Part shown: in pieces, positions 1 to 64,000 of the stretch
Position numbering within the stretch: position 1 is the stretch's first letter
Layout of the letters: each line of letters starts with the position of its first letter
NCBI GenBank assembly: GCA_015178975.1
Contig: WHVD01000246.1
Span: forward strand, 32,662-96,661
Source of the DNA: Hysterangium stoloniferum
Lineage: Eukaryota > Basidiomycota > Agaricomycetes > Hysterangiales > Hysterangiaceae
Direction of reading: 5' to 3'
DNA length: 64,000 nt
Notes under the pieces: model-generated
Told to the model about the DNA's origin: nothing
Databases searched by the model: none
Seen by the model: the letters and a program-made list of their open reading frames with translations, nothing else
Translations under genes and position numbers: made by a program

Positions 1-395
1 ACTAGAGAGTCGAATAATAGAATAGCGTGGATGTGGTCCACACGAGTTGCGATAAGGATTGAGTTTTGACTGGTACAGTTCGAAACTCTGATAGAGTAGA
101 TAGCTAAAGCCCGTCTGTGATGGTCAAGATGATACACCAATCACAACTTACAGGACACTAATGGGTGTCTGGGTAAGTCGTGGTTGCGGTGTAAAAAGTG
201 TCTGAGTTCTAAACTACGGGCGCTAGAATACATAAGTCTGGCGTGTGTGTGCCCACAAGAGTCAATGTACCACATACATAGGTCGTCAAACTAATTATAG
301 ATATAATAAAAGAGAGAAAATAGAAATAATAAAGGAAATATAGTAAGAGCTCATCCGACTATATTTCCTGAGTGTATTTCGCCATACCTCTCACA
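1..395 (-). repeat. LTR-D family, partial (left edge of window)
   Basis: This stretch matches, in opposite orientation, the segment at 54166-54700, and it ends with the family-typical CCTCTCACA. The left end lies outside the window. LTR-D copies end in TGTGAAG-like inverted termini. No coding sequence is seen. The strand given assumes the polypurine tract beside the 21312 copy marks element orientation. Confidence 0.75.
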
Positions 396-431
396 GTGTG
401 TAACATTGAAAAGCAGAGAAAATATGTAATA

Positions 432-747
432 GAGGGTCAAAAGACTGCCCCAATGAGTGATCATTTTGTTTGATTTATTGAACAAAGAGTTTTGATTGGA
501 ATCACATGATTACTTACGTTGGTAGATAGCCAACATGTTTTAGTATATCATGTGAATTTTTCAGAATTTTTGCTGATATCATTTCTTCACACAATATCAA
601 TCTTTCTAAAATGCACAAACATTGGGGCAGTTTTTTGACCAATTGTATATCTGAGAATACCTCCACAATTTTAGGAAATTTATTTGACCAGTAATAAACC
701 ATTTAATCAGAATTAACAAAACATTGGAACAGTTTTGTCCCCTACTG
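432..747. mobile_element. Miniature Tc1/mariner-like element (MITE)
   Basis: The right end reads as the inverse of CAGTAGGGGACAAAACTG and abuts a TA at 748-749. The left end, GAGGGTCAAAAGACTGCC, follows a TA at 430-431. Both ends continue into CCAATG inward. The right terminus resembles that of the larger Tc1 copy at 14342 (CAGTAGGCAACAAAACTG). At 316 bp there is no room for a transposase, so it would depend on one supplied elsewhere. It sits at the edge of repeat J. Confidence 0.55.
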
Positions 748-749
748 TA

Positions 750-2728
750 TATTTCATGCTAAGCTACATGGTTCTATACAGTAGTAATATTAATGCTTTT
801 TGTTCATGTCCACTGTGTACTGATGTATACCCTCTCCTCCCCTTCCCCTTTGTGTCAGCACCGCTTCCCCAGTTCAGTTCATTTGTTGCTTCATCCTCAC
901 ACATTTTTGCTTTCACCAGCTTCATCTCTGGCCACACAAGAGAATGGGGATGCAATATAGTTTGCTTGTCCATCTCACACATGATGGACAGAGATTGGGG
1001 GTGAAGGGGTGAGGGAAGAATCCAAAATGCCTAAAACTGTAAGACCACGGTCACCAGACTATTGTTTATCCATTCCATTCCCAATGTGGGTGGGGTCTAT
1101 TGTACTTCTCATGTGTATGAAGATCTGACAACTCGGTAGAAACACCAGGAAGCTTTGGAATGCTTTAGGCATAGTGAAAGCCAGTAGGGATATGTGACAC
1201 TCAGGGCCCATTGATAAGGAAGAGCCTTCATGGTGCCCACTGTCAAGGAAATAATACAAAGAAGCCCCTGATAATTAATTTACATTCATTCACCTGGACC
1301 TAAGAGCCTACAAAACCTTGCACGAACTGCCTTTTCACCACTCCCATCTTTGTCCCCTTTATTTTTCTTCAACCATATGATCATTCCACAAGATATAGCA
1401 GAGATATATCATGATGCATATGCCTTTTTCATCATTCATTGCTTGCACTCTTATTTTTTACCCCAGCCTGCAGCCTATTACTCCTCCCCCTCCCCCTCCC
1501 CCTCATTGCCTGAGCTCCCTGCAACCACACCAGGGACACTGGCAACCACCACCAGCAACAGTGATGATGACAACAATGTTCCTGATGATGAAGCATACTT
1601 GAATGAGTATGTATTGAGCTACAAACTAAACCTACTTGTATATTATATTGACAAATCCATTACAGATCTGGGATGTGTTATGCTGTAACAATCATAGCCT
1701 CAAAGGTTGGTCATGGGCAAGGTACAAGTATCATATCCCTAAATGTCTAGTATAATAACTATTTCCAATAGCGTCGCCCACCAACCAACCCTTACAAATG
1801 ATATCTCATGGGGTCACTGTGGAGCAATGGGCTTCCTACCAGCCCATGAGAATGCAAGAGAGTGGTTAGGTGATGATTAATGATCATTGTCTTGTATATG
1901 TATGATTTGTAAATCTCTTTCCTCTCATCCACAAACTGCCAGCCCAGTTGTTTCATCCTTAATAAAAGAGCCATCAAAACTATTTTATCCAAAATTGTAA
2001 ACAAAATGTACTGACTTCATATCCTCACTGTGGGCCGTGTAGGGTGTGCAGGGCAAAGGCAGACATGGCTTTGTTTGCACATGGTGTGTCCCTCACAAGC
2101 ATGTGGAATCACTGCTTCAATGACTTCTTGATTTTGAGCACTGGTATTAATTATATGACACCATCGATCACTAATTATGGATGTTATAAGTGACAGTTCA
2201 GAAACAGCTGTTTTATCATAGGTAATGCAGATATATCTTCATAGGATAATATATTTTGTTTTCTGATGGTTGTAGATATGATATCACCTAGCACTCAGGA
2301 TCTAGTGCATACTATCCTGGACTCTGACATCCCAGGTTCAAGATGAGATAGCAACTAATTTCACCACATGTTGATGTTGGCCTTTAATGTACACTGTCCA
2401 TATATGCAAAAATGTTCAACTACAGTTCATTTTCTCCCAGGCCTGCCAAGTACTGCTGTCAGTCTGGATGCAAGAAGTGAATTTTGAATAATGAGTTCAG
2501 ACCACATATATTGTTATCTCTTTCCGCATCTTAATGGATGCTTTATGCCTTCTACCAAACTTCAATTTCATTGGTCATGTCCCTCGATTCCCTTGGCACT
2601 CAGATTCCTCTTCCCCTGTCAACTTGAAAGGGAACTGCCACTATGGATATGTCATTTGTTTACTACTACTATACCTAATTATGAGACATGATAAATCACT
2701 ATGTCCCCCCCTTGCTATCTCCCCAAAG
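750..2728 (+). repeat. Dispersed repeat J, left copy (first part)
   Basis: This region is a diverged inverted copy of 46990-48900, collinear over about 2 kb. Conserved coding-like patches include residues IAEIYHDAYAFFI, a Pro/Ser run, and YLNEYVLSYKLNLLVYYID near 1390-1670. A third partial copy of that patch is at 45830-46090. Reading frames are broken and many CpG sites of the right copy appear as TpG or CpA here. It may be the remains of a host gene family or an unrecognised transposon; I cannot name a function. An LTR-D insertion at 2729 splits it (duplication CAAAG). Confidence 0.6.
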
Positions 2729-3681
2729 TGTGAAGAGTGGTAGAAGTTCTGACTGTTCTATATACGAAGAAATGAGTAGAATGGGAAGAAGGATGATTTG
2801 AGTGGAGGCCTCGACTGCTATAGTTCGAGGTCTGAAGTGTTAGATAGCTCAGATAATGCTACCTATGTGGTAGCTGACACGCGTTACCACCTGTTCCCAG
2901 ATGTTTCAATATCCGACTTCCGATCTCCGACTATGGAACATCATAGTTACCGTATCTTCCGCATTCTTCCCTTGTTCCACATTTGGTAATTTGTCCATTG
3001 ACAAGTATTCACTCATTTGTTTATTATATTCCCATTTCAGAATATCGTCTCCCTGATATGTCTTATTGTATTTCCGTTTTAAGAATACTTCCATTTCCAT
3101 CTTCTTATGGTCTCAGTTTGTAGGACAATAATGAGAAGACTTATATTAGTTTCCGCAAATTTGTATTTTACCTTAGATCTGATATCGACTTAGTTTCTTA
3201 TTCCTTCTTCCGTCTTTCTGTATGCTTGATATTTAAAACTCTTCGGAACTCTGAATATCCATATCTTCCATCGTAAGTCTCACTTCTGAAATTAAGGACT
3301 TTGAGCATTTGCGTAGAGGCGCAGCACATAAACTGAAGCCAACATCCTGACCCTATCCGATAGTTCCTGACTTCCCGGTGACTTTCCGATAGTTCCGGCA
3401 TAAGTTCCCGACACAGCACTTAACAACACGTTACCCTGATCACTGCTCACTGTAGACCTAGTTTATGTCTTATGAGTGGTGGTGCTTGGGTAAAAGTCTG
3501 TCTGAGTTCTATTTGGTGCTGAGTGCACCCACAAGTATACACAGAGCTTCAAACTAATAAAATGGTACAATATTCAAAGAATATAAAAGATAGAAAAATA
3601 TGAATAAAATGTGTAAAATATAAATCAAATAAAAGGAGTGTTTTACCACAATGAAACTGTGGTAAAAGCATACTCCTCACA
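2729..3681 (-). repeat. Solo LTR-D (interrupted by LTR-K)
   Basis: It starts TGTGAAGAGTGG and ends CTCCTCACA, with a perfect 5-bp target duplication CAAAG at 2724-2728 and 3682-3686. It lies inside repeat J and carries LTR-K nested at 2882-3425. Without the nested copy it is about 400 bp, matching the copy at 5127-5530. Confidence 0.9.
2882..3425 (+). repeat. Solo LTR-K nested in LTR-D
   Basis: A 544-bp insertion bounded by the target duplication ACACG (2877-2881 and 3426-3430), ending ACTTAACA. Its first two bases are CG instead of the usual TG. Near its 3' end (about 3316-3347) it carries a decayed version of the stem-loop box shared by LTR-A and LTR-B. Confidence 0.8.
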
Positions 3682-3686
3682 CAAAG

Positions 3687-4211
3687 CCATGTGATGCTAC
3701 AGTATCTTGTCGTCATACTGGTCTAGCATGAACCAAGTAGATCCAGGGATGATGTGCCCACTGAAAGGTGTCAACCTCATGAGGAGATAAGTGAACTGCC
3801 AAATACAATACTGCTCCTATGCATCATTATATCTACCCTCATCGGGCACATTTTTCGATGAGTGGTGTTTGGTGAGTGTTGTGAGATATATCTGATTATT
3901 CACTGGGTAGAAACATCAGGAAGCTTTGGAATATGTTAGGCATAGTGAAAGTCAGTAGGGATACATCTCACTCAGGCACTGATAAGGAAAAGCCTTTGTG
4001 GTACTATCAAGGAAATAAAGCAAAGAAGGCCTTGATCATTCATTTACATTCATTCACCCTGGACCTAGGAGCCTACAAAACCTTGCATGAACCCCCTTTT
4101 TACTACCCCCATCTTTATTCCCTTCAGTTTTCTTGAACCATATTATTGTTTCAGATTTTATCTTTCAAAAGTGGTTTCTCATCCCAGCAATGCTATTGGT
4201 GTATGCCCCCA
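3687..4211 (+). repeat. Repeat J, left copy continued, plus a second J fragment
   Basis: 3687 to about 3905 continues repeat J across the LTR-D insertion and matches the inverse of 46640-46945. From about 3905 to 4150 the sequence is a direct repeat of 1136-1390, so a second partial J unit is joined here. No intact reading frame is seen. LTR-B interrupts it at 4212. Confidence 0.55.
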
Positions 4212-4933
4212 TGTTACGACCGTGTCGCAATCCTATCGGCCCCGAGGTTATCGCCACTTGTCAACGTTTCAAGTCATTCTCTTGGAAACCATCGGCCCCG
4301 AAGCTGACGAATGTTTCGCGAAGATCAAACTCCATTTACGCCCACGTCAAATAACTCGTATTGTCTGGTCAAACTTTGATACGTCCCCTTTATTATGTTG
4401 ATCCGTTCAATCTTATGTTTTCGCATATGTCTATCTATATTTGTAGTCCTCGAACCATTTCCTTTTACCGTAATCCCGCTCTCGGTTATCATCGGCCTCT
4501 GAACTAATCATAAACTTCCCGTTCCTAGTCAAGCTTATTGTTAACACCGTGTTCCGCCCTTCTCCCCATTAGTATTTTCCAGACGCCTGTTACTTGTATA
4601 TGAACCCGCTGTAATTGTAGTTACTAGGCAATCAGAATATCGACTCAGAATACCCTCATACACCTGTATCAGTCTCATAACTAAGAATCCCCCCATCCGC
4701 CTTCGCGTGCGCTCGCCCACTCCCGGCCCCGACCCCTTGGCCCGACGCTCGACTTGTCCTTCGATTCCGATCGGTATCACGCCGAAAGGTACTCACTAGG
4801 ATTAGTCTTCGCCCGCCCGAAATTTAAGGACAACCTACGGATATTTGCGAGGGCGCAGCATATAAGCTGAAGCCAAGTCCTTCCGATCGGTCCCCGTCGG
4901 CCACCGACATTAGTCAGTTTCCAGTTCTTAACA
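4212..4933 (+). repeat. Solo LTR-B
   Basis: A 722-bp LTR, TGTTACGACC...GTTCTTAACA, with the duplication CCCCA at 4207-4211 and 4934-4938. It contains a TATATGAA box at 4597-4604, the self-primer AATCAGAATAT at 4630-4640 (33 nt downstream) and the conserved stem-loop box at 4850-4880. It is nearly identical to the copy at 50047, so both inserted recently. Confidence 0.95.
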
Positions 4934-5126
4934 CCCCATCAAAAAGGCCACCCATGAGCTGGCCATCATTGATGGGAAGCTTTATATGATAAGCAAAATT
5001 TTATGTATTCTAAAGAATTCTCCAGACATTTTACTGTCAATATCAGCCTCCCCAATAAAACCTAGAGATAACCTTGAACCATTTGGACCATTGCATAATC
5101 CATATATGAAGTCTCTTCCACCACTG

Positions 5127-5530
5127 TGTGAAGAGTGGTAGAAGTTCTGACCATTCTATATACGAAGAAATGAGTAGAATGGGAAGAAGGATGATTCAAG
5201 TGGAGGCCTTGACTGCTATAGTTCAAGGCCAGAAGTGTTTGCTAGCTCAGATAATGCTACCTATGTGGTAGCTGACATGTTACCCTGATCACTGCTCACT
5301 GTAGACCTAGTTTGTGTCTTACAAGTGGTGGTGCTTGGGTAAAAGTGTGTCTGAGTTCCATTTGGTGCTGAGTGCACCCACAAGTATACACAGAGCTTCG
5401 AACTAATGAAATGGTGCAATATTTGAAGAATATAAAGGATAGAAAAATATGAATGAAATGTGTAAAATATAAATAAAATAAAAGGGGTGTTTTACCACAA
5501 TGAAACTGTGGTAAAAGCATACTCCTCACA
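5127..5530 (-). repeat. Solo LTR-D
   Basis: A 404-bp LTR, TGTGAAGAG...CTCCTCACA, with the duplication CACTG at 5122-5126 and 5531-5535. No coding content. Confidence 0.92.
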
Positions 5531-5535
5531 CACTG

Positions 5536-5966
5536 CCATAGTAACATTGGATCAACTCTAAGGTCTATCCACCTTGGTCTGATGGTATTTTTGAGCCTTG
5601 TGCTTTCATTCTGTTCAAGTTCTGATATAATATGTTGAGTGGATGCTCTGACTCTGGTGACTTTCTAAGCCATGTCTTCAACATTGCTTTCAGTATGAGT
5701 CATATTGCCTCTTTTTAAAACCAAAACTATCATTGATAATACTTTGGCTTTGAAGTCTAGGTCAGAAATTCTGGATGAATGTTCATGTGCCTCAAGACTG
5801 ATTCTGTTAGAATTGGAAATACAATATCTATCTAGTTGTATTTATGTGTGTGTATGGCATAGTGGACAAGTCTGGATAAAAAAGAGCAAAAGAGGACCTA
5901 CATATATTTGGATATGATACAGTTGATGCTCTATATACAATAATCCATCATATAGCACTAGACCTG
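5536..5966. other. AT-rich non-coding stretch
   Basis: I see no convincing gene, LTR end or terminal repeat here. The longest open frame (5705-5917, plus) is short, low in complexity and has no recognisable domain. Confidence 0.5.
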
Positions 5967-6047
5967 AGGTCCAGCAGCTCAGTGGCTAGAATACCAGCAT
6001 ATATGTATGTATAGCCAGGAAGTCCTAGGTTCAATCCCAGGTTGGGT
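5967..6047 (+). tRNA. tRNA-like sequence, probably a SINE head or tRNA pseudogene
   Basis: An A-box-like AGCTCAGTGGCT (5975-5986) forms an AGC/GCT D-stem. A perfect B-box GGTTCAATCCC (6027-6037) lies in a T-arm with one mismatch. The 5' GGTCCAG (5967-5973) pairs with TTGGGTC (6041-6047), allowing G-T pairs. The anticodon arm is irregular and no clear anticodon can be read. An A-rich run follows at about 6113. A tRNA-derived SINE or dead tRNA fits better than a working tRNA. Confidence 0.45.
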
Positions 6048-6214
6048 CAATTCTCTTCTATACCTTTAACAGATTCACTATTGAATCATTTCAGATTTTA
6101 ATTTACTTCTCAAAAAAAGAATAGAACAAAATGAAAAACCATTTGAACAAAGGTAATTGTTTGAAAAATGGTGACAAATTATGATTGTAAGTTGCTATGT
6201 GTTTTCTGAGGCAC

Positions 6215-7258
6215 TGTTAAGTTCTGGATCTCAGGGCAGAATTTCTGGTGGATATTCTGGACACTTCCTGGAACATGTCCACAGAGTTTCAGAGAATTAG
6301 TCCAGGAGTTTCTGGGGATTAGTTCAGGAGTATCAGAATATTACCAGAGTACAGATGGACTTGGCTTCAGCTTATGTGCTGCACCTTCATGCACTCACTT
6401 GGATGTCCATATTTGACACAAATCAAATTTTACTCCATAAAGTTGAATAAACAATTGAAGAATATTCAACAATATCAAATACAGATGCCTCATTTGACGA
6501 AGTATTAATTCATCCTGTTGATAAAGTGTGAGGCAAATATAGGACACAAAGGCTCATGAATAATTAAGTTGAAGAAAATCTCAGAGAAGTTCAATGATTA
6601 TATAATACAGTAATAATATAATTATTGTACAGGTTTTCTGACTGACTTCCTTCGTTCCTATCATTGTCCTTTATACTATATGTATATTATTTACCTATGA
6701 TGATAATATGATATCAAAATGAAATCATCAATGACATCAAACTGGAACAAGTCAAAGATATTCAAGATTGTTGAAGAATAGTTGAGTTGGAAGTTGAGTT
6801 GGAAATTGAGTTGAAAAGTCAAAGGAATGTTGAAGAAATATTAAATTGAATATTATTGAAATTTGAGTTTGTATGTTCATGACAATATTTCAGAGGGCAG
6901 ATATATACCAGAGTGTTTGTGGATACTTGGAGTTCTGGGGAGTCTGGATGTCTGGATTCTGGAGAGTTCCAGATATCAAGTGTACAGAAAGATGGAAGGG
7001 ATAAGACACTAAGTTGAGATACAAACTAATTTGAGATTAAAACTAAGGAGTAAGTACATGACTATGGAAGACTACATATATAGATGTTATTGCTATTGTA
7101 CTACAAACTAGGGTCACAATAAGGATGAAGATTCTGAAATGGGAATACAACAACAAATGAATGAATACTTGTCAACTGACAAGTTACCAAATGCAGAACA
7201 AGGATGAGGATTGGAAATATGGAAACTATAAATGTTCCATGGATGAAAGTCAGGTTGG
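6215..7258 (-). repeat. LTR-K-like LTR, truncated, with nested LTR-C
   Basis: It starts TGTTAAG and carries the inverse stem-loop box near 6355-6390. At 7100-7255 it matches the inverse of 2925-3110 in the LTR-K copy (CTTGTCAA, GAACAAGG and TGTTCCAT patches). LTR-C interrupts it at 6414-6884, and its 5' part stops at the MITE at 7259. Confidence 0.6.
6414..6884 (-). repeat. Solo LTR-C
   Basis: A 471-bp insertion, TGACACAAATC...TTCATGACA, with a perfect duplication ATATT at 6409-6413 and 6885-6889. It shares blocks with the copies at 10767 and 34471. Orientation is relative to the latter. Confidence 0.88.
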
Positions 7259-7549
7259 AAGAATCAGCTCCCCTGCCCCAATCACACCCTTTTTGGTCAG
7301 AATATTGGCTTGGATGGTCTTATATACAATATCTAAATTTCTAAAAAATGATTGGAGGCTTATATGATGGTAATATTAGTAGTACAGAATACTCACACTA
7401 GTACTACATACAAGTGTGCCCTTCACTATGATTTGTGTTGTACAACCCTCTAAACATTTTTAGACATTTAGATATGCTATATAAAATCATCATACAAACC
7501 AAGATTTGGACCAAAAAGATGTGAAGTTGTGGCAGGGGAGCTGATTCTT
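7259..7549. mobile_element. 291-bp MITE with terminal inverted repeats
   Basis: Ends are AAGAATCAGCTCCCCTGCC and its inverse at 7531-7549. Imperfect pairing continues inward for about 55 bp (CACA, TTTTTGGTC and TTGG patches). There is no open frame and I found no convincing target duplication. It truncates the LTR-K-like sequence on its left. Confidence 0.6.
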
Positions 7550-7639
7550 GCAGAGGTCCAAATTTTAAATAATAGTTTATAAGACATTTTTCAGAATAGA
7601 TTGCCCCATATATATATTTTTTTTTAAATACAAGGTTTC

Positions 7640-7949
7640 TGTTAAGATCTAAGCAAGGGGTAAGAGGGGGCTCTATATCAGGGGGCCAATGATAGAGATC
7701 ATACTAGTCAGGAGGTCTGACTCTATAAAACAGGTGGGGCTTGGCTTCAACTTATGTGTTGCACCTTCATAGGAACTGTTAAGGTGCTCCAGTATTTTGA
7801 ACAGAGCAGATACTACACTAACAACACTTAGCTCACCTGACAAGGGGGCCAATATACATACCAAGAGTTGTAAGGTAGAGGGTTACAGCTTGCCAATGAC
7901 ACCTTAGAGGGTATTAGAGAGGGAGTAAGTAGACTGAAGAGTAGGTAGC
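7640..7949 (-). repeat. Degraded LTR fragment (A/B/K group)
   Basis: It begins TGTTAAG and contains a decayed inverse stem-loop box at about 7737-7775, which places it in the same LTR group. Gyp-1 inserted into or beside it at 7950. Its other end is not clear. Confidence 0.4.
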
Positions 7950-8692
7950 TGTCAAGGGTCATGCAAAGCTTAGTGGAGGGTTTCTGGAGAAACCCACAGA
8001 TATTCCGGTAGGACTCAGCTTCAGCTTATAGGTTGTGCCCTCATGAGATTGTTGTGTCCAACTTCAGATGGGTGGATGGGAAACCCAGGGAGTCTGGGTG
8101 TAGATGATTGGTTGGAGGTTGATGTTGAAGGACCAGTCAGAAAGCCTGCAGGCTCTGATGAGGTCAAGTGTTGTGAGATGGAGATGGAGCGGGTATGTAA
8201 AGTAACTGGGGGAGGATTTAGTCTGAAAAATTAGTTGATTTTCTGACCAGATTGTATGTACAACATTAGCTAGGTTATATAGACTTTAGAATGTATGCAA
8301 TACCAAGTCCGGTAATAATGAGATCCAAACAAGTAATCATAAAACAAGATAAGTAAACACCAAATTTGGTGTTAACAGAACAGAGTGGAGGTGGAGCCCG
8401 ACACATTTGACCATAATGGGAATGGGACTCAGTTAGAGCACAGATGGGTTTGCCGGGCAGAGTCCGGTGACTGATGTGTGGGACAGGGTCAGAGATAGAC
8501 AGATACAACATGTGCAGGTCCCAGGTGGGTATTCTGGTGACTGATACATGAGATATGTAATGGAGGTTGGGCATGGACAGGTCTGACATCTGGGTTCCAG
8601 CGGGTATTCCAGTAAACTGATAACTGGTGTGTAAAGGGTGTGGATGCCTATAGGGTGGTTCCCAGAGTCCAGCGGGTTTTCTGGTCATAACA
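7950..8692 (-). repeat. Gyp-1 3' LTR (LTR-A)
   Basis: A 743-bp LTR, TGTCAAGGG...GTCATAACA on the plus strand. It has the same GGTCAGAAAAT primer variant (inverse at 8238-8248) as the 5' LTR. The polypurine tract AGGGAGGGTAC (minus strand) lies directly outside it at 8693-8703. Confidence 0.92.
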
Positions 8693-8743
8693 GTACCCTC
8701 CCTTTATGCCGAAGTCCCAAAGAGGCTCTAGAACATGATAAAG

Positions 8744-8849
8744 TTTGTCAGTTACACATATGTGTCAAAGAATCATGTCAGTTACACATATATGTCAAGA
8801 GGTCATGTGATCTGGAAGGTAAGGTTCAAATGCAACAAGCCTATATAAA
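8744..8849 (+). promoter_or_regulatory. Promoter of the opposite-strand gene in Gyp-1
   Basis: TATATAAA at 8842-8849 lies 53 nt before the ATG at 8895. Upstream is a tandem repeat of about 30 bp whose core is the perfect palindrome ACACATATGTGT (8754-8765) with a decayed second copy at 8784-8796. Each repeat is followed by a TCATGT motif. The same arrangement is upstream of the Gyp-3 copy (palindrome 53604-53615, TATA 53662-53669). That conservation argues for a working promoter separate from the LTR. Confidence 0.65.
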
Positions 8850-8894
8850 AATTTGAAATAATAAATTTTCTTCTTCTTTATTACCCCCATCATC

Positions 8895-9806
8895 ATGGGT
8901 CCAAAACCAATGCCTTGCAGGCCAATCTCCAGTGGCGGGCCCTCCATGGGCTCCCTATATCAGGCTCCACTCACTGCTGCCCAAATCTTGGCACAGTGGG
9001 AGGAGCAGTGTCGACAAAGGGAGGAAGTGGAGAAAAAGGCCAAAGAGGCTGGGGAGGACTTGGAGAGGGAGTATCAGGTGGCACTGGTTTTGGAGAAGGA
9101 GGCTGAGGAGCAGAGAAAGAGAGATGAGGAGGAGGTGGTGTGGGTTGCTGTGGAGCAGGCCAAAACAGTCATGGAGAGAGCCATGGTTGCCATGGGGAAG
9201 GTAAGTCCCAAAAATTTCACATAGTAGTCCTTGCCGACTTTTAGTTTCTAGCACAAGGCAGTAGAAGTAGAGTCTGAGTCTGAGGGAGAGGCCGGGAGCC
9301 CTCAAAAGGTAAGTGGCAGGTCCACGGGAATGTCTGGGGACTCACCACTCTAACAGAAAACAAGGAAAATGGTTCCAGTCCACTTGGAGGTGAAGAATGA
9401 CCTGCAGTGCTCCAGTTATAATGACTGGAACACTGACTGTCATCCAAAGTCTGGGTGAGGACCAGGCTGTTGGCCATGTGTGCACCTCAAAGTGAGGTGC
9501 TCACTGGTTCACGAGTTCACAGGGTCCATGGCACAGGAAGCAGGTGGTTCAGACAGGCCTGGAGGCTTGGATGCAGTTTTGGGGTAGATAGCTGTGGGCA
9601 TAGAGGCCCAGAACCAGTTGCTTGAAGAGAGCAACCAGATGCAGGGGAATGTGGTGGAGATGCTCCAGGAACTCCATGGGGAGTTCTTGGTGGAGTATGG
9701 AAGGTATGTGTATGTAGAACTGCAGATTGGGAGTTCCAAGGGGCCCAGTGAGGATGTGGATGGGGTCCCCAAGGAGATGGCAGAACTCCACAAGGAGTAT
9801 GTATAA
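8895..9806 (+). pseudogene. Opposite-strand coiled-coil/Zn-cluster gene of Gyp-1
   Basis: Three exons read through in one frame: 8895-9200, 9252-9308 and 9357-9806, with GT-AG introns of 51 and 48 nt (donors GTAAGT). The product would be about 270 aa: an N-terminal Lys/Glu-rich coiled coil (about residues 35-80), an acidic Ser/Glu linker, a cysteine cluster C-x9-C-x9-C-x2-C-x6-C near residues 140-170, and an acidic C-terminal half. Two in-frame stops (9456 and 9585) replace Trp codons seen in the Gyp-3 copy. The second cysteine of the six-Cys pattern in the Gyp-2 copy is Tyr here. It lies opposite to and convergent with pol, between chromodomain and 3' LTR. A nucleic-acid-binding role is an inference from the Zn(II)2Cys6-like spacing. 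Confidence 0.7.
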
Positions 9807-10766
9807 TGAAAGTGGGCAGAAGCATAGCCCCATAAATGTAGATTGAAAGAACAAATAATAAAGTTTAATAATTTTTTTTTTTTTTTAAATAAAAACTTGA
9901 AACATAAAAGTCCATGGGGTGTCTGCTAAGACTTAAATAAACAAGTCAGAAACCTGTAAAAGCAAAGAAAGACATAGGGTGACAGGGGTGAATCCAATGT
10001 ATACACAGGGTCCATGGAATGCAGTTAGAGAGACAATAGTGGTCTGGGTTTGAGTGGGTAAGCTGTGTGAAAGTCAGTAACAATCTCCATGGCATTACTG
10101 AGTTCCAAGGCCAAAATTCATGATGTTTCCTCATCAGTGCCCTCGTCACCTGCCCACTTGACCAAGTAAAGCAGTTTAAAGTGCATGGACACTTATCTAT
10201 TTTTGAGTCTAAAATTTGTGAGATTTCAAACTCAGGTTCTCCATCAATAATGACTGGAGGGGGCAGAGATTGCATGTGATCTGGGATAGTGTTAGCAGTA
10301 CACAGTTCTAGTATAGAAACATGAAATACCAGGTGTACCGTGTGCATACTATCCAGAAGCTGTAGGGTCCATGAAACTGAACCTACTTGTGCTATTAACT
10401 CAAATGGACCTAAATATTTTTCAGTGAGTTTCTTTGATGGATGGGTAGTCTGGAAGAATTGAGCTTTGACAAAAACATGATCACCAATTTTGAAGTTAGG
10501 TGGTGGAATCTGGTTTCTGTCCACTGAACGTTGATATTGCTCTTGTGTGGATTTGATTGCCGTCTGGAGTTCCTTGTGGAGCTCGTGGAGGTCCATGATG
10601 AACTCTTGAGCACAAGCAGAGGTGAGATTTCATTCTGAATGTACCATAATATTTGAATTGTATCCTTTATTTGCAAAGAATGGGGAAACACCGGTAGTGG
10701 CCAAGGGTGCATTGTTGTAAGCAAATTCTGCAAGTGGTAACAGGGATTTCCAATTGTCCTGTTGAT

Positions 10767-11266
10767 TGACATGAATTGAATTTCCTTCAATTAAGTCAAA
10801 TAATAATCGTAATTTATTCTACTAAACCAAATACAGAAGCCTCATTTGACAAAGTATAGATTCACCCTGTCAATGAAGTGAGAGACTAATACCAGTCATG
10901 AAGGCTCACAGATGTTAATGTCGAAGAGATTCGACAATCACAAAAGATAAGATCGAGAGGTAGATTAATAATACAGATAACTAATATACAATGGAGAGAT
11001 TTTCTGACTGAAGTCCTTCACTCTTCTGATTGCCCTTTTATGCCTTTTTTCAGTAAACTATGATTAAACTATGACCTATGAATGAAATCATATATGATGT
11101 TGAAATGAGACAAGTCAAATGTAAGTCAAATGAATTCAAGGGTGTCAAAGATGTCAAATCAGAATTTGTGTCAAAGATAAATCAATGTGTCAAAGACGAG
11201 TTGAAGAGTTGTCGAAAGTTACCTTGAATATTTTGTGACAATGTTGTGACAGTGACAGTTGTGACA
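10767..11266 (-). repeat. Solo LTR-C in Gyp-1 integrase
   Basis: A 500-bp LTR, TGACATGAATT...GTGACA, with a perfect duplication TTGAT at 10762-10766 and 11267-11271. Removing it restores the integrase sequence seen at 56200-56230 in Gyp-3. Confidence 0.92.
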
Positions 11267-11847
11267 TTGATAGTTACAATATACGTGGAGGTATTGTTCC
11301 AATGTCTGATTGACATGTTCAGTTTGTCCATCACCTTCCAGGTGATGTCCAGATGTGAAGTGTAACTTCATGTCCAAGGATTTCCCCAGGGATCTAAAGA
11401 AGTTACATGGGATGGAACTCCATGCTTGGAAAATACATTGATAATAAAAAGTTCTGCTAACTGCACAGATATGATGGTATCATGTGTAGGGATGAAAATC
11501 CCTTGTTTTGAGAATCTGTCAACAATGACTAGAATGGCAGAAAAGCCTTCAGAGTCCAGTAGGTGTTCAATGAAATCCATAGAGATGGAATTCCATGGGT
11601 GTTCTGGTACTGGGAGTTGTTTCAAAAGGCCATATGGCTTGTGATGCTGTGATTTAGAGCATGGTCAAGTAATGCAAGATTTACAATAGTGCTTAATGAA
11701 TTCTCGGAGTCTGGGCCAAGTATATTCTCTTCTTATCATTGATAGAGTCTTGTTAAACCCAAAATGTCCCAAGAGTGGATGGTCATGTTTGTACTGGAGA
11801 ATCCTGAGGTGGAGGCCATTGGAGTCCAGTACATATATGTGATCATC

Positions 11848-12606
11848 TGTTAGGGCAACACTAACAAGGCTACCAAACACAAGATAAAACACAGAAATAT
11901 GAAGTGAAGAGGGGATAGCTCAATGACAGGGGATATCACACTTGTTTTAGTGGGATTCCCAAGAGATTGAAACTAAAGACTAGCTATGTACATGCCCCCT
12001 ATTTATACTATTTATTTAATATTTAATATTTATTAGAAACTTGAGAAAAATACTAAAAATGGATTGTATGCACCCTACAGTGCATAGCCATGCTTTCGGC
12101 ACTTATGTAAGCCCACCCGGTGCTGTGTAGATCCACATGGCATGCCAGCATTTGCATAGGCTCCGACTGCAGTTGCAGTGCTGATGCACCAGGAGGCCTC
12201 TATGGGCACACAGTGTGAAGCACTGTGTGTCTGTCGGAGCGTAGGCAGCGGCATTGGCCTTGAGTTGGTTGCTATCATCTGGCCGTGCTGATGCTGCGTT
12301 GCATCGTTATATCACTGCACAGCCATATTCAGGATGTAGGCAACACCATCATCATTATGTCAGCACTGTCGCTTGGTTGTGTCACCGCACTGTGCACGCA
12401 TATTGTGACTCTGCGATGCACGCACATTGTGAGTGCACAGTGCACGCATGTGTCACGATGGTGTGACTGCTTTCAATGGTGGTGGTGGCAGCGCAATTAC
12501 ATAATCATTCTCACATCGTGCCTGTCTGCTACATGTAGCTATAATTAAAATAAACTAAAATCCAAAATAAATGGCAAAAATATATATTATATATATTGCC
12601 CTGACA
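11848..12606. repeat. Solo LTR-I in Gyp-1 pol
   Basis: A 759-bp insertion with a perfect duplication TCATC (11843-11847 and 12607-12611). It has 11-bp inverted ends TGTTAGGGCAA / TTGCCCTGACA with one mismatch. The middle (about 12070-12500) is unusually GC-rich, with repeated GCAC/GTGC words. No coding domain is recognised. A solo LTR is the best reading because of the TG...CA ends and 5-bp duplication. Confidence 0.85.
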
Positions 12607-14341
12607 TCATCAAGTCTAATGAAACCATGCTGGTCGAGAGACCACTGGGGTTGACTGGGGTCCATGGGATTGTCAAGGTGTGCTTTAGTTATCAGATCTA
12701 GTGGAATTGCCGATAGAATATCTTAATGTAACTTCTCAATATCCATAATGATAATTCCATGGATGATGGGATGAATGAGACAATGTGGTAAGCTGCTGAT
12801 TTGTGAAAATGGGTTTCAAGTTGTGCAGGTTTACCATGGCATAGTTGTTGCTCCCCTCTTTAGGATAGATGTCCCATTGTCTAGTTAAAGTGTCAGGTTT
12901 GCCACCAAGGTGACTGGGTCAAAAACAGATAATCATATTAAAGGCAGACAGGTATTCAGACCAGTGGGCCTGCCAGTGAATCAAAAGTTTCATGGTTGAA
13001 AAGTATTCCAGGTTCTTGTGATCAGTTACAACATCAACCAGAATTCCTGAGCATGATTTGAAAGCTGAAAAAACTGCTAGGAGTTCCTTGTCATGAATGT
13101 CATAATTGAGCTCTGGTCCAGTGAAAGTCCAGGATAGAAAAGCCATGGGGTGAACTTCTCTGTTGGAGTCCTGGATAGACAGAATGGCTCCAAGTGCATA
13201 GTCTGAGGCATCCATCTCAACAATGAGTGGAATGTCTGGTTTCCAATGTGAATGAATTGGAGCTGAAGAAAAAGAATCTTTTAAAAGATTGAAAGCTTTT
13301 TGACACTTATCATCAAAATTCCATGGAGCACCCTTGCATGTAAGACAAGTAAGGGGGACCATGATTTCGGAATATCCATGGATAAACTATCAGTAAAAAT
13401 TGGCAAAGCTGAGGAAAGATTGTATATCTTTGACTTTTCTGGGTTCTGGCCAATCCTTGATGACTTGTACTTTGGTTATGAAACCTAGATACTCTACAGA
13501 GTCTGTGTCAAAAGTACATTTTTTTCCATTTGCAAATAAACCATGTTGTCTGAGTCTCTGGAGAACTTTGCGGACCTGTTTGTCATGTACTGTGGGGTCC
13601 TCAGAGTAGATAAAAATGTCATCCAAGTAAACAATGATGCATACATCAAGCATGTCAGAGAAAATATCATTAATAAATGTTGAAAAACAGACAGAGCATT
13701 GGTGAGCCCAAAGGGCATCACCAACCACTCAAAGGCCCCATAATGTGTTCTGAAAATGGTTTTCCACTTGTCTCCTGTGGAGATCCAGACCAAATGGTAT
13801 GCATGTTTAAGGTCTATTTTGGTATAAATCTGGGCATTTCATGGAGCATCAAGCAGGTCAGATATAAGTGGGAGTGGATATTTATCCTTCCATGTGACAG
13901 CATTGAGTCCTCTGAAATCAACACATAGCTGAAGGGATCCATCCTTTTTCTTAACAAACAAAACAGGTGCCCCAAAAGAAGACTTTGAGGGTCTGATAAA
14001 ACCTATGGACAAATGTTCATCCAGGAAATCCAAGATTGTGGAAATTTCTGTGGAAGACAGCGGGTAAATACATATGTCCAAGGGGTGGCTGGGTGCCTTC
14101 TTTGAGGTTGATTTTTAAGTCATACTCTCTGTGGGGCAGAAGCTGGTCAGCTTTTCACTTACTAAAAACATCTGCAAAATCATGGTATGTCTCCAGGATG
14201 CCTTCTAGATCAGTGGTTTGCTCAGATGCCAGAGTTGAAAAACAACCAGTTGCTTCATCAATTTTCAAATTGATAGTGAACACCTGGGATCCATCCATTT
14301 TTGTAGCCCTGATAAATGCTGCAGCATTAATGAGAGAAATA

Positions 14342-15910
14342 CAGTAGGCAACAAAACTGTTTGGATGTTTCTTTGTTTTGAAAAGATCCTTTAGCATTAG
14401 CCCAAAATAAATTCTACAAATTCTGAATAAATTGTGATAGATGCTCTAATATCACTAGATGTTGATTACATAACCATGATGTCATATGTCCATTTATGGT
14501 GATTTAATAATAGGATTAATGAAGCTTGTACATCCGAACGGTTTTGTTGCCTGTATTTTAAAAACTCTATATACTAAACTAGTACTTGGTATACCCTCCC
14601 TTGGCCTTAATTACAGCTTCAACTCTTCTAGGCATACTATCTATCAAGTTCTGACTCACTTCCTTTGGTATCTCTTCCCATTCCACTTGACAGTGCTCCC
14701 AAAGCTCCTCCACTTCACTAGGTAGTGTTTCATAGTCAGCTAGCCTCCTTTTCAAGGGTTTAGATCTGGAGACTGTGCTGGCCATTTCATAACAGTGTAG
14801 TCATGGTCATCAAACCACTTTTGAGCTAGTTTGTTAGTATGCTTTGGATCATTATCCTGCTAGAAGATGATATCAGATGGAGTTTTTTTGTAAAACTCAA
14901 GGGATTGCTGAAGTTCATCCTCAAAGATGGAGCAGTAAAGCTGTGAATCCATCTTCCCTTCAATTCTAGTGGCATATCCAATGCCATCCCAAAGTATGCA
15001 GCCCCACACCATCACACTACCACCACCAAACTTCAATGTTCCCTCCACCTGCCTATCAGTCAACCCCTCCCACCACCCTTTTCTACACCCACTTCCTTCT
15101 ATCTGACCCAAGATCATTTATTTTGGTTTCATAAGAGAATACAATTCTCTTCCAGTCCTCCAGAGTGTACTTCTGATGTCCTCCTGTGAGATCATCTCAG
15201 AAGAGGGCACTTCTTCTTCACCACAGGTTTTAGGCCAGCCTTCTGTAAGACACGACAAACAGTTTGGGAGGAGAGGGACTTATTCCTGAAGTGACTTGGT
15301 AACTTACACTGCATTATCAGATTTCTGCCTGCAAATGAGATGCTTAGCATAGCTGATATCAGCATATGTAAGCTTAGTTGGATGACCACCAGAGGACTTG
15401 AAAGCCTCAGGACAGTATTTAGAGTGCATTTTTGAGATAGTTCCAATACTAACACCAGTGGTCTGATGAATAGAGTGCCCAAAGACATTAGAGAGGGGCA
15501 GAGTAATGATGTGTTCATGAATAGCAGGGAGAATAGTGTGCATAGTGAATTGTGGGGACAAGCATGCTAAAAGGCCTTGTATTTATACTTGAATATGAAC
15601 AAATCATGTGACTTTGGGGTTTAAGGTTTATTTTTTAGGTTGTGGAAGTAAAGTCATGTGATCATGAATATTTTTAGACCACTTCTTTGCTCTGTGAATC
15701 TTGGCAACAAAACTGTTCAGATGTACAAGCTTATTAATCCTATTATTACATCACCATAAATGGATATATGACATCATGGTTATGTAATCAACATTTAGTG
15801 ATGTTAGAGCATCTATCATAATTTATTCAGAATTTTTGGAATTTAATTTGGGCTAATGCTAAAGATCTTTTCAAAACAAAGAAACATCCAAATGGTTTTG
15901 TTGCCTACTG
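14342..15910 (-). mobile_element. Tc1/mariner element with long inverted repeats
   Basis: 1569 bp, starting CAGTAGGCAACAAAACTG and ending with the inverse, flanked by TA at 14340-14341 and 15911-15912. The inverted repeats are about 210 bp long. It interrupts the Ala/Pro-rich linker of Gyp-1 pol; removing it joins the reading frame to that of Gyp-4. The transposase is broken. Confidence 0.92.
14579..15543 (-). pseudogene. Tc1 family transposase, dead
   Basis: It starts at MHTILPAI, aligning with the start of the copy at 37374. The N-terminal helix-turn-helix region, GGGSVMVWGC, QDNDPKHT and WPAQSPDLNP blocks are visible. Three defects are clear: the first catalytic Asp is Tyr (SYETK instead of SDETK, near 15125); internal stops and frameshifts occur; and sequence equivalent to the IEHLW block, which carries the catalytic Glu, is deleted after LNP near 14755. 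It ends GGYTKY, as in the other copy. Confidence 0.85.
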
Positions 15911-16482
15911 TAGATGGAGGTGCCATGGGTTCCGGGGAAGCCATGGGTGCCATAGGGATCACAGGGGCCAATGAGGCCACAGGTGCCAGGAAGGCCCTGG
16001 GTGCCATGGAGGCCATGTTGGATACAGTTATCTCAGGAGCTGCAGGTGTCCAGAAAGTTATACTGTTTGATACCCAGTCAATCAACAGATTGTATCGGGT
16101 AAGCCAGTTATGTCCTAGGACAACTGAGCAACTTGACTCTAACTGGGTCACATAGAAAGTGACCAACTGAGATGTTCCACACAGGAACTGGATGGATAAA
16201 TTGCAAGCTTGGGTGATAACCAAATTGCTTGTGCCATCAAAAAGTTGGAGTGGATTTATCAGATAAGTTGACAACAGATTTTTTGTATGAATTTTGTGTC
16301 TAAAAAACAATGAGTCAAAGAATCTATGAGTGCTGAAAAAATGAATTTCGGGATCATATTTGACATAAGTTTAATAAAAAATGAGTCAGAGTTCAAAACA
16401 GTGGATGTGTTGAGACAAGTAAGCTCATGAATGTGCAGAGAGGTAATGCAACCCCCAACCTGTGTGGAGTCTGTGGGGTTGC

Positions 16483-16819
16483 TTACTCTTTTTTCGAGTT
16501 GGAAGCCAGTTTGTCTTTTGATGGGGATTCCATGGAGGAAGTCTTGGCTGTTCAACCTTTTGCAGAGTTTGCTTTTGCCAATGGACATTCCGGAACTCAA
16601 TGACTGGGTTTTCCACACAAGAGACAAAGGCTATTGTCCATATGATGTTGTCTTTCTTGTGGGGTCAGTTTGCCATCAGGTCTGAGCTTGCCTGTAAGGT
16701 CAGGTTTTCTGGTTTGCTTGCTGGACTGCTGACCTTTGTTGTTGTTGTTGGAAGACTTCTTGTCATTCTTCCGATCGGATTGTGTGGAATTTTGGTTGCT
16801 GGTAGATGGGGTGTTGTTG
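16483..16819 (-). pseudogene. gag: Gyp-1 gag, 3' part (zinc knuckle)
   Basis: This is the C-terminal part of gag up to the stop at 16483-16485. It holds the Asn/Ser/Lys-rich stretch, the zinc knuckle C-x2-C-x4-H-x4-C (decayed, one stop inside) and the end SKKE before TAA. Its upstream part is at 39187-40854, separated by Gyp-2. As in Gyp-4, an A6 run lies just before the stop. Confidence 0.88.
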
Positions 16820-17130
16820 TGTTAAGAACTGAAAACTGACTAATGTTGGTAGGCCGATGGGGACCGATCAGAAGGACTTGGCTTCAGCTTATATGCTGCG
16901 CCCTCACAAATATCTGTCGGGTGTCCTTAAATTTTGGACGGGCAAAGACTAGTCCTAACGAGTACCTCTTGGCGAGTTACTGATTGGGACTGAAGGATAA
17001 GTCAAGTGTCAGGCCAAGGGGTTGGGAACCAAGAGTGGGCAAGTGGGATACTTAGTATAAGACTTCTAGAGATGTATGAGGGTATTCTGAGTCGATATTC
17101 TGATTGCCTAGTAACTACAACTACAGCAGG

Positions 17131-19598
17131 TGTCAGGAACCAGAAAGCCCGCTGGCCTCCGGGCCCCCGGACCCCGTCCTACATGCTCCCGACCCTCTAT
17201 ATTGTATAGTAACAACAGGAGTTCCCACAGGAGCCTGCATGTCAACTTGTTTATGCCTGACTCTCTGTACGCACCCCACCTGTCTGCACCTAACCCTCTG
17301 TGTCTCATACACCAGTCCTCGGACTCCACCGGACTCCGGACTCCACTTTATGTACACCCGACACTCTGTGTCTTATGTACCAGTCACCGGACTCCGACCG
17401 GACTCCTGGAACCACTCTAACAGAGCATAGAACCCTGCTCCTGTTATCTGTCTCTGCGTCTCACACACCAGTCATCAGAAAACCCACCGGACTCCACCGG
17501 ACCTCCTGCACATCAAGCCTGTCTATACCCGACACTATCTTGTGCACCAAGTCACCGGACTCTGACCGGACTTCCGGAACCCCTCTAACTGAGCCCCGCT
17601 CCAGTTATGGTTAAATGATGTGTCATGATTTGTTCTCCGCTCCTGTAATGTATTCAGGGGATTCTCTTAGATAGCTCAATATATGCTATAGTGTCACAGA
17701 GCTTCAACAATAAAACAAGCAAAGGTCCAGTAATTTAAATACTGATAGATTAATGAGCTGCGCTATTAAGCTTAAACAACTCAAATCAATGCTTATTTTG
17801 ATTATTGAAAGGTTCAATAGAACTGTGTATGACTCTTTTAGCAAATAAAAGAACTATTCCTTGAGAATAAGGGCTGGAAGCTGAATATATGCGCAGTAAC
17901 TTGGCTGAGACTTCATATAAGAGCTTCGGATTTTTGTATGCTTATTTGTAACTATTAATAGTTATTTAACAAGGTGTTAAATAATTTATTAATAGAGAAA
18001 ATAATGTGTATTGGATTATCTGAGTGCTTGTACTTGATTAATTCAATAAACTTAGGGCTAGGCCTTGAGTAATCTAGTATTGGCAGGGATTTCAGTAAGG
18101 ATACTTAGATACTTATTAGGTTTATTATCTAATTAATAAGCCTAAAGGGTAGCTGTGAGGCTGGGGAACTTAGATGATTAGCTAAGTCCAAGAGTTGCTG
18201 ACAAAGATTCAAGATGCTGCAAGTGTAGGTGCTTGCAGTGAGTGTATCAGACTAAGGCTATTATTGTCCTTAGGATGATGAGGTAAGCTTCTGTGCTGTA
18301 CTGTAAAATATGTGTGTGATAGATTGGTTTTATTGGAAACTTGGCCCTCCTTATATACATTTTGATAACTCAATGATTAGCTAACTATTTAGTTTATGAG
18401 GTCATTAGTTAGATCATAATGACCTCATATTCTACTCATTATTTACCCTTTGTTTATCATGTGATTCCCTTCTCTGAGACAAGGGTTCTAACCTCTTGCT
18501 TGAACAGGAAGGTTCAAGGCCGCGGTCCCGGGATGGAAGCAAACGATGAGTCGGCGGAATCTAATAATGACTCGGGTAGTCACATCCGTGACTTGTGTGA
18601 CATCCCGACACCGGACTGTGACTTGTGTGACATCTTGTAATTGTCACCTGCTGACAAATCATTCCCTCAATCTCAAATTTGAAGCACCGGGCATGAATGA
18701 TGACATAATGTGTTCCTGTGCTTCCACTGGAGGCTTATTTAATAAGTCCCGTGACTAGTGTTACAGTCACTTGTGTGACTAAATGCTAGTCACTAGTGTG
18801 AAAGCAAAGCAATGTGCCGGGCAGTAATAACTAAGTAAATAAAATATAAATAATTAGTTAAAAATTATAATAATTTAATTAAGTAATAATAGCATAATAT
18901 GAGTCCATATATGCTATTATTTATGCGAAGTTAAAAGGAATAAGGCCTATTTTTCACAATAAACATAATAAAAATACAATAAAAATTCGAGAAAATATTA
19001 AGTAATTCACAGAAAATTAAGAGAATATTATGAGATAAGGCTGATACCTCACAGCTCCCGTTCCGTTCTGTCCCTAATTCCCAGTTTAGTATTTACTTGT
19101 TTCGTTTTATGTTTAATAGTTCTGCCTCTCATTAATACCGGATTTGGTATTATTATATTTCACAGTCTATATAAGTCTGCTATATTCATGTACTTAGAAT
19201 ACAGTTTCAATCTCGAACTAGTTTTCCCCCGAACAAGTTTGACCCTTGAACAGTCTCTAGTCCTCTTGTCTGTCTGCACGCTCAATTCCCAGAACTCCCA
19301 CAGGAACTCCGGAATCTATATCTTCCTGTATGCATTCTGTCAGCTTGAAATATGGACACCCGAATGACTGTACGAGGGTGCAGCCTATAAGCTGAAGCCA
19401 AGTCCATCTCAGTCGTTCACCATACTTTCTGATAATTATTCTGATACCACCGTTCCTTGTACTAATATCCCCGGAACGTTCCCGGGACCTATTACCCGGG
19501 GACTCCATGGGACAATTCCCGGAAGCAAGTGTGTGTTCGGAATAGTCACCGGAAACCTCCGTGGGACTATCTGTGGAGTTTTGTTTGGGAACTTAACA
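17131..19598 (+). repeat. Solo LTR-A' nested in LTR-B
   Basis: TGTCAGGAAC...GAACTTAACA, with a perfect duplication GCAGG at 17126-17130 and 19599-19603. It is a diverged relative of LTR-A: it shares short GGACTCC-type repeats, a TATATAAG box near 19169 and the stem-loop box near 19375-19405. LTR-E interrupts it at 17644. Confidence 0.88.
17644..19053 (-). repeat. LTR-E, copy 1 (1.41 kb)
   Basis: TGTAATGTATT...GATACCTCACA, with a perfect duplication GCTCC at 17639-17643 and 19054-19058. It is nearly identical, in inverted orientation, to 27629-29037. The strand follows its TATATAAGG box. Short open frames inside it occur in both copies and look non-coding. Confidence 0.93.
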
Positions 19599-20069
19599 GC
19601 AGGTTCATATACAAGTATTCAGCATCTAGAAAATACTAACTAGGAGAAGAGCGGAAAACATTATTGACAAATAAGCTTGACTAGGAACAGGAAGGTTATG
19701 ATTAGTTCGGAGGCCGTGATTAACTGAGAGTGGGATTACGAGAAAAGGAAATAGTCCAAGGGTTACAAGTATATATAGGCATATGTGAAACATAGAGTAG
19801 AATAGATCATCATAATAAAAAGGACATATCAGAGTATAACCAGATAGTATGAGTATATTTTGACGGGGGCATAAATGGAGTTTGATCACCATGAAAGCAT
19901 ACGTCAGCATCAGGAGACTGACAGTTTCCAATGTGATGACTTGAGCGATAACTTGAAATCTCAATAGGTGGCAATATCCTCCGGGACCGTCAGGTTGTGA
20001 CACAGTCATAACAGTATCCCCCCATTTGGCTGAAATCCCAAGGAGGCCAAAAATCTAGATTCCATACAT

Positions 20070-20138
20070 AAAAAACATGTCAGGTACGGGTGGTGTGTCA
20101 AAACATCATGTGACTCAGTAAAAATTTACATATAAAAA
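20070..20138 (+). promoter_or_regulatory. Promoter of the opposite-strand gene in Gyp-2
   Basis: TATAAAAA at 20131-20138 lies 57 nt before the ATG at 20188. Upstream is a single GTGTGTCAAAACATCATGTGA block, a half version of the tandem repeat in Gyp-1 and Gyp-3. The shared layout in a different LTR family supports a genuine promoter. Confidence 0.5.
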
Positions 20139-20187
20139 TTCAAGGGGTGCTGGTGCTTGATTTTTTACTTCTCTTCCCTCAACCACC

Positions 20188-21173
20188 ATGACCATTGGCT
20201 CGGGGTCAAAGCCCTTCCCGGTTCAGTTAATGGTCGCTCCCATGTCGGCTCCGAGTGGACCATCAAATGCTCAAGAGCATTGACATCTTCTTGAGGAGAG
20301 AAGGAAAGTGTGTGAGGAGAAGGAGCATAAGGAGAAAGAGGAGCTGGCAGCTATAGAGGTGGAGGAGAAGAAACTGGCAGCAGAAGAGGCTGCGCACAAG
20401 CACTGGGATGTGGTGCTTGCGAAGAAAAAACAGTGGGAGGCCGATCGGGCATGAGAGGAGGAGGCGAAGAAGAAGCGGGAGGGTAAAGTAAGTCAGATTC
20501 CCTTTTCTTTTGTGAATTTTGCTGACTTTTTCCACAGTGCAAGGCAGCGATGCCTTCAGAGTCCAATGACAAGGAGGACAAGGAGGGTGAGGAGGGTGTA
20601 CTGGGGCTGTCAAGCCAAGGTGGGTTCGAGTTCCTTAATTTTATAAATTCTTTTTGATTATAGAAACAAAAACAGGCCCCCAAGGTGGGGCCCAAAAATG
20701 ACCCAAAGTGCAACTGGTGCACTAAATGGGGTTGGACTTGCCATCCATGGGCAAGTGGTCAGGGCCACACCTGTCAAGAGTGCACCAACCAAAAGCTTGG
20801 GTGCATATTCCCAGATGCCGATGGGAACGGGTCCTACCAAGAATGGCAGGCCGATGCATTAGAGGAGCAAAATTGCCTCATGCACACCTATTTCTTGGAG
20901 ATGACTCGGTTCTGATTCAAGACACTGTGACAACAAGGTCTGATGACCGAACAACTGCAACTTTTGGACGTGGGGCTGGAGAAACAAACCAGCACCATAG
21001 AGTCTCTTGGGGAGCAACTCAAGCAGTATTTAGAAGTATCAAGTTGCGATGGAGTTGGGCCTGGAGTTGGGGTATTGGAAAAGGTCAGTGAGGAGGTGTC
21101 AGTGGTCATTGGTGAGGGAGAAGGTTTGGAGGCCAGAGAAGAAGGAGAGGTTGTAGAGGAAACCTTTAGGTAG
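20188..21173 (+). pseudogene. Opposite-strand coiled-coil/Zn(II)2Cys6-like gene of Gyp-2
   Basis: Exon 1 is 20188-20487, followed by a GTAAGT...CAG intron of 50 nt, exon 2 from 20538 to about 20619, a second intron, and a last exon from 20664. The N-terminus is a Glu/Lys/Ala-rich coiled coil (about 20280-20480). The last exon has C-x2-C-x6-C-x10-C-x2-C-x6-C (about 20709-20802), which fits the fungal Zn(II)2Cys6 spacing, then a helical acidic tail ending EETFR. Stops at 20281, 20452, 20913 and 20931 are all TGA and can be explained as CGA-to-TGA. It lies between 3' LTR and pol on the opposite strand, as in Gyp-1 and Gyp-3. The donor of intron 2 leaves the frame one base out, so that boundary is uncertain. 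Confidence 0.68.
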
Positions 21174-21311
21174 TAAAAATATAATGGTTTTAAAACAAAC
21201 AAACATAGTGTGAAATCATAAGACATAGTCAGAAAAAGGTTGGGTACCAGTGAGATCACTATGAAGAATTCAAAGGACCAGGTTTGTTCGGATAAGCTTG
21301 ATAAAACCCTT

Positions 21312-21951
21312 TGTGAAGAGTCGATAGATTCTGACCGCTCGATATATGAAGAATAGTGTTTATTCAACTACTATTAGTAAGTATTGACCATTCAGTACAA
21401 TACAGTAGGTTACTAGACTGATAGTACTAGTAGAGAGGTGCACTACATGTCACAAGAGCAACTGTAGAGTTGCTCGTGATGACTAGAACAAAAGAATAGA
21501 AGGGTTGACCTTTACGGTACAACTTGTAGCTAGAAGTGAGAGAGATAATCAGCGAAAGACTGAATATCTAGGGTAGAGAGATAGCAGCACGAGTCGACTA
21601 CAGTGTTGACGAGCGCAAAGACTTGAGAGTGGGACTCGACCTTCACAGTTCAAGTCCAAAGACTATTAGTATGCGAGAAAACACTACCTTTATAGGTAGC
21701 TGAGATGTTACCCTTGACACCTCTCGCTATTTGATGTCTGGATCGTTACAAGGTGGTGTCTGCTGGGTAAAAAGTGTCTTGTCTTCTGGCGCCGAGTGCA
21801 CCCACAGGTATACACAAAGCTTTGAACTAAGAAATAAAGGTACGCTCGAAAAGTATAAGGAATTAAAGAAAGGAAACAATACTAGATAATAATGTACTAT
21901 AATATGTCTAATATTTAACAGCCTGATCATGATATATGCATACCCTTCACA
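21312..21951 (-). repeat. LTR-D, 3' LTR of a D-family insertion
   Basis: 640 bp, TGTGAAGAG...CCCTTCACA. Unlike the solo copies, it is followed at 21954-21960 by a C-run (polypurine tract on the minus strand) and then by a minus-strand reading frame. The same junction sequence (GTGCCCCCCAGTTCGAAG) recurs at 42509-42527. It is therefore the 3' LTR of a longer D element lying to its right. I found no matching target duplication on the far side. Confidence 0.72.
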
Positions 21952-21976
21952 GTGCCCCCCAGTTCGAAGGGATGTG

Positions 21977-24230
21977 CTATACAAGGTGCCGAAGAGCATT
22001 TGGGACGCCACCCCAAGCTTCCTGTGAGGATCCCCCAAGGTCCAAAATGAAGTTTCCCCACCATTCCCTTTTCACTCTGAAGGATTTGGCTATTCTCACC
22101 TGAGCTAAATTACTAGAGTCCCTGTGCAAGGAGTCGGCCCAGCATCTGTAGGCCTTCTCTCTGCAGTGAATGACTGCAGGGACACTAACTGGTGGAGCGG
22201 AAATCTGCACAAGAAGAGGAGCATTAGGAAGGGGAGATGAAGATGCGGGTAGCGGGGCAGGAACATGTGGCTGCGTAGTGGTCTCTGTGGGAGGCATCAG
22301 GGCAAGGGCCTCGAGTAAATCTACAAGGCCAGCGATAGAGAGAACACTCGCTGAGTCTGGGGGTAGACAGTGTGGTTCCACTATGATGTGCTGGAACATA
22401 GAGAGTTTAATCTCCTGAGCTGCTCGTGCAAAGTTCTCCCCCTCCGCAGGATCCTCGAAGGAGAGATAGAAGTCCTCCATAATCTCAGACAATGGAGCAA
22501 GACCATGACAACCCTTAAGGCTCCCTTGAAGGAGTGGTTGCTGGAGTACCAGCACCAGCTGCGATAGCACCCTTCCGACGGGAAACTGTTCAGAAGGGTA
22601 GTTGACAGCTACTCGCGTCCAGAAAGTGGTGCAGATGGGCTCAGTTGGGGGAAGTGAGTTGTCAGGGATGGGAATAGGGGATCACTCTGGGAGAGGGGTG
22701 GTAGCCTTCTGTATCTCCTGTGCCTTTCCGCTCGTCGGGGGAATGATGATGTCTGGTGTAAGAGGGTCCAAGTTGACATCCATTCGCTCCTGTGGATGAT
22801 CATGGATAGGACTACCTAGGGACATGCAATATGAATATAGAGAGTCGGGAGGGATAGCTGGTGACGGCGGAAGTGGGGTTGGTACCGGTATAGCCTTGGG
22901 GGAAGGGGGTAGATGAGGCGCTAGAATCGGGGCCGAGGGTGTGTGTGCTAGGTGGAGGATGGGAGGGGGCCTCGAAGTTGGCGAAGGGTGTGGGACTGGA
23001 GTCAGGGAAGGTTCGCATTCCTGTGACGGTTGACTAGGGTGATGACCCCTCCATACTTTGGATGACGGTTTCCGCGTTTGTTGCTGATTGGGGTCACTGG
23101 TCACGAAGCAAACTTTCGAGGGGAGGAGGAACCCTTCATGACAATCCTCTCCCAGATATCGAATGCTATACACATCATTCCTATCCTCGCCTTCCTCCTC
23201 ATCCTCATCCAAGGAAAAATCGATTGGTCCCCTACGATATCCTTTTTCTCATTGGGTGTTACGACTGGACAATCCTGCCGGACTCCGGGCACTAACCTGT
23301 ACGCCCCCACGCACTACAAGCACCAATTGTCTGTTTATAGGATTTCCTGCCCGGACTCCATACATCAAGACTTGTTACATTTGACCTCATTACGACACAT
23401 ATCAGTTACCGGACTTCCCCTGGACTCTGTCTCTGTCTATGTCCGTCTTTGTCCCACACATCAGTCACCGGACCCCACTTAGAATCCCATCACCACTCTA
23501 ATCAAGCCCCATTCCCGTTTTAGTCAAATGACCTGTCACAATTTAGGACTCCGCTCCCACTCCGTTTCCCGTTATGGGTTATGCTTTGTCACGATTCGGA
23601 CTCCGCTCCATTCCGTTCCGTGCCTAACACCAAACTTGGTGTTTATTATTCCTGTTTTATGTTTTGTTAGTTTCATTTCATCATTACTGGATTTGGTATG
23701 TCATTCACTCCACGGTCTATATAAACTGGCAGATGTTGTACATACAATCCAGTCAGAAAATTAGCTTAGATTCCCCCCAGTAATCTAATAACATTTTCCG
23801 CTCTAAAAACCTACTTGATTCACACCGCTCACACTAGTCGGAGCCCACGGGCTCCGGTGCATCTATCTCTCCCAACTATCTCGACTCACAACCCACGACC
23901 TCTGACCTATGACCTATGACTCACAAACCCCACCCAGACTCCCCGGGATTCCCGTCCACCTGTTTGAAATTGGACAACATGATCTAGCGAGGGCACAGCC
24001 TATAAGCTGAAGCCAAGTCCTACTGGATATCCCGCAGGTTTCTCCGGAGACCCGCCCTGTGTGTGTATCCTAACATTGGGGCAGTGCTTGACCATCCCCT
24101 CGAGTAAGGGTTATCTGGCGCAGCTTAATACACTGAAGCAATTCCCAGTCATAGAAGATGGTGCCCTCCTTTTCTTTCCAGCTCTTGGTTCCGTCGTTCT
24201 AATGCAAGGCATCCCACCCTTGCTATCATC
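21977..24230 (-). pseudogene. Unrecognised proline-rich protein of the D element
   Basis: One minus-strand frame runs from about 24230 to 21977 once the solo LTR-A at 23257-24075 is removed; it is in register across that insertion. It contains WKEKEGTIFYDWELLQ, an acidic DEDEEEGED stretch (about 23190-23212), a long Pro/Ser-rich middle and a folded-looking C-terminal part with REKAYRCWADSL and KREWWGNFILD. TGA stops at 22682-22684 and at the LTR-A junction look like CGA decay. Its end lies about 17 bp before the polypurine tract, so it is the last gene of the D element. I recognise no domain. Confidence 0.5.
23257..24075 (+). repeat. Solo LTR-A
   Basis: 819 bp, TGTTACGACTGG...GTATCCTAACA, with a perfect duplication TTGGG (23252-23256 and 24076-24080). 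Its self-primer word is AGTCAGAAAAT, as in Gyp-4. It interrupts the D-element reading frame. Confidence 0.95.
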
Positions 24231-24428
24231 TGTCTCTGTGAAGTTGGCCCATTTCTCTCCTGGGGGAGGAAGGATCAGCGCGGTGTAGAGAGTTCAATCG
24301 GAAAGAGACTAATATGGCAATAGTTTCAAGTCACGTCACAAGCACAAATTCTTATATATACTTTGGCACTCAAGACGACTTCTACACAGCCAAATCAGTT
24401 TCATCAAACAGACGACCAAAACTCCATC

Positions 24429-24902
24429 ATGTTCAACACTGCATCATCCTCCAAAGTAACCCTCAGTTCCTACTCGAAACCGACTCTTCACTCCCAAATA
24501 GAACTCCAGCCAATAACGTCTCGATTCTCCTCATCCTCAGACATCATTTCCAAGCCCCTACCAGCCCACCAATGCTCCTCCAAGAAATACCATCGTTTCC
24601 TCCGTCGACAAGGTATTCGACTCCCATATGCTCCAGACGATCCTGTCTTCATTCGTATAGAGCACTATGATGGCTCCTCCGAAATCCTCCACTATCGATT
24701 CAATCGAGTGTTCCACCAGGACTGTTCCCCACCATCATCGGGAATCTATTACATGGCAACGTTCACTCCAGTAGGAGATCACAGAGGACCCAAGTTATTT
24801 AGGACCCCGGTTCCAGAGGGAAGTCAAGTAGAGCCTCGTCGAGGTCGTCGTCGATTCGTGTTCCTTGCGTGGTTGTGGAGCCTACTCACCACCTGGTTCT
24901 AA
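24429..24902 (+). CDS. Uncharacterised 157-aa open frame
   Basis: An intact ATG-to-TAA frame. A TATATATA run near 24353 lies about 75 nt upstream. The product has a Ser/Thr-rich N-terminal third and then a basic, aromatic-rich part (HRFLRRQGIRLPYAPDD, FIRIEHYDGSSEILHYRF) that looks like real protein sequence. No family is recognised. It lies opposite to the D-element frame and to the Tf2-like integrase, a position reminiscent of the extra genes in Gyp-1, -2 and -3, but without cysteines in that pattern. It could be an accessory gene of the D element or a captured host fragment. Confidence 0.45.
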   Translation: MFNTASSSKVTLSSYSKPTLHSQIELQPITSRFSSSSDIISKPLPAHQCSSKKYHRFLRRQGIRLPYAPDDPVFIRIEHYDGSSEILHYRFNRVFHQDCSPPSSGIYYMATFTPVGDHRGPKLFRTPVPEGSQVEPRRGRRRFVFLAWLWSLLTTWF

Positions 24903-26509
24903 ATGGTCATTGATTGTGTCCCCTCCTTATACTGCAAAACTAGGAACACAATACGTCCAATCTCGGTTCATCAATTGGTAATATTGTCAAGATTTCGAAA
25001 TCAAGCATAGCATTTGAGGGTGACGCATTATCGTGGGATTCTTGTGTTTCTGACTCATGTCATCGATGTTTCATCAGCCATCACTTCTATTACTCCATCA
25101 TCCCTATTGTCTGACTCACTTCCCCTATTGTTCTATTGTGTTTCCCCATTTATCCGTATCACATGTCTGATCTCATCTTTTGTTTGTCATTCTCTTATTG
25201 TTCAGCGCAGCCTCCCCCTATTATTGTTCACAGCTTTACTAACACTCCTATTGTGATGACTCAGAGATGACTCACACCATATCGCATCGTTATTGTGTCG
25301 TTGTTTGTAGATGTTTGATTTGACCTGTGCTCTCTCATGTATATAAGGGCCTCTCTTTTGCCCACTATTGAACAAGCAATTTCGTTGTATCTCATTTCGA
25401 AGCTCATTCTTAAGGACAATCTCTTAAGTCTTACTCTCAGTCTCACTCCTACGGCCAGTAAGGGATACTGTAGTGTCTCTTATTGTTGAAGTTCTACACT
25501 CCTCGACATTAGGCTTACGTCAGCCTTTTGATATCATCTTCGTTTACGTCATCCAAGGTCCGATCTCTAGCCTCTCGCTCCGAGTGTGTTTGGTTATAGA
25601 CTGGTTTCAAGAACGACTGTGTCAGTGACCGTCATAAAGACTTGACCGTTGCGCGCAGGTTATTAGGTCTTTTCCTAGTAACGAACTTACAGCGGAGGTT
25701 CTGTCTCCGAATCATACTCAGTCCTCACGCCGCTGTCACTTGGAGGGGACTCCCTCTCTTGCTCCCCTTGCCTCCTGCTGACTCCTATACTCAGTGTGTC
25801 TTTCTCTTTTGCGGGTGAGCCACCTCGCATTATGTTCTTCTATAAACATTTCCTGCTGCCACCGCATCGTAGCAGCGACTTCCTCTGATGATGGTCTGAA
25901 AGAGTGCCCTAACAGCTTACTCTAGTCAGTACTGCTGTCTCCCCCGGCTCAGCACCAAAGGGAAAGGTCGGCAGGGGAGTTGGTCCTAGGGTACCACAAC
26001 TGCTCTCGACATTGTCTGTACAAGGCACGTGGGTAATAATGCCCCACTAGTCATGGACGTACTAGCTACCAGGGCCCACGGGACCCTTTTGAACTTAGGG
26101 AGGACTTGCTTGTTTTGTTGGAATGGGAGCATTGTAGCATGGCAAGGTGGTGGAGTTGAAAGTGGGGGAAGAACTGCAGATAGGTGAAGGATGTGGTATG
26201 AAAGATAAAGAAAATTTATGCGAATTTACGTGTACTTTTTTATATATATATTGAATTGAAACTCTGCTTGGCTGGACGTTAAACGAGATTCATTAATTGT
26301 GGCTGGGTTTTGGGTAAATGTGTCCACCGCCAATGAATGATCGTCCCCACTGATCGGAAGGAGAGAAAAAATGAAAGAGAATAAAAACCCCATGAAATGG
26401 CTCACTGAACGACTGAGATGTTTCTGAAAGGAAGTTACGAAAGAAATGGAATAAAAGATAGAATAGATGGCTCCTCGATCACATACATTCTGTTAGATTT
26501 TGAACAGCA
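24903..26509. other. Unassigned segment of the D/Tf2-like insertion
   Basis: No complete gene is seen. On the minus strand about 25690-25910 has a charged, coding-like patch (MRWQQEMFIEEHNARWL) followed by a GTAAGT splice-donor-like site, so it may be an exon of a broken D-element gene. On the plus strand TATATAAGG at 25340-25348 looks like a promoter. A TG start at 25252 could be an LTR, but I could not find a paired end or duplication. Confidence 0.35.
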
Positions 26510-29472
26510 CCTTGTATGCCCTCAGAAGTGCCAGAGTGTTTCTGAGATTAGCACCGTTTAACCACGAATCCTCTTCAGGTCCATAACCTTTCCAGCACAC
26601 CCTAAATAGCAGACAGTTTCACTGTTTTCGATGTCCAACAATAGCTTCGACCTCATATTCTTCATGATCTGGTTTCAACTCTCTTAGGTTCTCGAGTTGG
26701 GGTCTTGGACCGAGGTTGGGAGGAGAGGGTTGGTATTTCCGTAGATGGTCCCGGTTAATGACTGGATGCATCAAATACTCTGGGGGAATCTTAAGCCTAA
26801 ACCTTGAGGGTTCAGTTTCTCCAGGACCTTGAACGGTCCAATCTGTCTTTGTATTAGTTTCTTCCCAGTTCCCTTGGCTTCCACCAGTTCGAGGGAGTGG
26901 GGGTTCACCAATACGAGGTCTCCCTCAGAGATGTCTTCTACAGGTCTTTGCTTCTTGTTATACACTTGTGCTTGAATTTCTTGGGCTTGAGCAATTGAAT
27001 CCCATGCCATCTGTCGATGATTTTCCAGTTCGAGAATCCATTGGTCGGCCATAGGGCTGTCTGATAGTTCTCTAGGGACTAGGGGTTCGTCACCTCCTAG
27101 AACTCGAGACATTCCTCTCGGAAGGTATCCCATTAATAGGAAGGCTGGAGCGTAGTTCGTGGAACTGTGAACAGTTGAGTTGTATGTGTGGACAACCACC
27201 TCAATCCATTGGGACCAGCTCTCCCTAGTGGAAGCACAATAGGCTCGAAGCATCTGTTCTATGGTCACATTCATATTCTCTGTTTGTCCATCCATCTGGG
27301 GATGGTGAGCTGAAGATACCATGAGGGTGGTACCATAAATCTTACAGACTTCCCACCAGAACCTGCAGGTCCATCTCTTGTCCCGATCACAGATTATTCG
27401 AGAGGGCAGTCTGAAGGGGCTGGCTACCTGTTTGACAAATATTCATGCAAATCCTTCTGCCGTAAGGTTCAAGAAAGTAGGTATTGAAATAGCGAAGCGA
27501 GTCAATTTATCAACAGTGACAAAGACTGCGGAATACACATCCTTTCCTGAGTCAGGTAGTCCAGTGATCAAGTCCATAGAAACTACTTTGAAAGGCCTAA
27601 AAGGTATGTCAGCAGGTCTGAGGGCTCCTGTGAGGTATTAGCCTTATCTCATAATATTCTCTTAATTTTCTGTGAATTACTTAATATTTTCTCGAATTTT
27701 TATTGTATTTTTATTATGTTTATTGTGAAAAATAGGCCTTATTCCTTTTAACTTCGCATAAATAATAGCATATATGGACTCATATTATGCTATTATTACT
27801 TAATTAAATTATTATAATTTTTAACTAATTATTTATATTTTATTTACTTAGTTATTACTGCCCGGCACATTGCTTTGCTTTCACACTAGTGACTAGCATT
27901 TAGTCACACAAGTGACTGTAACACTAGTCACGGGACTTATTAAATAAGCCTCCAGTGGAAGCACAGGAACACATTATGTCATCATTCATGCCCGGTGCTT
28001 CAAATTTGAGATTGAGGGAATGATTTGTCAGCAGGTGACAATTACAAGATGTCACACAAGTCACAGTCCGGTGTCGGGATGTCACACAAGTCACGGATGT
28101 GACTACCCGAGTCATTATTAGATTCCGCCGACTCATCGTTTGCTTCCATCCCGGGACCGCGGCCTTGAACCTTCCTGTTCAAGCAAGAGGTTAGAACCCT
28201 TGTCTCAGAGAAGGGAATCACATGATAAACAAAGGGTAAATAATGAGTAGAATATGAGGTCATTATGATCTAACTAATGACCTCATAAACTAAATAGTTA
28301 GCTAATCATTGAGTTATCAAAATGTATATAAGGAGGGCCAAGTTTCCAATAAAACCAATCTATATCTCACACATTTTACAGTACAGCACAGAAGCTTACC
28401 TCATCATCCTAAGGACAATAATAGCCTTAGTCTGATACACTCACTGCAAGCACCTACACTTGCAGCATCTTGAATCTTTGTCAGCAACTCTTGGACTTAG
28501 CTAATCATCTAAGTTCCCCAGCCTCACAGCTACCCTTTAGGCTTATTAATTAGATAATAAACCTAATAAGTATCTAAGTATCCTTACTGAAATCCCTGCC
28601 AATACTAGATTACTCAAGGCCCAGCCCTAAGTTTATTGAATTAATCAAGTACAAGCACTCAGATAATCCAATACATATTATTTTCTCTATTAATAAATTA
28701 TTTAACACCTTGTTAAATAACTATTAATAGTTATAAATAAGCATACAAGAATCCGAAGCTCTTATATCAAGTCTCTGCCAAGTTACTGCGCATATATTCA
28801 GCTTCCAGCCCCTATTCTCAAGGAATAGTTCTTTTATTGCTAAAAGAGTCATACACAGTTCTATTGAACCTTTCAATAATCAAAATAAGCATTGATTTGA
28901 GTTGTTTAAGCTTAATAGCGCAGCTCATTAATCTATCAGTATTTAAATTACTGGACCTTTGCTTGTTTTATTGTTGAAGCTCTGTGACACTATAGCATAT
29001 ATTGAGCTATCTAAGAGAATCCCCTGAATACATTACAGCTCCTTGATGAGCAGTGCGATCAACCTTGGTCTTTTGGCAAATGTCGCAGGTACACACGTAT
29101 GACACGCAATCTTGCAGCATTTTTGGCCAAAAGAACTGGTCTTTCATTAGCTTGAACAACTGCTGACCTCCGGCGTGTGCTCCCTCAAAAGGGTTATCAT
29201 GTACCAACTTTAAGATAGAGTTAGTCATGGTACCGGGTACACAGATTCGACTTTTCCAGTCTGAGTCACGAAAGTACAGGAGTCTGTTTGCTCCCACAAA
29301 GTAGTGAGAAGGAGTAACAACCACATTGGGTGAAGGGGTATCTAGGGCATAGAGATTCCTGAAAACGGGGTCTTTCGAGTAACCCTCTAGAAATTTCTTT
29401 ATGTATTCCTCCTCAATCCTGATTAGCAACTGAGGGTGATGCAATGCAAAGTCAGACTTGTCTTCCTGATTG
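26510..29472 (-). pseudogene. Tf2-like integrase and chromodomain, 5'-truncated
   Basis: Read right to left: a zinc-binding region with C-x2-C (CTCDICQK near 29060); an integrase core with MDLITGLP (near 27570), CDRDKRW (near 27380) and the catalytic Glu in GQTEN (near 27280); a conserved tail EGDLVLVNPH; and a chromodomain (YEVEAIVGHR, WKGYGPEEDSW) ending near 26510. This is a different clade from the LTR-A/B pol in this window. LTR-E interrupts it, and stops are present near the chromodomain. Upstream it joins Gyp-2 RNase H sequence directly at about 29472. It may belong to the same insertion as the D LTR at 21312. Confidence 0.8.
27629..29037 (+). repeat. LTR-E, copy 2 (1.41 kb)
   Basis: TGTGAGGTATT...ATACATTACA, with a perfect duplication GCTCC at 27624-27628 and 29038-29042, the same five bases as copy 1. 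A TATATAAGG box is at 28325-28333. Removing it restores the integrase frame (HQGA joined to LRPADIPF). Confidence 0.95.
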
Positions 29473-30596
29473 TCCCCGAAATGTCCCGAGATTGGGTGAT
29501 CATGCTTATGTTGTAGGATTCACAGCCAAAGGGTGTCGGAATCGGGTACATAGATGCAGTTGTCAAGTCTAATGAAACCTTGTGAGTCTAGTGACCATCG
29601 GGGCTGATCGGGGTCAGACAGGTTATCGAGGTGTGCTTTGGTGACTGGGTCTAATGGAATTGCTGATAGTATATCTTGATGTAACTTTTCGGTATCCATA
29701 AGGATAACACTTCGCAAGACTGGATGAATGAGGTAAGTGGCTCGGATAGACATGGACAGTTGTTCCGATGAAAAAATTATGTGGATTAACTGTGGCATAG
29801 TCGCTACTCCCCTCTTTAATATAGACATCCCATCGTCTAGTCATAGCGTTGGGTTTTCCACCAAGGTGGCCGGGACGGAAGCAGATTACCATATTAAAGG
29901 TGGAGAGGAATTCGGACCATCAGGCTTGCTGAGAGGTGAGTAGTTTTGTGGTTGAAAAGTAAACCAAGTTTTTGTGGTCAGTTATAACATCCATCAGGTG
30001 AGCTGATCCTTCCAAATAATGTCGCCATGTTTTGAAAGCTTCAAATATCACGAGTAGTCCTTTATCGTGAACATTGTAGTTGAGTTTGGGTGCCAAAAAG
30101 GTGTGAGACAAAAAAGCTACTGGGTGAACTTCACCGTCAGTGTCCAGAATGGACAATATCGCAGCGAGCGCATAATCTGAGGCATCAGTTTCCACAATGA
30201 GTTGAACATTGGGCTTCCAGTGCGACAAAATAGGGGCAGATGTAAATGCACTTTTCAATTCTGGGAATGCCGTTCGGCATTCTTTGGAGAAATTCCATGG
30301 GGTGTCTTTATGAGTAAGACGAGTAAGCAGAACAGCAATTTTTGAGTAGTTGTGAATGAAATGACGATAAAAATTGGTGAAGCCTAAAAAGGACTGAATA
30401 TCTTTAACCTTTTGGGGTTCTGGCCAATCTTGAATGACTTGAATTTTAGAGTTGTCCATGTGGAGACTGTCGGGTCCCATCATGAAATCTAAATATTCAA
30501 CTGTGTTGACATCAAAAGAACATTTTTTACCATTCACAAAAAGACCATGTTTTTGGAGTCTTCAGAGAAATTCATGGACATGTTCATCATGAAGTA

Positions 30597-31971
30597 TGGA
30601 GGGTGTTTATAATTACTATAATCTCAAATATTTACTAATAAAAGTCTTATTTTGTTACGACCGTGTCGCAACCCTATCGGCCCCGAGGTTATCGCCACTT
30701 GTCAACGTTTCAAGTCGTCCCCTCGGAAACCATCGGCCCCGAAGCTGACGAATGCTTCGCGAAGATCAAACTCCATTTACGCCCACGTCAAATAACTCGT
30801 ATTGTCTGGTCAAACTTTGATACGTCCCCTTTATTATGTTGATCCGTTCAATCTTATGTTTCGCATATGTCTATCTATATTTGTAGTCCTCGAACCATTT
30901 CCTTTTATCGTAATTCTGCTCTCGGTTATCATCGGCCTCCGAACTAATCATAAACTTCCCGTTCCTAGTCAAGCTTATTGTTAATACCGTGTTCCGCCCT
31001 TCTCCCCATTAGTATTTTCCAGACGCCTGTTACTTGTATATGAACCCGCTGTAATTGTAGTTACTAGACAATCAGAATATCGACTCAGAATACCCTCATA
31101 CACCTGTATCAGTCTCATACTAAGACTTCCCCCATCCGCCTTCGCGTGCGCTCGCCCACTCCCGGCCCCGACCCCTTGGCCCGACGCTCGACTTGTCCTT
31201 CGATTCCGATCGGTATCACGCCGAAAGGTACTCACTAGGACTAGTCTTCGCCCGCCCGAAATTTAAGGACATCCTGCGGATATTTGCGAGGGCGCAGCCC
31301 ATAAGCTGAAGCCAAGTCCTTCCGATCGGTCCCTGTCGGCCACCGACATTAGTCAGTTTCCAGTTCTTAACATATTTTCACAAAACTCCATCTTTAAATA
31401 GTGATATCTATTTTGAAACAATTATATCATCAAAAAAGCAATCATCAGAAATAGTTCTCCATATTACATCTTATACAACCCATAGTTATTTAATAAATTC
31501 CATTGTATAATTATAATTTCCTTCCTTTTACAGATGCCTACTAATACTTTTATTAGTATTGTTTTTTAAAAGTTGTAATGTAGTTATTTCCATGTAAAAT
31601 ATGTAAAATATTATTGGAAATTTTTCATACCACAGCTGTCTTTATTAAGTAAAACTCCCTATATATTCTGGGTATGTTGAATCAAGTAGAAATCTGTTTA
31701 GATTAACAGATCTATTCCGAAGTAATACATATGCATGGAATGGACTATCTAAAAGCATCTATTTTTTAAAAGTATTAGTGTTTCAAACTACTAATTTTTT
31801 TTATTGTCTACTGGTGTCCAGAAAGATTCTTTAGTTTGTAATGTACAAGAGAGTTTAAAACCTTTTGAAAGTTTTAAAAACCAAATTATGTTTGAATCAC
31901 ATCCCAGATGTTTAAATGACCTTTAGAGTATATTAGAATTTGGTATACTTAATAGTTTTCAGATATCCTCC
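30597..31971. mobile_element. Non-autonomous TIR element at a TA, in Gyp-2 RT
   Basis: TA dinucleotides at 30595-30596 and 31972-31973 flank it. Ends are GGAGGGTGTTTATAATTACT and the inverse of GGAGGATATCTGAAAACTAT, an imperfect inverted repeat. About 655 bp remain after removing the LTR-B inside it. It is very AT-rich and has no transposase frame. The assignment to a TA-targeting DNA transposon is an inference. Confidence 0.6.
30653..31372 (+). repeat. Solo LTR-B
   Basis: 720 bp, TGTTACGACC...TTCTTAACA, with a perfect duplication TATTT (30648-30652 and 31373-31377). It lies inside the TIR element. Confidence 0.95.
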
Positions 31972-33269
31972 TATAGGATCTTTGGAGAATATGAGAATGT
32001 CGTCTAAGTACATGATGACAAAGATGTTGAGGAGGTCGGAAAAGATGTTGTTGATAAAACATTGAAAGACCAACAGAGCATTGGTGAGGCCAAAAGGCAT
32101 CACTAACCATTTGAAGGAGCCATAGTGAGTGTAAAAAGCTGTTTTCCATTTGTCACCTTTGGCAATCCAAACCAAATGATAGGTGTGTTTGAGATCTATC
32201 TTTGTATATACTTGGGCCTTCTGAGGGGCATCAAGTAAATTGGAGATTAGTGGTAATGGGTACTTATCTTTTCAAGTGGTCACATTTAGTCCTTGAAAGT
32301 CAACACAAAGCCGAAGGGAACCATCTTTTTTCTGAATGAATAGGACAGGGGCTCCATAAGGAGACTTTGAGGGTCGGATAAAACCTATAGCCAAGTGTTT
32401 GTCCAAGAAATCTTGGATAGCCAATAATTCGGACTGCAAGAGAGGATAAACTGGGCCTAAGGGCAGATGTGAACCTTCTTCAATATCAATTTTCAAATTG
32501 TAGGCCTATAAGGGGCCAGTCAATCAGCTTTTTGTTTACTGAAGACATCTGCAAATTCGTGATATTTTTCTGGAACACCTTCCAAATCTGCACTCGGTTC
32601 GGCCACCAGGGATGCAAAGTGACCGGTGACTGCATCAACTTTAAGATTGATTGTAAATGCTCGGGAGCCATCCAACTTGATGGCTCTCATAAAAGCTGTG
32701 GCATTTATTAGAGAGATGGGCAGTGGAGAGCTTGGATTTGCCACGGGGGCTGGAGGTGCCGTAGAGGCCATATTTGCTGAAACAGGTGGAAATGGACCAG
32801 TCATATCGGGTGCCGATGGGGTTTGGAAATGGATACTGCCCAATACCCAATCAATCAATAGATTGTAGCAGGTGAGCCAGTTATGTCCTAGAACCATGGA
32901 GCAGCTCGAGTCCAACTGTGTTACAAAAAATGTAACTGTCTGAAAGCTTCCACATGGGAACCGAAGTCAGAATTCACAGGCTTGTGAGATTATGGAGTTT
33001 GAGGTACCATCAAAGAGTTGGAGCAGAATTGGATCTATTGCAGGTTTTTAACTGATTTTTTTGGGAAAAACTTTATCTATAAAACAATGGGTTGAACCTG
33101 AATCTACAAGAGCTCGAAAAGGAAGACTCCCAAGGGGTTCCAAAGTAAGATTTATGAACAAAGAATTGGGATCATACAGGGTGGATGCGTTAAGATGACA
33201 ATTTTCCAGTGTGCAGGGAGATTCAACGCAACTCTCCAACCACACAGAATCCAGAGAGTTGCGTAATCT

Positions 33270-35165
33270 TTTTTTGACTCAGTAGCCAGCTTAGCTGGTT
33301 GTGAAGTCATGGCTGTATTGGCCAATTGGGCTTTTTATGGCTTTGGGCATGCGGTGACTCAGTGTCCAGGATCTGCACACAACAAACAAAGGTTGTTGTC
33401 CATTCAGCATTGCTTTTCCTGTGGTAGGAGCTTGCCATCGGAGCTGAGTTTGCCAGTTAAGTCAGGTTTGTCTTTATCTTGAGACTTATTCGACTGTTTG
33501 CCCTTGCCTTTTTTGTCATTAGAACCCTTGTTTTTGAATGTCATTCCCAGTATCGGGCGTCCGCGTTTTGGGCCTTTAGACACATGAGGGGGAGAGTCTT
33601 TGGTTTGCTGGTTTCTCCTTTGGAAACTTCATCTTTGAGGCGAGACAGGAGGCTGGAGTAAAACTGGTAATGGAGGGCCAAATCGCCCCAGTCGCAATGC
33701 GCAGCGAGGTTGTTGAACTGGACGATGTAGTCAGTAATGTGCTGGGTGTCTTTCATTTTGAGATTAGAAAGTGCAGTTTTGGCATCACCGGTTTGGTTGT
33801 AGGGACTGAAGTTTGTTTCGAGTTCCTCAACAAAGGCATCCCAATCATGAAGCCAATCGGGATCTTCAGAGGTGAGGCTGGAGAATGCGGGTTGTAAGGG
33901 TGACTCTCTAGACCATGCTGACTCGCACTATGACTGAGCTGGGGTACTAGCAGAGGAAATCTGAAGTGAGGTTTATACCTATCTAGTTACATACATGTAG
34001 AATACAGTCTTACTTACCTAGCAGAGGAAATCCGAAGAGAAAAGTCTAAGGAATCCTCGGCTAGTGGGTGACTAACTAAAGGTGCAGCAGAGTTTGAAAA
34101 TGTGATAACAGCAAGTGCCCTCACCCTTTATTTATGAAGCTATATTAAGGAAAGTCAGGAGTGAAATTGGAAAACTTAAGATTGTCCCCTGACACGGGTT
34201 CAAACCAGGCTGCTGCGGAATCCTTAAGGTATGAGAGTGCGAAGTTTACCTTTCGGTCATCCATTGCAAAAGCAGCTGGGTGGTCCCGAAAGTTGAATTG
34301 ACATTGTATAAGGAATGTCGGCAATTTCTTCTGGTTTGAGCTGGTAAATGGTTCGGGTTTGTTGACTCGGGTTTGCCCAGGTTCTTTTTCCTTGGTATTG
34401 TTTTTAAGGAAATCGTTAAGGGATCCTAGGGTACCTGAGAACAATTCCCAGATCTGCCACAACCGTCACATGTCACATATTGTCACAAACATTCAAAGGT
34501 AACTTTTGACAACTCTTCAACTTATCGAATTCAACTCGACAAAACTGAACATCATTCGACACCATCGAATCTCTTTCGACATGTCTCATTTCAACGTCAT
34601 ATATGATTTCATAATTAGTTCATAACATAGTCATAATGATACGACGAAAAGCATAAAAGGGCTACGAAAGGAGTGAGGGAAGTCAGTCGAAATATCTGTA
34701 TATTAGTGATATTAGTAATCTATCTTGTCGTAACTTCTTTGACAAATACTTCCGTGAGTTCTCATGACTGGTAATAGCCTCTTACTTCATTGACAGGGCG
34801 AATATATACTTCGTCAAACGAGGCTTTCGAGTTTGATTAGTAGAATATTATTCGACTCTATCGAAGAATAATTGATTCATGACAGGATCGAAATCTGGTT
34901 TTTGTTTCACGGACTTCTTAGGACCACTAGCCTGAGGTATGGGCTGGTTGCCATCCTCAGGTTCGGGTCCCAGAGCTGATTGATTGTTGACCTCTTCAGG
35001 TGCTTTGGGTTCAGTGGCTTCAGTAACTTCTTCAGCATCACCAGTAATTTCCACAAAGCGGGATTCTTCAGAGGTTTCTGGTTGTGGGGTTCTCGGAGTA
35101 GCTCACTGTATACAGGAATGGAGACTTGAGAGTGGAAGATTCTGCTTCGCCACTTGGTTTGGCAT
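33270..35165 (-). pseudogene. gag: Gyp-2 gag remains
   Basis: It starts at the ATG at 35165-35163 (MPNQVAKQN), 44 nt after the primer site. The N-terminal part is acidic and Pro-rich. After an LTR-C insertion (34471-34884) come the capsid-like blocks NKPEPFTSSNQKKLPTF and KDTQHITDYIVQFNNLA, then a zinc knuckle CLLCADPGH near 33400. In-frame stops (for example after SCIQ) and frameshifts make it a pseudogene. It is related to Gyp-4 gag. Confidence 0.85.
34471..34884 (+). repeat. LTR-C copy in Gyp-2 gag
   Basis: TGTCACATATTG...TTCATGACA. It matches the inverse of 10767-11266 over its length, including a GAGGCTTNNGAGTTTGNTTAGTAGAATA-like block. No 5-bp duplication was found, so its borders are approximate or a small deletion occurred. 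Confidence 0.7.
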
Positions 35166-35208
35166 CTTTTTTTTTCAGAAGCACGATTAACGGAAAGTGT
35201 GAGTGTGA

Positions 35209-35219
35209 AATCAGAATAT
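35209..35219 (-). promoter_or_regulatory. Gyp-2 primer-binding site, self-priming type
   Basis: On the minus strand the site is ATATTCTGATT, beginning two bases after the 5' LTR. It is the exact complement of AATCAGAATAT, found in the same LTR at 38745-38735, 33 nt downstream of its TATATGAA box (38778-38771). No TGG typical of tRNA priming is present at the LTR edge. Confidence 0.8.
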
Positions 35220-35532
35220 ACTGTTAAGAACTGAAAACTGACTAATGTCAGTAGGCCAATGGGGACCGATCGGAAGGACTTGGCTTCAGCTTACAGTGAC
35301 TTACAAAATGTATCCAATGTTTTGCAGTTTCAACTTGTATAGCTTATACCCCAGTAGATAAAATCATAAGAATCACCAAACTATTTGCCAACATGCTCTA
35401 TCATGTATAGTCCAGGGCACCATAAGTTCATTATGTAATATCCATATATGGTAACAATATGAATATTTTAATAGAGAGGGGTCATTGGATACCTTTTGTA
35501 ACTGACAAGATTAGGCCAGAAATTACTTGTAT

Positions 35533-37374
35533 TTAGTACTTGGTATAGCCACCCTTTGCCTTTAATACATCTGCAACCCTCCTAGGCATACTTTCAATCA
35601 AATCCTGGCACACCTTTGCATCAATCTTGTACCATTCCTCCACTACCCTCTCCCAAAGCTCTTCCATCTCCTGGGATGCATTCTCATACCCTGCCAACCT
35701 CCTCTTCAGGTGATTCCATAAGTGTTCAATGGGATTCATGTCAAGTGTTAGGATACACACACAGGCCGGGTTTCTGGAGAAACCCACGGGATATCCGGTA
35801 GGACTTGGCTTCAGCTTATAGGCTGCACCCTCGCTAGATCGTGTTGTCCAATTTCAAACGGACGGATGGGGATCCCAGGGAGTCCGGGTGGGGTTCGTGG
35901 GTTGTAGGTTGTAAGTCGGGGGTCGTGGGTTGGGTTGTGAGTCGAGTTGGTTGAGAGAGATAGATGCGCCGGAGCCCGTGGGCTCCGACTAGTGCGAGCG
36001 ATGTGAATCGAGTAAGGTTTTAGAGCGGAAAATATTATTAGATTACTGGGGGGAATCTAAGCTAATTTTCTGACTGGATTGTATGTACAACATCTGCCAG
36101 TTTATATAGACCGTGGAATGCATGACATACCAAATCCAGTAATAACGAAACGAAAACTAACAAAACATGAAACAGGAATAGTAAACACCAAATTGGTGTT
36201 AGGAACGGAACGGAACGGAGCGGAGTCCAAATCGTGACAAAGCATAACCCATAACGGGAAACGGAGCGGGAGCGGAGTCCTAAATCGTGACAGGTCATTT
36301 GACTAAAACGGGAACGGGGCTTGATTAGAGCGGTGACGGGATTCTAAGCGGGGACCGGTGACTGATGTGTGGGACAAAGATGGACATAGACAGAGACGGA
36401 GTCCGGGGGAAGTCTGGTGACTGATATGTGTCGTAATGAGGTCGAACGTAACGAGTCTTGACGTAACGGAGTCCGGGCGGGAAATCCTATAAACAGACGA
36501 TTGGTGCCTGTAGCGCGTGGGGGCATACGGGTTAGTGCCCAGAGTCCAGCGGGATTGTCCGGTCGTAACATCAAGAGACTGTGCTGGCCATGAGAGACCC
36601 CTGAAACCATTTTCTTGGAACCAATTCTGGGCCTTCTTGCAGGTATGCTTGGAGTCATTATCCTGCTGGAGATGACATCATCTGCAGATTTACCATAATC
36701 CCTGAGACTGGCTTACAGGTCATACTCTAGAATCTGTATGTAGAGCCCCATCCATCCTTCCATCAATCTTGCATACATAACCAACCCCTCCCTACAGCAT
36801 GCACCCCCATATCATCAAAGATCCACCACCAAACTTCAGGGTTCTCTCAACCAGCCTGTCACCCAAGCCCTCCCCTGCCTTTTTCCACACCCACTTCCTA
36901 CCATCTGACCCCAGCCTATTGATTTTTCTCATCAGACCACACCACTGTCTTCCAGTCCTCCACAGTCCAATTCTGATGTATCAAAGCAAAGTCCATCCTC
37001 TCCTTCCTATGCTTCTTAGAAAGAAGAGGCCTTTTCTTCTTTACCACAGGCTTCATCCCAGCTGCCTTGAGTCCATGATGTACTGTTTGAGGATTGAGTG
37101 ACTGGTTGGTGATAGTGCAAAGTGCCCTTGTTGCATCTACAGCTGTATCAGCCTTTCCAGAGCTGATAAGATGTTGTGCAAAACAGATGTTGGCCGTAGA
37201 GAGTTTGGAAGGATGACCACCAGAGGACTTAGAAAGGTGGGAATGATGTTTAGAGTGAAGTCTAGAGATAGTAGCAAAGTTATATCCAGTAGAAACTGAA
37301 ATATGTTGGGCAGAATGGCCAGCATCAAATAGAGAAAGGATCTCATGCTGGACAGCAGGGGACAGAGGATGCAT
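35533..37374 (-). pseudogene. Tc1 family DD34E transposase, interrupted
   Basis: It starts at MHPLSPAVQHEI (37374) and ends GGYTKY (35533). It has an N-terminal helix-turn-helix region, then catalytic residues Asp in VVWSDEKN (near 36925), Asp in QQDND (near 36660) and Glu in NPIEHLW (near 35725). The last two are 34 residues apart once the LTR-A insertion is removed. One stop follows DEKNQ and another is seen in the ILEYDL region. All three catalytic residues are kept, unlike the 14579 copy, but stops and the LTR make it inactive. Confidence 0.9.
35746..36570 (-). repeat. Solo LTR-A in Tc1 transposase
   Basis: 825 bp, TGTTAGGATAC...GTCGTAACA on the plus strand, with a perfect duplication TCAAG (35741-35745 and 36571-36575). 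It is close to the Gyp-4 LTR and still rich in CpG, so it is young. Confidence 0.96.
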
Positions 37375-37861
37375 AGTTGAAATTAGAAGAATCTTAGCTG
37401 TGAGAGCCCTTCTTCTTATACTTTAGCACAGCATGATCACATGACATGTTGAAAAATATAAACAACAAGTGCAAACAATCAACATTGTCATATGATTTTC
37501 ATGCAAAAGCCTGTCAGTTACAAAAGGTATCCAATGACACCTCTCTATTAAAATATTCATATTGTTACCATATATGGATATTACATAATGACCTTATGGT
37601 TCCTTGGACTATACATGATAGAGCATGTTGGCAAATATTTTGGTGATTTGTATGATTTTATCTACTGGGGTATAAGCTATACAAGCTGAAACTGCAAAAC
37701 ATTGGATACATTTTGTAAGTCACTGTATATGCTGCACCCTCGCAAATATCTGTCAGGTGTCCTTAAATTTCGGATGGGCAAAGACTAGTCCTAATGAGTA
37801 CCTCTCGGCAAGTTACCGATCAGGACCAAAGGATAAGTCGAGTGTCGGGCCAAGGGTCGGG

Positions 37862-38182
37862 TGTTAGAAAGTAAAACCTAAATGTAACTCAGTCACGTTT
37901 ATCGTATAACGGACTAGGTATTTTATGTACCTAAATGTAACTAATAAACATTTATTAGTTACATCGAGTATAGATCCATAACAACCTTTACTTACCTCAG
38001 TCACATTTATCATATAACGGACTGAGGTAGTACTACTGTAATTCCAGATTATATACTTGACCACGTACATTGCTAGGCACCACTAATAACGTGTTGTGGA
38101 TACCGGGTGCCTGTGTCCGATGTTACATGGTCTTGGGATCGGTCAACTTGGGCCGCATGTATTTCGATGGTGTTATCCAACA
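37862..38182. repeat. Small solo LTR-H
   Basis: A 321-bp insertion, TGTTAGAAAG...TATCCAACA, with a perfect duplication TCGGG (37857-37861 and 38183-38187). It contains repeated CTAAATGTAACT and ATAACGGACT words. Non-coding; it could be the LTR of a short (TRIM-like) retrotransposon. Confidence 0.82.
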
Positions 38183-38196
38183 TCGGGGACCGAGAG

Positions 38197-38670
38197 TGTG
38201 AAGAGTGGTAGAAGTTCAGACCGTTCTATATACAAAGAAATGAGTAGAAGAGGAGGAATCAACCTATTCGGTGTGATATGAGAGAAAGTGAGAGAGAGAG
38301 CATGAGATGACACAGTAGTCAAAGAGTGTGATGGATCGAGTGGAGGCCTCGACTGTTACAGTTCGAGGCCAGAAGTGTTCAGTAGTTCAGATAATGCTAC
38401 CTAAGTGGTAGCTGACACATTACCCTGATCACCACTCATAGTAGACCTAGTTTGTGTCTTACGAGTGGTGGTGCTTGGGCAAAAGTGTGTCTGAGTTCTA
38501 ATTGGTGCCGAGTGCACCCACAAGTATACACAATGCTTTGAACTAATGAAATGATGGAATATTCGAAGAATATAAAAGATAGATAAATATGAATAGAATG
38601 TGCAAAATATAAATAAAATAAAAGGAGTGTTTTGCCACAATGAAACTGTGGTAAAAGCATACTCCTCACA
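38197..38670 (-). repeat. Solo LTR-D
   Basis: 474 bp, TGTGAAGAGTGG...CTCCTCACA, with a perfect duplication GAGAG (38192-38196 and 38671-38675). It landed 10 bp from LTR-H. Confidence 0.95.
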
Positions 38671-39186
38671 GAGAGTGGGCAAGTGGGATACTTAGTATAC
38701 GACTTCTAGAGATGTATGAGGGTATTCTGAGTTGATATTCTGATTGCCTAGTAACTACAACTACAGTGGGTTCATATACAAGTATTTGGCATCTAGAAAA
38801 TACTAACTAGGAGAAGAGTGGAAAACATTATTGACAAATAAGCTTGACTAGGAACGGGAAGGTTACAATTAGTTCAGAGGCTGTGATTAACTGAGAGCCG
38901 GATTATGAGAAAAGGAAATAGTCTGAAGGTTACAAGTATATATAGGCATATGTGAAACATACAGTAGCACGGATCATCATAATAAAAAGGGACGTATCAG
39001 AGTATAACCAGATAGTACAAGTATATTTTGATGGGGGCATAAATGGAGTTTGATCGCTGCGAAAGCATATGTCAGCATCAGGAGACCAACGGTTTCCGAT
39101 GCGATGACTTGAGTGATAACTTGATATGTCAATAGGCAGCGATATCCTCAGGGACCGTCGGGTTGCGACATGGTCGTAACATGTTG

Positions 39187-40854
39187 TTGGTTTTGTTGGC
39201 TGTGAACTTGTTGACCTTGTCCACAGAGGTCTCGCAAGCAACTTCTGCATAACATTCCTAATAACCTGTGTCCATGTTTTGAGCCTTGAGGTGCATACAG
39301 GACAGTGTTTTTGGTTTGCCATCTTCTCCTTTCAAGACTTTGTCTTTAAGGTGAGATGGCAGACCAGCATAGAACTGGTGGCAGAGAGTGGGATCACCCA
39401 CTGACAATGAGCTGCAAGATTGTTGAATTGGACAATATAGTCCATGATGCACTGGGTGTCCTTCATATGAAAATTGGTAAGACTATTCTCGGCTTCTCCT
39501 GTTGGGTCATATGGGCCAAAGTTGCTTTCTAGCTCCATAACAAAAGCATCCCAATCTTCAAGCCAAAGTGGCTCTTCCTCAGAAAGTCCACTAAAAGCCA
39601 GTTCAAACCATTTCAATGCAGATCCTGAGAGGTATGTATGTACATATGAGAGTGCATAATTGACTTTTTCGGGAGTCCATGGAGAATGCAGTGGAACGAT
39701 CAGGGAAATTGAAATGACATTGCATGAGGAATGTTACAACCGTGTCGCAACCTGATGGTCCCCGAGGTTATCGCCACCTATTGACGTTTCAAGTTAGCAT
39801 TCAAGTCACCACATTGGAAACCATTGGACTCCCAACGCTGATGTATGCTTTCATGGTGATCAAACTCCATTTATGCCCCCGTCAAAATATACTCGTACTA
39901 TCTGGTTGAACTCTGATATGTCCCCTTTTATTATGATGATCTGTTCTACTCTATGTTTCACATACTTGTAACCCTCAGACTATTTCCTTTTCTCGTAATT
40001 CCACTCTCAGCTATTTCATGGCCTCTGAACTAATCATAACTTTCCTGTTCCTAGTCAAGCTTATTTGTCAATACCATTTTCCGCTCTTCTCCTAGTTAGT
40101 ATTTTCTAGATGCCAAATACTTGTATATGCACCTGCTGTAGTTGTAGTTACTAGGCAATCAGAATATTGACTCAGAATACCCTCTTACACCTCTAGAAGT
40201 CTTATACTAAGTATCCCACTATCCGCCTTTGCATGCACTCGCCCACTCTCAGTCCCCGACCCCTTGGCCCAACACTCGACTTATCCTAAGTTTCCGATCA
40301 GCAGCTCACCGAGAGGAACTCATTAGGACTAGCCTTTGCCTGTCCGAAATTTAAGGACACCTGACAGATATTTGCAAGGGTGCAGCACATAAGCTGAAGC
40401 CAAGTCCTTCCAATCGGTCCCTGTCAGCCTACTGACACTAGTCAGTTTTCAGTTCTTAACAAGGAAGGTGGAAAGTTTGTTGGGGTTGGAACCTGTGAAG
40501 GGTTCCGGAGTGTTGACTTTTGACCATGGAGGTTCCAGATCCTTCTTTTTGCCATCTCTGAGCATGTGATTCATCAATCTTTCTAAAGTGATTGCTAACA
40601 ACTCAGAACTAGGATCTGAAAGGGTGGTCAACCATTAGATAGGGAATCTTCGACACCTTTGCCCTTGTCAGGGCCACAGACTTGTCCTCATGCTCAGATT
40701 CATCCAGGTTTTCCGGGACCTCTTCAATACAGGCTTCTTCCATGGCATCCAGCTGGTTCATGAGTGTCTGGCTAGTATACAAAGTAAGTGGGGAATGAAG
40801 AGTCAAAGGTCCAGGTAATGATTCCTGTACAGGTGCTTTTCTTCTTGGTGGCAT
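39187..40854 (-). pseudogene. gag: Gyp-1 gag, 5' part
   Basis: It starts at the ATG at 40854 (MPPRRKAPVQESLPGP), which aligns with the Gyp-4 start MPPRRSTRAQSS. It continues through the acidic N-terminus and the capsid blocks (NTPEPFTGSNPNKLSTF; TQCIMDYIVQFNNLAAH). It reads up to the Gyp-2 duplication at 39186, where it joins 16819 in register. A solo LTR-B (39732-40461) interrupts it. Stops and frameshifts are present. Confidence 0.88.
39732..40461 (+). repeat. Solo LTR-B in Gyp-1 gag
   Basis: 730 bp, TGTTACAACC...TTCTTAACA, with a perfect duplication AGGAA (39727-39731 and 40462-40466). It shows more C-to-T change than the 4212 copy, so it is older. Confidence 0.94.
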
Positions 40855-40874
40855 ATTGACAATCTGTGAGTCTT

Positions 40875-40885
40875 GGTCAGAAAAT
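40875..40885 (-). promoter_or_regulatory. Gyp-1 primer-binding site, self-priming type
   Basis: On the minus strand the site is ATTTTCTGACC, two bases after the 5' LTR. It is the exact complement of GGTCAGAAAAT in the same LTR (41680-41670), 33 nt downstream of TATATAAC (41713-41706). Gyp-4 has A/T instead of G/C at one position of this pair in both partners. Confidence 0.82.
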
Positions 40886-40887
40886 AC

Positions 40888-42134
40888 TGTTAAGGGTTGT
40901 GCAAAGCTTAGTGGAGGGTTTCTAAAGAAACCCACAGATATTCTGGTAGGACTCGGCTTCAGCTTATAGGCTGCACCCTCACAAGATCATTGTGTCCAAC
41001 TTCAGATAGGTGGATGGGAAACCCAGGGAGTCCAGGCAGCGATGATTGGTCAGAGGTCAATAGGTCAGAGGTTGATGTTGAAGGACCAGTCAGAAAGCCT
41101 GCAGGCTCTGACAAGGTCAAGCATTGTGAGATGGAGATGGAGCAGGTATGTAAAGTAACTGGGTGTGAAGAGTGGCGGAAGTTCTGACCGTTCTATATAC
41201 GAAGAAATGAGTAGAAAGGAAGGATATTGACCTATTCAGTGCAATATAAGAGAAAGTGAGAGAAAGAGCACGAGATGACGAAGGAGTCAACGAGTGCGAT
41301 GGTTCGAGTGGAGGCCTCGACTATTACAGTTCGAGGCCAGAGGTATTCAATAGTTCAGATAATGCTACCTATGTGGTAGCTGACACGTTACCCTGATCAC
41401 CGCTCGTAGTAGACCTAGTTTGTGTCTTACGAGTGGTAGTTCTTGGGTTAAAGTGTGTCTGAGTTCTAATTGGTGCTGAGTGCACCCACAAGTATACACA
41501 ATGCTTCGAACTAATGAAATATGCAATATTCGAAGAATATGAAAAATAGAAAAATATGAATAGAATATGTAAAATATAATTAAAATAAAAGGAGTGTTTT
41601 ACCACAATGAAACTGTGGTAAAAGCATACTCCTCACACTGGGGGAGGATTTAGTCTGAAAACGTAGTTGATTTTCTGACCAGATTGTATGTACAACATTA
41701 GCTAGGTTATATAGACTTTAGAATGTATGCAATACCAAATCCAGTAATAATGAGATCCAAACAGGTAATCATAAAACAAGATAAGTAAACACCAAATTTG
41801 GTGTTAGGAACAGAATGGAGTGGAGGTGGAGTCCAAAATGTGACATGTTATTTGACCATAATGGGAATGGGGCTCAGTTAGAGCATGGACAGGTTTGCTG
41901 GGCAGAGTCCAGTGACTGATGCATGGGACAGGGTCAGAGATAGACAGGTACAATGTGTGCGGGTCCTGGGTGGGTATTCCGGTGACTGGTACATGAGATA
42001 ATGGAGGTCAGGCATGGACAGGTCTGACATCCAGGGTTCTGGCGGGTATTCCGGTAAACTGATAACTGGTGCATAAAGGGTACAGGTGCCTATAGGGTAG
42101 TTCCTGGGGTCCAGCAGGTTTTCTGGTTGTAACA
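40888..42134 (-). repeat. Gyp-1 5' LTR (LTR-A), with nested LTR-D
   Basis: TGTTAAGGG...GGTTGTAACA on the plus strand, about 768 bp without the LTR-D. It holds the TATA box and self-primer described for the primer site and the inverse stem-loop box near 40950-40980. It is flanked by GTAGC. Confidence 0.93.
41164..41637 (-). repeat. Solo LTR-D in Gyp-1 5' LTR
   Basis: 474 bp, with a perfect duplication CTGGG (41159-41163 and 41638-41642). Removing it restores the LTR-A sequence seen in the 3' LTR near 8200-8225. Confidence 0.95.
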
Positions 42135-42139
42135 GTAGC

Positions 42140-42786
42140 ATACATAGTAGGAACTTGATACAACGGTATAACAGATGAACAGAGGGCTGATCAGGGAAGT
42201 GGGAAACAGCGACAGGTCAAAGGAAGCACAGGAAGGAGTAAGGATCAGGCTAGAACTAACTATGGTGTAGTAGATGTATTCTGGAGAATATGAGGTGGCA
42301 AAATATCATTTACAAGTAGAACAGGTGATGGGAGAGTGTTGGGATGGGATGATGAAAAGAGAAGACCATAGTGACACAAGTGTCAGGGTGCTGTGGGCAG
42401 TGACATGACTAGAAGCATTTATAGTCATCAAGGCTGCCAGCCAAAAAACCCTTCCAATGAGTCTGACAAGATAGCTATATTCCCATCTGTGAAGGGTACC
42501 TCTCACAGTGCCCCCCCAGTTCGAAGAGCTATGTTACATGAAGTCCTGAAGGATGTCAGGAACTCCTCCCCAAGCTTCTCAAGAGGAACTTTCATATCTT
42601 ATTTCCCTCTTCTTATGGAGTTACATGGCATTTACTTTTGAGATCCAATGTGTAATTTTTTATTGATTTTCAAATCTGCACTATGTACCTGAAACAGCTG
42701 CAAGTTACAGGAGGAATTTAGCCTCTGAATCACAGAAACCCATGATTAGACACACCCTTAATTTGTTGAGTTGACAGGTTTGGGCT
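42140..42786. other. Flank with trace of a D-element 3' junction
   Basis: 42488-42508 reads TGTGAAGG...TCTCACA, and 42509-42590 resembles 21952-22030, including the C-run and AGTTCGAAG. This suggests remains of another D-element end. The rest shows nothing recognisable. Confidence 0.4.
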
Positions 42787-43306
42787 TTGATGTTAATAGT
42801 GCTTTTCCACCCTCTTTTCCCCATGCCTTCTGAAATTCTTAGATTAACCCTGGACCATGCCCTGCAGGCACCAACATACCCAACCAATCCCCATGTCATG
42901 CAGTTATTGCCAGTGGAATGGGAACAGTGGCAGAAGGATAATTTGGTGATGAGAAAATGGGCAAAAGCACATGAGTATATGTAAATATGGTATGTGACTT
43001 ACATTCATGGCAATTTCCTCAAAACTTATTTTCCATCAGAATCTAAATTCAACCGGAAATGTAAGAAGAATGGAGTCAATGCCTTGTTTGCAACACACCA
43101 CTAAAAGATGTCTAACTGCAGGTCCAGGATGAAATCAAGTTCATAGGGTCAATGGGCATATGGCAGGGGGTTGATTCCACAGAGAGGTTGGATGGCATCT
43201 CCAGAGAGTCATCAGCACGTCTTCTCGCTGCAACAGATGCACTAAAACAAGTAGCTAAAGATACTTTAGTTTCACGCCCAGATTTTGCTACACATAGTTA
43301 ATTTAT
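42787..43306 (+). pseudogene. Possible remains of a multi-exon host gene
   Basis: A frame from about 42787 to 42984 has protein-like sequence (HPLFPMPSEILRLTLDH; LLPVEWEQWQKDNLVM). A possible GTAAAT...CAG intron (about 42980-43040) and a later patch (SARLLAATDALKQVAKDT near 43190-43270) could be further exons. No family is recognised and the start is missing. It may be a chance arrangement. Confidence 0.3.
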
Positions 43307-43732
43307 TTTTAATTATCCCTCTTTAATGCCTCCAGATTCAATTAATTGTAATTAGTTGTCACCCTCCTGGTTTAAAAATATTAATCTCAAAATCTGGGCA
43401 TCCAAACCAAAGGTTCAGTACGGGTGCATTGTATGTATTTAAACCCACGTTCATGATTTAAAAGAATGACGCCAGGACGCCTGCCAAGATTAAGGACAGT
43501 TCAACAGTAATTGTAAAGACAATAGAGTCCAATAATCATGGTGTCAACTGGCGGAATAGTACACATGGCTCTACATTACACGTTTCCCAAAGAATATACC
43601 ATTTAATAAAGGTGGGGGAGGGAATGTTGTAATACACATAGGCAAGTGGCATCTCAATATTAGGACCAGAACTTGGAATAAGGACAGAAGAAAATGTATC
43701 ACAGAAGAAACCAAAACCAAGAAATAGTAATC
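43307..43732. other. Downstream region of the host gene, no feature seen
   Basis: AT-rich, without convincing frames or repeat ends. It probably contains the 3' untranslated region of the minus-strand gene that ends at 43733. Confidence 0.5.
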
Positions 43733-44943
43733 TCACAACTCTAGGGCGAAGCCTCCAAAGTCGAGGAACGCCTCCTCTAGGGCGAGTTTGCGAACGACAA
43801 GAGCTTCGACAATAAGACGGGGTTCGTGTGCTGTGATAGGTTGGTCTGAGACGTCGGTGACTGTTATGATTGGCGCAGCAACATCTCCGGAGTCAACGCT
43901 CCCTTCAAGGGCAAGCGCTTCAAGTGTAGGGAGAAGAACTTGAGGGTCCGATACAGAGACACACGGAACAGGCGCATGAGTAGTGACTCGGACAACCTCC
44001 GTATCCAAGTCAAGGTCGAAAACGCCTTCCTCCACAGCTTGCCCGGCACCCACATCAGGCGCGAGCAATGCTTTCCGCCGCGCATCCCTTCTGGTGTCGC
44101 GTTTGACCCGTTTCTCCTCCGCGCGCAGGAGATCTTCGGCTTCAGTGCTCCGCTGTTGTCGGCGTGGCTTTGGATTGGCCTTGGGATGCGATCCGCGCTT
44201 GCTGGGTCGTGTTTGGTTTGTTGGGAGAGGCCGGGAGCGGAGCGGTCGGGGTTTATAGACAGACGCGATTTCGATATCGAGAGCGTGGTTGAAGTGTGTT
44301 TGGCGGGAGAGCGCGGAGAGCGCAGGCTCGCTGTCGCTTGGAGGAGTGTCGACAGAGTCGTCGTCTTCGGTTGCGCTTGTTTCCGTTGCGGTACTGGCGT
44401 TTGCGTCGAGCTCTGACTCGTGGCAGCCGGGCGTGCGTTCTGGGATTCCGAGGGCGAAGTGCATGGCACGACCGACTAGTGCGGCTGGAACTTCAATCTC
44501 TTTGACTATTATGACGGATGCGCCGATTTCTCCAGCCATCATCTCTAAAGTCTCTAGACTAGCTTCCAAGTCACGCCGCGAGAGTCCAATAAGCTGACCT
44601 GAGTCAGCGACACCCAACTCATAGTATGCTTGGCCTCCGCCCTCGAGCAACCGCCATTTCATTTGAGTAACGAGCCTTGTGAATCGCTCAGGAGATGGAT
44701 TTAGCAGCTTTAACTTGTATTCGACATTGCCCTATGGTCTGTGCGTCAGACGTAAAAGAGACACGCAAGCGAAATGAAGCGCACGTATTCGACCTCAGGG
44801 ACAAGCTTCGGAATAACTTCGGCCAACCTGGTCTTCATTGATATATCGAGCTCTTTATCCACCGGAGGAGGTGGAGTGCTCGCCATGAGGGAATCCCACG
44901 GACTGCCTACCCGTGGACTCTCTGACTCTGATTCTCCAAACAT
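43733..44943 (-). CDS. GTPBP1/2-like N-terminal domain protein (host gene)
   Basis: Two exons: 44943-44785 (53 codons, MFGESESESP...) and 44731-43733, joined over a 53-nt intron (GTGCGC...CATAG), give a 385-aa product. The join reads VPEVEY then GNVEYKLKLLNPSPERFTRL. Residues about 40-140 (RLAEVIPKLV; KWRLLEGGGQAYYELG; SLETLEMMAGEIGASVIIVKE) resemble the region before the GTPase domain in fungal GTPBP1/2-type proteins, but no GTPase motifs follow. The middle is acidic and Ser/Thr-rich with a basic Lys/Arg patch (about residues 230-270). The end EALVVRKLALEEAFLDFGGF is, as I recall, typical of basidiomycete members, so the protein looks complete. Its CpG-rich sequence contrasts with the decayed repeats around it. 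Function is unknown. Confidence 0.8.
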
Positions 44944-45829
44944 TTAGATGATAATTAGATCTCTGGGCGTTACTTGGTGTTGTCTATGAGCTATCCGTCA
45001 ATACAATGGGTTTGCTTTTGACTGTTATATTCGAGGAATCATTGTGAGTATGTTGGATGTATGAGGAGTAGAGTGAAGCGCGGATGCTAATAATGCGTTA
45101 AGGCGCTTGTCACATTCTCAATGACTCGACGGCTCGCGGAGCTGGAGACGATGCTTCGCAGAATTCCTGCCGTTGATATCGCCTCAGTACAGCTTAGAAG
45201 TTCCTAGCACCTCCATATAGGCCCAAACTAATTCACAGAGAATTCAATCAAGAAACATCATAAAATAAAATAATTAATTAGTGGCAATGATACCGCCATT
45301 GTGGATGTTGACGTGCTCAGCAGGACTTCACCTATAGATGGCAAAGCCTACGAGGCGGAGGTTGTGTTCACAGTTGTTCTTGACCAGTTGGCATATATAA
45401 TTAGATCAAACCAGGTCTTCAGGCCTCAGACTTGATCCGAACCAATCGCCAGATCTGAACGAATCTGGAACTATTAGTATCAATCTCGGACGACTCATAC
45501 CCAATATATAGTGATTATATTAATTTATTCACCTGTGTGCAGCAGGGAATATCTGTGAACAACAAGTTTCCGCGCATCGGCAACTAGCGTCATGATTCAT
45601 GCATGAAATATATTTCGGAGCATGTACTAGTATTTCAATCTGTGGAATCTTGGAAGACTTATTAGTACTTGAAAGATCTAATAGTGATATAGAACTGTCT
45701 AGTAGTTTCCTTTGTGAGTCATTCATTTATACTCAAGAAGCTTATAGTCACAGCCTCAAGATAACCCTCTAATTTTTGGCTAAGCTTACACTGATATAAT
45801 CGAAAGTAGAAAGTCTTCCAGCTCTGGCC
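44944..45829. other. Upstream region of the host gene and unassigned sequence
   Basis: 44944 to about 45240 is probably the promoter region of the minus-strand host gene, though I see no clear TATA box. The rest (45240-45829) is AT-rich. A frame at 45529-45726 (minus) has no recognisable domain. Confidence 0.4.
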
Positions 45830-46090
45830 CTTTCGTACTGCGTCCCAGGTCTGTAATGGATCTGTCAATATAATATATGAATAGCTTTGACTTGTAGCTC
45901 AGGACATACTACCCGCCATTCGAGTACGCCTCACCGTCAGGAAAATCATCATCACCACTGCCATAGCAGTAGTGGTGCGCTAGTGTGCCCTGTGTCGTAG
46001 CAGAGACATCGAGAGATGGAGGCGGGGAGTATTCGGAGTAAAAAATGAGGATGCGAGCCATGAGGGACTATAAATAATACACCACACGCA
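45830..46090 (-). repeat. Repeat J, partial third copy
   Basis: It aligns in the same orientation with 47947-48245 (GTCCCAGATCTGTAATGG, TATAATATA and GTAAAAAATGAG patches) and inversely with 1430-1690. The encoded patch has the same Ser/Asp-rich region. Decayed. Confidence 0.6.
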
Positions 46091-46639
46091 TTGTGATATC
46101 TCTATGGTGTATTATGGTATCAGATACACACTGAGTGTGTTTCACGGGCATCGCCGAGGTTTTTGTTAGCCCCTACCGCCTACAGACGAATGGATGCGAA
46201 TGAGCAATCGAAGGCTTCCCTTTAACAGTAGGCAGGCATTGAACTTGTCCTGCGAGGGAGCCATCATCATGTGTGCCACAGTGGTAGTGCCGTCGGGGGT
46301 CGCTAGCGCAGGGAGGGGATATCCGCATAGAAATGAAAAAGACGGCAGCATAAAGAGTTGGATATGCTCACAGCGAGACACACCGACACCTAAGGAGTCA
46401 TCTAATATCATATTATATAAGTGATATATTAAAAAATAGTATGAGTTGACTTATTGTAATACACAATCAACAAGGTGGTAATTGTCTTGTAATATAAGTA
46501 TTTATGTCTCAATCAATGTGTCAGTTAGTGAATCACCTTCTGACATAGTAGGTAGGATGCTAGTTTAGGCGTACACTGGTTCTGGCATGCATTAACCTCC
46601 AAAAACATGATCCACAATTAGCATCCTCCTATGAAAAAG
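46091..46639. other. Unassigned sequence with a short repeat and probable small insertion
   Basis: 46370-46430 is a direct repeat of 49134-49195 (GACACACCGACACCTA block). After GTGATAT about 265 bp (to about 46697) are absent from the 49190 copy, and a similar ATGATAT follows, suggesting a small insertion with a target duplication of about 6 bp. No coding sequence is recognised. Confidence 0.4.
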
Positions 46640-48900
46640 TGAAGAAATAGGTGAACCGCCCCTAAGAAAAGGGTGGTTTTATCACCAATTCCAACATGAT
46701 ATTGGGTGAAAATGTCAGCACAAATCCCGTGTTATTCTAGTGAATAATCAGATACATCCCACAACACTCACCGAACACCACTCACAAAAACGCGCCCGAT
46801 GAGTGTAGATGTAATGATGCATGAGAGCAATATTGTATTTGACGGCTCACTTGTCTCCTCACGAGTTTGATGCCTTTCAGCGGGCACATCGTTCCCTGGA
46901 TCTACTTGGCTCGTGCTAGACCGGTACGACGACAAGACATTGTAGCATCACATGGCTTTGGAGAGATAGCAAGGTGGGGACGTGGTGATCTATCATGTCC
47001 ATGGTGGCAGTTCCATTTCAAGTTGACGGGAGAAGAGGAATCCGAAGTGCCGAGGGAATCGAGGGACATGACCGACGAGATCGAAGTGTTGTAAAAGGCA
47101 TAAAGTATGCATTAAGATGCGGAAAGAGATAACAATATATGTGGTGAGCTCATTATTCAAATTCACTTCTTGCATCCAGACTGACAGCAGTACTTGGCAG
47201 GCCCGGGAGAAAATGAAATGTAGTCGAACATTTTCGCATGTGTGGACCGTGTACGTTAGAGGCCAACATTGACCATCTTATCTTGGGCCTGGAAAGTCTG
47301 AGTCCCGGATATTACGCCCTAGATCCTGAGTGCTAGGTAATATCAATAATCTACAACCATCGGAAAACATAATATATTATCCTATGAGATATATCTGCAT
47401 CACCTATGATAAAACAACTGTTTCTGAACCGTCACTTGTGATATCCATAATTAGTGATCGATGGTGTCACATAATTAATACCAGTGCTCAAAATCAAGAA
47501 GTCGTCGAAGCAGTGATTTCACGTGCTTGCGAGGGACACACCATGGGCAAACAAATCCATGCAAGTGTGCTGGCTGTCCGCCTTTGCCCTGCACACCCTA
47601 CACAGCCCACAGTGAGGATATGAAGTCAGTACACTTTGTTTACAAATTTGGATAAAGTAGTTTTGATGTCTCTTTTATTAAGGATGAAGCGACCAGGCTG
47701 GTAGTTTGTGGACGAGAGGAAGAGATGTACAAATGATACATATACGAGGCAGTGATCATTAATACCGCCTAACCACTCTCTTGCATTCTCATGGGCTGAT
47801 AGGAAGCGCATTGCTCCACAGTGGCCCATGAGATCTATTGTTTAAAGGGGTTGGTGGGCGATGCTATTGGAAATAGTTAATATGCTAGATATTTAGGGAT
47901 ATGATACTTGTACCTTGCCCGTGACCAACCTTTGTGGCCATCATTCTTACTGCACAACGCGTCCCAGATCTGTAATGGGTTTGTCAATATAATATACGAG
48001 TAGTTTTAGTTTGTAGCTCAATACATACTCCTCATTCAAATATGCTCCATCATCAGGAACGTCGTCGTCGCTGCTGCCGGTGGTGGTCGCCGGTGTCCCC
48101 GGCGCGGTCGCTGCAAGCTCAGGCGATGGAGGGGGGGGAGGAGGGGGAGGGGGAGGGGGAGGAGTAATAGGCCGCGGCATATAAGTACTGGGGTAAAAAA
48201 TGAGAGTGCGAGCGATGAATGATGAAAAAGGCATACGCATCGTGATATATCTCCGCTATATCCTGTGGAATGATCATATATGGTTGAAGTAAAATAAAGG
48301 GGATAAAGATGGGAGTGGTGAAAAGGCGGTTCACGCAAGGTTTTGTAGGCTCTTAGGTCCAGGTGAATGAATGTAAATGAATTATCAAGGGCTTCTTTGC
48401 ATTATTTCCTTGACAGCGGGCGCCACGAAGGCTCTTCCTTATCAATGGGCCCTGAGTGTCACGTATCCCTACTGGCTTTCACTATGCCTAAAGCATTCCA
48501 AAGCTTCCCGATGTTTCTACCGAGTTCATACGCGCGAGAAGTACAATAGACCCCGCCCACATTGGGATTAGGAATGGAACGCATAAAAGATAGTCTGGTG
48601 ACCGCGGTCTAACCTTTTCAGGCGTTTTGAATTCCTCCCTCGCTCCTTCATCCCCGTTCTCTGTCCAACGTGTGTGAGATGGACAAGCAAACTATATTGC
48701 ATCACCACTCTCTTGTGCGGCCGGAGATGAAGCCGGTGGAAGCAAAAATGCGTGGGGATGAAGCAACAAATGAACTGAGCTGGGGAAGCGGTGTCGACGC
48801 AAAGGGGGGGTATACGTCGGTACACAGTGGACGCGAACAAAAAACGTTAATATTACTAAGGTACTGTATAGGACCATGTAGCCTAGCGTGAAATATACTA
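46640..48900 (-). repeat. Dispersed repeat J, right copy
   Basis: A near-complete inverted counterpart of 750-2728 plus 3687-3905, without the nested LTRs. It is richer in CpG than the left copy, so less decayed. Its minus strand encodes, around 48300-47950, a patch with IAEIYHDAYAFFIIH, a long Pro/Ser run (48125-48165 is almost pure G/A on the plus strand) and YLNEEYVLSYKLKLLVYYID. A CCCAACGTGTG-type region around 48660 could be upstream sequence. The gene, if any, is unknown. Confidence 0.55.
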
Positions 48901-49133
48901 AGACCCACAAGTGTCATTATTACAGAACGGCTAAAACTTTAACACACTCCTTAGAATATGGATTCGGTAGTCGCGTGATACATACCCATTGCATACTCTG
49001 CAGTGCTACTGGCTTCAAAGGGCTGGGGCAGTCTGTCTCATAATGACCTCATCCACCATCATTAAAACATTGGACATTCAGGGGATTCAGGGGGGACTAA
49101 ACTGTACAGCCATGGGCAGTGGAAAGGGTCGTA

Positions 49134-49380
49134 GCGAGACACACCGACACCTAGGGAGTCATCTGACATCATATTATATTATATAAGTGATATTGGCTAA
49201 AAATGTTAACACAAATCCAGTGTTTTACCCAGTGAATAATCAGATATATCCCACAACATCCACCGAACACCACTCATCAAAAAATGCTCCCGATGAGGGT
49301 AGATGTACTGATGCATAAGAGCAGTGTTGTATTTGTTGCCGGCTCACTTGTCTCCTCACGAGGTTGTAAATCGAGGAGAT
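49134..49380 (+). repeat. Partial copy of the J-flanking repeat
   Basis: It matches 46370-46430 and then 46700-46870 in the same orientation, and the inverse of 3780-3905 (CACCGAACACCACTC, GATGAGGGTAGATGTA, GTCTCCTCACGAGG). Non-coding. Confidence 0.6.
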
Positions 49381-50046
49381 ATCTGAGTGCTTATTCTTGC
49401 TCACTAGGAGCTGTATTTAAATACATTTACTAGCTAGTTATAATCTTGAAGAGGAGAACAACAACAATTATTAGTTATTGTACTCTTCTTGTTCTACATA
49501 ACAGTCGCAGACAATTATGCGTCATTACCGAGTTGCTGACACAGCCGAATTGCTGTTCAACAGATACTTCTACTTTTTTAAGTGAAGAGGTTCTGAACAA
49601 TTTAGTGATATAATTTGATCACTGTGGCAGGGTCTATGGTGTCCCACTGTACATCAGACATATCTGAATTGAGAACCCAACTGTAGGCCTAACCTTTCGA
49701 GGTTATATACTTTGCCTTACTATGAGTGATACCTACATATGTCCTTCTTTTCTAAATTCAAATGCATTACTAATTTATTTTCCCTATGATGACTTCAATT
49801 TAATTGGTGCCATACTCCACTTTTATATATATATACCAGAATCTAGCACCTTTTAAATCGACTGCTTAGGATTCTGAGAACCTCATTGCCTGTAGAGCAG
49901 AAGTATGTCAGAGACACCTTCAGCCCATTATCCACCTTCTGTTGAGGATAGTGTTAACTTTTTTGTGAAAATATGACCAGACCTATAGAGGACAAGTGCA
50001 ATACTGTCTGAGTGATATTGTTGGTTATAAATGCATAGGGGGGTCA
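49381..50046. other. AT-rich stretch, no feature seen
   Basis: No open frame of interest, no LTR ends and no terminal repeats were found. It ends at the target site of the next LTR-B. Confidence 0.5.
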
Positions 50047-50768
50047 TGTTACGACCGTGTCGCAATCCTATCGGCCCCGAGGTTATCGCCACTTGTCAAC
50101 GTTTCAAGTCATTCTCTTGGAAACCATCGGCCCCGAAGCTGACAAATGTTTCGCGAAGATCAAACTCCATTTACGCCCACGTCAAATAACTCGTATTGTC
50201 TGGTCAAACTTTGATACGTCCCCTTTATTATGTTGATCCGTTCAATCTTATGTTTTCGCATATGTCTATCTATATTTGTAGTCCTCGAACCATTTCCTTT
50301 TACCGTAATCCCGCTCTCGGTTATCATCGGCCTCCGAACTAATCATAAACTTCCCGTTCCTAGTCAAGCTTATTGTTAACACCGTGTTCCGCCCTTCTCC
50401 CCATTAGTATTTTCCAGACGCCTGTTACTTGTATATGAACCCGCTGTAATTGTAGTTACTAGGCAATCAGAATATCGACTCAGAATACCCTCATACACCT
50501 GTATCAGTCTCATAACTAAGAATCCCCCCATCCGCCTTCGCGTGCGCTCGCCCACTCCCGGCCCCGACCCCTTGGCCCGACGCTCGACTTGTCCTTCGAT
50601 TCCGATCGGTATCACGCCGAAAGGTACTCACTAGGATTAGTCTTCGCCCACCCGAAATTTAAGGACAACCTACGGATATTTGCGAGGGCGCAGCATATAA
50701 GCTGAAGCCAAGTCCTTCCGATCGGTCCCCGTCGGCCACCGACATTAGTCAGTTTCCAGTTCTTAACA
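50047..50768 (+). repeat. Solo LTR-B
   Basis: 722 bp, with a perfect duplication GGTCA (50042-50046 and 50769-50773). It is almost identical to the copy at 4212-4933, 46 kb away in the same orientation. Confidence 0.96.
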
Positions 50769-50963
50769 GGTCACATGCGTAACTATGGGGATTATATACT
50801 AATAACAAGAGTGGTAATGAATGTGAGCATTAGTGCCCCCGGTCACTATATGACTCCGGCTGCTCAATTTACCCAAAAATCTAATGCACCTCCTTGAGTG
50901 AAGGAGTCGTGGTGTCCCTATCCTACTAGAAGGCAAAATCTATAGTACCATATTCTCCATCTG

Positions 50964-51710
50964 TGTTAAGAACTGAAAACTGACTAATGTCAGTAGGCTA
51001 ATGGGGACCGATCAGAAGGACTTGGCTTCAGCTTATATGCTGCGCCCTTGCAAAAATCCATTGGGTGTCCTTAAATTTTGGATGGGCAAAGACTAGTCCT
51101 AACAAGTACCTCTCAGTGAGTTACCGATTGGGACTGAAGGATAAGTCGAGTGTCGGGCCAAGGGGTCGGGAACCAAGAGTGGGTGAGTGCACGTGAAGGT
51201 GGAGAGTGGAATACTCAGTATGAGACTTCTAAAGATGTATGTGGGTATTCTGAGTCAATATTCTGATTGCCTAGTAACTACAACTACAGCAGGTTCATAT
51301 ACAAGTATTCGGCATCTAGAAAATACTAACTAAGGGAAGAGTGGAAAACATTATTGACAAATAAGCTTGACTAGGAATGGGAAGGTTACGATTAGTTCAG
51401 AGGCCATGAAATAACCCAGAGTGGGATTACGAGAAAAGGAAATAGTCCGAGGGTTACAAGTATATGTATATAGGCATATGTGAAACATAGAGTAGAGCGG
51501 ATCATCACAATAAAAAGGGGACATATCAGAGTATAACCAGATAGTACAAGTATATTTTGATGGGGGTGTAAATGGAGTTTGATTGCCGCGAAAGCATACG
51601 TCAGTGTCGGGAGACTGATGGTTTCCGATGCGATAACTTGAGCGATAACTTGAAACATTGATAGGTGGCAATATCTTTGGGGACCGTTGGGTTGCAACAC
51701 AGTCATAACA
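50964..51710 (-). repeat. Solo LTR-B
   Basis: 747 bp, TGTTAAGAACTG...GTCATAACA, with a perfect duplication ATCTG (50959-50963 and 51711-51715). The site overlaps the TG start of the LTR-A fragment at 51714, so it inserted exactly at that LTR edge. Confidence 0.93.
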
Positions 51711-51713
51711 ATC

Positions 51714-51810
51714 TGTTAAGAGTCATGCGTGGAGCTTATCAGAGGGTTTCCAGAGAAACCTGTGGGAAATCCAGTAGGACTTGGCTTCAGCTTATAGGCT
51801 GCACCCTCAC
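51714..51810 (-). repeat. LTR-A fragment
   Basis: It begins TGTTAAGAGTCATG and runs to the inverse stem-loop box (CTTCAGCTTATAGGCTG). LTR-E cuts it at 51811. The other half should lie beyond the window if the nesting is simple. Confidence 0.75.
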
Positions 51811-52496
51811 TGTGAGGTATCAGCTTTATCTCATAAAGTTCTCTTAATTTTCTTTGAATTATTTAATATTTTCTCAAATTTATTGTATTTTATTCTATTG
51901 TGAAATATAAGGCCTAGTTCCTTTTAACTTTGCATAATAATAGCATATACTGTATGAGTTCATATAATGCTATTATATCTTAGTTAATTTATTATAATTT
52001 TTAATTAATTATTTATATTTTATTTACTTAGTTATTGCTTTTCAGCACATTGTTTGCTCCAATGTGTGCATTTTTGGAGTCATGTGACCTATTAGATAAG
52101 CCTCCGACCTCAGGATATCATTCAGTCACAAATGTGACTGTAACAAGTCATTATTTGATTCTGCCGACTCAGCATTTGTTTCCATCCCAGGACTGCGGTC
52201 TTAAACCTTCATTTTCAAGCCAAAGGTTGGAACCCTTGTCTCAGAGAGGGGAATCACATGATAAATAAAGGGTAAAAAATAAGTAGAATATGAGGTCATT
52301 ATGACCTAAATAATGACCTCATAAAATAAATAAATAGTTAAATATTTAGTTATCAAAATGTATATAAGGAGTGCAAAGTTTCCAATAAAATCTTATCTCT
52401 CACATATTTTACTGCACAGCTCAGAAGCTTATCTCATCATCCTAAGGACAATAATAGCCTTAGTCTGATATACTTACTGCAAGCACCTACACTTGC
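51811..52496 (+). repeat. LTR-E, copy 3, left half
   Basis: It begins TGTGAGGTATC and follows the 27629 copy with many differences up to a TACACTTGC block. Gyp-3 interrupts it at 52497. It is older than the other two copies. The remaining ~560 bp are expected beyond Gyp-3 and Gyp-4, outside the window. Confidence 0.8.
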
Positions 52497-53511
52497 TGTT
52501 AGGGTACATACACGGCGGGTTTCTGGAGAAACCCATGGGATATCTGGTAGGACTTGGCTTCAGCTTATAGGCTGCACCCTCATGAGATCGTGTTGCCCAA
52601 TTTCAGACAGGTGGATGGGAATCCCGGGGAGTCTGGGTGGGGTTCATGGGTTGAGGGGTCTTAGGTTGGAGGTCCTGGGTCGAGAGGTCAGGAGTTGGGA
52701 TAAATAAGAGAGATAGATGCACCAGAGCCTGTAGGCTCCAACTAGCGTGAGTGGTGTAATTCAAGTAGGAGTTTAGAGTGGAAAATGTATTAGATTACTG
52801 GGGGGAATCTAAGCCGATTTTCTGACTGGATTGTATGTACAACATCTGCCAGACTATATAGACTGTGGAATGAATGACATACCAAATCCAGTAATGATGA
52901 AATGAAACTAGCAAAACATGAAATGAGAATAGTAAACACCAAATTTGGTGTTAGGAACAGGACAGAACAGGACAGAACAGAGCGGAGTCCAAATCGTGAC
53001 AAATCATAAACCATAATGGGAAATGGAGCAAGAGTGGAGTCCGAATTGTGACAGGTCATTTGACTAAAACAGGAACAGGGCTCTGTTAGAGGGATGGTGG
53101 GTTTTCCAAGTGGGGTCCATGTTAGAATTTGCAGGTTTGAAATATGCTTGACTCGGTTTGGGTAGATAGAACACGTTGCAAACGTATGAAGTGTAGAGTA
53201 CAAGTACCTAGTTTAAGTACCTACTACTGGTAATACTATACCCGGTTACCCAACAATCACATGCTACATTGTTCGTGAACCCAAAAAATCTAATAGTCCG
53301 GTGACTGATGTGTGGGACAGAGTTGGACATGGACAGGGATGGAGTCTGGTGGGTATTCCGGTGACTGATACACAATGTAACAAAGTTGAACGTAGACAAG
53401 TCTGATGTACGGAGTCCAGTGGGAATTCTGGTAAACTGACAATTGGTGTGTATAGGGTGTGGGTGCATATAAGTTAGTGCCTGGAGTCTGGCAGGAATTC
53501 CAGTTGTAACA
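52497..53511 (-). repeat. Gyp-3 3' LTR (LTR-A), with small insertion
   Basis: TGTTAGGGTAC...AGTTGTAACA. It is interrupted at 53120-53295. The self-primer inverse ATTTTCTGACT is present near 52816-52826. The polypurine tract AGGGAGGGTAC (minus strand) lies just outside at 53512-53522. Confidence 0.9.
53120..53295. repeat. Very small LTR-like insertion (176 bp)
   Basis: It begins TGTTAGAATT and ends CTAATA (a decayed CTAACA is likely), flanked by GTCCA and GTCCG, a duplication with one mismatch. It shares only its first eight bases with LTR-H. LTR identity is tentative. Confidence 0.5.
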
Positions 53512-53559
53512 GTACCCTCCCTTTATGCTGAAGTCCCAAAGAGGCTCTAGACCTCAATA

Positions 53560-53669
53560 AGGTTCTTGTCAGCTACACGCATGTGTCAAAAGTCATGTCG
53601 GTTACACATATGTGTCAAAGAATCATGTGATCTGGAAGGTAAGGTTCAGACGCGACGAGCCTATATAAA
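53560..53669 (+). promoter_or_regulatory. Promoter of the opposite-strand gene in Gyp-3
   Basis: Two tandem repeats contain ACACGCATGTGT (53576-53587) and the perfect palindrome ACACATATGTGT (53604-53615), each followed by TCATGT. Then comes TATATAAA at 53662-53669, 60 nt before the ATG. Spacing and order match Gyp-1. Confidence 0.65.
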
Positions 53670-53721
53670 AATTTGAAAAAATGAAAATTTCTTCTTCTTT
53701 GTTACCCCCATCTTGACAAGA

Positions 53722-55255
53722 ATGGGTCCAAAACCAATGCCAAGAAGACCTATGCTGACCACTGGGCCCTCCATGGGCACTCCATACCAGGTGCCACTCA
53801 GCGCGGTGCAAATACTGACGCAGCGAGAGGAACAGTGCCAACAACGTGAAGAGGTGGAAAAGGAGGTGAGGGAGGTCAAGGAGACCCTAGACAGGGAATA
53901 CCAGGCAGCCTTGGCCATGGAGGAAGAGGTGGAGAGGAAGAGGAAGAGAGATGAGGAGGAGGCTGCATGGGTGTGAAGAGTGGTGGAAGTTCTAACCATT
54001 CTATATATGAAGAATATCGACCGTTTAGGTATGACACCCCTCAGACTCCAACTCCACCTCTGTCACTTTGCACTGAAAATACAAGTCAGTTAAGTTTGAC
54101 AAGTTGAAGCATTGGGACTTACCTTTCCCATGGCAACAGCCTGGGCTTTTTCTGTGGCCACCCATTGTGAGAGGTACAGTGAAATATGCTCAGGAAATAT
54201 AGTCTGGATGAGCCCATACTATATTTCCATTATTATTTCTTCTTTCTCTCTATTTTATTATACACTTATATTTAGTTCAACGACCTATGTATGCAGTACA
54301 TTGACTCTTGTGGGCGCATACATGCCAGACTTATGTATTCTAGCACCCATAATTAGAACTCAGACACTTTTACCCTGCAACCACGACTTACCCAGACACC
54401 CAGTTAGTGTCCTGTAAGTTGTGATTGGGGTATCATCTCGACTGTCACAGATGGGCTTTAACTATCTACACAATCAGAGTTTCAAACTGTACCAGTCAAA
54501 ACTCCATCTATATCTCAATCCACGTGGACCACATCCACACTACTTTATTATCCGACTCTCTTGTTACTCTTTTCTACACTCGAGCAGTCATTCGGAATCG
54601 CACTTAACAGTCGATTCCCTTTATTCATTTTAGCTCTCTACTCTACTTTAGATAGCTACTTCACTCAATCATATTGAACTAAGTAGTCAATACATCTACG
54701 AGCTGGAGAGCCCCCAAAAGGTAAGTCTTGGGTCTGTGGGAAATCCAGGGAACTGACTATGATCAACAGAAAGCAAGGATGGTGGCACCAGTCCACCTAC
54801 TGATGTGGAACGACCCATGGTGTTCCAGTTTCAATGACCAGAACACGGAGTGTAATCAGAAGTCTGGGTGGGGACTGGGGTGCTACCAGTGCACACACCT
54901 CAAGGCGAGGTGCTCACTTGTCCACGAGCAACCCACGGGGTCTGGGGCATGGGATGTTAGTGGGACAGATGGGATGTCCAGGTTGGAAGATGTTTTGGGG
55001 TGGATTGCCAAGGGCATTGAGGCCCAGGACGAGTTGCTCCAAAAAAGCAACAAAGTTCAAATTGTGGTGGCGAATGAGCTCCATGGGCTCCACTTGGAGT
55101 TTTGGAAATTCCTCGTGGAGTTTGGCAGATACATATATGAGGAGCTGCAAGCTGGGAGTTCTGAGGATGCCAGGTCGGATGAGGACGGGGTGCCCGTGGA
55201 GGTAGCAGAGCTTTCTCAAGAGATGGCTGAGGTTGGGAAAAATATAGCCCCATAA
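53722..55255 (+). pseudogene. Opposite-strand coiled-coil/Zn-cluster gene of Gyp-3, with inversion
   Basis: Exon 1 runs from 53722 (MGPKPMPRRPML) with the coiled coil (QREEVEKEVREVKET...). It is cut at 53973 by LTR-D. The following gene segment (end of exon 1, a 50-nt GTAAGT...CAG intron, and the start of exon 2) lies inverted at about 54037-54165. After the LTR, exon 2 resumes at about 54701, and the last exon is open from 54767 to 55255. That exon carries C-x9-C-x9-C-x2-C-x6-C (about 54813-54927) with the Trp residues that became stops in Gyp-1, and an acidic tail. Disrupted, but the last exon is intact and informative. Confidence 0.68.
53974..54700 (-). repeat. LTR-D split by a small inversion
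   Basis: The first 63 bp or so (53974-54036) are in normal orientation; the rest (54166-54700) is inverted, with an inverted piece of the host gene between. Undoing one inversion of about 54037-54700 gives a single LTR-D of about 600 bp with CATGGGTG or GGGTG duplicated at both sides. This accounts for every junction. Confidence 0.72.
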
Positions 55256-55462
55256 ATGTAGATTGAAGAATAAAATAAAAGTTTAATAATTTTTTTCTGA
55301 AAGTAAAAGTAAAGCGTGAAAAAAAACATAAGATCAAAGTCCATGGGAAATCTGCTTAGGGACTTGAAAGACATGTCAGAACCTGTAAAAGCAAAGAGGG
55401 ACATAGGGTGACAGGGAATAATGAAAATGAGTCCAAATGTAACATGGGGTCCGCAGAGTGCA

Positions 55463-58400
55463 GTCAGAGAGAAGATAGTGGTCTGGGTTTGAGTGGGTAA
55501 GCTGTATGAAAGTCAGTAACGATTTCCATGGCATTACCGAGTTCTGTGGCCAAAATCCATGAAGTCTCTTCATCGGTGCCCTTGTAACCCGCCCACTTGA
55601 CCAAGTAAAGCAGTTTACAAGTGCATCGACGCTTGTCAATTTTCAAATCTAAAATTTGTGAGATTTCAAACTCAGGTTCTCCGTCAATAATGACCAGAGG
55701 GGGTGGAGATTGCATGTGATCTGGGATAGTGTTAGCAGTACAAGGTTCTAACATAGAAACATGAATACCGGGTGTACCGCGTGCATGCTATCCAGAAGCC
55801 ATAGGGTCCAAGAACCTGAACCTACTTGTGTGATAATTTCAAACAGACCTAAATATTTTTCAGCAAGCTTTTTTGATGGACAGGTAGTCCTAAAGCATTG
55901 AGCTTCGACAAAAATGTGATCACCAATCTTGAAGTTGGGTGGCGGAATCCAGTGTTTGTGCGCTGAAAGTTGATATTGCTCTTGGGCAGACTTTATTGCA
56001 ATCCGGAGTTCCTCATGGAGCTCGTGGAGGTCCGTGGTGAACTCTTGAGCATGAGCAGAGGCGAGATTTCGTTCTGGATGTACTGTAATATTTGGATTAT
56101 ATCCTTTATTTGCAAAGAACGGGGAAACACCAGTAGTGGCCGAGGGTGCATTGTTGTAAGCAAACTCTGCAAGTGGTAACAAGGATTTCCAATTGTCCTG
56201 TTGATAATTGCAATATACATGGAGATATTTTTCCAATGTCTGATTGACATGTTCAGTTTGTCCATCACCTTCCGGGTGATGTCTGGACATGAAATATAGT
56301 TTCATGTCCAAGGATTTCCTGAGGGATCTGAAGAAGTGAGATATAAACTCTGATTCTCAGTCAGCAGTTATGTGGGACGGAACTCCATGCTTGGAAAATA
56401 CATGGATAATAAAAAGTTCCACTAACTGCACAGATGTAATTGTATCATGTGTAGGGATGATGTTACGACTGTGTCGCAACCCTTCACATGCCGATGGTCC
56501 CCGATGGTATATCGTAGTTATACATCTTCAACAATATGAGATCTCGGAAGCCGTCGGACCCCCGACGCTGACGTATGCCTTCCAGTCAATCAAACCTGAC
56601 TACGCCTTTCTGTCTGGTTATGCTTTGATACGTCCCTTTCATTATGTTGATCCGTCCCATCCTATGTTTCACATATGTCTATCTATATTTGTAGTCCTCG
56701 AATTATTTCCTTTTATCGTAATTTCCATTCTCGGTTATCATCGGCCTCCAAACTAATCATATACTTCCCGTTCCTAGTCAAGCTTAATGCTAATACCGTT
56801 TTCCACCCTTCTCCCCATTAGTATTTTCTAGACGCCTGTTACTTGTATATGAACCCGCTGTAGTTGTAGTTACCAGGCAATCAGAATATTGACTCAGAAT
56901 ACCCTCATACGTCTGCAACAGTCTCATACTAAGAATTCCCCTATCCGCCTTCACGTGCGCTCACCCACTCTCGGCCCCAACCCCTTGGCCCGACACTTGA
57001 CTTGTCCTTCGGTTCCAATCGGTATCTCGCCGAAAGGTTCTTCTTAGGATTAGTCTTTGCCCATCCGAAATCTAAGGACAACCTATGGATATTTGTGAGG
57101 GTGCAGCACATAAGCTGAAACCAAGTCCTTCTGATCGGTCCCCATCGGCCACCAACATTAGTCAGTTTTTAGTTCTTAACAGATGAATATACCTTGTTTT
57201 GAGAATCTGTCAACAATGACTAGAATGGTGGAAAAGCCTTCGGAATCCGGTAGGTGTTCAATGAAATCCATAGAGATAGAATTCCACGGGTGTTCCGGTA
57301 CTGGGAGTTGTTTCAAAAGGCTGTATGCCTTGTGTCGCTGAGATTTTGAGTGGGGACAAGTAGTGCAAGATTTACAATAGTGCTTAATGAATCCACGGAG
57401 TCCAGGCCAAGTATATTCTCTTCTTATTAATGATAGAGATTTGTTGTACCCAAAATGTCTTGAGAGTGGATGATCATGTTTGTACTGAAGGATCCTGAGG
57501 TGGAGGCCATCAGAGTCCAGTACATAGATCCAATTGTCAAGTCTAATGAAACCATGCTGATCAAGAGACCACTGGGGTTGATCGGGGTCTGTGGGATTGT
57601 CAAGGTGAGCTTTAGTTGTCAGGTCTAGCAGAATTGCCGATAGAATATCTTGATGTAGCTTCTCAATATCCATAATGATAATTCCATGGACAATGGGATG
57701 GACGAGGAAAGTTGCATGGACTGATGCGGTAAGTTGCTGATTCGTGAAAATAGGTTTCAGGTTGTGCGGGTTTACTGTGGCATAGTCGTTGCTCCCCTCT
57801 TTAGGATAGATGTCCCATCGTCTAGTTAAAGTGTCAGGTTTGCCGCCAAGATGGCCGGGTCGAAAACGGATAGTCATATTGAAGGTGGATAGGTATTCAG
57901 ACCTGCAGGCCTGCCGGTGGGTGAAAAGTTTTGTAGTAAAGAAATATTCCAGGTTTTTGTGATCTGTTACAATGTCAATCGGAGTTCCCAAGCCTTCCAA
58001 ATAGTGTCACCACATTTTGAAAGCTGAAAAAATTGCCAGGAGTTCCTTATCATGAACGTCATAATTGAGCTCTGCTCCGGTAAAAGTCTGGGACAGAAAA
58101 GCCACGGGGTGAACTTCTCTGTCGGAGTCCTGGATAGACAGAATGGCTCCAAGCACATAATTTGAGGCGTCCATTTCAACAATGAGCAGGAGGTCCGGTT
58201 TCCAATGCAACAGAAGAGGAGCTGAAGAAAAAGAATTTTTTAAAAGATTGAAAGCTTTTTGACACTTATCGTTAAAATTCCACAGAGTATCCTTATGTGT
58301 AAGACAGGTAAGGGGAATTGTGATGTCAGAATATCCACAGATAAACCATCAGTAAAGATTGGCAAAGCCAAGGAAGGATTGTATATCTTTAACTTTTCGG

Positions 58401-59389
58401 GGTTCAGGCCAATCTTTGATGACTTGTACTTTAGTTTCATCCATGCAGAGTCCATCGGGTCCCATTATGAAACCCAGGTATTCCACGGAGTACATTTTTT
58501 ACCATTTATGAATAAACCATGTTGTCTGAGTCTCCAGAGAACTTCATGGACCTGTTTGTCATGTTCTGCAGGGTCCTCGGAGTAGATAAAAATGTCGTCC
58601 AAGTAAACAATGATGCATACATCAAGCATGTCAGAGAAAATGTCATTGATAAAATGTTGAAAAACAGACGGAGCATTGGTGAGTCCAAAGGGCATCATCA
58701 ACCACTCAAAGGCCCCATAACGGGTTCTAAAAGTGGGTTTTCCATTCATCACCGATGGAGATCTGGACCAAGTGATAGGTGTGTTTGAGATCTATTTTGG
58801 TGTAAATCTGGGCATTCTGTGGGGCATAGAGCAGATCAGATATAAGTGGAAGTGGATACTTATCCTTTTTGGTGACAGCATTGAGTCCTCTGAAATCAAC
58901 ACATAGTCTAAGGGATCCATCCTTTTTTCTGACAAACAGAACAGGTGCTCCAAAAGGAGACTTTGAGGGCCTGATAAAACCTATGGACAAATGTTCATCC
59001 AGGAAATCACAGATCACGGAAAGTTCCGTGGATGAGAGTGGGTAAATATGTCCTAGGGGTGGCTGGGCGCCTTCTTCAAGATCGATTTTTAAGTTGTATT
59101 CTCTGTGGGGTGGAAGCTGGTCAGCTTTCCACTTGCTAAAAACATCTGCAAAGTCATGATATTTCTCCAGGATGCCTTCTAGGTCAGTGGCTTGCTCAGA
59201 TGTGGATACCGGGGTTGAAAAATGTCCAGTTGCTTCATCAATTTTTAAGTTGATAGTGAATGCCTGGGACCCATCCATTTTTGTAGCCCTAATAAAAGCT
59301 GCAGCATTAATCAGAGAAATAGATGGAGGTGCTGTAGGTTCCATGGAAGCCATGGGTGCCGTAGGGATCACAGGAGTCCTCAAGACTGC
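55463..59389 (-). pseudogene. pol: Gyp-3 pol remains (RT, RNase H, integrase, chromodomain)
   Basis: Read right to left: end of the Ala/Pro-rich linker; RT with [11 protein letters not shown] (near 58880) and [10 protein letters not shown] (near 58600); RNase H with MDASNYVLGAI (near 58160); a His/Cys zinc region ending CKSCTTC (near 57370); integrase core with SMDFIEHLP (near 57265) and catalytic Glu in GQTEHVNQ (near 56240); and a chromodomain (EFEISQILD; LVKWAGYKG) ending at 55464. The second catalytic Asp region has a stop where Arg is usual (near 56350). Frameshifts occur near 58735 and 58485, and a solo LTR-B splits the integrase. Confidence 0.9.
56461..57181 (+). repeat. Solo LTR-B in Gyp-3 integrase
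   Basis: 721 bp, TGTTACGACT...TTCTTAACA, with a perfect duplication GATGA (56456-56460 and 57182-57186). Confidence 0.95.
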
Positions 59390-59856
59390 AGGTGTGTTAC
59401 GACCCGGACAAATCCCGCCGGACTCCGGGCACTAACTCGTACGCCTCCACGCGCTACAAGCACCAATCGTCTGTTTATAGGATTTCCCGCCCGGACTCCG
59501 TTACGTCAAGACTCGTTACGTTCGACCTCATTAAGACACATATCAGTCACCGGACTTCCCCCGGACCCCGTCTCTGTCTATGTCCGTCTTCGTCCCACGC
59601 ATCAGTCACCGGACCCGCTTAGAATCCCGTCACCGCTCTAATCGAGCCCCGTTCCCGTTTTAGTCAAATGACCTGTCACGATTTAGGACTCCGCTCCCAC
59701 TCCGTTTCCCGTTATGGGTTATGCTTTGTCACGATTCGGACTCCGCTCCGTTCCGTCCCGTTCCTAACACCAATTTGGTGTTTACTATTCCCGTTTTATG
59801 TTTTGCTCGTCTCGTCTCATTATTACTGGATTCGGTATGTCATGCATTCCACGGTC

Positions 59857-59900
59857 TATATAAACTGGCAGATGTTGTACATACAATCCAGTCAGAAAAT
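59857..59900 (+). promoter_or_regulatory. LTR-A TATA box, inferred start site and self-primer
   Basis: TATATAAA at 59857-59864 is followed, 33 nt from its first base, by AGTCAGAAAAT (59890-59900). This 11-mer is the exact complement of the primer site at 60218-60228. The distance from TATA box to 11-mer is also 33 nt in Gyp-1 and in LTR-B, which is why the transcript is inferred to begin there. Confidence 0.8.
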
Positions 59901-60129
59901 TAGCTTAGATTCCCCCCAGTAATCTAATACATTTTCCTCTCTAAAAACCCTACTCTCATCAGACCGCTCGCACTAGTCGGAGCCCACGGGCTCCGGCGCA
60001 TCTATCTCTCTCGACTATCTCGATTCACGACTCTCGACTCACGACCTACGACTCACGACCCACGAACCCCCGCCCGGACTCCCCGGGATTCCCGTCCGCC
60101 TGTCTGAAATTGGACAACACGATCTAGCG

Positions 60130-60160
60130 AGGGCGCAGCCTATAAGCTGAAGCCAAGTCC
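60130..60160 (+). other. Conserved stem-loop box shared by LTR families A, B and K
   Basis: A 31-nt block containing CAGCCTATAAGCTG, in which CAGC pairs with GCTG around a six-base loop, followed by AAGCCAAGTCC. It recurs at 4850-4880 in LTR-B (CAGCATATAAGCTG), about 19375-19405 in LTR-A', and in decayed form in LTR-K. The surrounding LTR sequences are otherwise unlike. In the transcript it would lie in the leader, between the 5' end and the primer site. Confidence 0.6.
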
Positions 60161-60217
60161 TACCGGATATCCCGCGGGTTTCTCCGGAAACCCGGCCTGA
60201 GTGTGTATCCTAACAGT

Positions 60218-60228
60218 ATTTTCTGACT
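60218..60228 (+). promoter_or_regulatory. Gyp-4 primer-binding site, self-priming type
   Basis: ATTTTCTGACT begins two bases after the LTR end and is exactly complementary to 59890-59900 over 11 nt, with mismatches on both sides. No match to a tRNA 3' end (TGG...) is seen at the LTR edge. This matches the known Tf1/sushi mechanism, in which the first 11 nt of the mRNA prime reverse transcription. Confidence 0.82.
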
Positions 60229-60251
60229 AATACTCGCAGATTGTTTTCATT

Positions 60252-61544
60252 ATGCCACCAAGAAGAAGTACACGCGCACAGTCATCAATGCCTGGACCGT
60301 CGACTCTTCATTCCCCGTTAACTCTGTATACCAGTCAGACGCTTGCGAACCAGTCGGAACCCATGGAAGAAGCCCGCATCGAAGAAATCCCGGAAGACCT
60401 GGACGAATCCGAGCGCGAGGACGATTCCGTGGCCCCCGACAAGGGCAAAGGTGTCGAAATCCCTCTTGAAAATCCTCCGCCTTTTCAACGACCAAACACG
60501 AGGGATCCTACTTCTGAGTTTTTAGCAGGTACTATAGATAAATTCATGACGCACCTGCTAGAAGAACGAAAAAGAAAGGAACAAGAACCTCCACGGTCAA
60601 AAGTCAATGCTCCGGAACCCTTCACGGGTTCCAACCCAAACAAACTCTCTACTTTCCTCATGCAATGTCGCTTCAATTTCCGCGATCGCGCCGCTGCATT
60701 CTCCACGGACTCCCGAAAAGTCAACTACGCACTTTCATATTTGTCGGGATCCGCGTTGAAATGGTTTGAACCGGCTTTTAGCGGGATTACCGAGGAAGAG
60801 CCGCTCTGGCTTGAAAATTGGGAAGCTTTTGTTGAGGAGCTTGAAACCAACTTCGGCCCGTATGACCCGACAGGAGAAGCCGAGAATAGTCTCACAAATC
60901 TTCGTATGAAGGACACGCAGCGCATCACGGACTACATCGTCCAATTCAATAATCTTGCAGCTCGTTGTCAGTGGGGCGATCCCGCTCTCCGCCACCAATT
61001 CTACGCCGGTCTGCCGTCCCGCCTTAAAGACGAAGTCTCAAAAGGAGAAGATGGCAAGCCAAAAACCCTGTCCCGTATGCGCCTCAAAGCTCAAAACGCG
61101 GACGCACGTTATTGGGAACGTCGCGCGGAAGTTGCCCGCGAGACATCCGCGGACAAAATAAATAAGTCCAAGGACAAAAACAATAACACCAATTCGTCAA
61201 CCAGCAACCAGAACTCCACGCAATCCGACAAGAAGAACGATAAAAAGTCTTCAAACAACAACAACAACAATAAGGACAATAAGGACAACAACAAGGGTCA
61301 ACAGTCCGGCAAGCAAGCCGGAAAACCCGACCTCTCAGGCAAACTCGGACCTGATGGCAAATTAACTCCACAAGAAAGACAACGTCGTATGGACAACAAC
61401 CTCTGTCTCTTGTGCGGGAAACCCGGTCATCGAGTCCCGGAATGTCCGCTGGCAAAAGCAAACTCTTCAAAGGGTCGAACAGCCAAGGCCTCCACGGAAG
61501 CCCCGTCGAAGGACAAACCGGCTGCCGATTCGAAAAAAGAGTAA
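60252..61544 (+). CDS. gag: Gyp-4 Gag polyprotein
   Basis: An intact 430-aa frame, 23 nt after the primer site, starting MPPRRSTRAQSS. Residues 1-90 are acidic and Pro-rich. About 115-290 is the capsid-type region (NAPEPFTGSNPNKLSTF; DTQRITDYIVQFNNLAAR; FYAGLPSRLKDEV), which builds the virus-like particle. About 305-355 is a Lys/Asn/Ser-rich disordered stretch. A zinc knuckle C-x2-C-x4-H-x4-C (residues about 385-398) would bind the RNA. It ends SKKE. The last codons hold an A6 run (61533-61538) before TAA, and pol lies in the -1 frame across this point. Decayed homologues are in Gyp-1 (two parts) and Gyp-2. Confidence 0.95.
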   Translation: MPPRRSTRAQSSMPGPSTLHSPLTLYTSQTLANQSEPMEEARIEEIPEDLDESEREDDSVAPDKGKGVEIPLENPPPFQRPNTRDPTSEFLAGTIDKFMTHLLEERKRKEQEPPRSKVNAPEPFTGSNPNKLSTFLMQCRFNFRDRAAAFSTDSRKVNYALSYLSGSALKWFEPAFSGITEEEPLWLENWEAFVEELETNFGPYDPTGEAENSLTNLRMKDTQRITDYIVQFNNLAARCQWGDPALRHQFYAGLPSRLKDEVSKGEDGKPKTLSRMRLKAQNADARYWERRAEVARETSADKINKSKDKNNNTNSSTSNQNSTQSDKKNDKKSSNNNNNNKDNKDNNKGQQSGKQAGKPDLSGKLGPDGKLTPQERQRRMDNNLCLLCGKPGHRVPECPLAKANSSKGRTAKASTEAPSKDKPAADSKKE

Positions 61545-64000
61545 GCAACCCCGCGGACTCCGCGCGGGTTAGGGGTTGCGTTGCCTCTCCGCGCATTCAA
61601 GAGTTCACTCGCCTCAACGCATCCGCTCTTTCACATTCTGATTCATTTTTCGTTAAACTTATGTCTAATATGCTTCCGAAATTCGTTTTTTCAGCTCTCA
61701 TAGATTCCGGCTCGACTCATTGTTTTTTAGATACAAAATTCACGCAAAAAAATTCTTTGTCAACTTATTCAATAAATCCCGTCGCTCTCCGCCTCTTCGA
61801 TGGCACAAGTAATTCGGTTGTTACCCAAGCTTGTGATTTACCCATCAGTTTCCCTTGTGGAACATCTCAATTGGTCACTTTCTATGTGACCCAGTTAGAC
61901 TCAAGTTGCTCGGTGGTTCTAGGACATAACTGGCTTACCCGCTACAATCCGTTGATTGACTGGATAGCTAACAGTATAACATTCCGAACTCCCGCGGCGA
62001 CCGAGGAAACTGCGCCTGTCTCGGCCTCCACGGCACCCATGGCCTTCCCGGCACCTGCAGTCTCGAGGACTCCTGTGATCCCTACGGCACCCACAGCTTC
62101 CCCGGAACCCACGGCACCTCCGTCCATTTCTCTGATTAATGCTGCAGCTTTTATTAGGGCTTCAAAAATGGATGGATCCCAGGCGTTCACTATCAACTTA
62201 AAAATTGATGAAGCAACTGGACGTTTCTCAACCCCAGTATCCGAATCTGAGCAAGCTGCTGACCTAGAAGGCGTCCCGGAGAAATACCATGACTTCGCGG
62301 ATGTTTTTAGCAAGCGAAAAGCTGACCGGCTTCCGCCTCACAGAGAATACGACTTAAAAATCGATCTTGAAGATGGCGCCCAGCCACCCCTAGGACATAT
62401 TTACCCGCTTTCGTCCACGGAACTATCCGCAATCCGTGATTTCCTGGATGAACATTTGTCCATAGGTTTCATTCGACCCTCAAAGTCTCCTTTTGGAGCA
62501 CCTGTTTTGTTTGTCAGAAAAAAGGATGGATCCCTTCGACTATGTGTTGATTTTAGAGGACTCAATGCCGTCACCAAAAAGGACAAATATCCACTCCCAC
62601 TTATATCTGACCTGCTCGATGCTCCGCGGAATGCCCGGATTTACACCAAAATAGATCTCAAGCATGCCTATCATTTGGTCCGGATTGCCGCGGGCGATGA
62701 ATGGAAAACCACTTTTAGAACCCGCTATGGGGCTTTCGAGTGGTTGGTCATCCCTTTTGGACTCACTAATGCCCCGTCTGTTTTTCAGCGTTTTATCAAC
62801 GACATTTTCTCCGACATGCTCGATGTATGCGTCATTGTTTACTTGGACGACATTCTTATCTACTCCGAGAATCCCGCGGAACACGACAAACAAGTCCGTG
62901 AGGTTCTCCGGAGGCTCAGACAACATGGTTTATTCGCAAATGGTAAAAAATGTACTTTTGACACGGACTCCGTGGAATACCTAGGTTTCATGATGGGACC
63001 CGATGGACTCCGCATGGACGAAACTAAAGTGCAAGTCATCAAAGACTGGCCCGAACCCCGAAAAGTTAAAGATATCCAATCCTTCCTCGGCTTTGCCAAT
63101 TTTTATAGACGTTTTATCCGTGGATATTCCGACATCACGGTACCCCTTACCCGTCTTACGCGTAAGGGTACTCCGTGGAACTTTAACGATAAGTGTCAAA
63201 AAGCTTTCAATCTTTTAAAAAATTCTTTTTCCACAGCTCCTATTCTGTCGCATTGGAAACCGGACTTCCCGCTCATTGTTGAAACGGACGCCTCCGACTA
63301 TGCACTTGGAGCCATTCTCTCTATCCAGGACTCCGACGGAGAAGTTCACCCCGTGGCTTTTCTGTCCCGGACTTTTACCGGAGCAGAGCTCAACTACGAC
63401 GTTCATGATAAAGAACTTCTGGCAATCTTTTCAGCTTTCAAAGCGTGGCGACACTATTTGGAAGGTTCAGGAGCTCCTATTGACGTTGTAACAGATCACA
63501 AAAACCTGGAATACTTTTCTACCACAAAACTCTTGACCCGTCGGCAGGCCCGCTGGTCTGAATATCTCTCCGCCTTCAACATGATTATCCGTTTTCGACC
63601 CGGCCGTCTCGGCGGCAAACCCGACGCTTTAACTAGACGATGGGACGTCTATCCTAAAGAGGGGAGCAACGACTATGCAACGGTAAATCCGCACAACCTG
63701 AAACCTATCTTCACGAATCAACAACTTACCGCATCGGTCCGCGCAACTTTCCTCGTCAATCCCATTGTCCGTGGAATTATCATTATGGATATCGAAAAGC
63801 TACATCAAGATATTCTATCGGCAATTCCGCTAGACCCAGTTACTAAAGCTCATCTGGACAATCCCGTGGACCCCGATCAACCTCGGTGGTCTCTTGATCA
63901 ACATGGTTTCATTAGACTTGACGATAGGATCTATGTACCGGACTCCGACGGCCTCCGCCTCAGGATCCTTCAATACAAACATGATCATCCACTCTCAGGA
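61541..64000 (+). CDS. pol: Gyp-4 Pol polyprotein (partial, runs off window)
   Basis: Open in the -1 frame relative to gag, with no stop from the gag overlap to the window edge. Domains in order: aspartic protease with ALIDSGSTHC (active Asp at about 61703); an Ala/Pro/Thr-rich linker (about 61990-62130); RT with [11 protein letters not shown] (about 62545) and the catalytic VYLDDILIYS (62837-62866); RNase H with ETDASDYALGAI (about 63280) and TDHKNLEYF (about 63495); and the start of the integrase zinc region (HDHP near 63985). The integrase core and chromodomain should follow, as in Gyp-3. No ATG near the start explains it well, so expression by -1 frameshifting near the gag stop is likely. 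The A6 run is a candidate slip site, though it is not a textbook heptamer. Confidence 0.93.

Follow-up and report, generated by a model that had tools for sequence, protein, structure and literature searches.

We demonstrated that two chromovirus lineages, distinct in their LTRs, both carry a three-exon gene antisense to gag-pol as a standing component in the genome of the truffle-like fungus Hysterangium stoloniferum. The gene was shown to be intact in young copies and under purifying selection. Its product is probably a DNA-binding protein that regulates its element.

Three remnants of the antisense gene

It was confirmed that three gypsy copies in the window (the whole stretch of DNA analyzed, 64,000 nt), Gyp-1, Gyp-2 and Gyp-3, hold remnants of one common three-exon gene, antisense and beside the 3′ LTR. 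Their parts are as follows.

7949–8695, − strand: Gyp-1 3′ LTR, type B, limits approximate (window self-BLAST and sequence)
after the 3′ LTR (7949–8695): Gyp-1 polypyrimidine stretch, a polypurine tract on the element strand (sequence)
8842–8848, + strand: Gyp-1 TATA box TATATAA, 53 nt 5′ of the ATG (sequence)
8895–9200, + strand: Gyp-1 exon 1, 306 nt, phase 0, coiled-coil-like
9252–9308, + strand: Gyp-1 exon 2, 57 nt, acidic
9357–9806, + strand: Gyp-1 exon 3 with Cys cluster, helix and acidic tail; two in-frame stops
10037–10281, − strand (opposite to the gene): Gyp-1 gypsy chromodomain/pol 3′ end
19596–20020, − strand: Gyp-2 3′ LTR fragment, type A
20131–20137, + strand: Gyp-2 TATA box, 57 nt 5′ of the ATG
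20188–20487, + strand: Gyp-2 exon 1, 300 nt; two in-frame TGA
20538–20619, + strand: Gyp-2 exon 2, 82 nt (84 nt in 20 of 30 aligned loci)
20664–21173, + strand: Gyp-2 exon 3, all six Cys, C-x2-C-x6-C-x10-C-x2-C-x6-C; two in-frame TGA
52497–53514, − strand: Gyp-3 3′ LTR, type B (window self-BLAST)
53722–53985, + strand: Gyp-3 exon 1, cut short; TATA box 60 nt upstream of the start
54006–54690, strand not assigned: Gyp-3 disrupted stretch, inverted exon-1 end/intron 1/exon-2 start, then an insert
54700–54720, + strand: Gyp-3 exon 2 remnant, 21 nt, with GTAAGT donor
54770–55255, + strand: Gyp-3 exon 3, Phe at the second Cys
55476–55679, − strand (opposite to the gene): Gyp-3 chromodomain

The preliminary description had placed the gene between chromodomain/pol and the 3′ LTR on the opposite strand; this held for Gyp-1 and Gyp-3 but not for Gyp-2, whose likeness to its relatives stops at about 21310, so that pol does not adjoin the gene. 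The proposed TATA boxes 53–60 nt before the ATG were found in all three copies, and the coiled-coil exon and short GT-AG introns at matching places recurred as the same three-exon plan with phase-0 introns in both lineages (the Gyp-1 introns being GT-AG and phase 0). The assignment of Gyp-2 to a different LTR family also stood, its LTR being of type A and those of Gyp-1 and Gyp-3 of type B. The Zn(II)2Cys6-like last exon was complete in its six Cys only in Gyp-2, the second Cys being replaced by Tyr in Gyp-1 and by Phe in Gyp-3. The Gyp-2 gene contains four in-frame stops in total. In the Gyp-3 insert, 54160–54564 is an inverted match of window positions 1–401 (self-BLAST).

Conservation of the gene plan

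Exon and intron statistics were taken from an alignment of Gyp-2 with loci of its kind, 30 in all. Exon 1 measured 300 nt in 17 of them; its length was divisible by three in 22 and that of exon 2 in 26, whereas the introns (48–61 nt for the first, 18–63 nt for the second) were multiples of three in 11 and 8 loci; GT..AG was retained at each intron in 28 of the 30. The proteins of the Gyp-2 family and of the other LTR family could be aligned at 30–32% identity, so the copies share sequence beyond mere composition. Chance or composition as the source of the gene plan was ruled out by the exon-frame and splice conservation, this cross-family alignment, dN/dS and frame specificity.

The TATA box lay 59–60 nt 5′ of the ATG in five type B copies, in which the LTR ended 209–210 nt 5′ of the ATG, and 57 nt 5′ of it in type A copies L072–L075; in L076, also type A, the exact TATA motif was sought and not found.

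Linkage to chromovirus elements

In the 111-Mb genome to which the window belongs, 55 of 60 gene loci had a chromodomain on the opposite strand no more than about 1.1 kb away, so homologues do not lie mostly away from gypsy elements. The gene also occurred at each of eight more loci drawn from the list of chromodomains (best 150 of 2038 candidates) and in 24 of 25 elements with open pol frames of at least 1000 aa among the same best 150 of 2038. One element, L062, retained an open pol frame of 1304 aa although its exon 2 and the greater part of its exon 3 are gone, from which it follows that the gene is not an absolute requirement in cis. A search pattern for this type of deletion, with nine places, yielded no deletion count, since two of the nine lie in L069 and L070, both with a whole gene. 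The pattern totals, 195 for the gene and 673 for the chromodomain, do not yield a ratio, as limits on mismatches affect decayed copies unequally.

The features of a Ty3/gypsy chromovirus (LTR pair with TSD, gag, RT and chromodomain) were all found, spread over different copies and not all in one. L072 is a complete element with 4 mismatches in 720 between its LTRs (99.4% identical) and a 5-bp TSD, TTATG; the Gyp-4 gag exceeded the Pfam cut-off, the Gyp-3 RT piece fell slightly under it (28.5 vs. 29.6 bits), and the chromodomain was assigned by similarity only. L066, considered as a bearer of a different LTR, was rejected because another insert lies inside its LTR, the rest of which is outside the stretch read. 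As in plant aORF-3R genes, the gene lies between pol and the 3′ LTR, antisense to gag-pol, and among the best 150 of 2038 candidates it occurs in most copies and is conserved like element proteins, though diverging more than pol.

That the gene accompanies a long open pol frame in 24 of 25 elements would suit a helper of replication or integration, i.e., a nucleic-acid or chromatin binder that acts next to the chromodomain in transporting cDNA or choosing targets, as would a basic stretch before the Cys cluster and long helices. An opposite-strand promoter of its own would make stoichiometric packaging unlikely, however, and the repeated sites in both LTR types (see below) suit transcription control better; we consider such a helper improbable.

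The preliminary description offered two origins, presence in a common ancestor or movement between lineages. That both LTR lineages have the gene at one position, in one orientation and with matching intron phases points to the ancestor; movement is favored in part, since within each lineage the gene forms a divergence island between conserved flanks, which suggests cassette exchange. Gene versions appear to have been exchanged as cassettes among otherwise similar elements. Movement as a free host gene found no support, protein searches having returned only H. stoloniferum hypothetical proteins.

Selection and decay

None of the 60 loci first looked at had a fully open gene, nor had Gyp-1, whereas among 21 additional copies that were read through, 12 were fully open (L061, L063, L066, L067, L069, L070, L084 and L072–L076). 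The possibility that young full-length copies lack the gene was thereby removed. dN/dS, suggested for young copies in the preliminary description, was 0.11–0.35 and frame-specific. Among 13 type B pairs, 11 gave 0.15–0.22 and the remaining two 0.26 and 0.35; eight pairs gave 0.18–0.24 after removal of CpG-type changes, and five type A pairs 0.11–0.20. Wrong reading frames gave 0.87–2.5 except frame −1 (0.23–0.34), which shares third positions. The antisense RNA itself might be the agent, through dsRNA or interference, with the protein incidental: a TATA box precedes the antisense gene in both lineages, and a role of this sort is considered for the antisense ORFs of plants in PMC7264820. This reading is disfavored by purifying selection at the codon level, by frame specificity and by the conservation of the phase-0 introns, and we hold it to be very unlikely.

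After insertion, the gene was shown to decay largely by CpG transitions. Mean CpG o/e was 0.48 and 0.40 in old copies vs. 0.64–1.05 in eight young ones, and 39 of 62 and 38 of 50 stops were TGA where other copies have CGA.

The Cys cluster and the predicted protein

Zn(II)2Cys6 proteins (PF00172) have the spacing C-x2-C-x6-C-x5-12-C-x2-C-x6-8-C. The gene product resembles them in its C-x2-C-x6-C-x9/10-C-x2-C-x6-C, which fits this spacing, in basic residues and neighboring helices, and in possible CGG/CCG sites in the LTRs; it differs in scoring below the Pfam cut-off, in the coiled-coil-like exon before the cluster and in the lack of fold support. All six Cys were present in 13 of 13 copies that retain exon 3 (chosen for a long pol frame or as young type A copies) and in five of eight later loci; L084 has an open gene with Arg in place of the second Cys, and in L078 and L085 the first half of the cluster is missing.

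The Pfam Zn_clus cut-off of 21 bits was never reached (maximum 13.7 among the scores given), the best E, in one of 21 members, was 0.0025 (bits not given), and three of five young exon-3 proteins scanned had no Zn_clus match at all. Two AlphaFold models gave a poor pLDDT of 37–51 across the cluster and about 73–91 for the helix after it. Foldseek with the second model, a query poor over the cluster, had a best E of 6.6. A basic stretch precedes the cluster, and long helices are predicted. Of the zinc-cluster regulator in the preliminary description, the six Cys are confirmed; the regulatory function is putative, and membership in the Zn2Cys6 family is unproven, the Zn_clus scores being below cut-off and no fold predicted.

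Repeated CGG-N2/3-CCG sites in the LTRs

Zinc-cluster dimers bind sites of the CGG-Nx-CCG kind. Two LTRs of the window and the gag next to one of them were considered.

50046–50768, + strand: LTR type A, 97% identical to the L072 LTR; six CGG-N2/3-CCG sites
59395–60215, + strand: LTR type B before the Gyp-4 gag; six CGG-N2/3-CCG sites listed
60231–61544: Gyp-4 gag, 3′ of the type B LTR

The 3′ end of the window is also the contig end.

Both LTR types contain six sites per LTR vs. 0.86 and 0.40 in shuffles, and none of 500 shuffles reached six, for a motif picked post hoc, after looking, and with imperfect controls. Against triplet-density expectation, 19 sites were observed vs. 1.9 in LTR A and 13 vs. 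2.5 in LTR B, the window outside the LTRs being likewise above expectation (20 vs. 4.4). The gene itself contains five sites, a count reached in 3 of 500 shuffles, and the internal sequence of the young Gyp-4 about two per kb. CGG-N3-CCG prevails in LTR B, and both CGG-N2-CCG and CGG-N3-CCG occur in LTR A.

Proposed role

We give an even chance to the reading that this is an element-borne accessory gene of two related chromoviruses, whose product regulates element transcription via LTR sites. Transcription of the antisense gene would start at a promoter of its own and the RNA would be spliced and translated; the protein may enter the nucleus via a KKARK-like basic stretch, dimerize through its helices and bind DNA with its six-Cys zinc cluster. 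Its most likely role would be to bind the repeated CGG-N2/3-CCG sites in the LTR of its own family, which would set the level of element transcription by activation, or by autorepression as copies accumulate.

VANC factors of Arabidopsis VANDAL transposons act against host silencing. In a VANC-like manner, the protein might oppose silencing of its own family (e.g., cytosine methylation) instead of being an ordinary transcription factor. The heavy CpG decay of old copies makes methylation-like damage a real threat, and the divergence island with signs of cassette exchange would agree with such counter-defense; the low dN/dS (an arms race would usually raise it) and the lack of anti-silencing factor homology among the listed Pfam matches speak against it, and we find it doubtful.

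Comparison with known systems and significance

Fungi typically have zinc-cluster proteins and genes with short GT-AG introns, which would agree with a recently captured host zinc-cluster gene carried as a passenger. Protein database searches returned five relatives, all H. stoloniferum hypothetical proteins, compared as protein sequences, and among these matches no host homologue away from elements was recognized; two lineages share the gene at the above protein identity with low dN/dS. Host capture is hence the least credible of the readings. As to the suggestion in the preliminary description that the gene may explain large families of short zinc-cluster proteins in mushroom genomes, the protein searches (shared 5-residue words required; one search scored the best 7989 candidates by word sharing) brought these five and no relative from other mushrooms, and a scan of viral contigs gave 246 pattern matches and no relatives.

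Reports of antisense genes in LTR retrotransposons go back to the 1990s, the function of these genes being open, and the extra opposite-strand ORFs of plant gypsy elements to which the preliminary description alluded are exemplified by maize Grande gene23, rice RIRE2 and Silene Retand. Grande gene23 has its own promoter and a nuclear protein; Retand, classed as a non-chromovirus, encodes TRP28 with predicted DNA binding, and neither "intron" nor "zinc" is mentioned in the accessible parts of the Retand paper (PMC7264820, PMC11963269). The Hysterangium gene differs from plant aORF-3R in residing in a fungal chromovirus and in having three exons, conserved phase-0 introns and a six-Cys cluster; PF04195, the TRP28 domain, is not among its listed Pfam matches. 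The antisense gene brtn of Boty was reportedly covered by Zhao et al. (2011) in Virology. In the accessible text, Boty of Botrytis cinerea is a gypsy element with a chromodomain and brtn (PMC8365987, PMC7264820, PMC4227169). It is likened to our elements by description only (fungal gypsy element, chromodomain, extra antisense gene), and its host, unlike ours, is an ascomycete. Antisense extra genes are thus already known from plants and Boty; a spliced, zinc-cluster-like one in a gypsy element was not met among the matches listed in the literature searched by title and abstract start.

At least three Hysterangium "hypothetical proteins" (P0001–P0003) are pieces of the retrotransposon antisense gene, which is a warning for annotation. 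The fungal case unites many near-identical young copies, a recognizable Cys motif, strong codon-level selection and candidate LTR targets, so the role is testable by one binding experiment. It is conceivable, if rather speculative, that each element carries an LTR-family-specific zinc-cluster regulator with matching operator arrays, and that the cassettes swap by recombination as a retrotransposon immunity or compatibility system. If so, an element could change its regulatory identity by cassette exchange while keeping its pol.

Results

The window (contig C164, 32662-96661) reaches the contig end in the 111.1-Mb, 554-contig assembly of Hysterangium stoloniferum, an ectomycorrhizal basidiomycete (PMC7550596). 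Gyp-1, Gyp-2 and Gyp-3, its gypsy elements with an antisense gene, carry one such gene each, all on the + strand. The three copies share one gene plan, as the preliminary description proposed: a TATA box 53-60 nt upstream of the ATG, two short phase-0 GT-AG introns, a coiled-coil-like, Glu/Ala/Lys-rich exon 1, a short acidic exon 2, and an exon 3 with a basic stretch followed by a Cys cluster, a helix and an acidic tail. The claimed position opposite to pol held for Gyp-1 and Gyp-3, where pol adjoins the gene on the - strand, but not for Gyp-2, which has an LTR and no adjoining pol, its likeness to relatives ending near 21310. All three window copies are dead: the Gyp-1 gene has two stops, the Gyp-2 gene four stops and a shortened exon 2, and the Gyp-3 gene is disrupted by an inverted piece and an insert. 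Protein searches matched the database proteins P0001 and P0005, both named Hysterangium stoloniferum. The window also holds the following features.

4211-4933, 30653-31372 and 50046-50768: apparently solo LTRs that match the L072 LTR at 97-99% identity (L072 is a copy of the young Gyp-2-lineage family); this points to recent activity of that family
17643-19054 and 27628-29038: inverted 1.4-kb pair, 99% identity, whose members appear to be recent copies of a different repeat
43733-44731, - strand: open frame of 332 aa, perhaps a host gene exon, unmatched in Pfam at an E limit of 0.01

The gene was compared across two sets of loci, A (thirty of the Gyp-2 kind, Gyp-2 itself among them) and B (thirty of the Gyp-3 kind plus Gyp-1, n = 31), which are not a random sample because they were chosen as best matches to the window exon 3. 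In the A loci, exon 1 measured 300 nt in 17/30 and a multiple of three in 22/30, exon 2 measured 84 nt in 20/30 and a multiple of three in 26/30 (range 63-291 nt), and exon 3 measured 509 nt in 14; the introns (48-61 and 18-63 nt) were multiples of three in only 11 and 8 loci, with GT..AG in 28/30 for each. In the B loci, exon 1 was 306 nt long in 17/31 and exon 2 57 nt in 27/31, with GT..AG in 29/31 and 30/31 for the two introns. None of these first-look loci had a fully open gene. The expected sequence kinship of the copies was confirmed, as A and B proteins align at 30-32% identity with landmarks in common. So was the association with an inverse gypsy chromodomain, found at 55/60 gene loci, including L026 with a weak match about 1.1 kb off; it was missing at L001 (the window Gyp-2), L005, L008, L025 and L059.

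In-frame EED repeats enlarge the acidic exon 2 of L018 to 291 nt, and repeats enlarge exon 1 of L005 to 508 nt. The gene copies L049, L050, L052, L053 and L054 are near-identical, have a common exon-3 stop and lie on different contigs, some of them small; either a defective copy multiplied in a late burst or the assembly holds the sequence in duplicate.

Scoring of 150 of 2038 chromodomain candidates in the genome gave 25 open frames of at least 1000 aa, one with an internal TGA. A mismatch-free exon-3 motif, which marks presence of the gene rather than its intactness, lay on the opposite strand a few hundred bases off in 20 of the 25, and four more (L063, L064, L067, L068) carry the gene by sequence reading. 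L062 (G000:C2:325162-326900), with an open pol frame of 1304 aa, keeps exon 1 and has lost exon 2 together with the greater part of exon 3 between two copies of GCGGGAAAA (compared with L069), which suggests that an element can do without the protein or be served by it in trans. Eight further loci, spaced picks from the chromodomain list excluding rows with a known adjoining gene, all have the gene in part or whole; at L065 the exon-3 end alone remains. In a protein search of the Gyp-2 lineage (150 of 627 candidates scored) exon 3 was open in many, and all three exons were fully open in 5/5 copies, L072-L076. L072 is a complete insertion, its LTR pair differing at 4/720 positions, with TTATG at both ends. 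Thus young copies of both lineages keep the gene, as the preliminary description required, and it was fully open in 12/21 further copies read through, a count that leaves out L062, L065 and the 60 first-look loci.

State of the gene in the further copies
Fully open: L061, L063, L066, L067, L069, L070, L084, L072-L076
Not open: L064, L068, L078-L083, L085

A scan for in-frame gene models returned none for L078, L081 and L083, and the start motif was absent in L085.

The dN/dS check gave low, frame-specific values (B 0.15-0.35, A 0.11-0.20, in sets partly including old copies). By the Nei-Gojobori method, 13 B-copy pairs fell at 0.15-0.26, except 0.35 for L066 vs Gyp-1, with bootstrap limits <0.6; taking out CpG-type changes left 0.18-0.24 (8 pairs). 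The A values come from five pairs, and A vs B was saturated. Wrong frames gave 0.87-2.5, with the exception of frame -1 (0.23-0.34), which has third positions in common. Stop codons in old copies were dropped codon by codon; since many of these copies have one or two stops, the values blend selected and neutral time. Of the in-frame stops in exon 1 or exon 3, 39/62 (A) and 38/50 (B) were TGA at positions that read CGA in other copies. The mean CpG observed/expected ratio was 0.48 (A) and 0.40 (B) in old copies, vs 0.76-1.05 (five A) and 0.64-0.97 (three B) in young ones. This pattern fits methylation-type decay after insertion.

The gene diverges strongly between copies, at synonymous sites too, and forms an island with a conserved promoter stretch on one side and pol on the other. 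Among 13 B copies (L061, L063, L066, L067, L069, L070, L078-L084) the mean pairwise difference was 0.24 in exon 1, 0.17 in exon 2, 0.21 in exon 3 and 0.19-0.25 in introns, against 0.078 from the LTR end to the ATG, 0.155 in the spacer and 0.060 in the chromodomain. Exon 3 exceeded both flanks in 74/74 pairs, which are non-independent, four close pairs having been excluded beforehand. The dS of the gene vs pol was 1.09 vs 0.11 (71 pol codons) for L061/L066 and 0.59 vs 0.125 (161 codons) for L072/L076, with a weaker contrast for L072/L003 (0.99 vs 0.44, 53 codons). The LTR diverged more than the LTR-to-ATG stretch in the pairs compared. Exchange of the gene as a cassette by recombination is the simplest reading of the island; alternatively, the flanks may be strongly constrained.

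Six Cys in the spacing C-x2-C-x6-C-x9/10-C-x2-C-x6-C were found in 13/13 copies with exon 3 (L061, L063, L064, L066-L070, L072-L076), selected either by a long pol frame or as young members of the A lineage. Five of eight later loci had all six; L084 has Arg for the second Cys, and L078 and L085 are without the first half of the cluster. Invariance of Cys in alignments A3 and most of A4 is no evidence, because their rows were selected by the same pattern. Pfam Zn_clus was the family weakly matched by most members (7/8, 4/7 and 16/21; E up to 1), with scores below the cut-off wherever shown, and 3/5 young exon-3 proteins gave no Zn_clus match. LEU3 appeared at E 0.023 in a first PDB profile search and was absent from later ones. 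AlphaFold predicted the helix after the cluster confidently and the cluster itself without confident structure. It is plausible that the product works like a zinc-cluster protein; its membership in the Zn2Cys6 family is unproven.

Self-comparison did not pair the A and B LTRs of the window. Six CGG-N2/3-CCG sites, a motif chosen by eye before the shuffle test, occur in the L061 LTR stretch (B, 853 nt) and six in one type-A LTR (722 nt); dinucleotide shuffles averaged 0.86 (B) and 0.40 (A), reaching six in 0/500. The gene itself holds five (reached in 3/500 shuffles). Within the window, A LTRs carry 3.5 sites per kb, B LTRs 2.4 and the remaining sequence 0.38, with 19/1.9, 13/2.5 and 20/4.4 observed/expected from triplet density. 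Since the LTR copies compared are related to one another and CpG-richer, an excess exists elsewhere, and the internal sequence of the young gypsy element Gyp-4 has about 2 per kb, the LTR enrichment in candidate binding sites is a lead, not proof.

Discussion

Antisense extra genes of gypsy elements are a known kind. Retand antisense proteins have a TRP28 domain and are thought to bind DNA, according to portions of PMC11963269, and brtn is named in passages of PMC8365987 and PMC4227169. The literature searched yielded no spliced member of this kind with a zinc-cluster-like product in basidiomycete chromoviruses. The words 'antisense' and 'opposite' are absent from the main text of a fungal chromovirus survey (PMC2864245), and passages of PMC7550596 name H. 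stoloniferum once and treat Gypsy abundance in general terms only.

The copies show the structure of the gene and the selection on it; from transcription onward, we infer the most likely course of events. The antisense gene would be transcribed from its own promoter and its transcript spliced to mRNA, the product would form a nuclear dimer, and the dimer would bind CGG/CCG pairs of its own LTR and so set transcription of the element.
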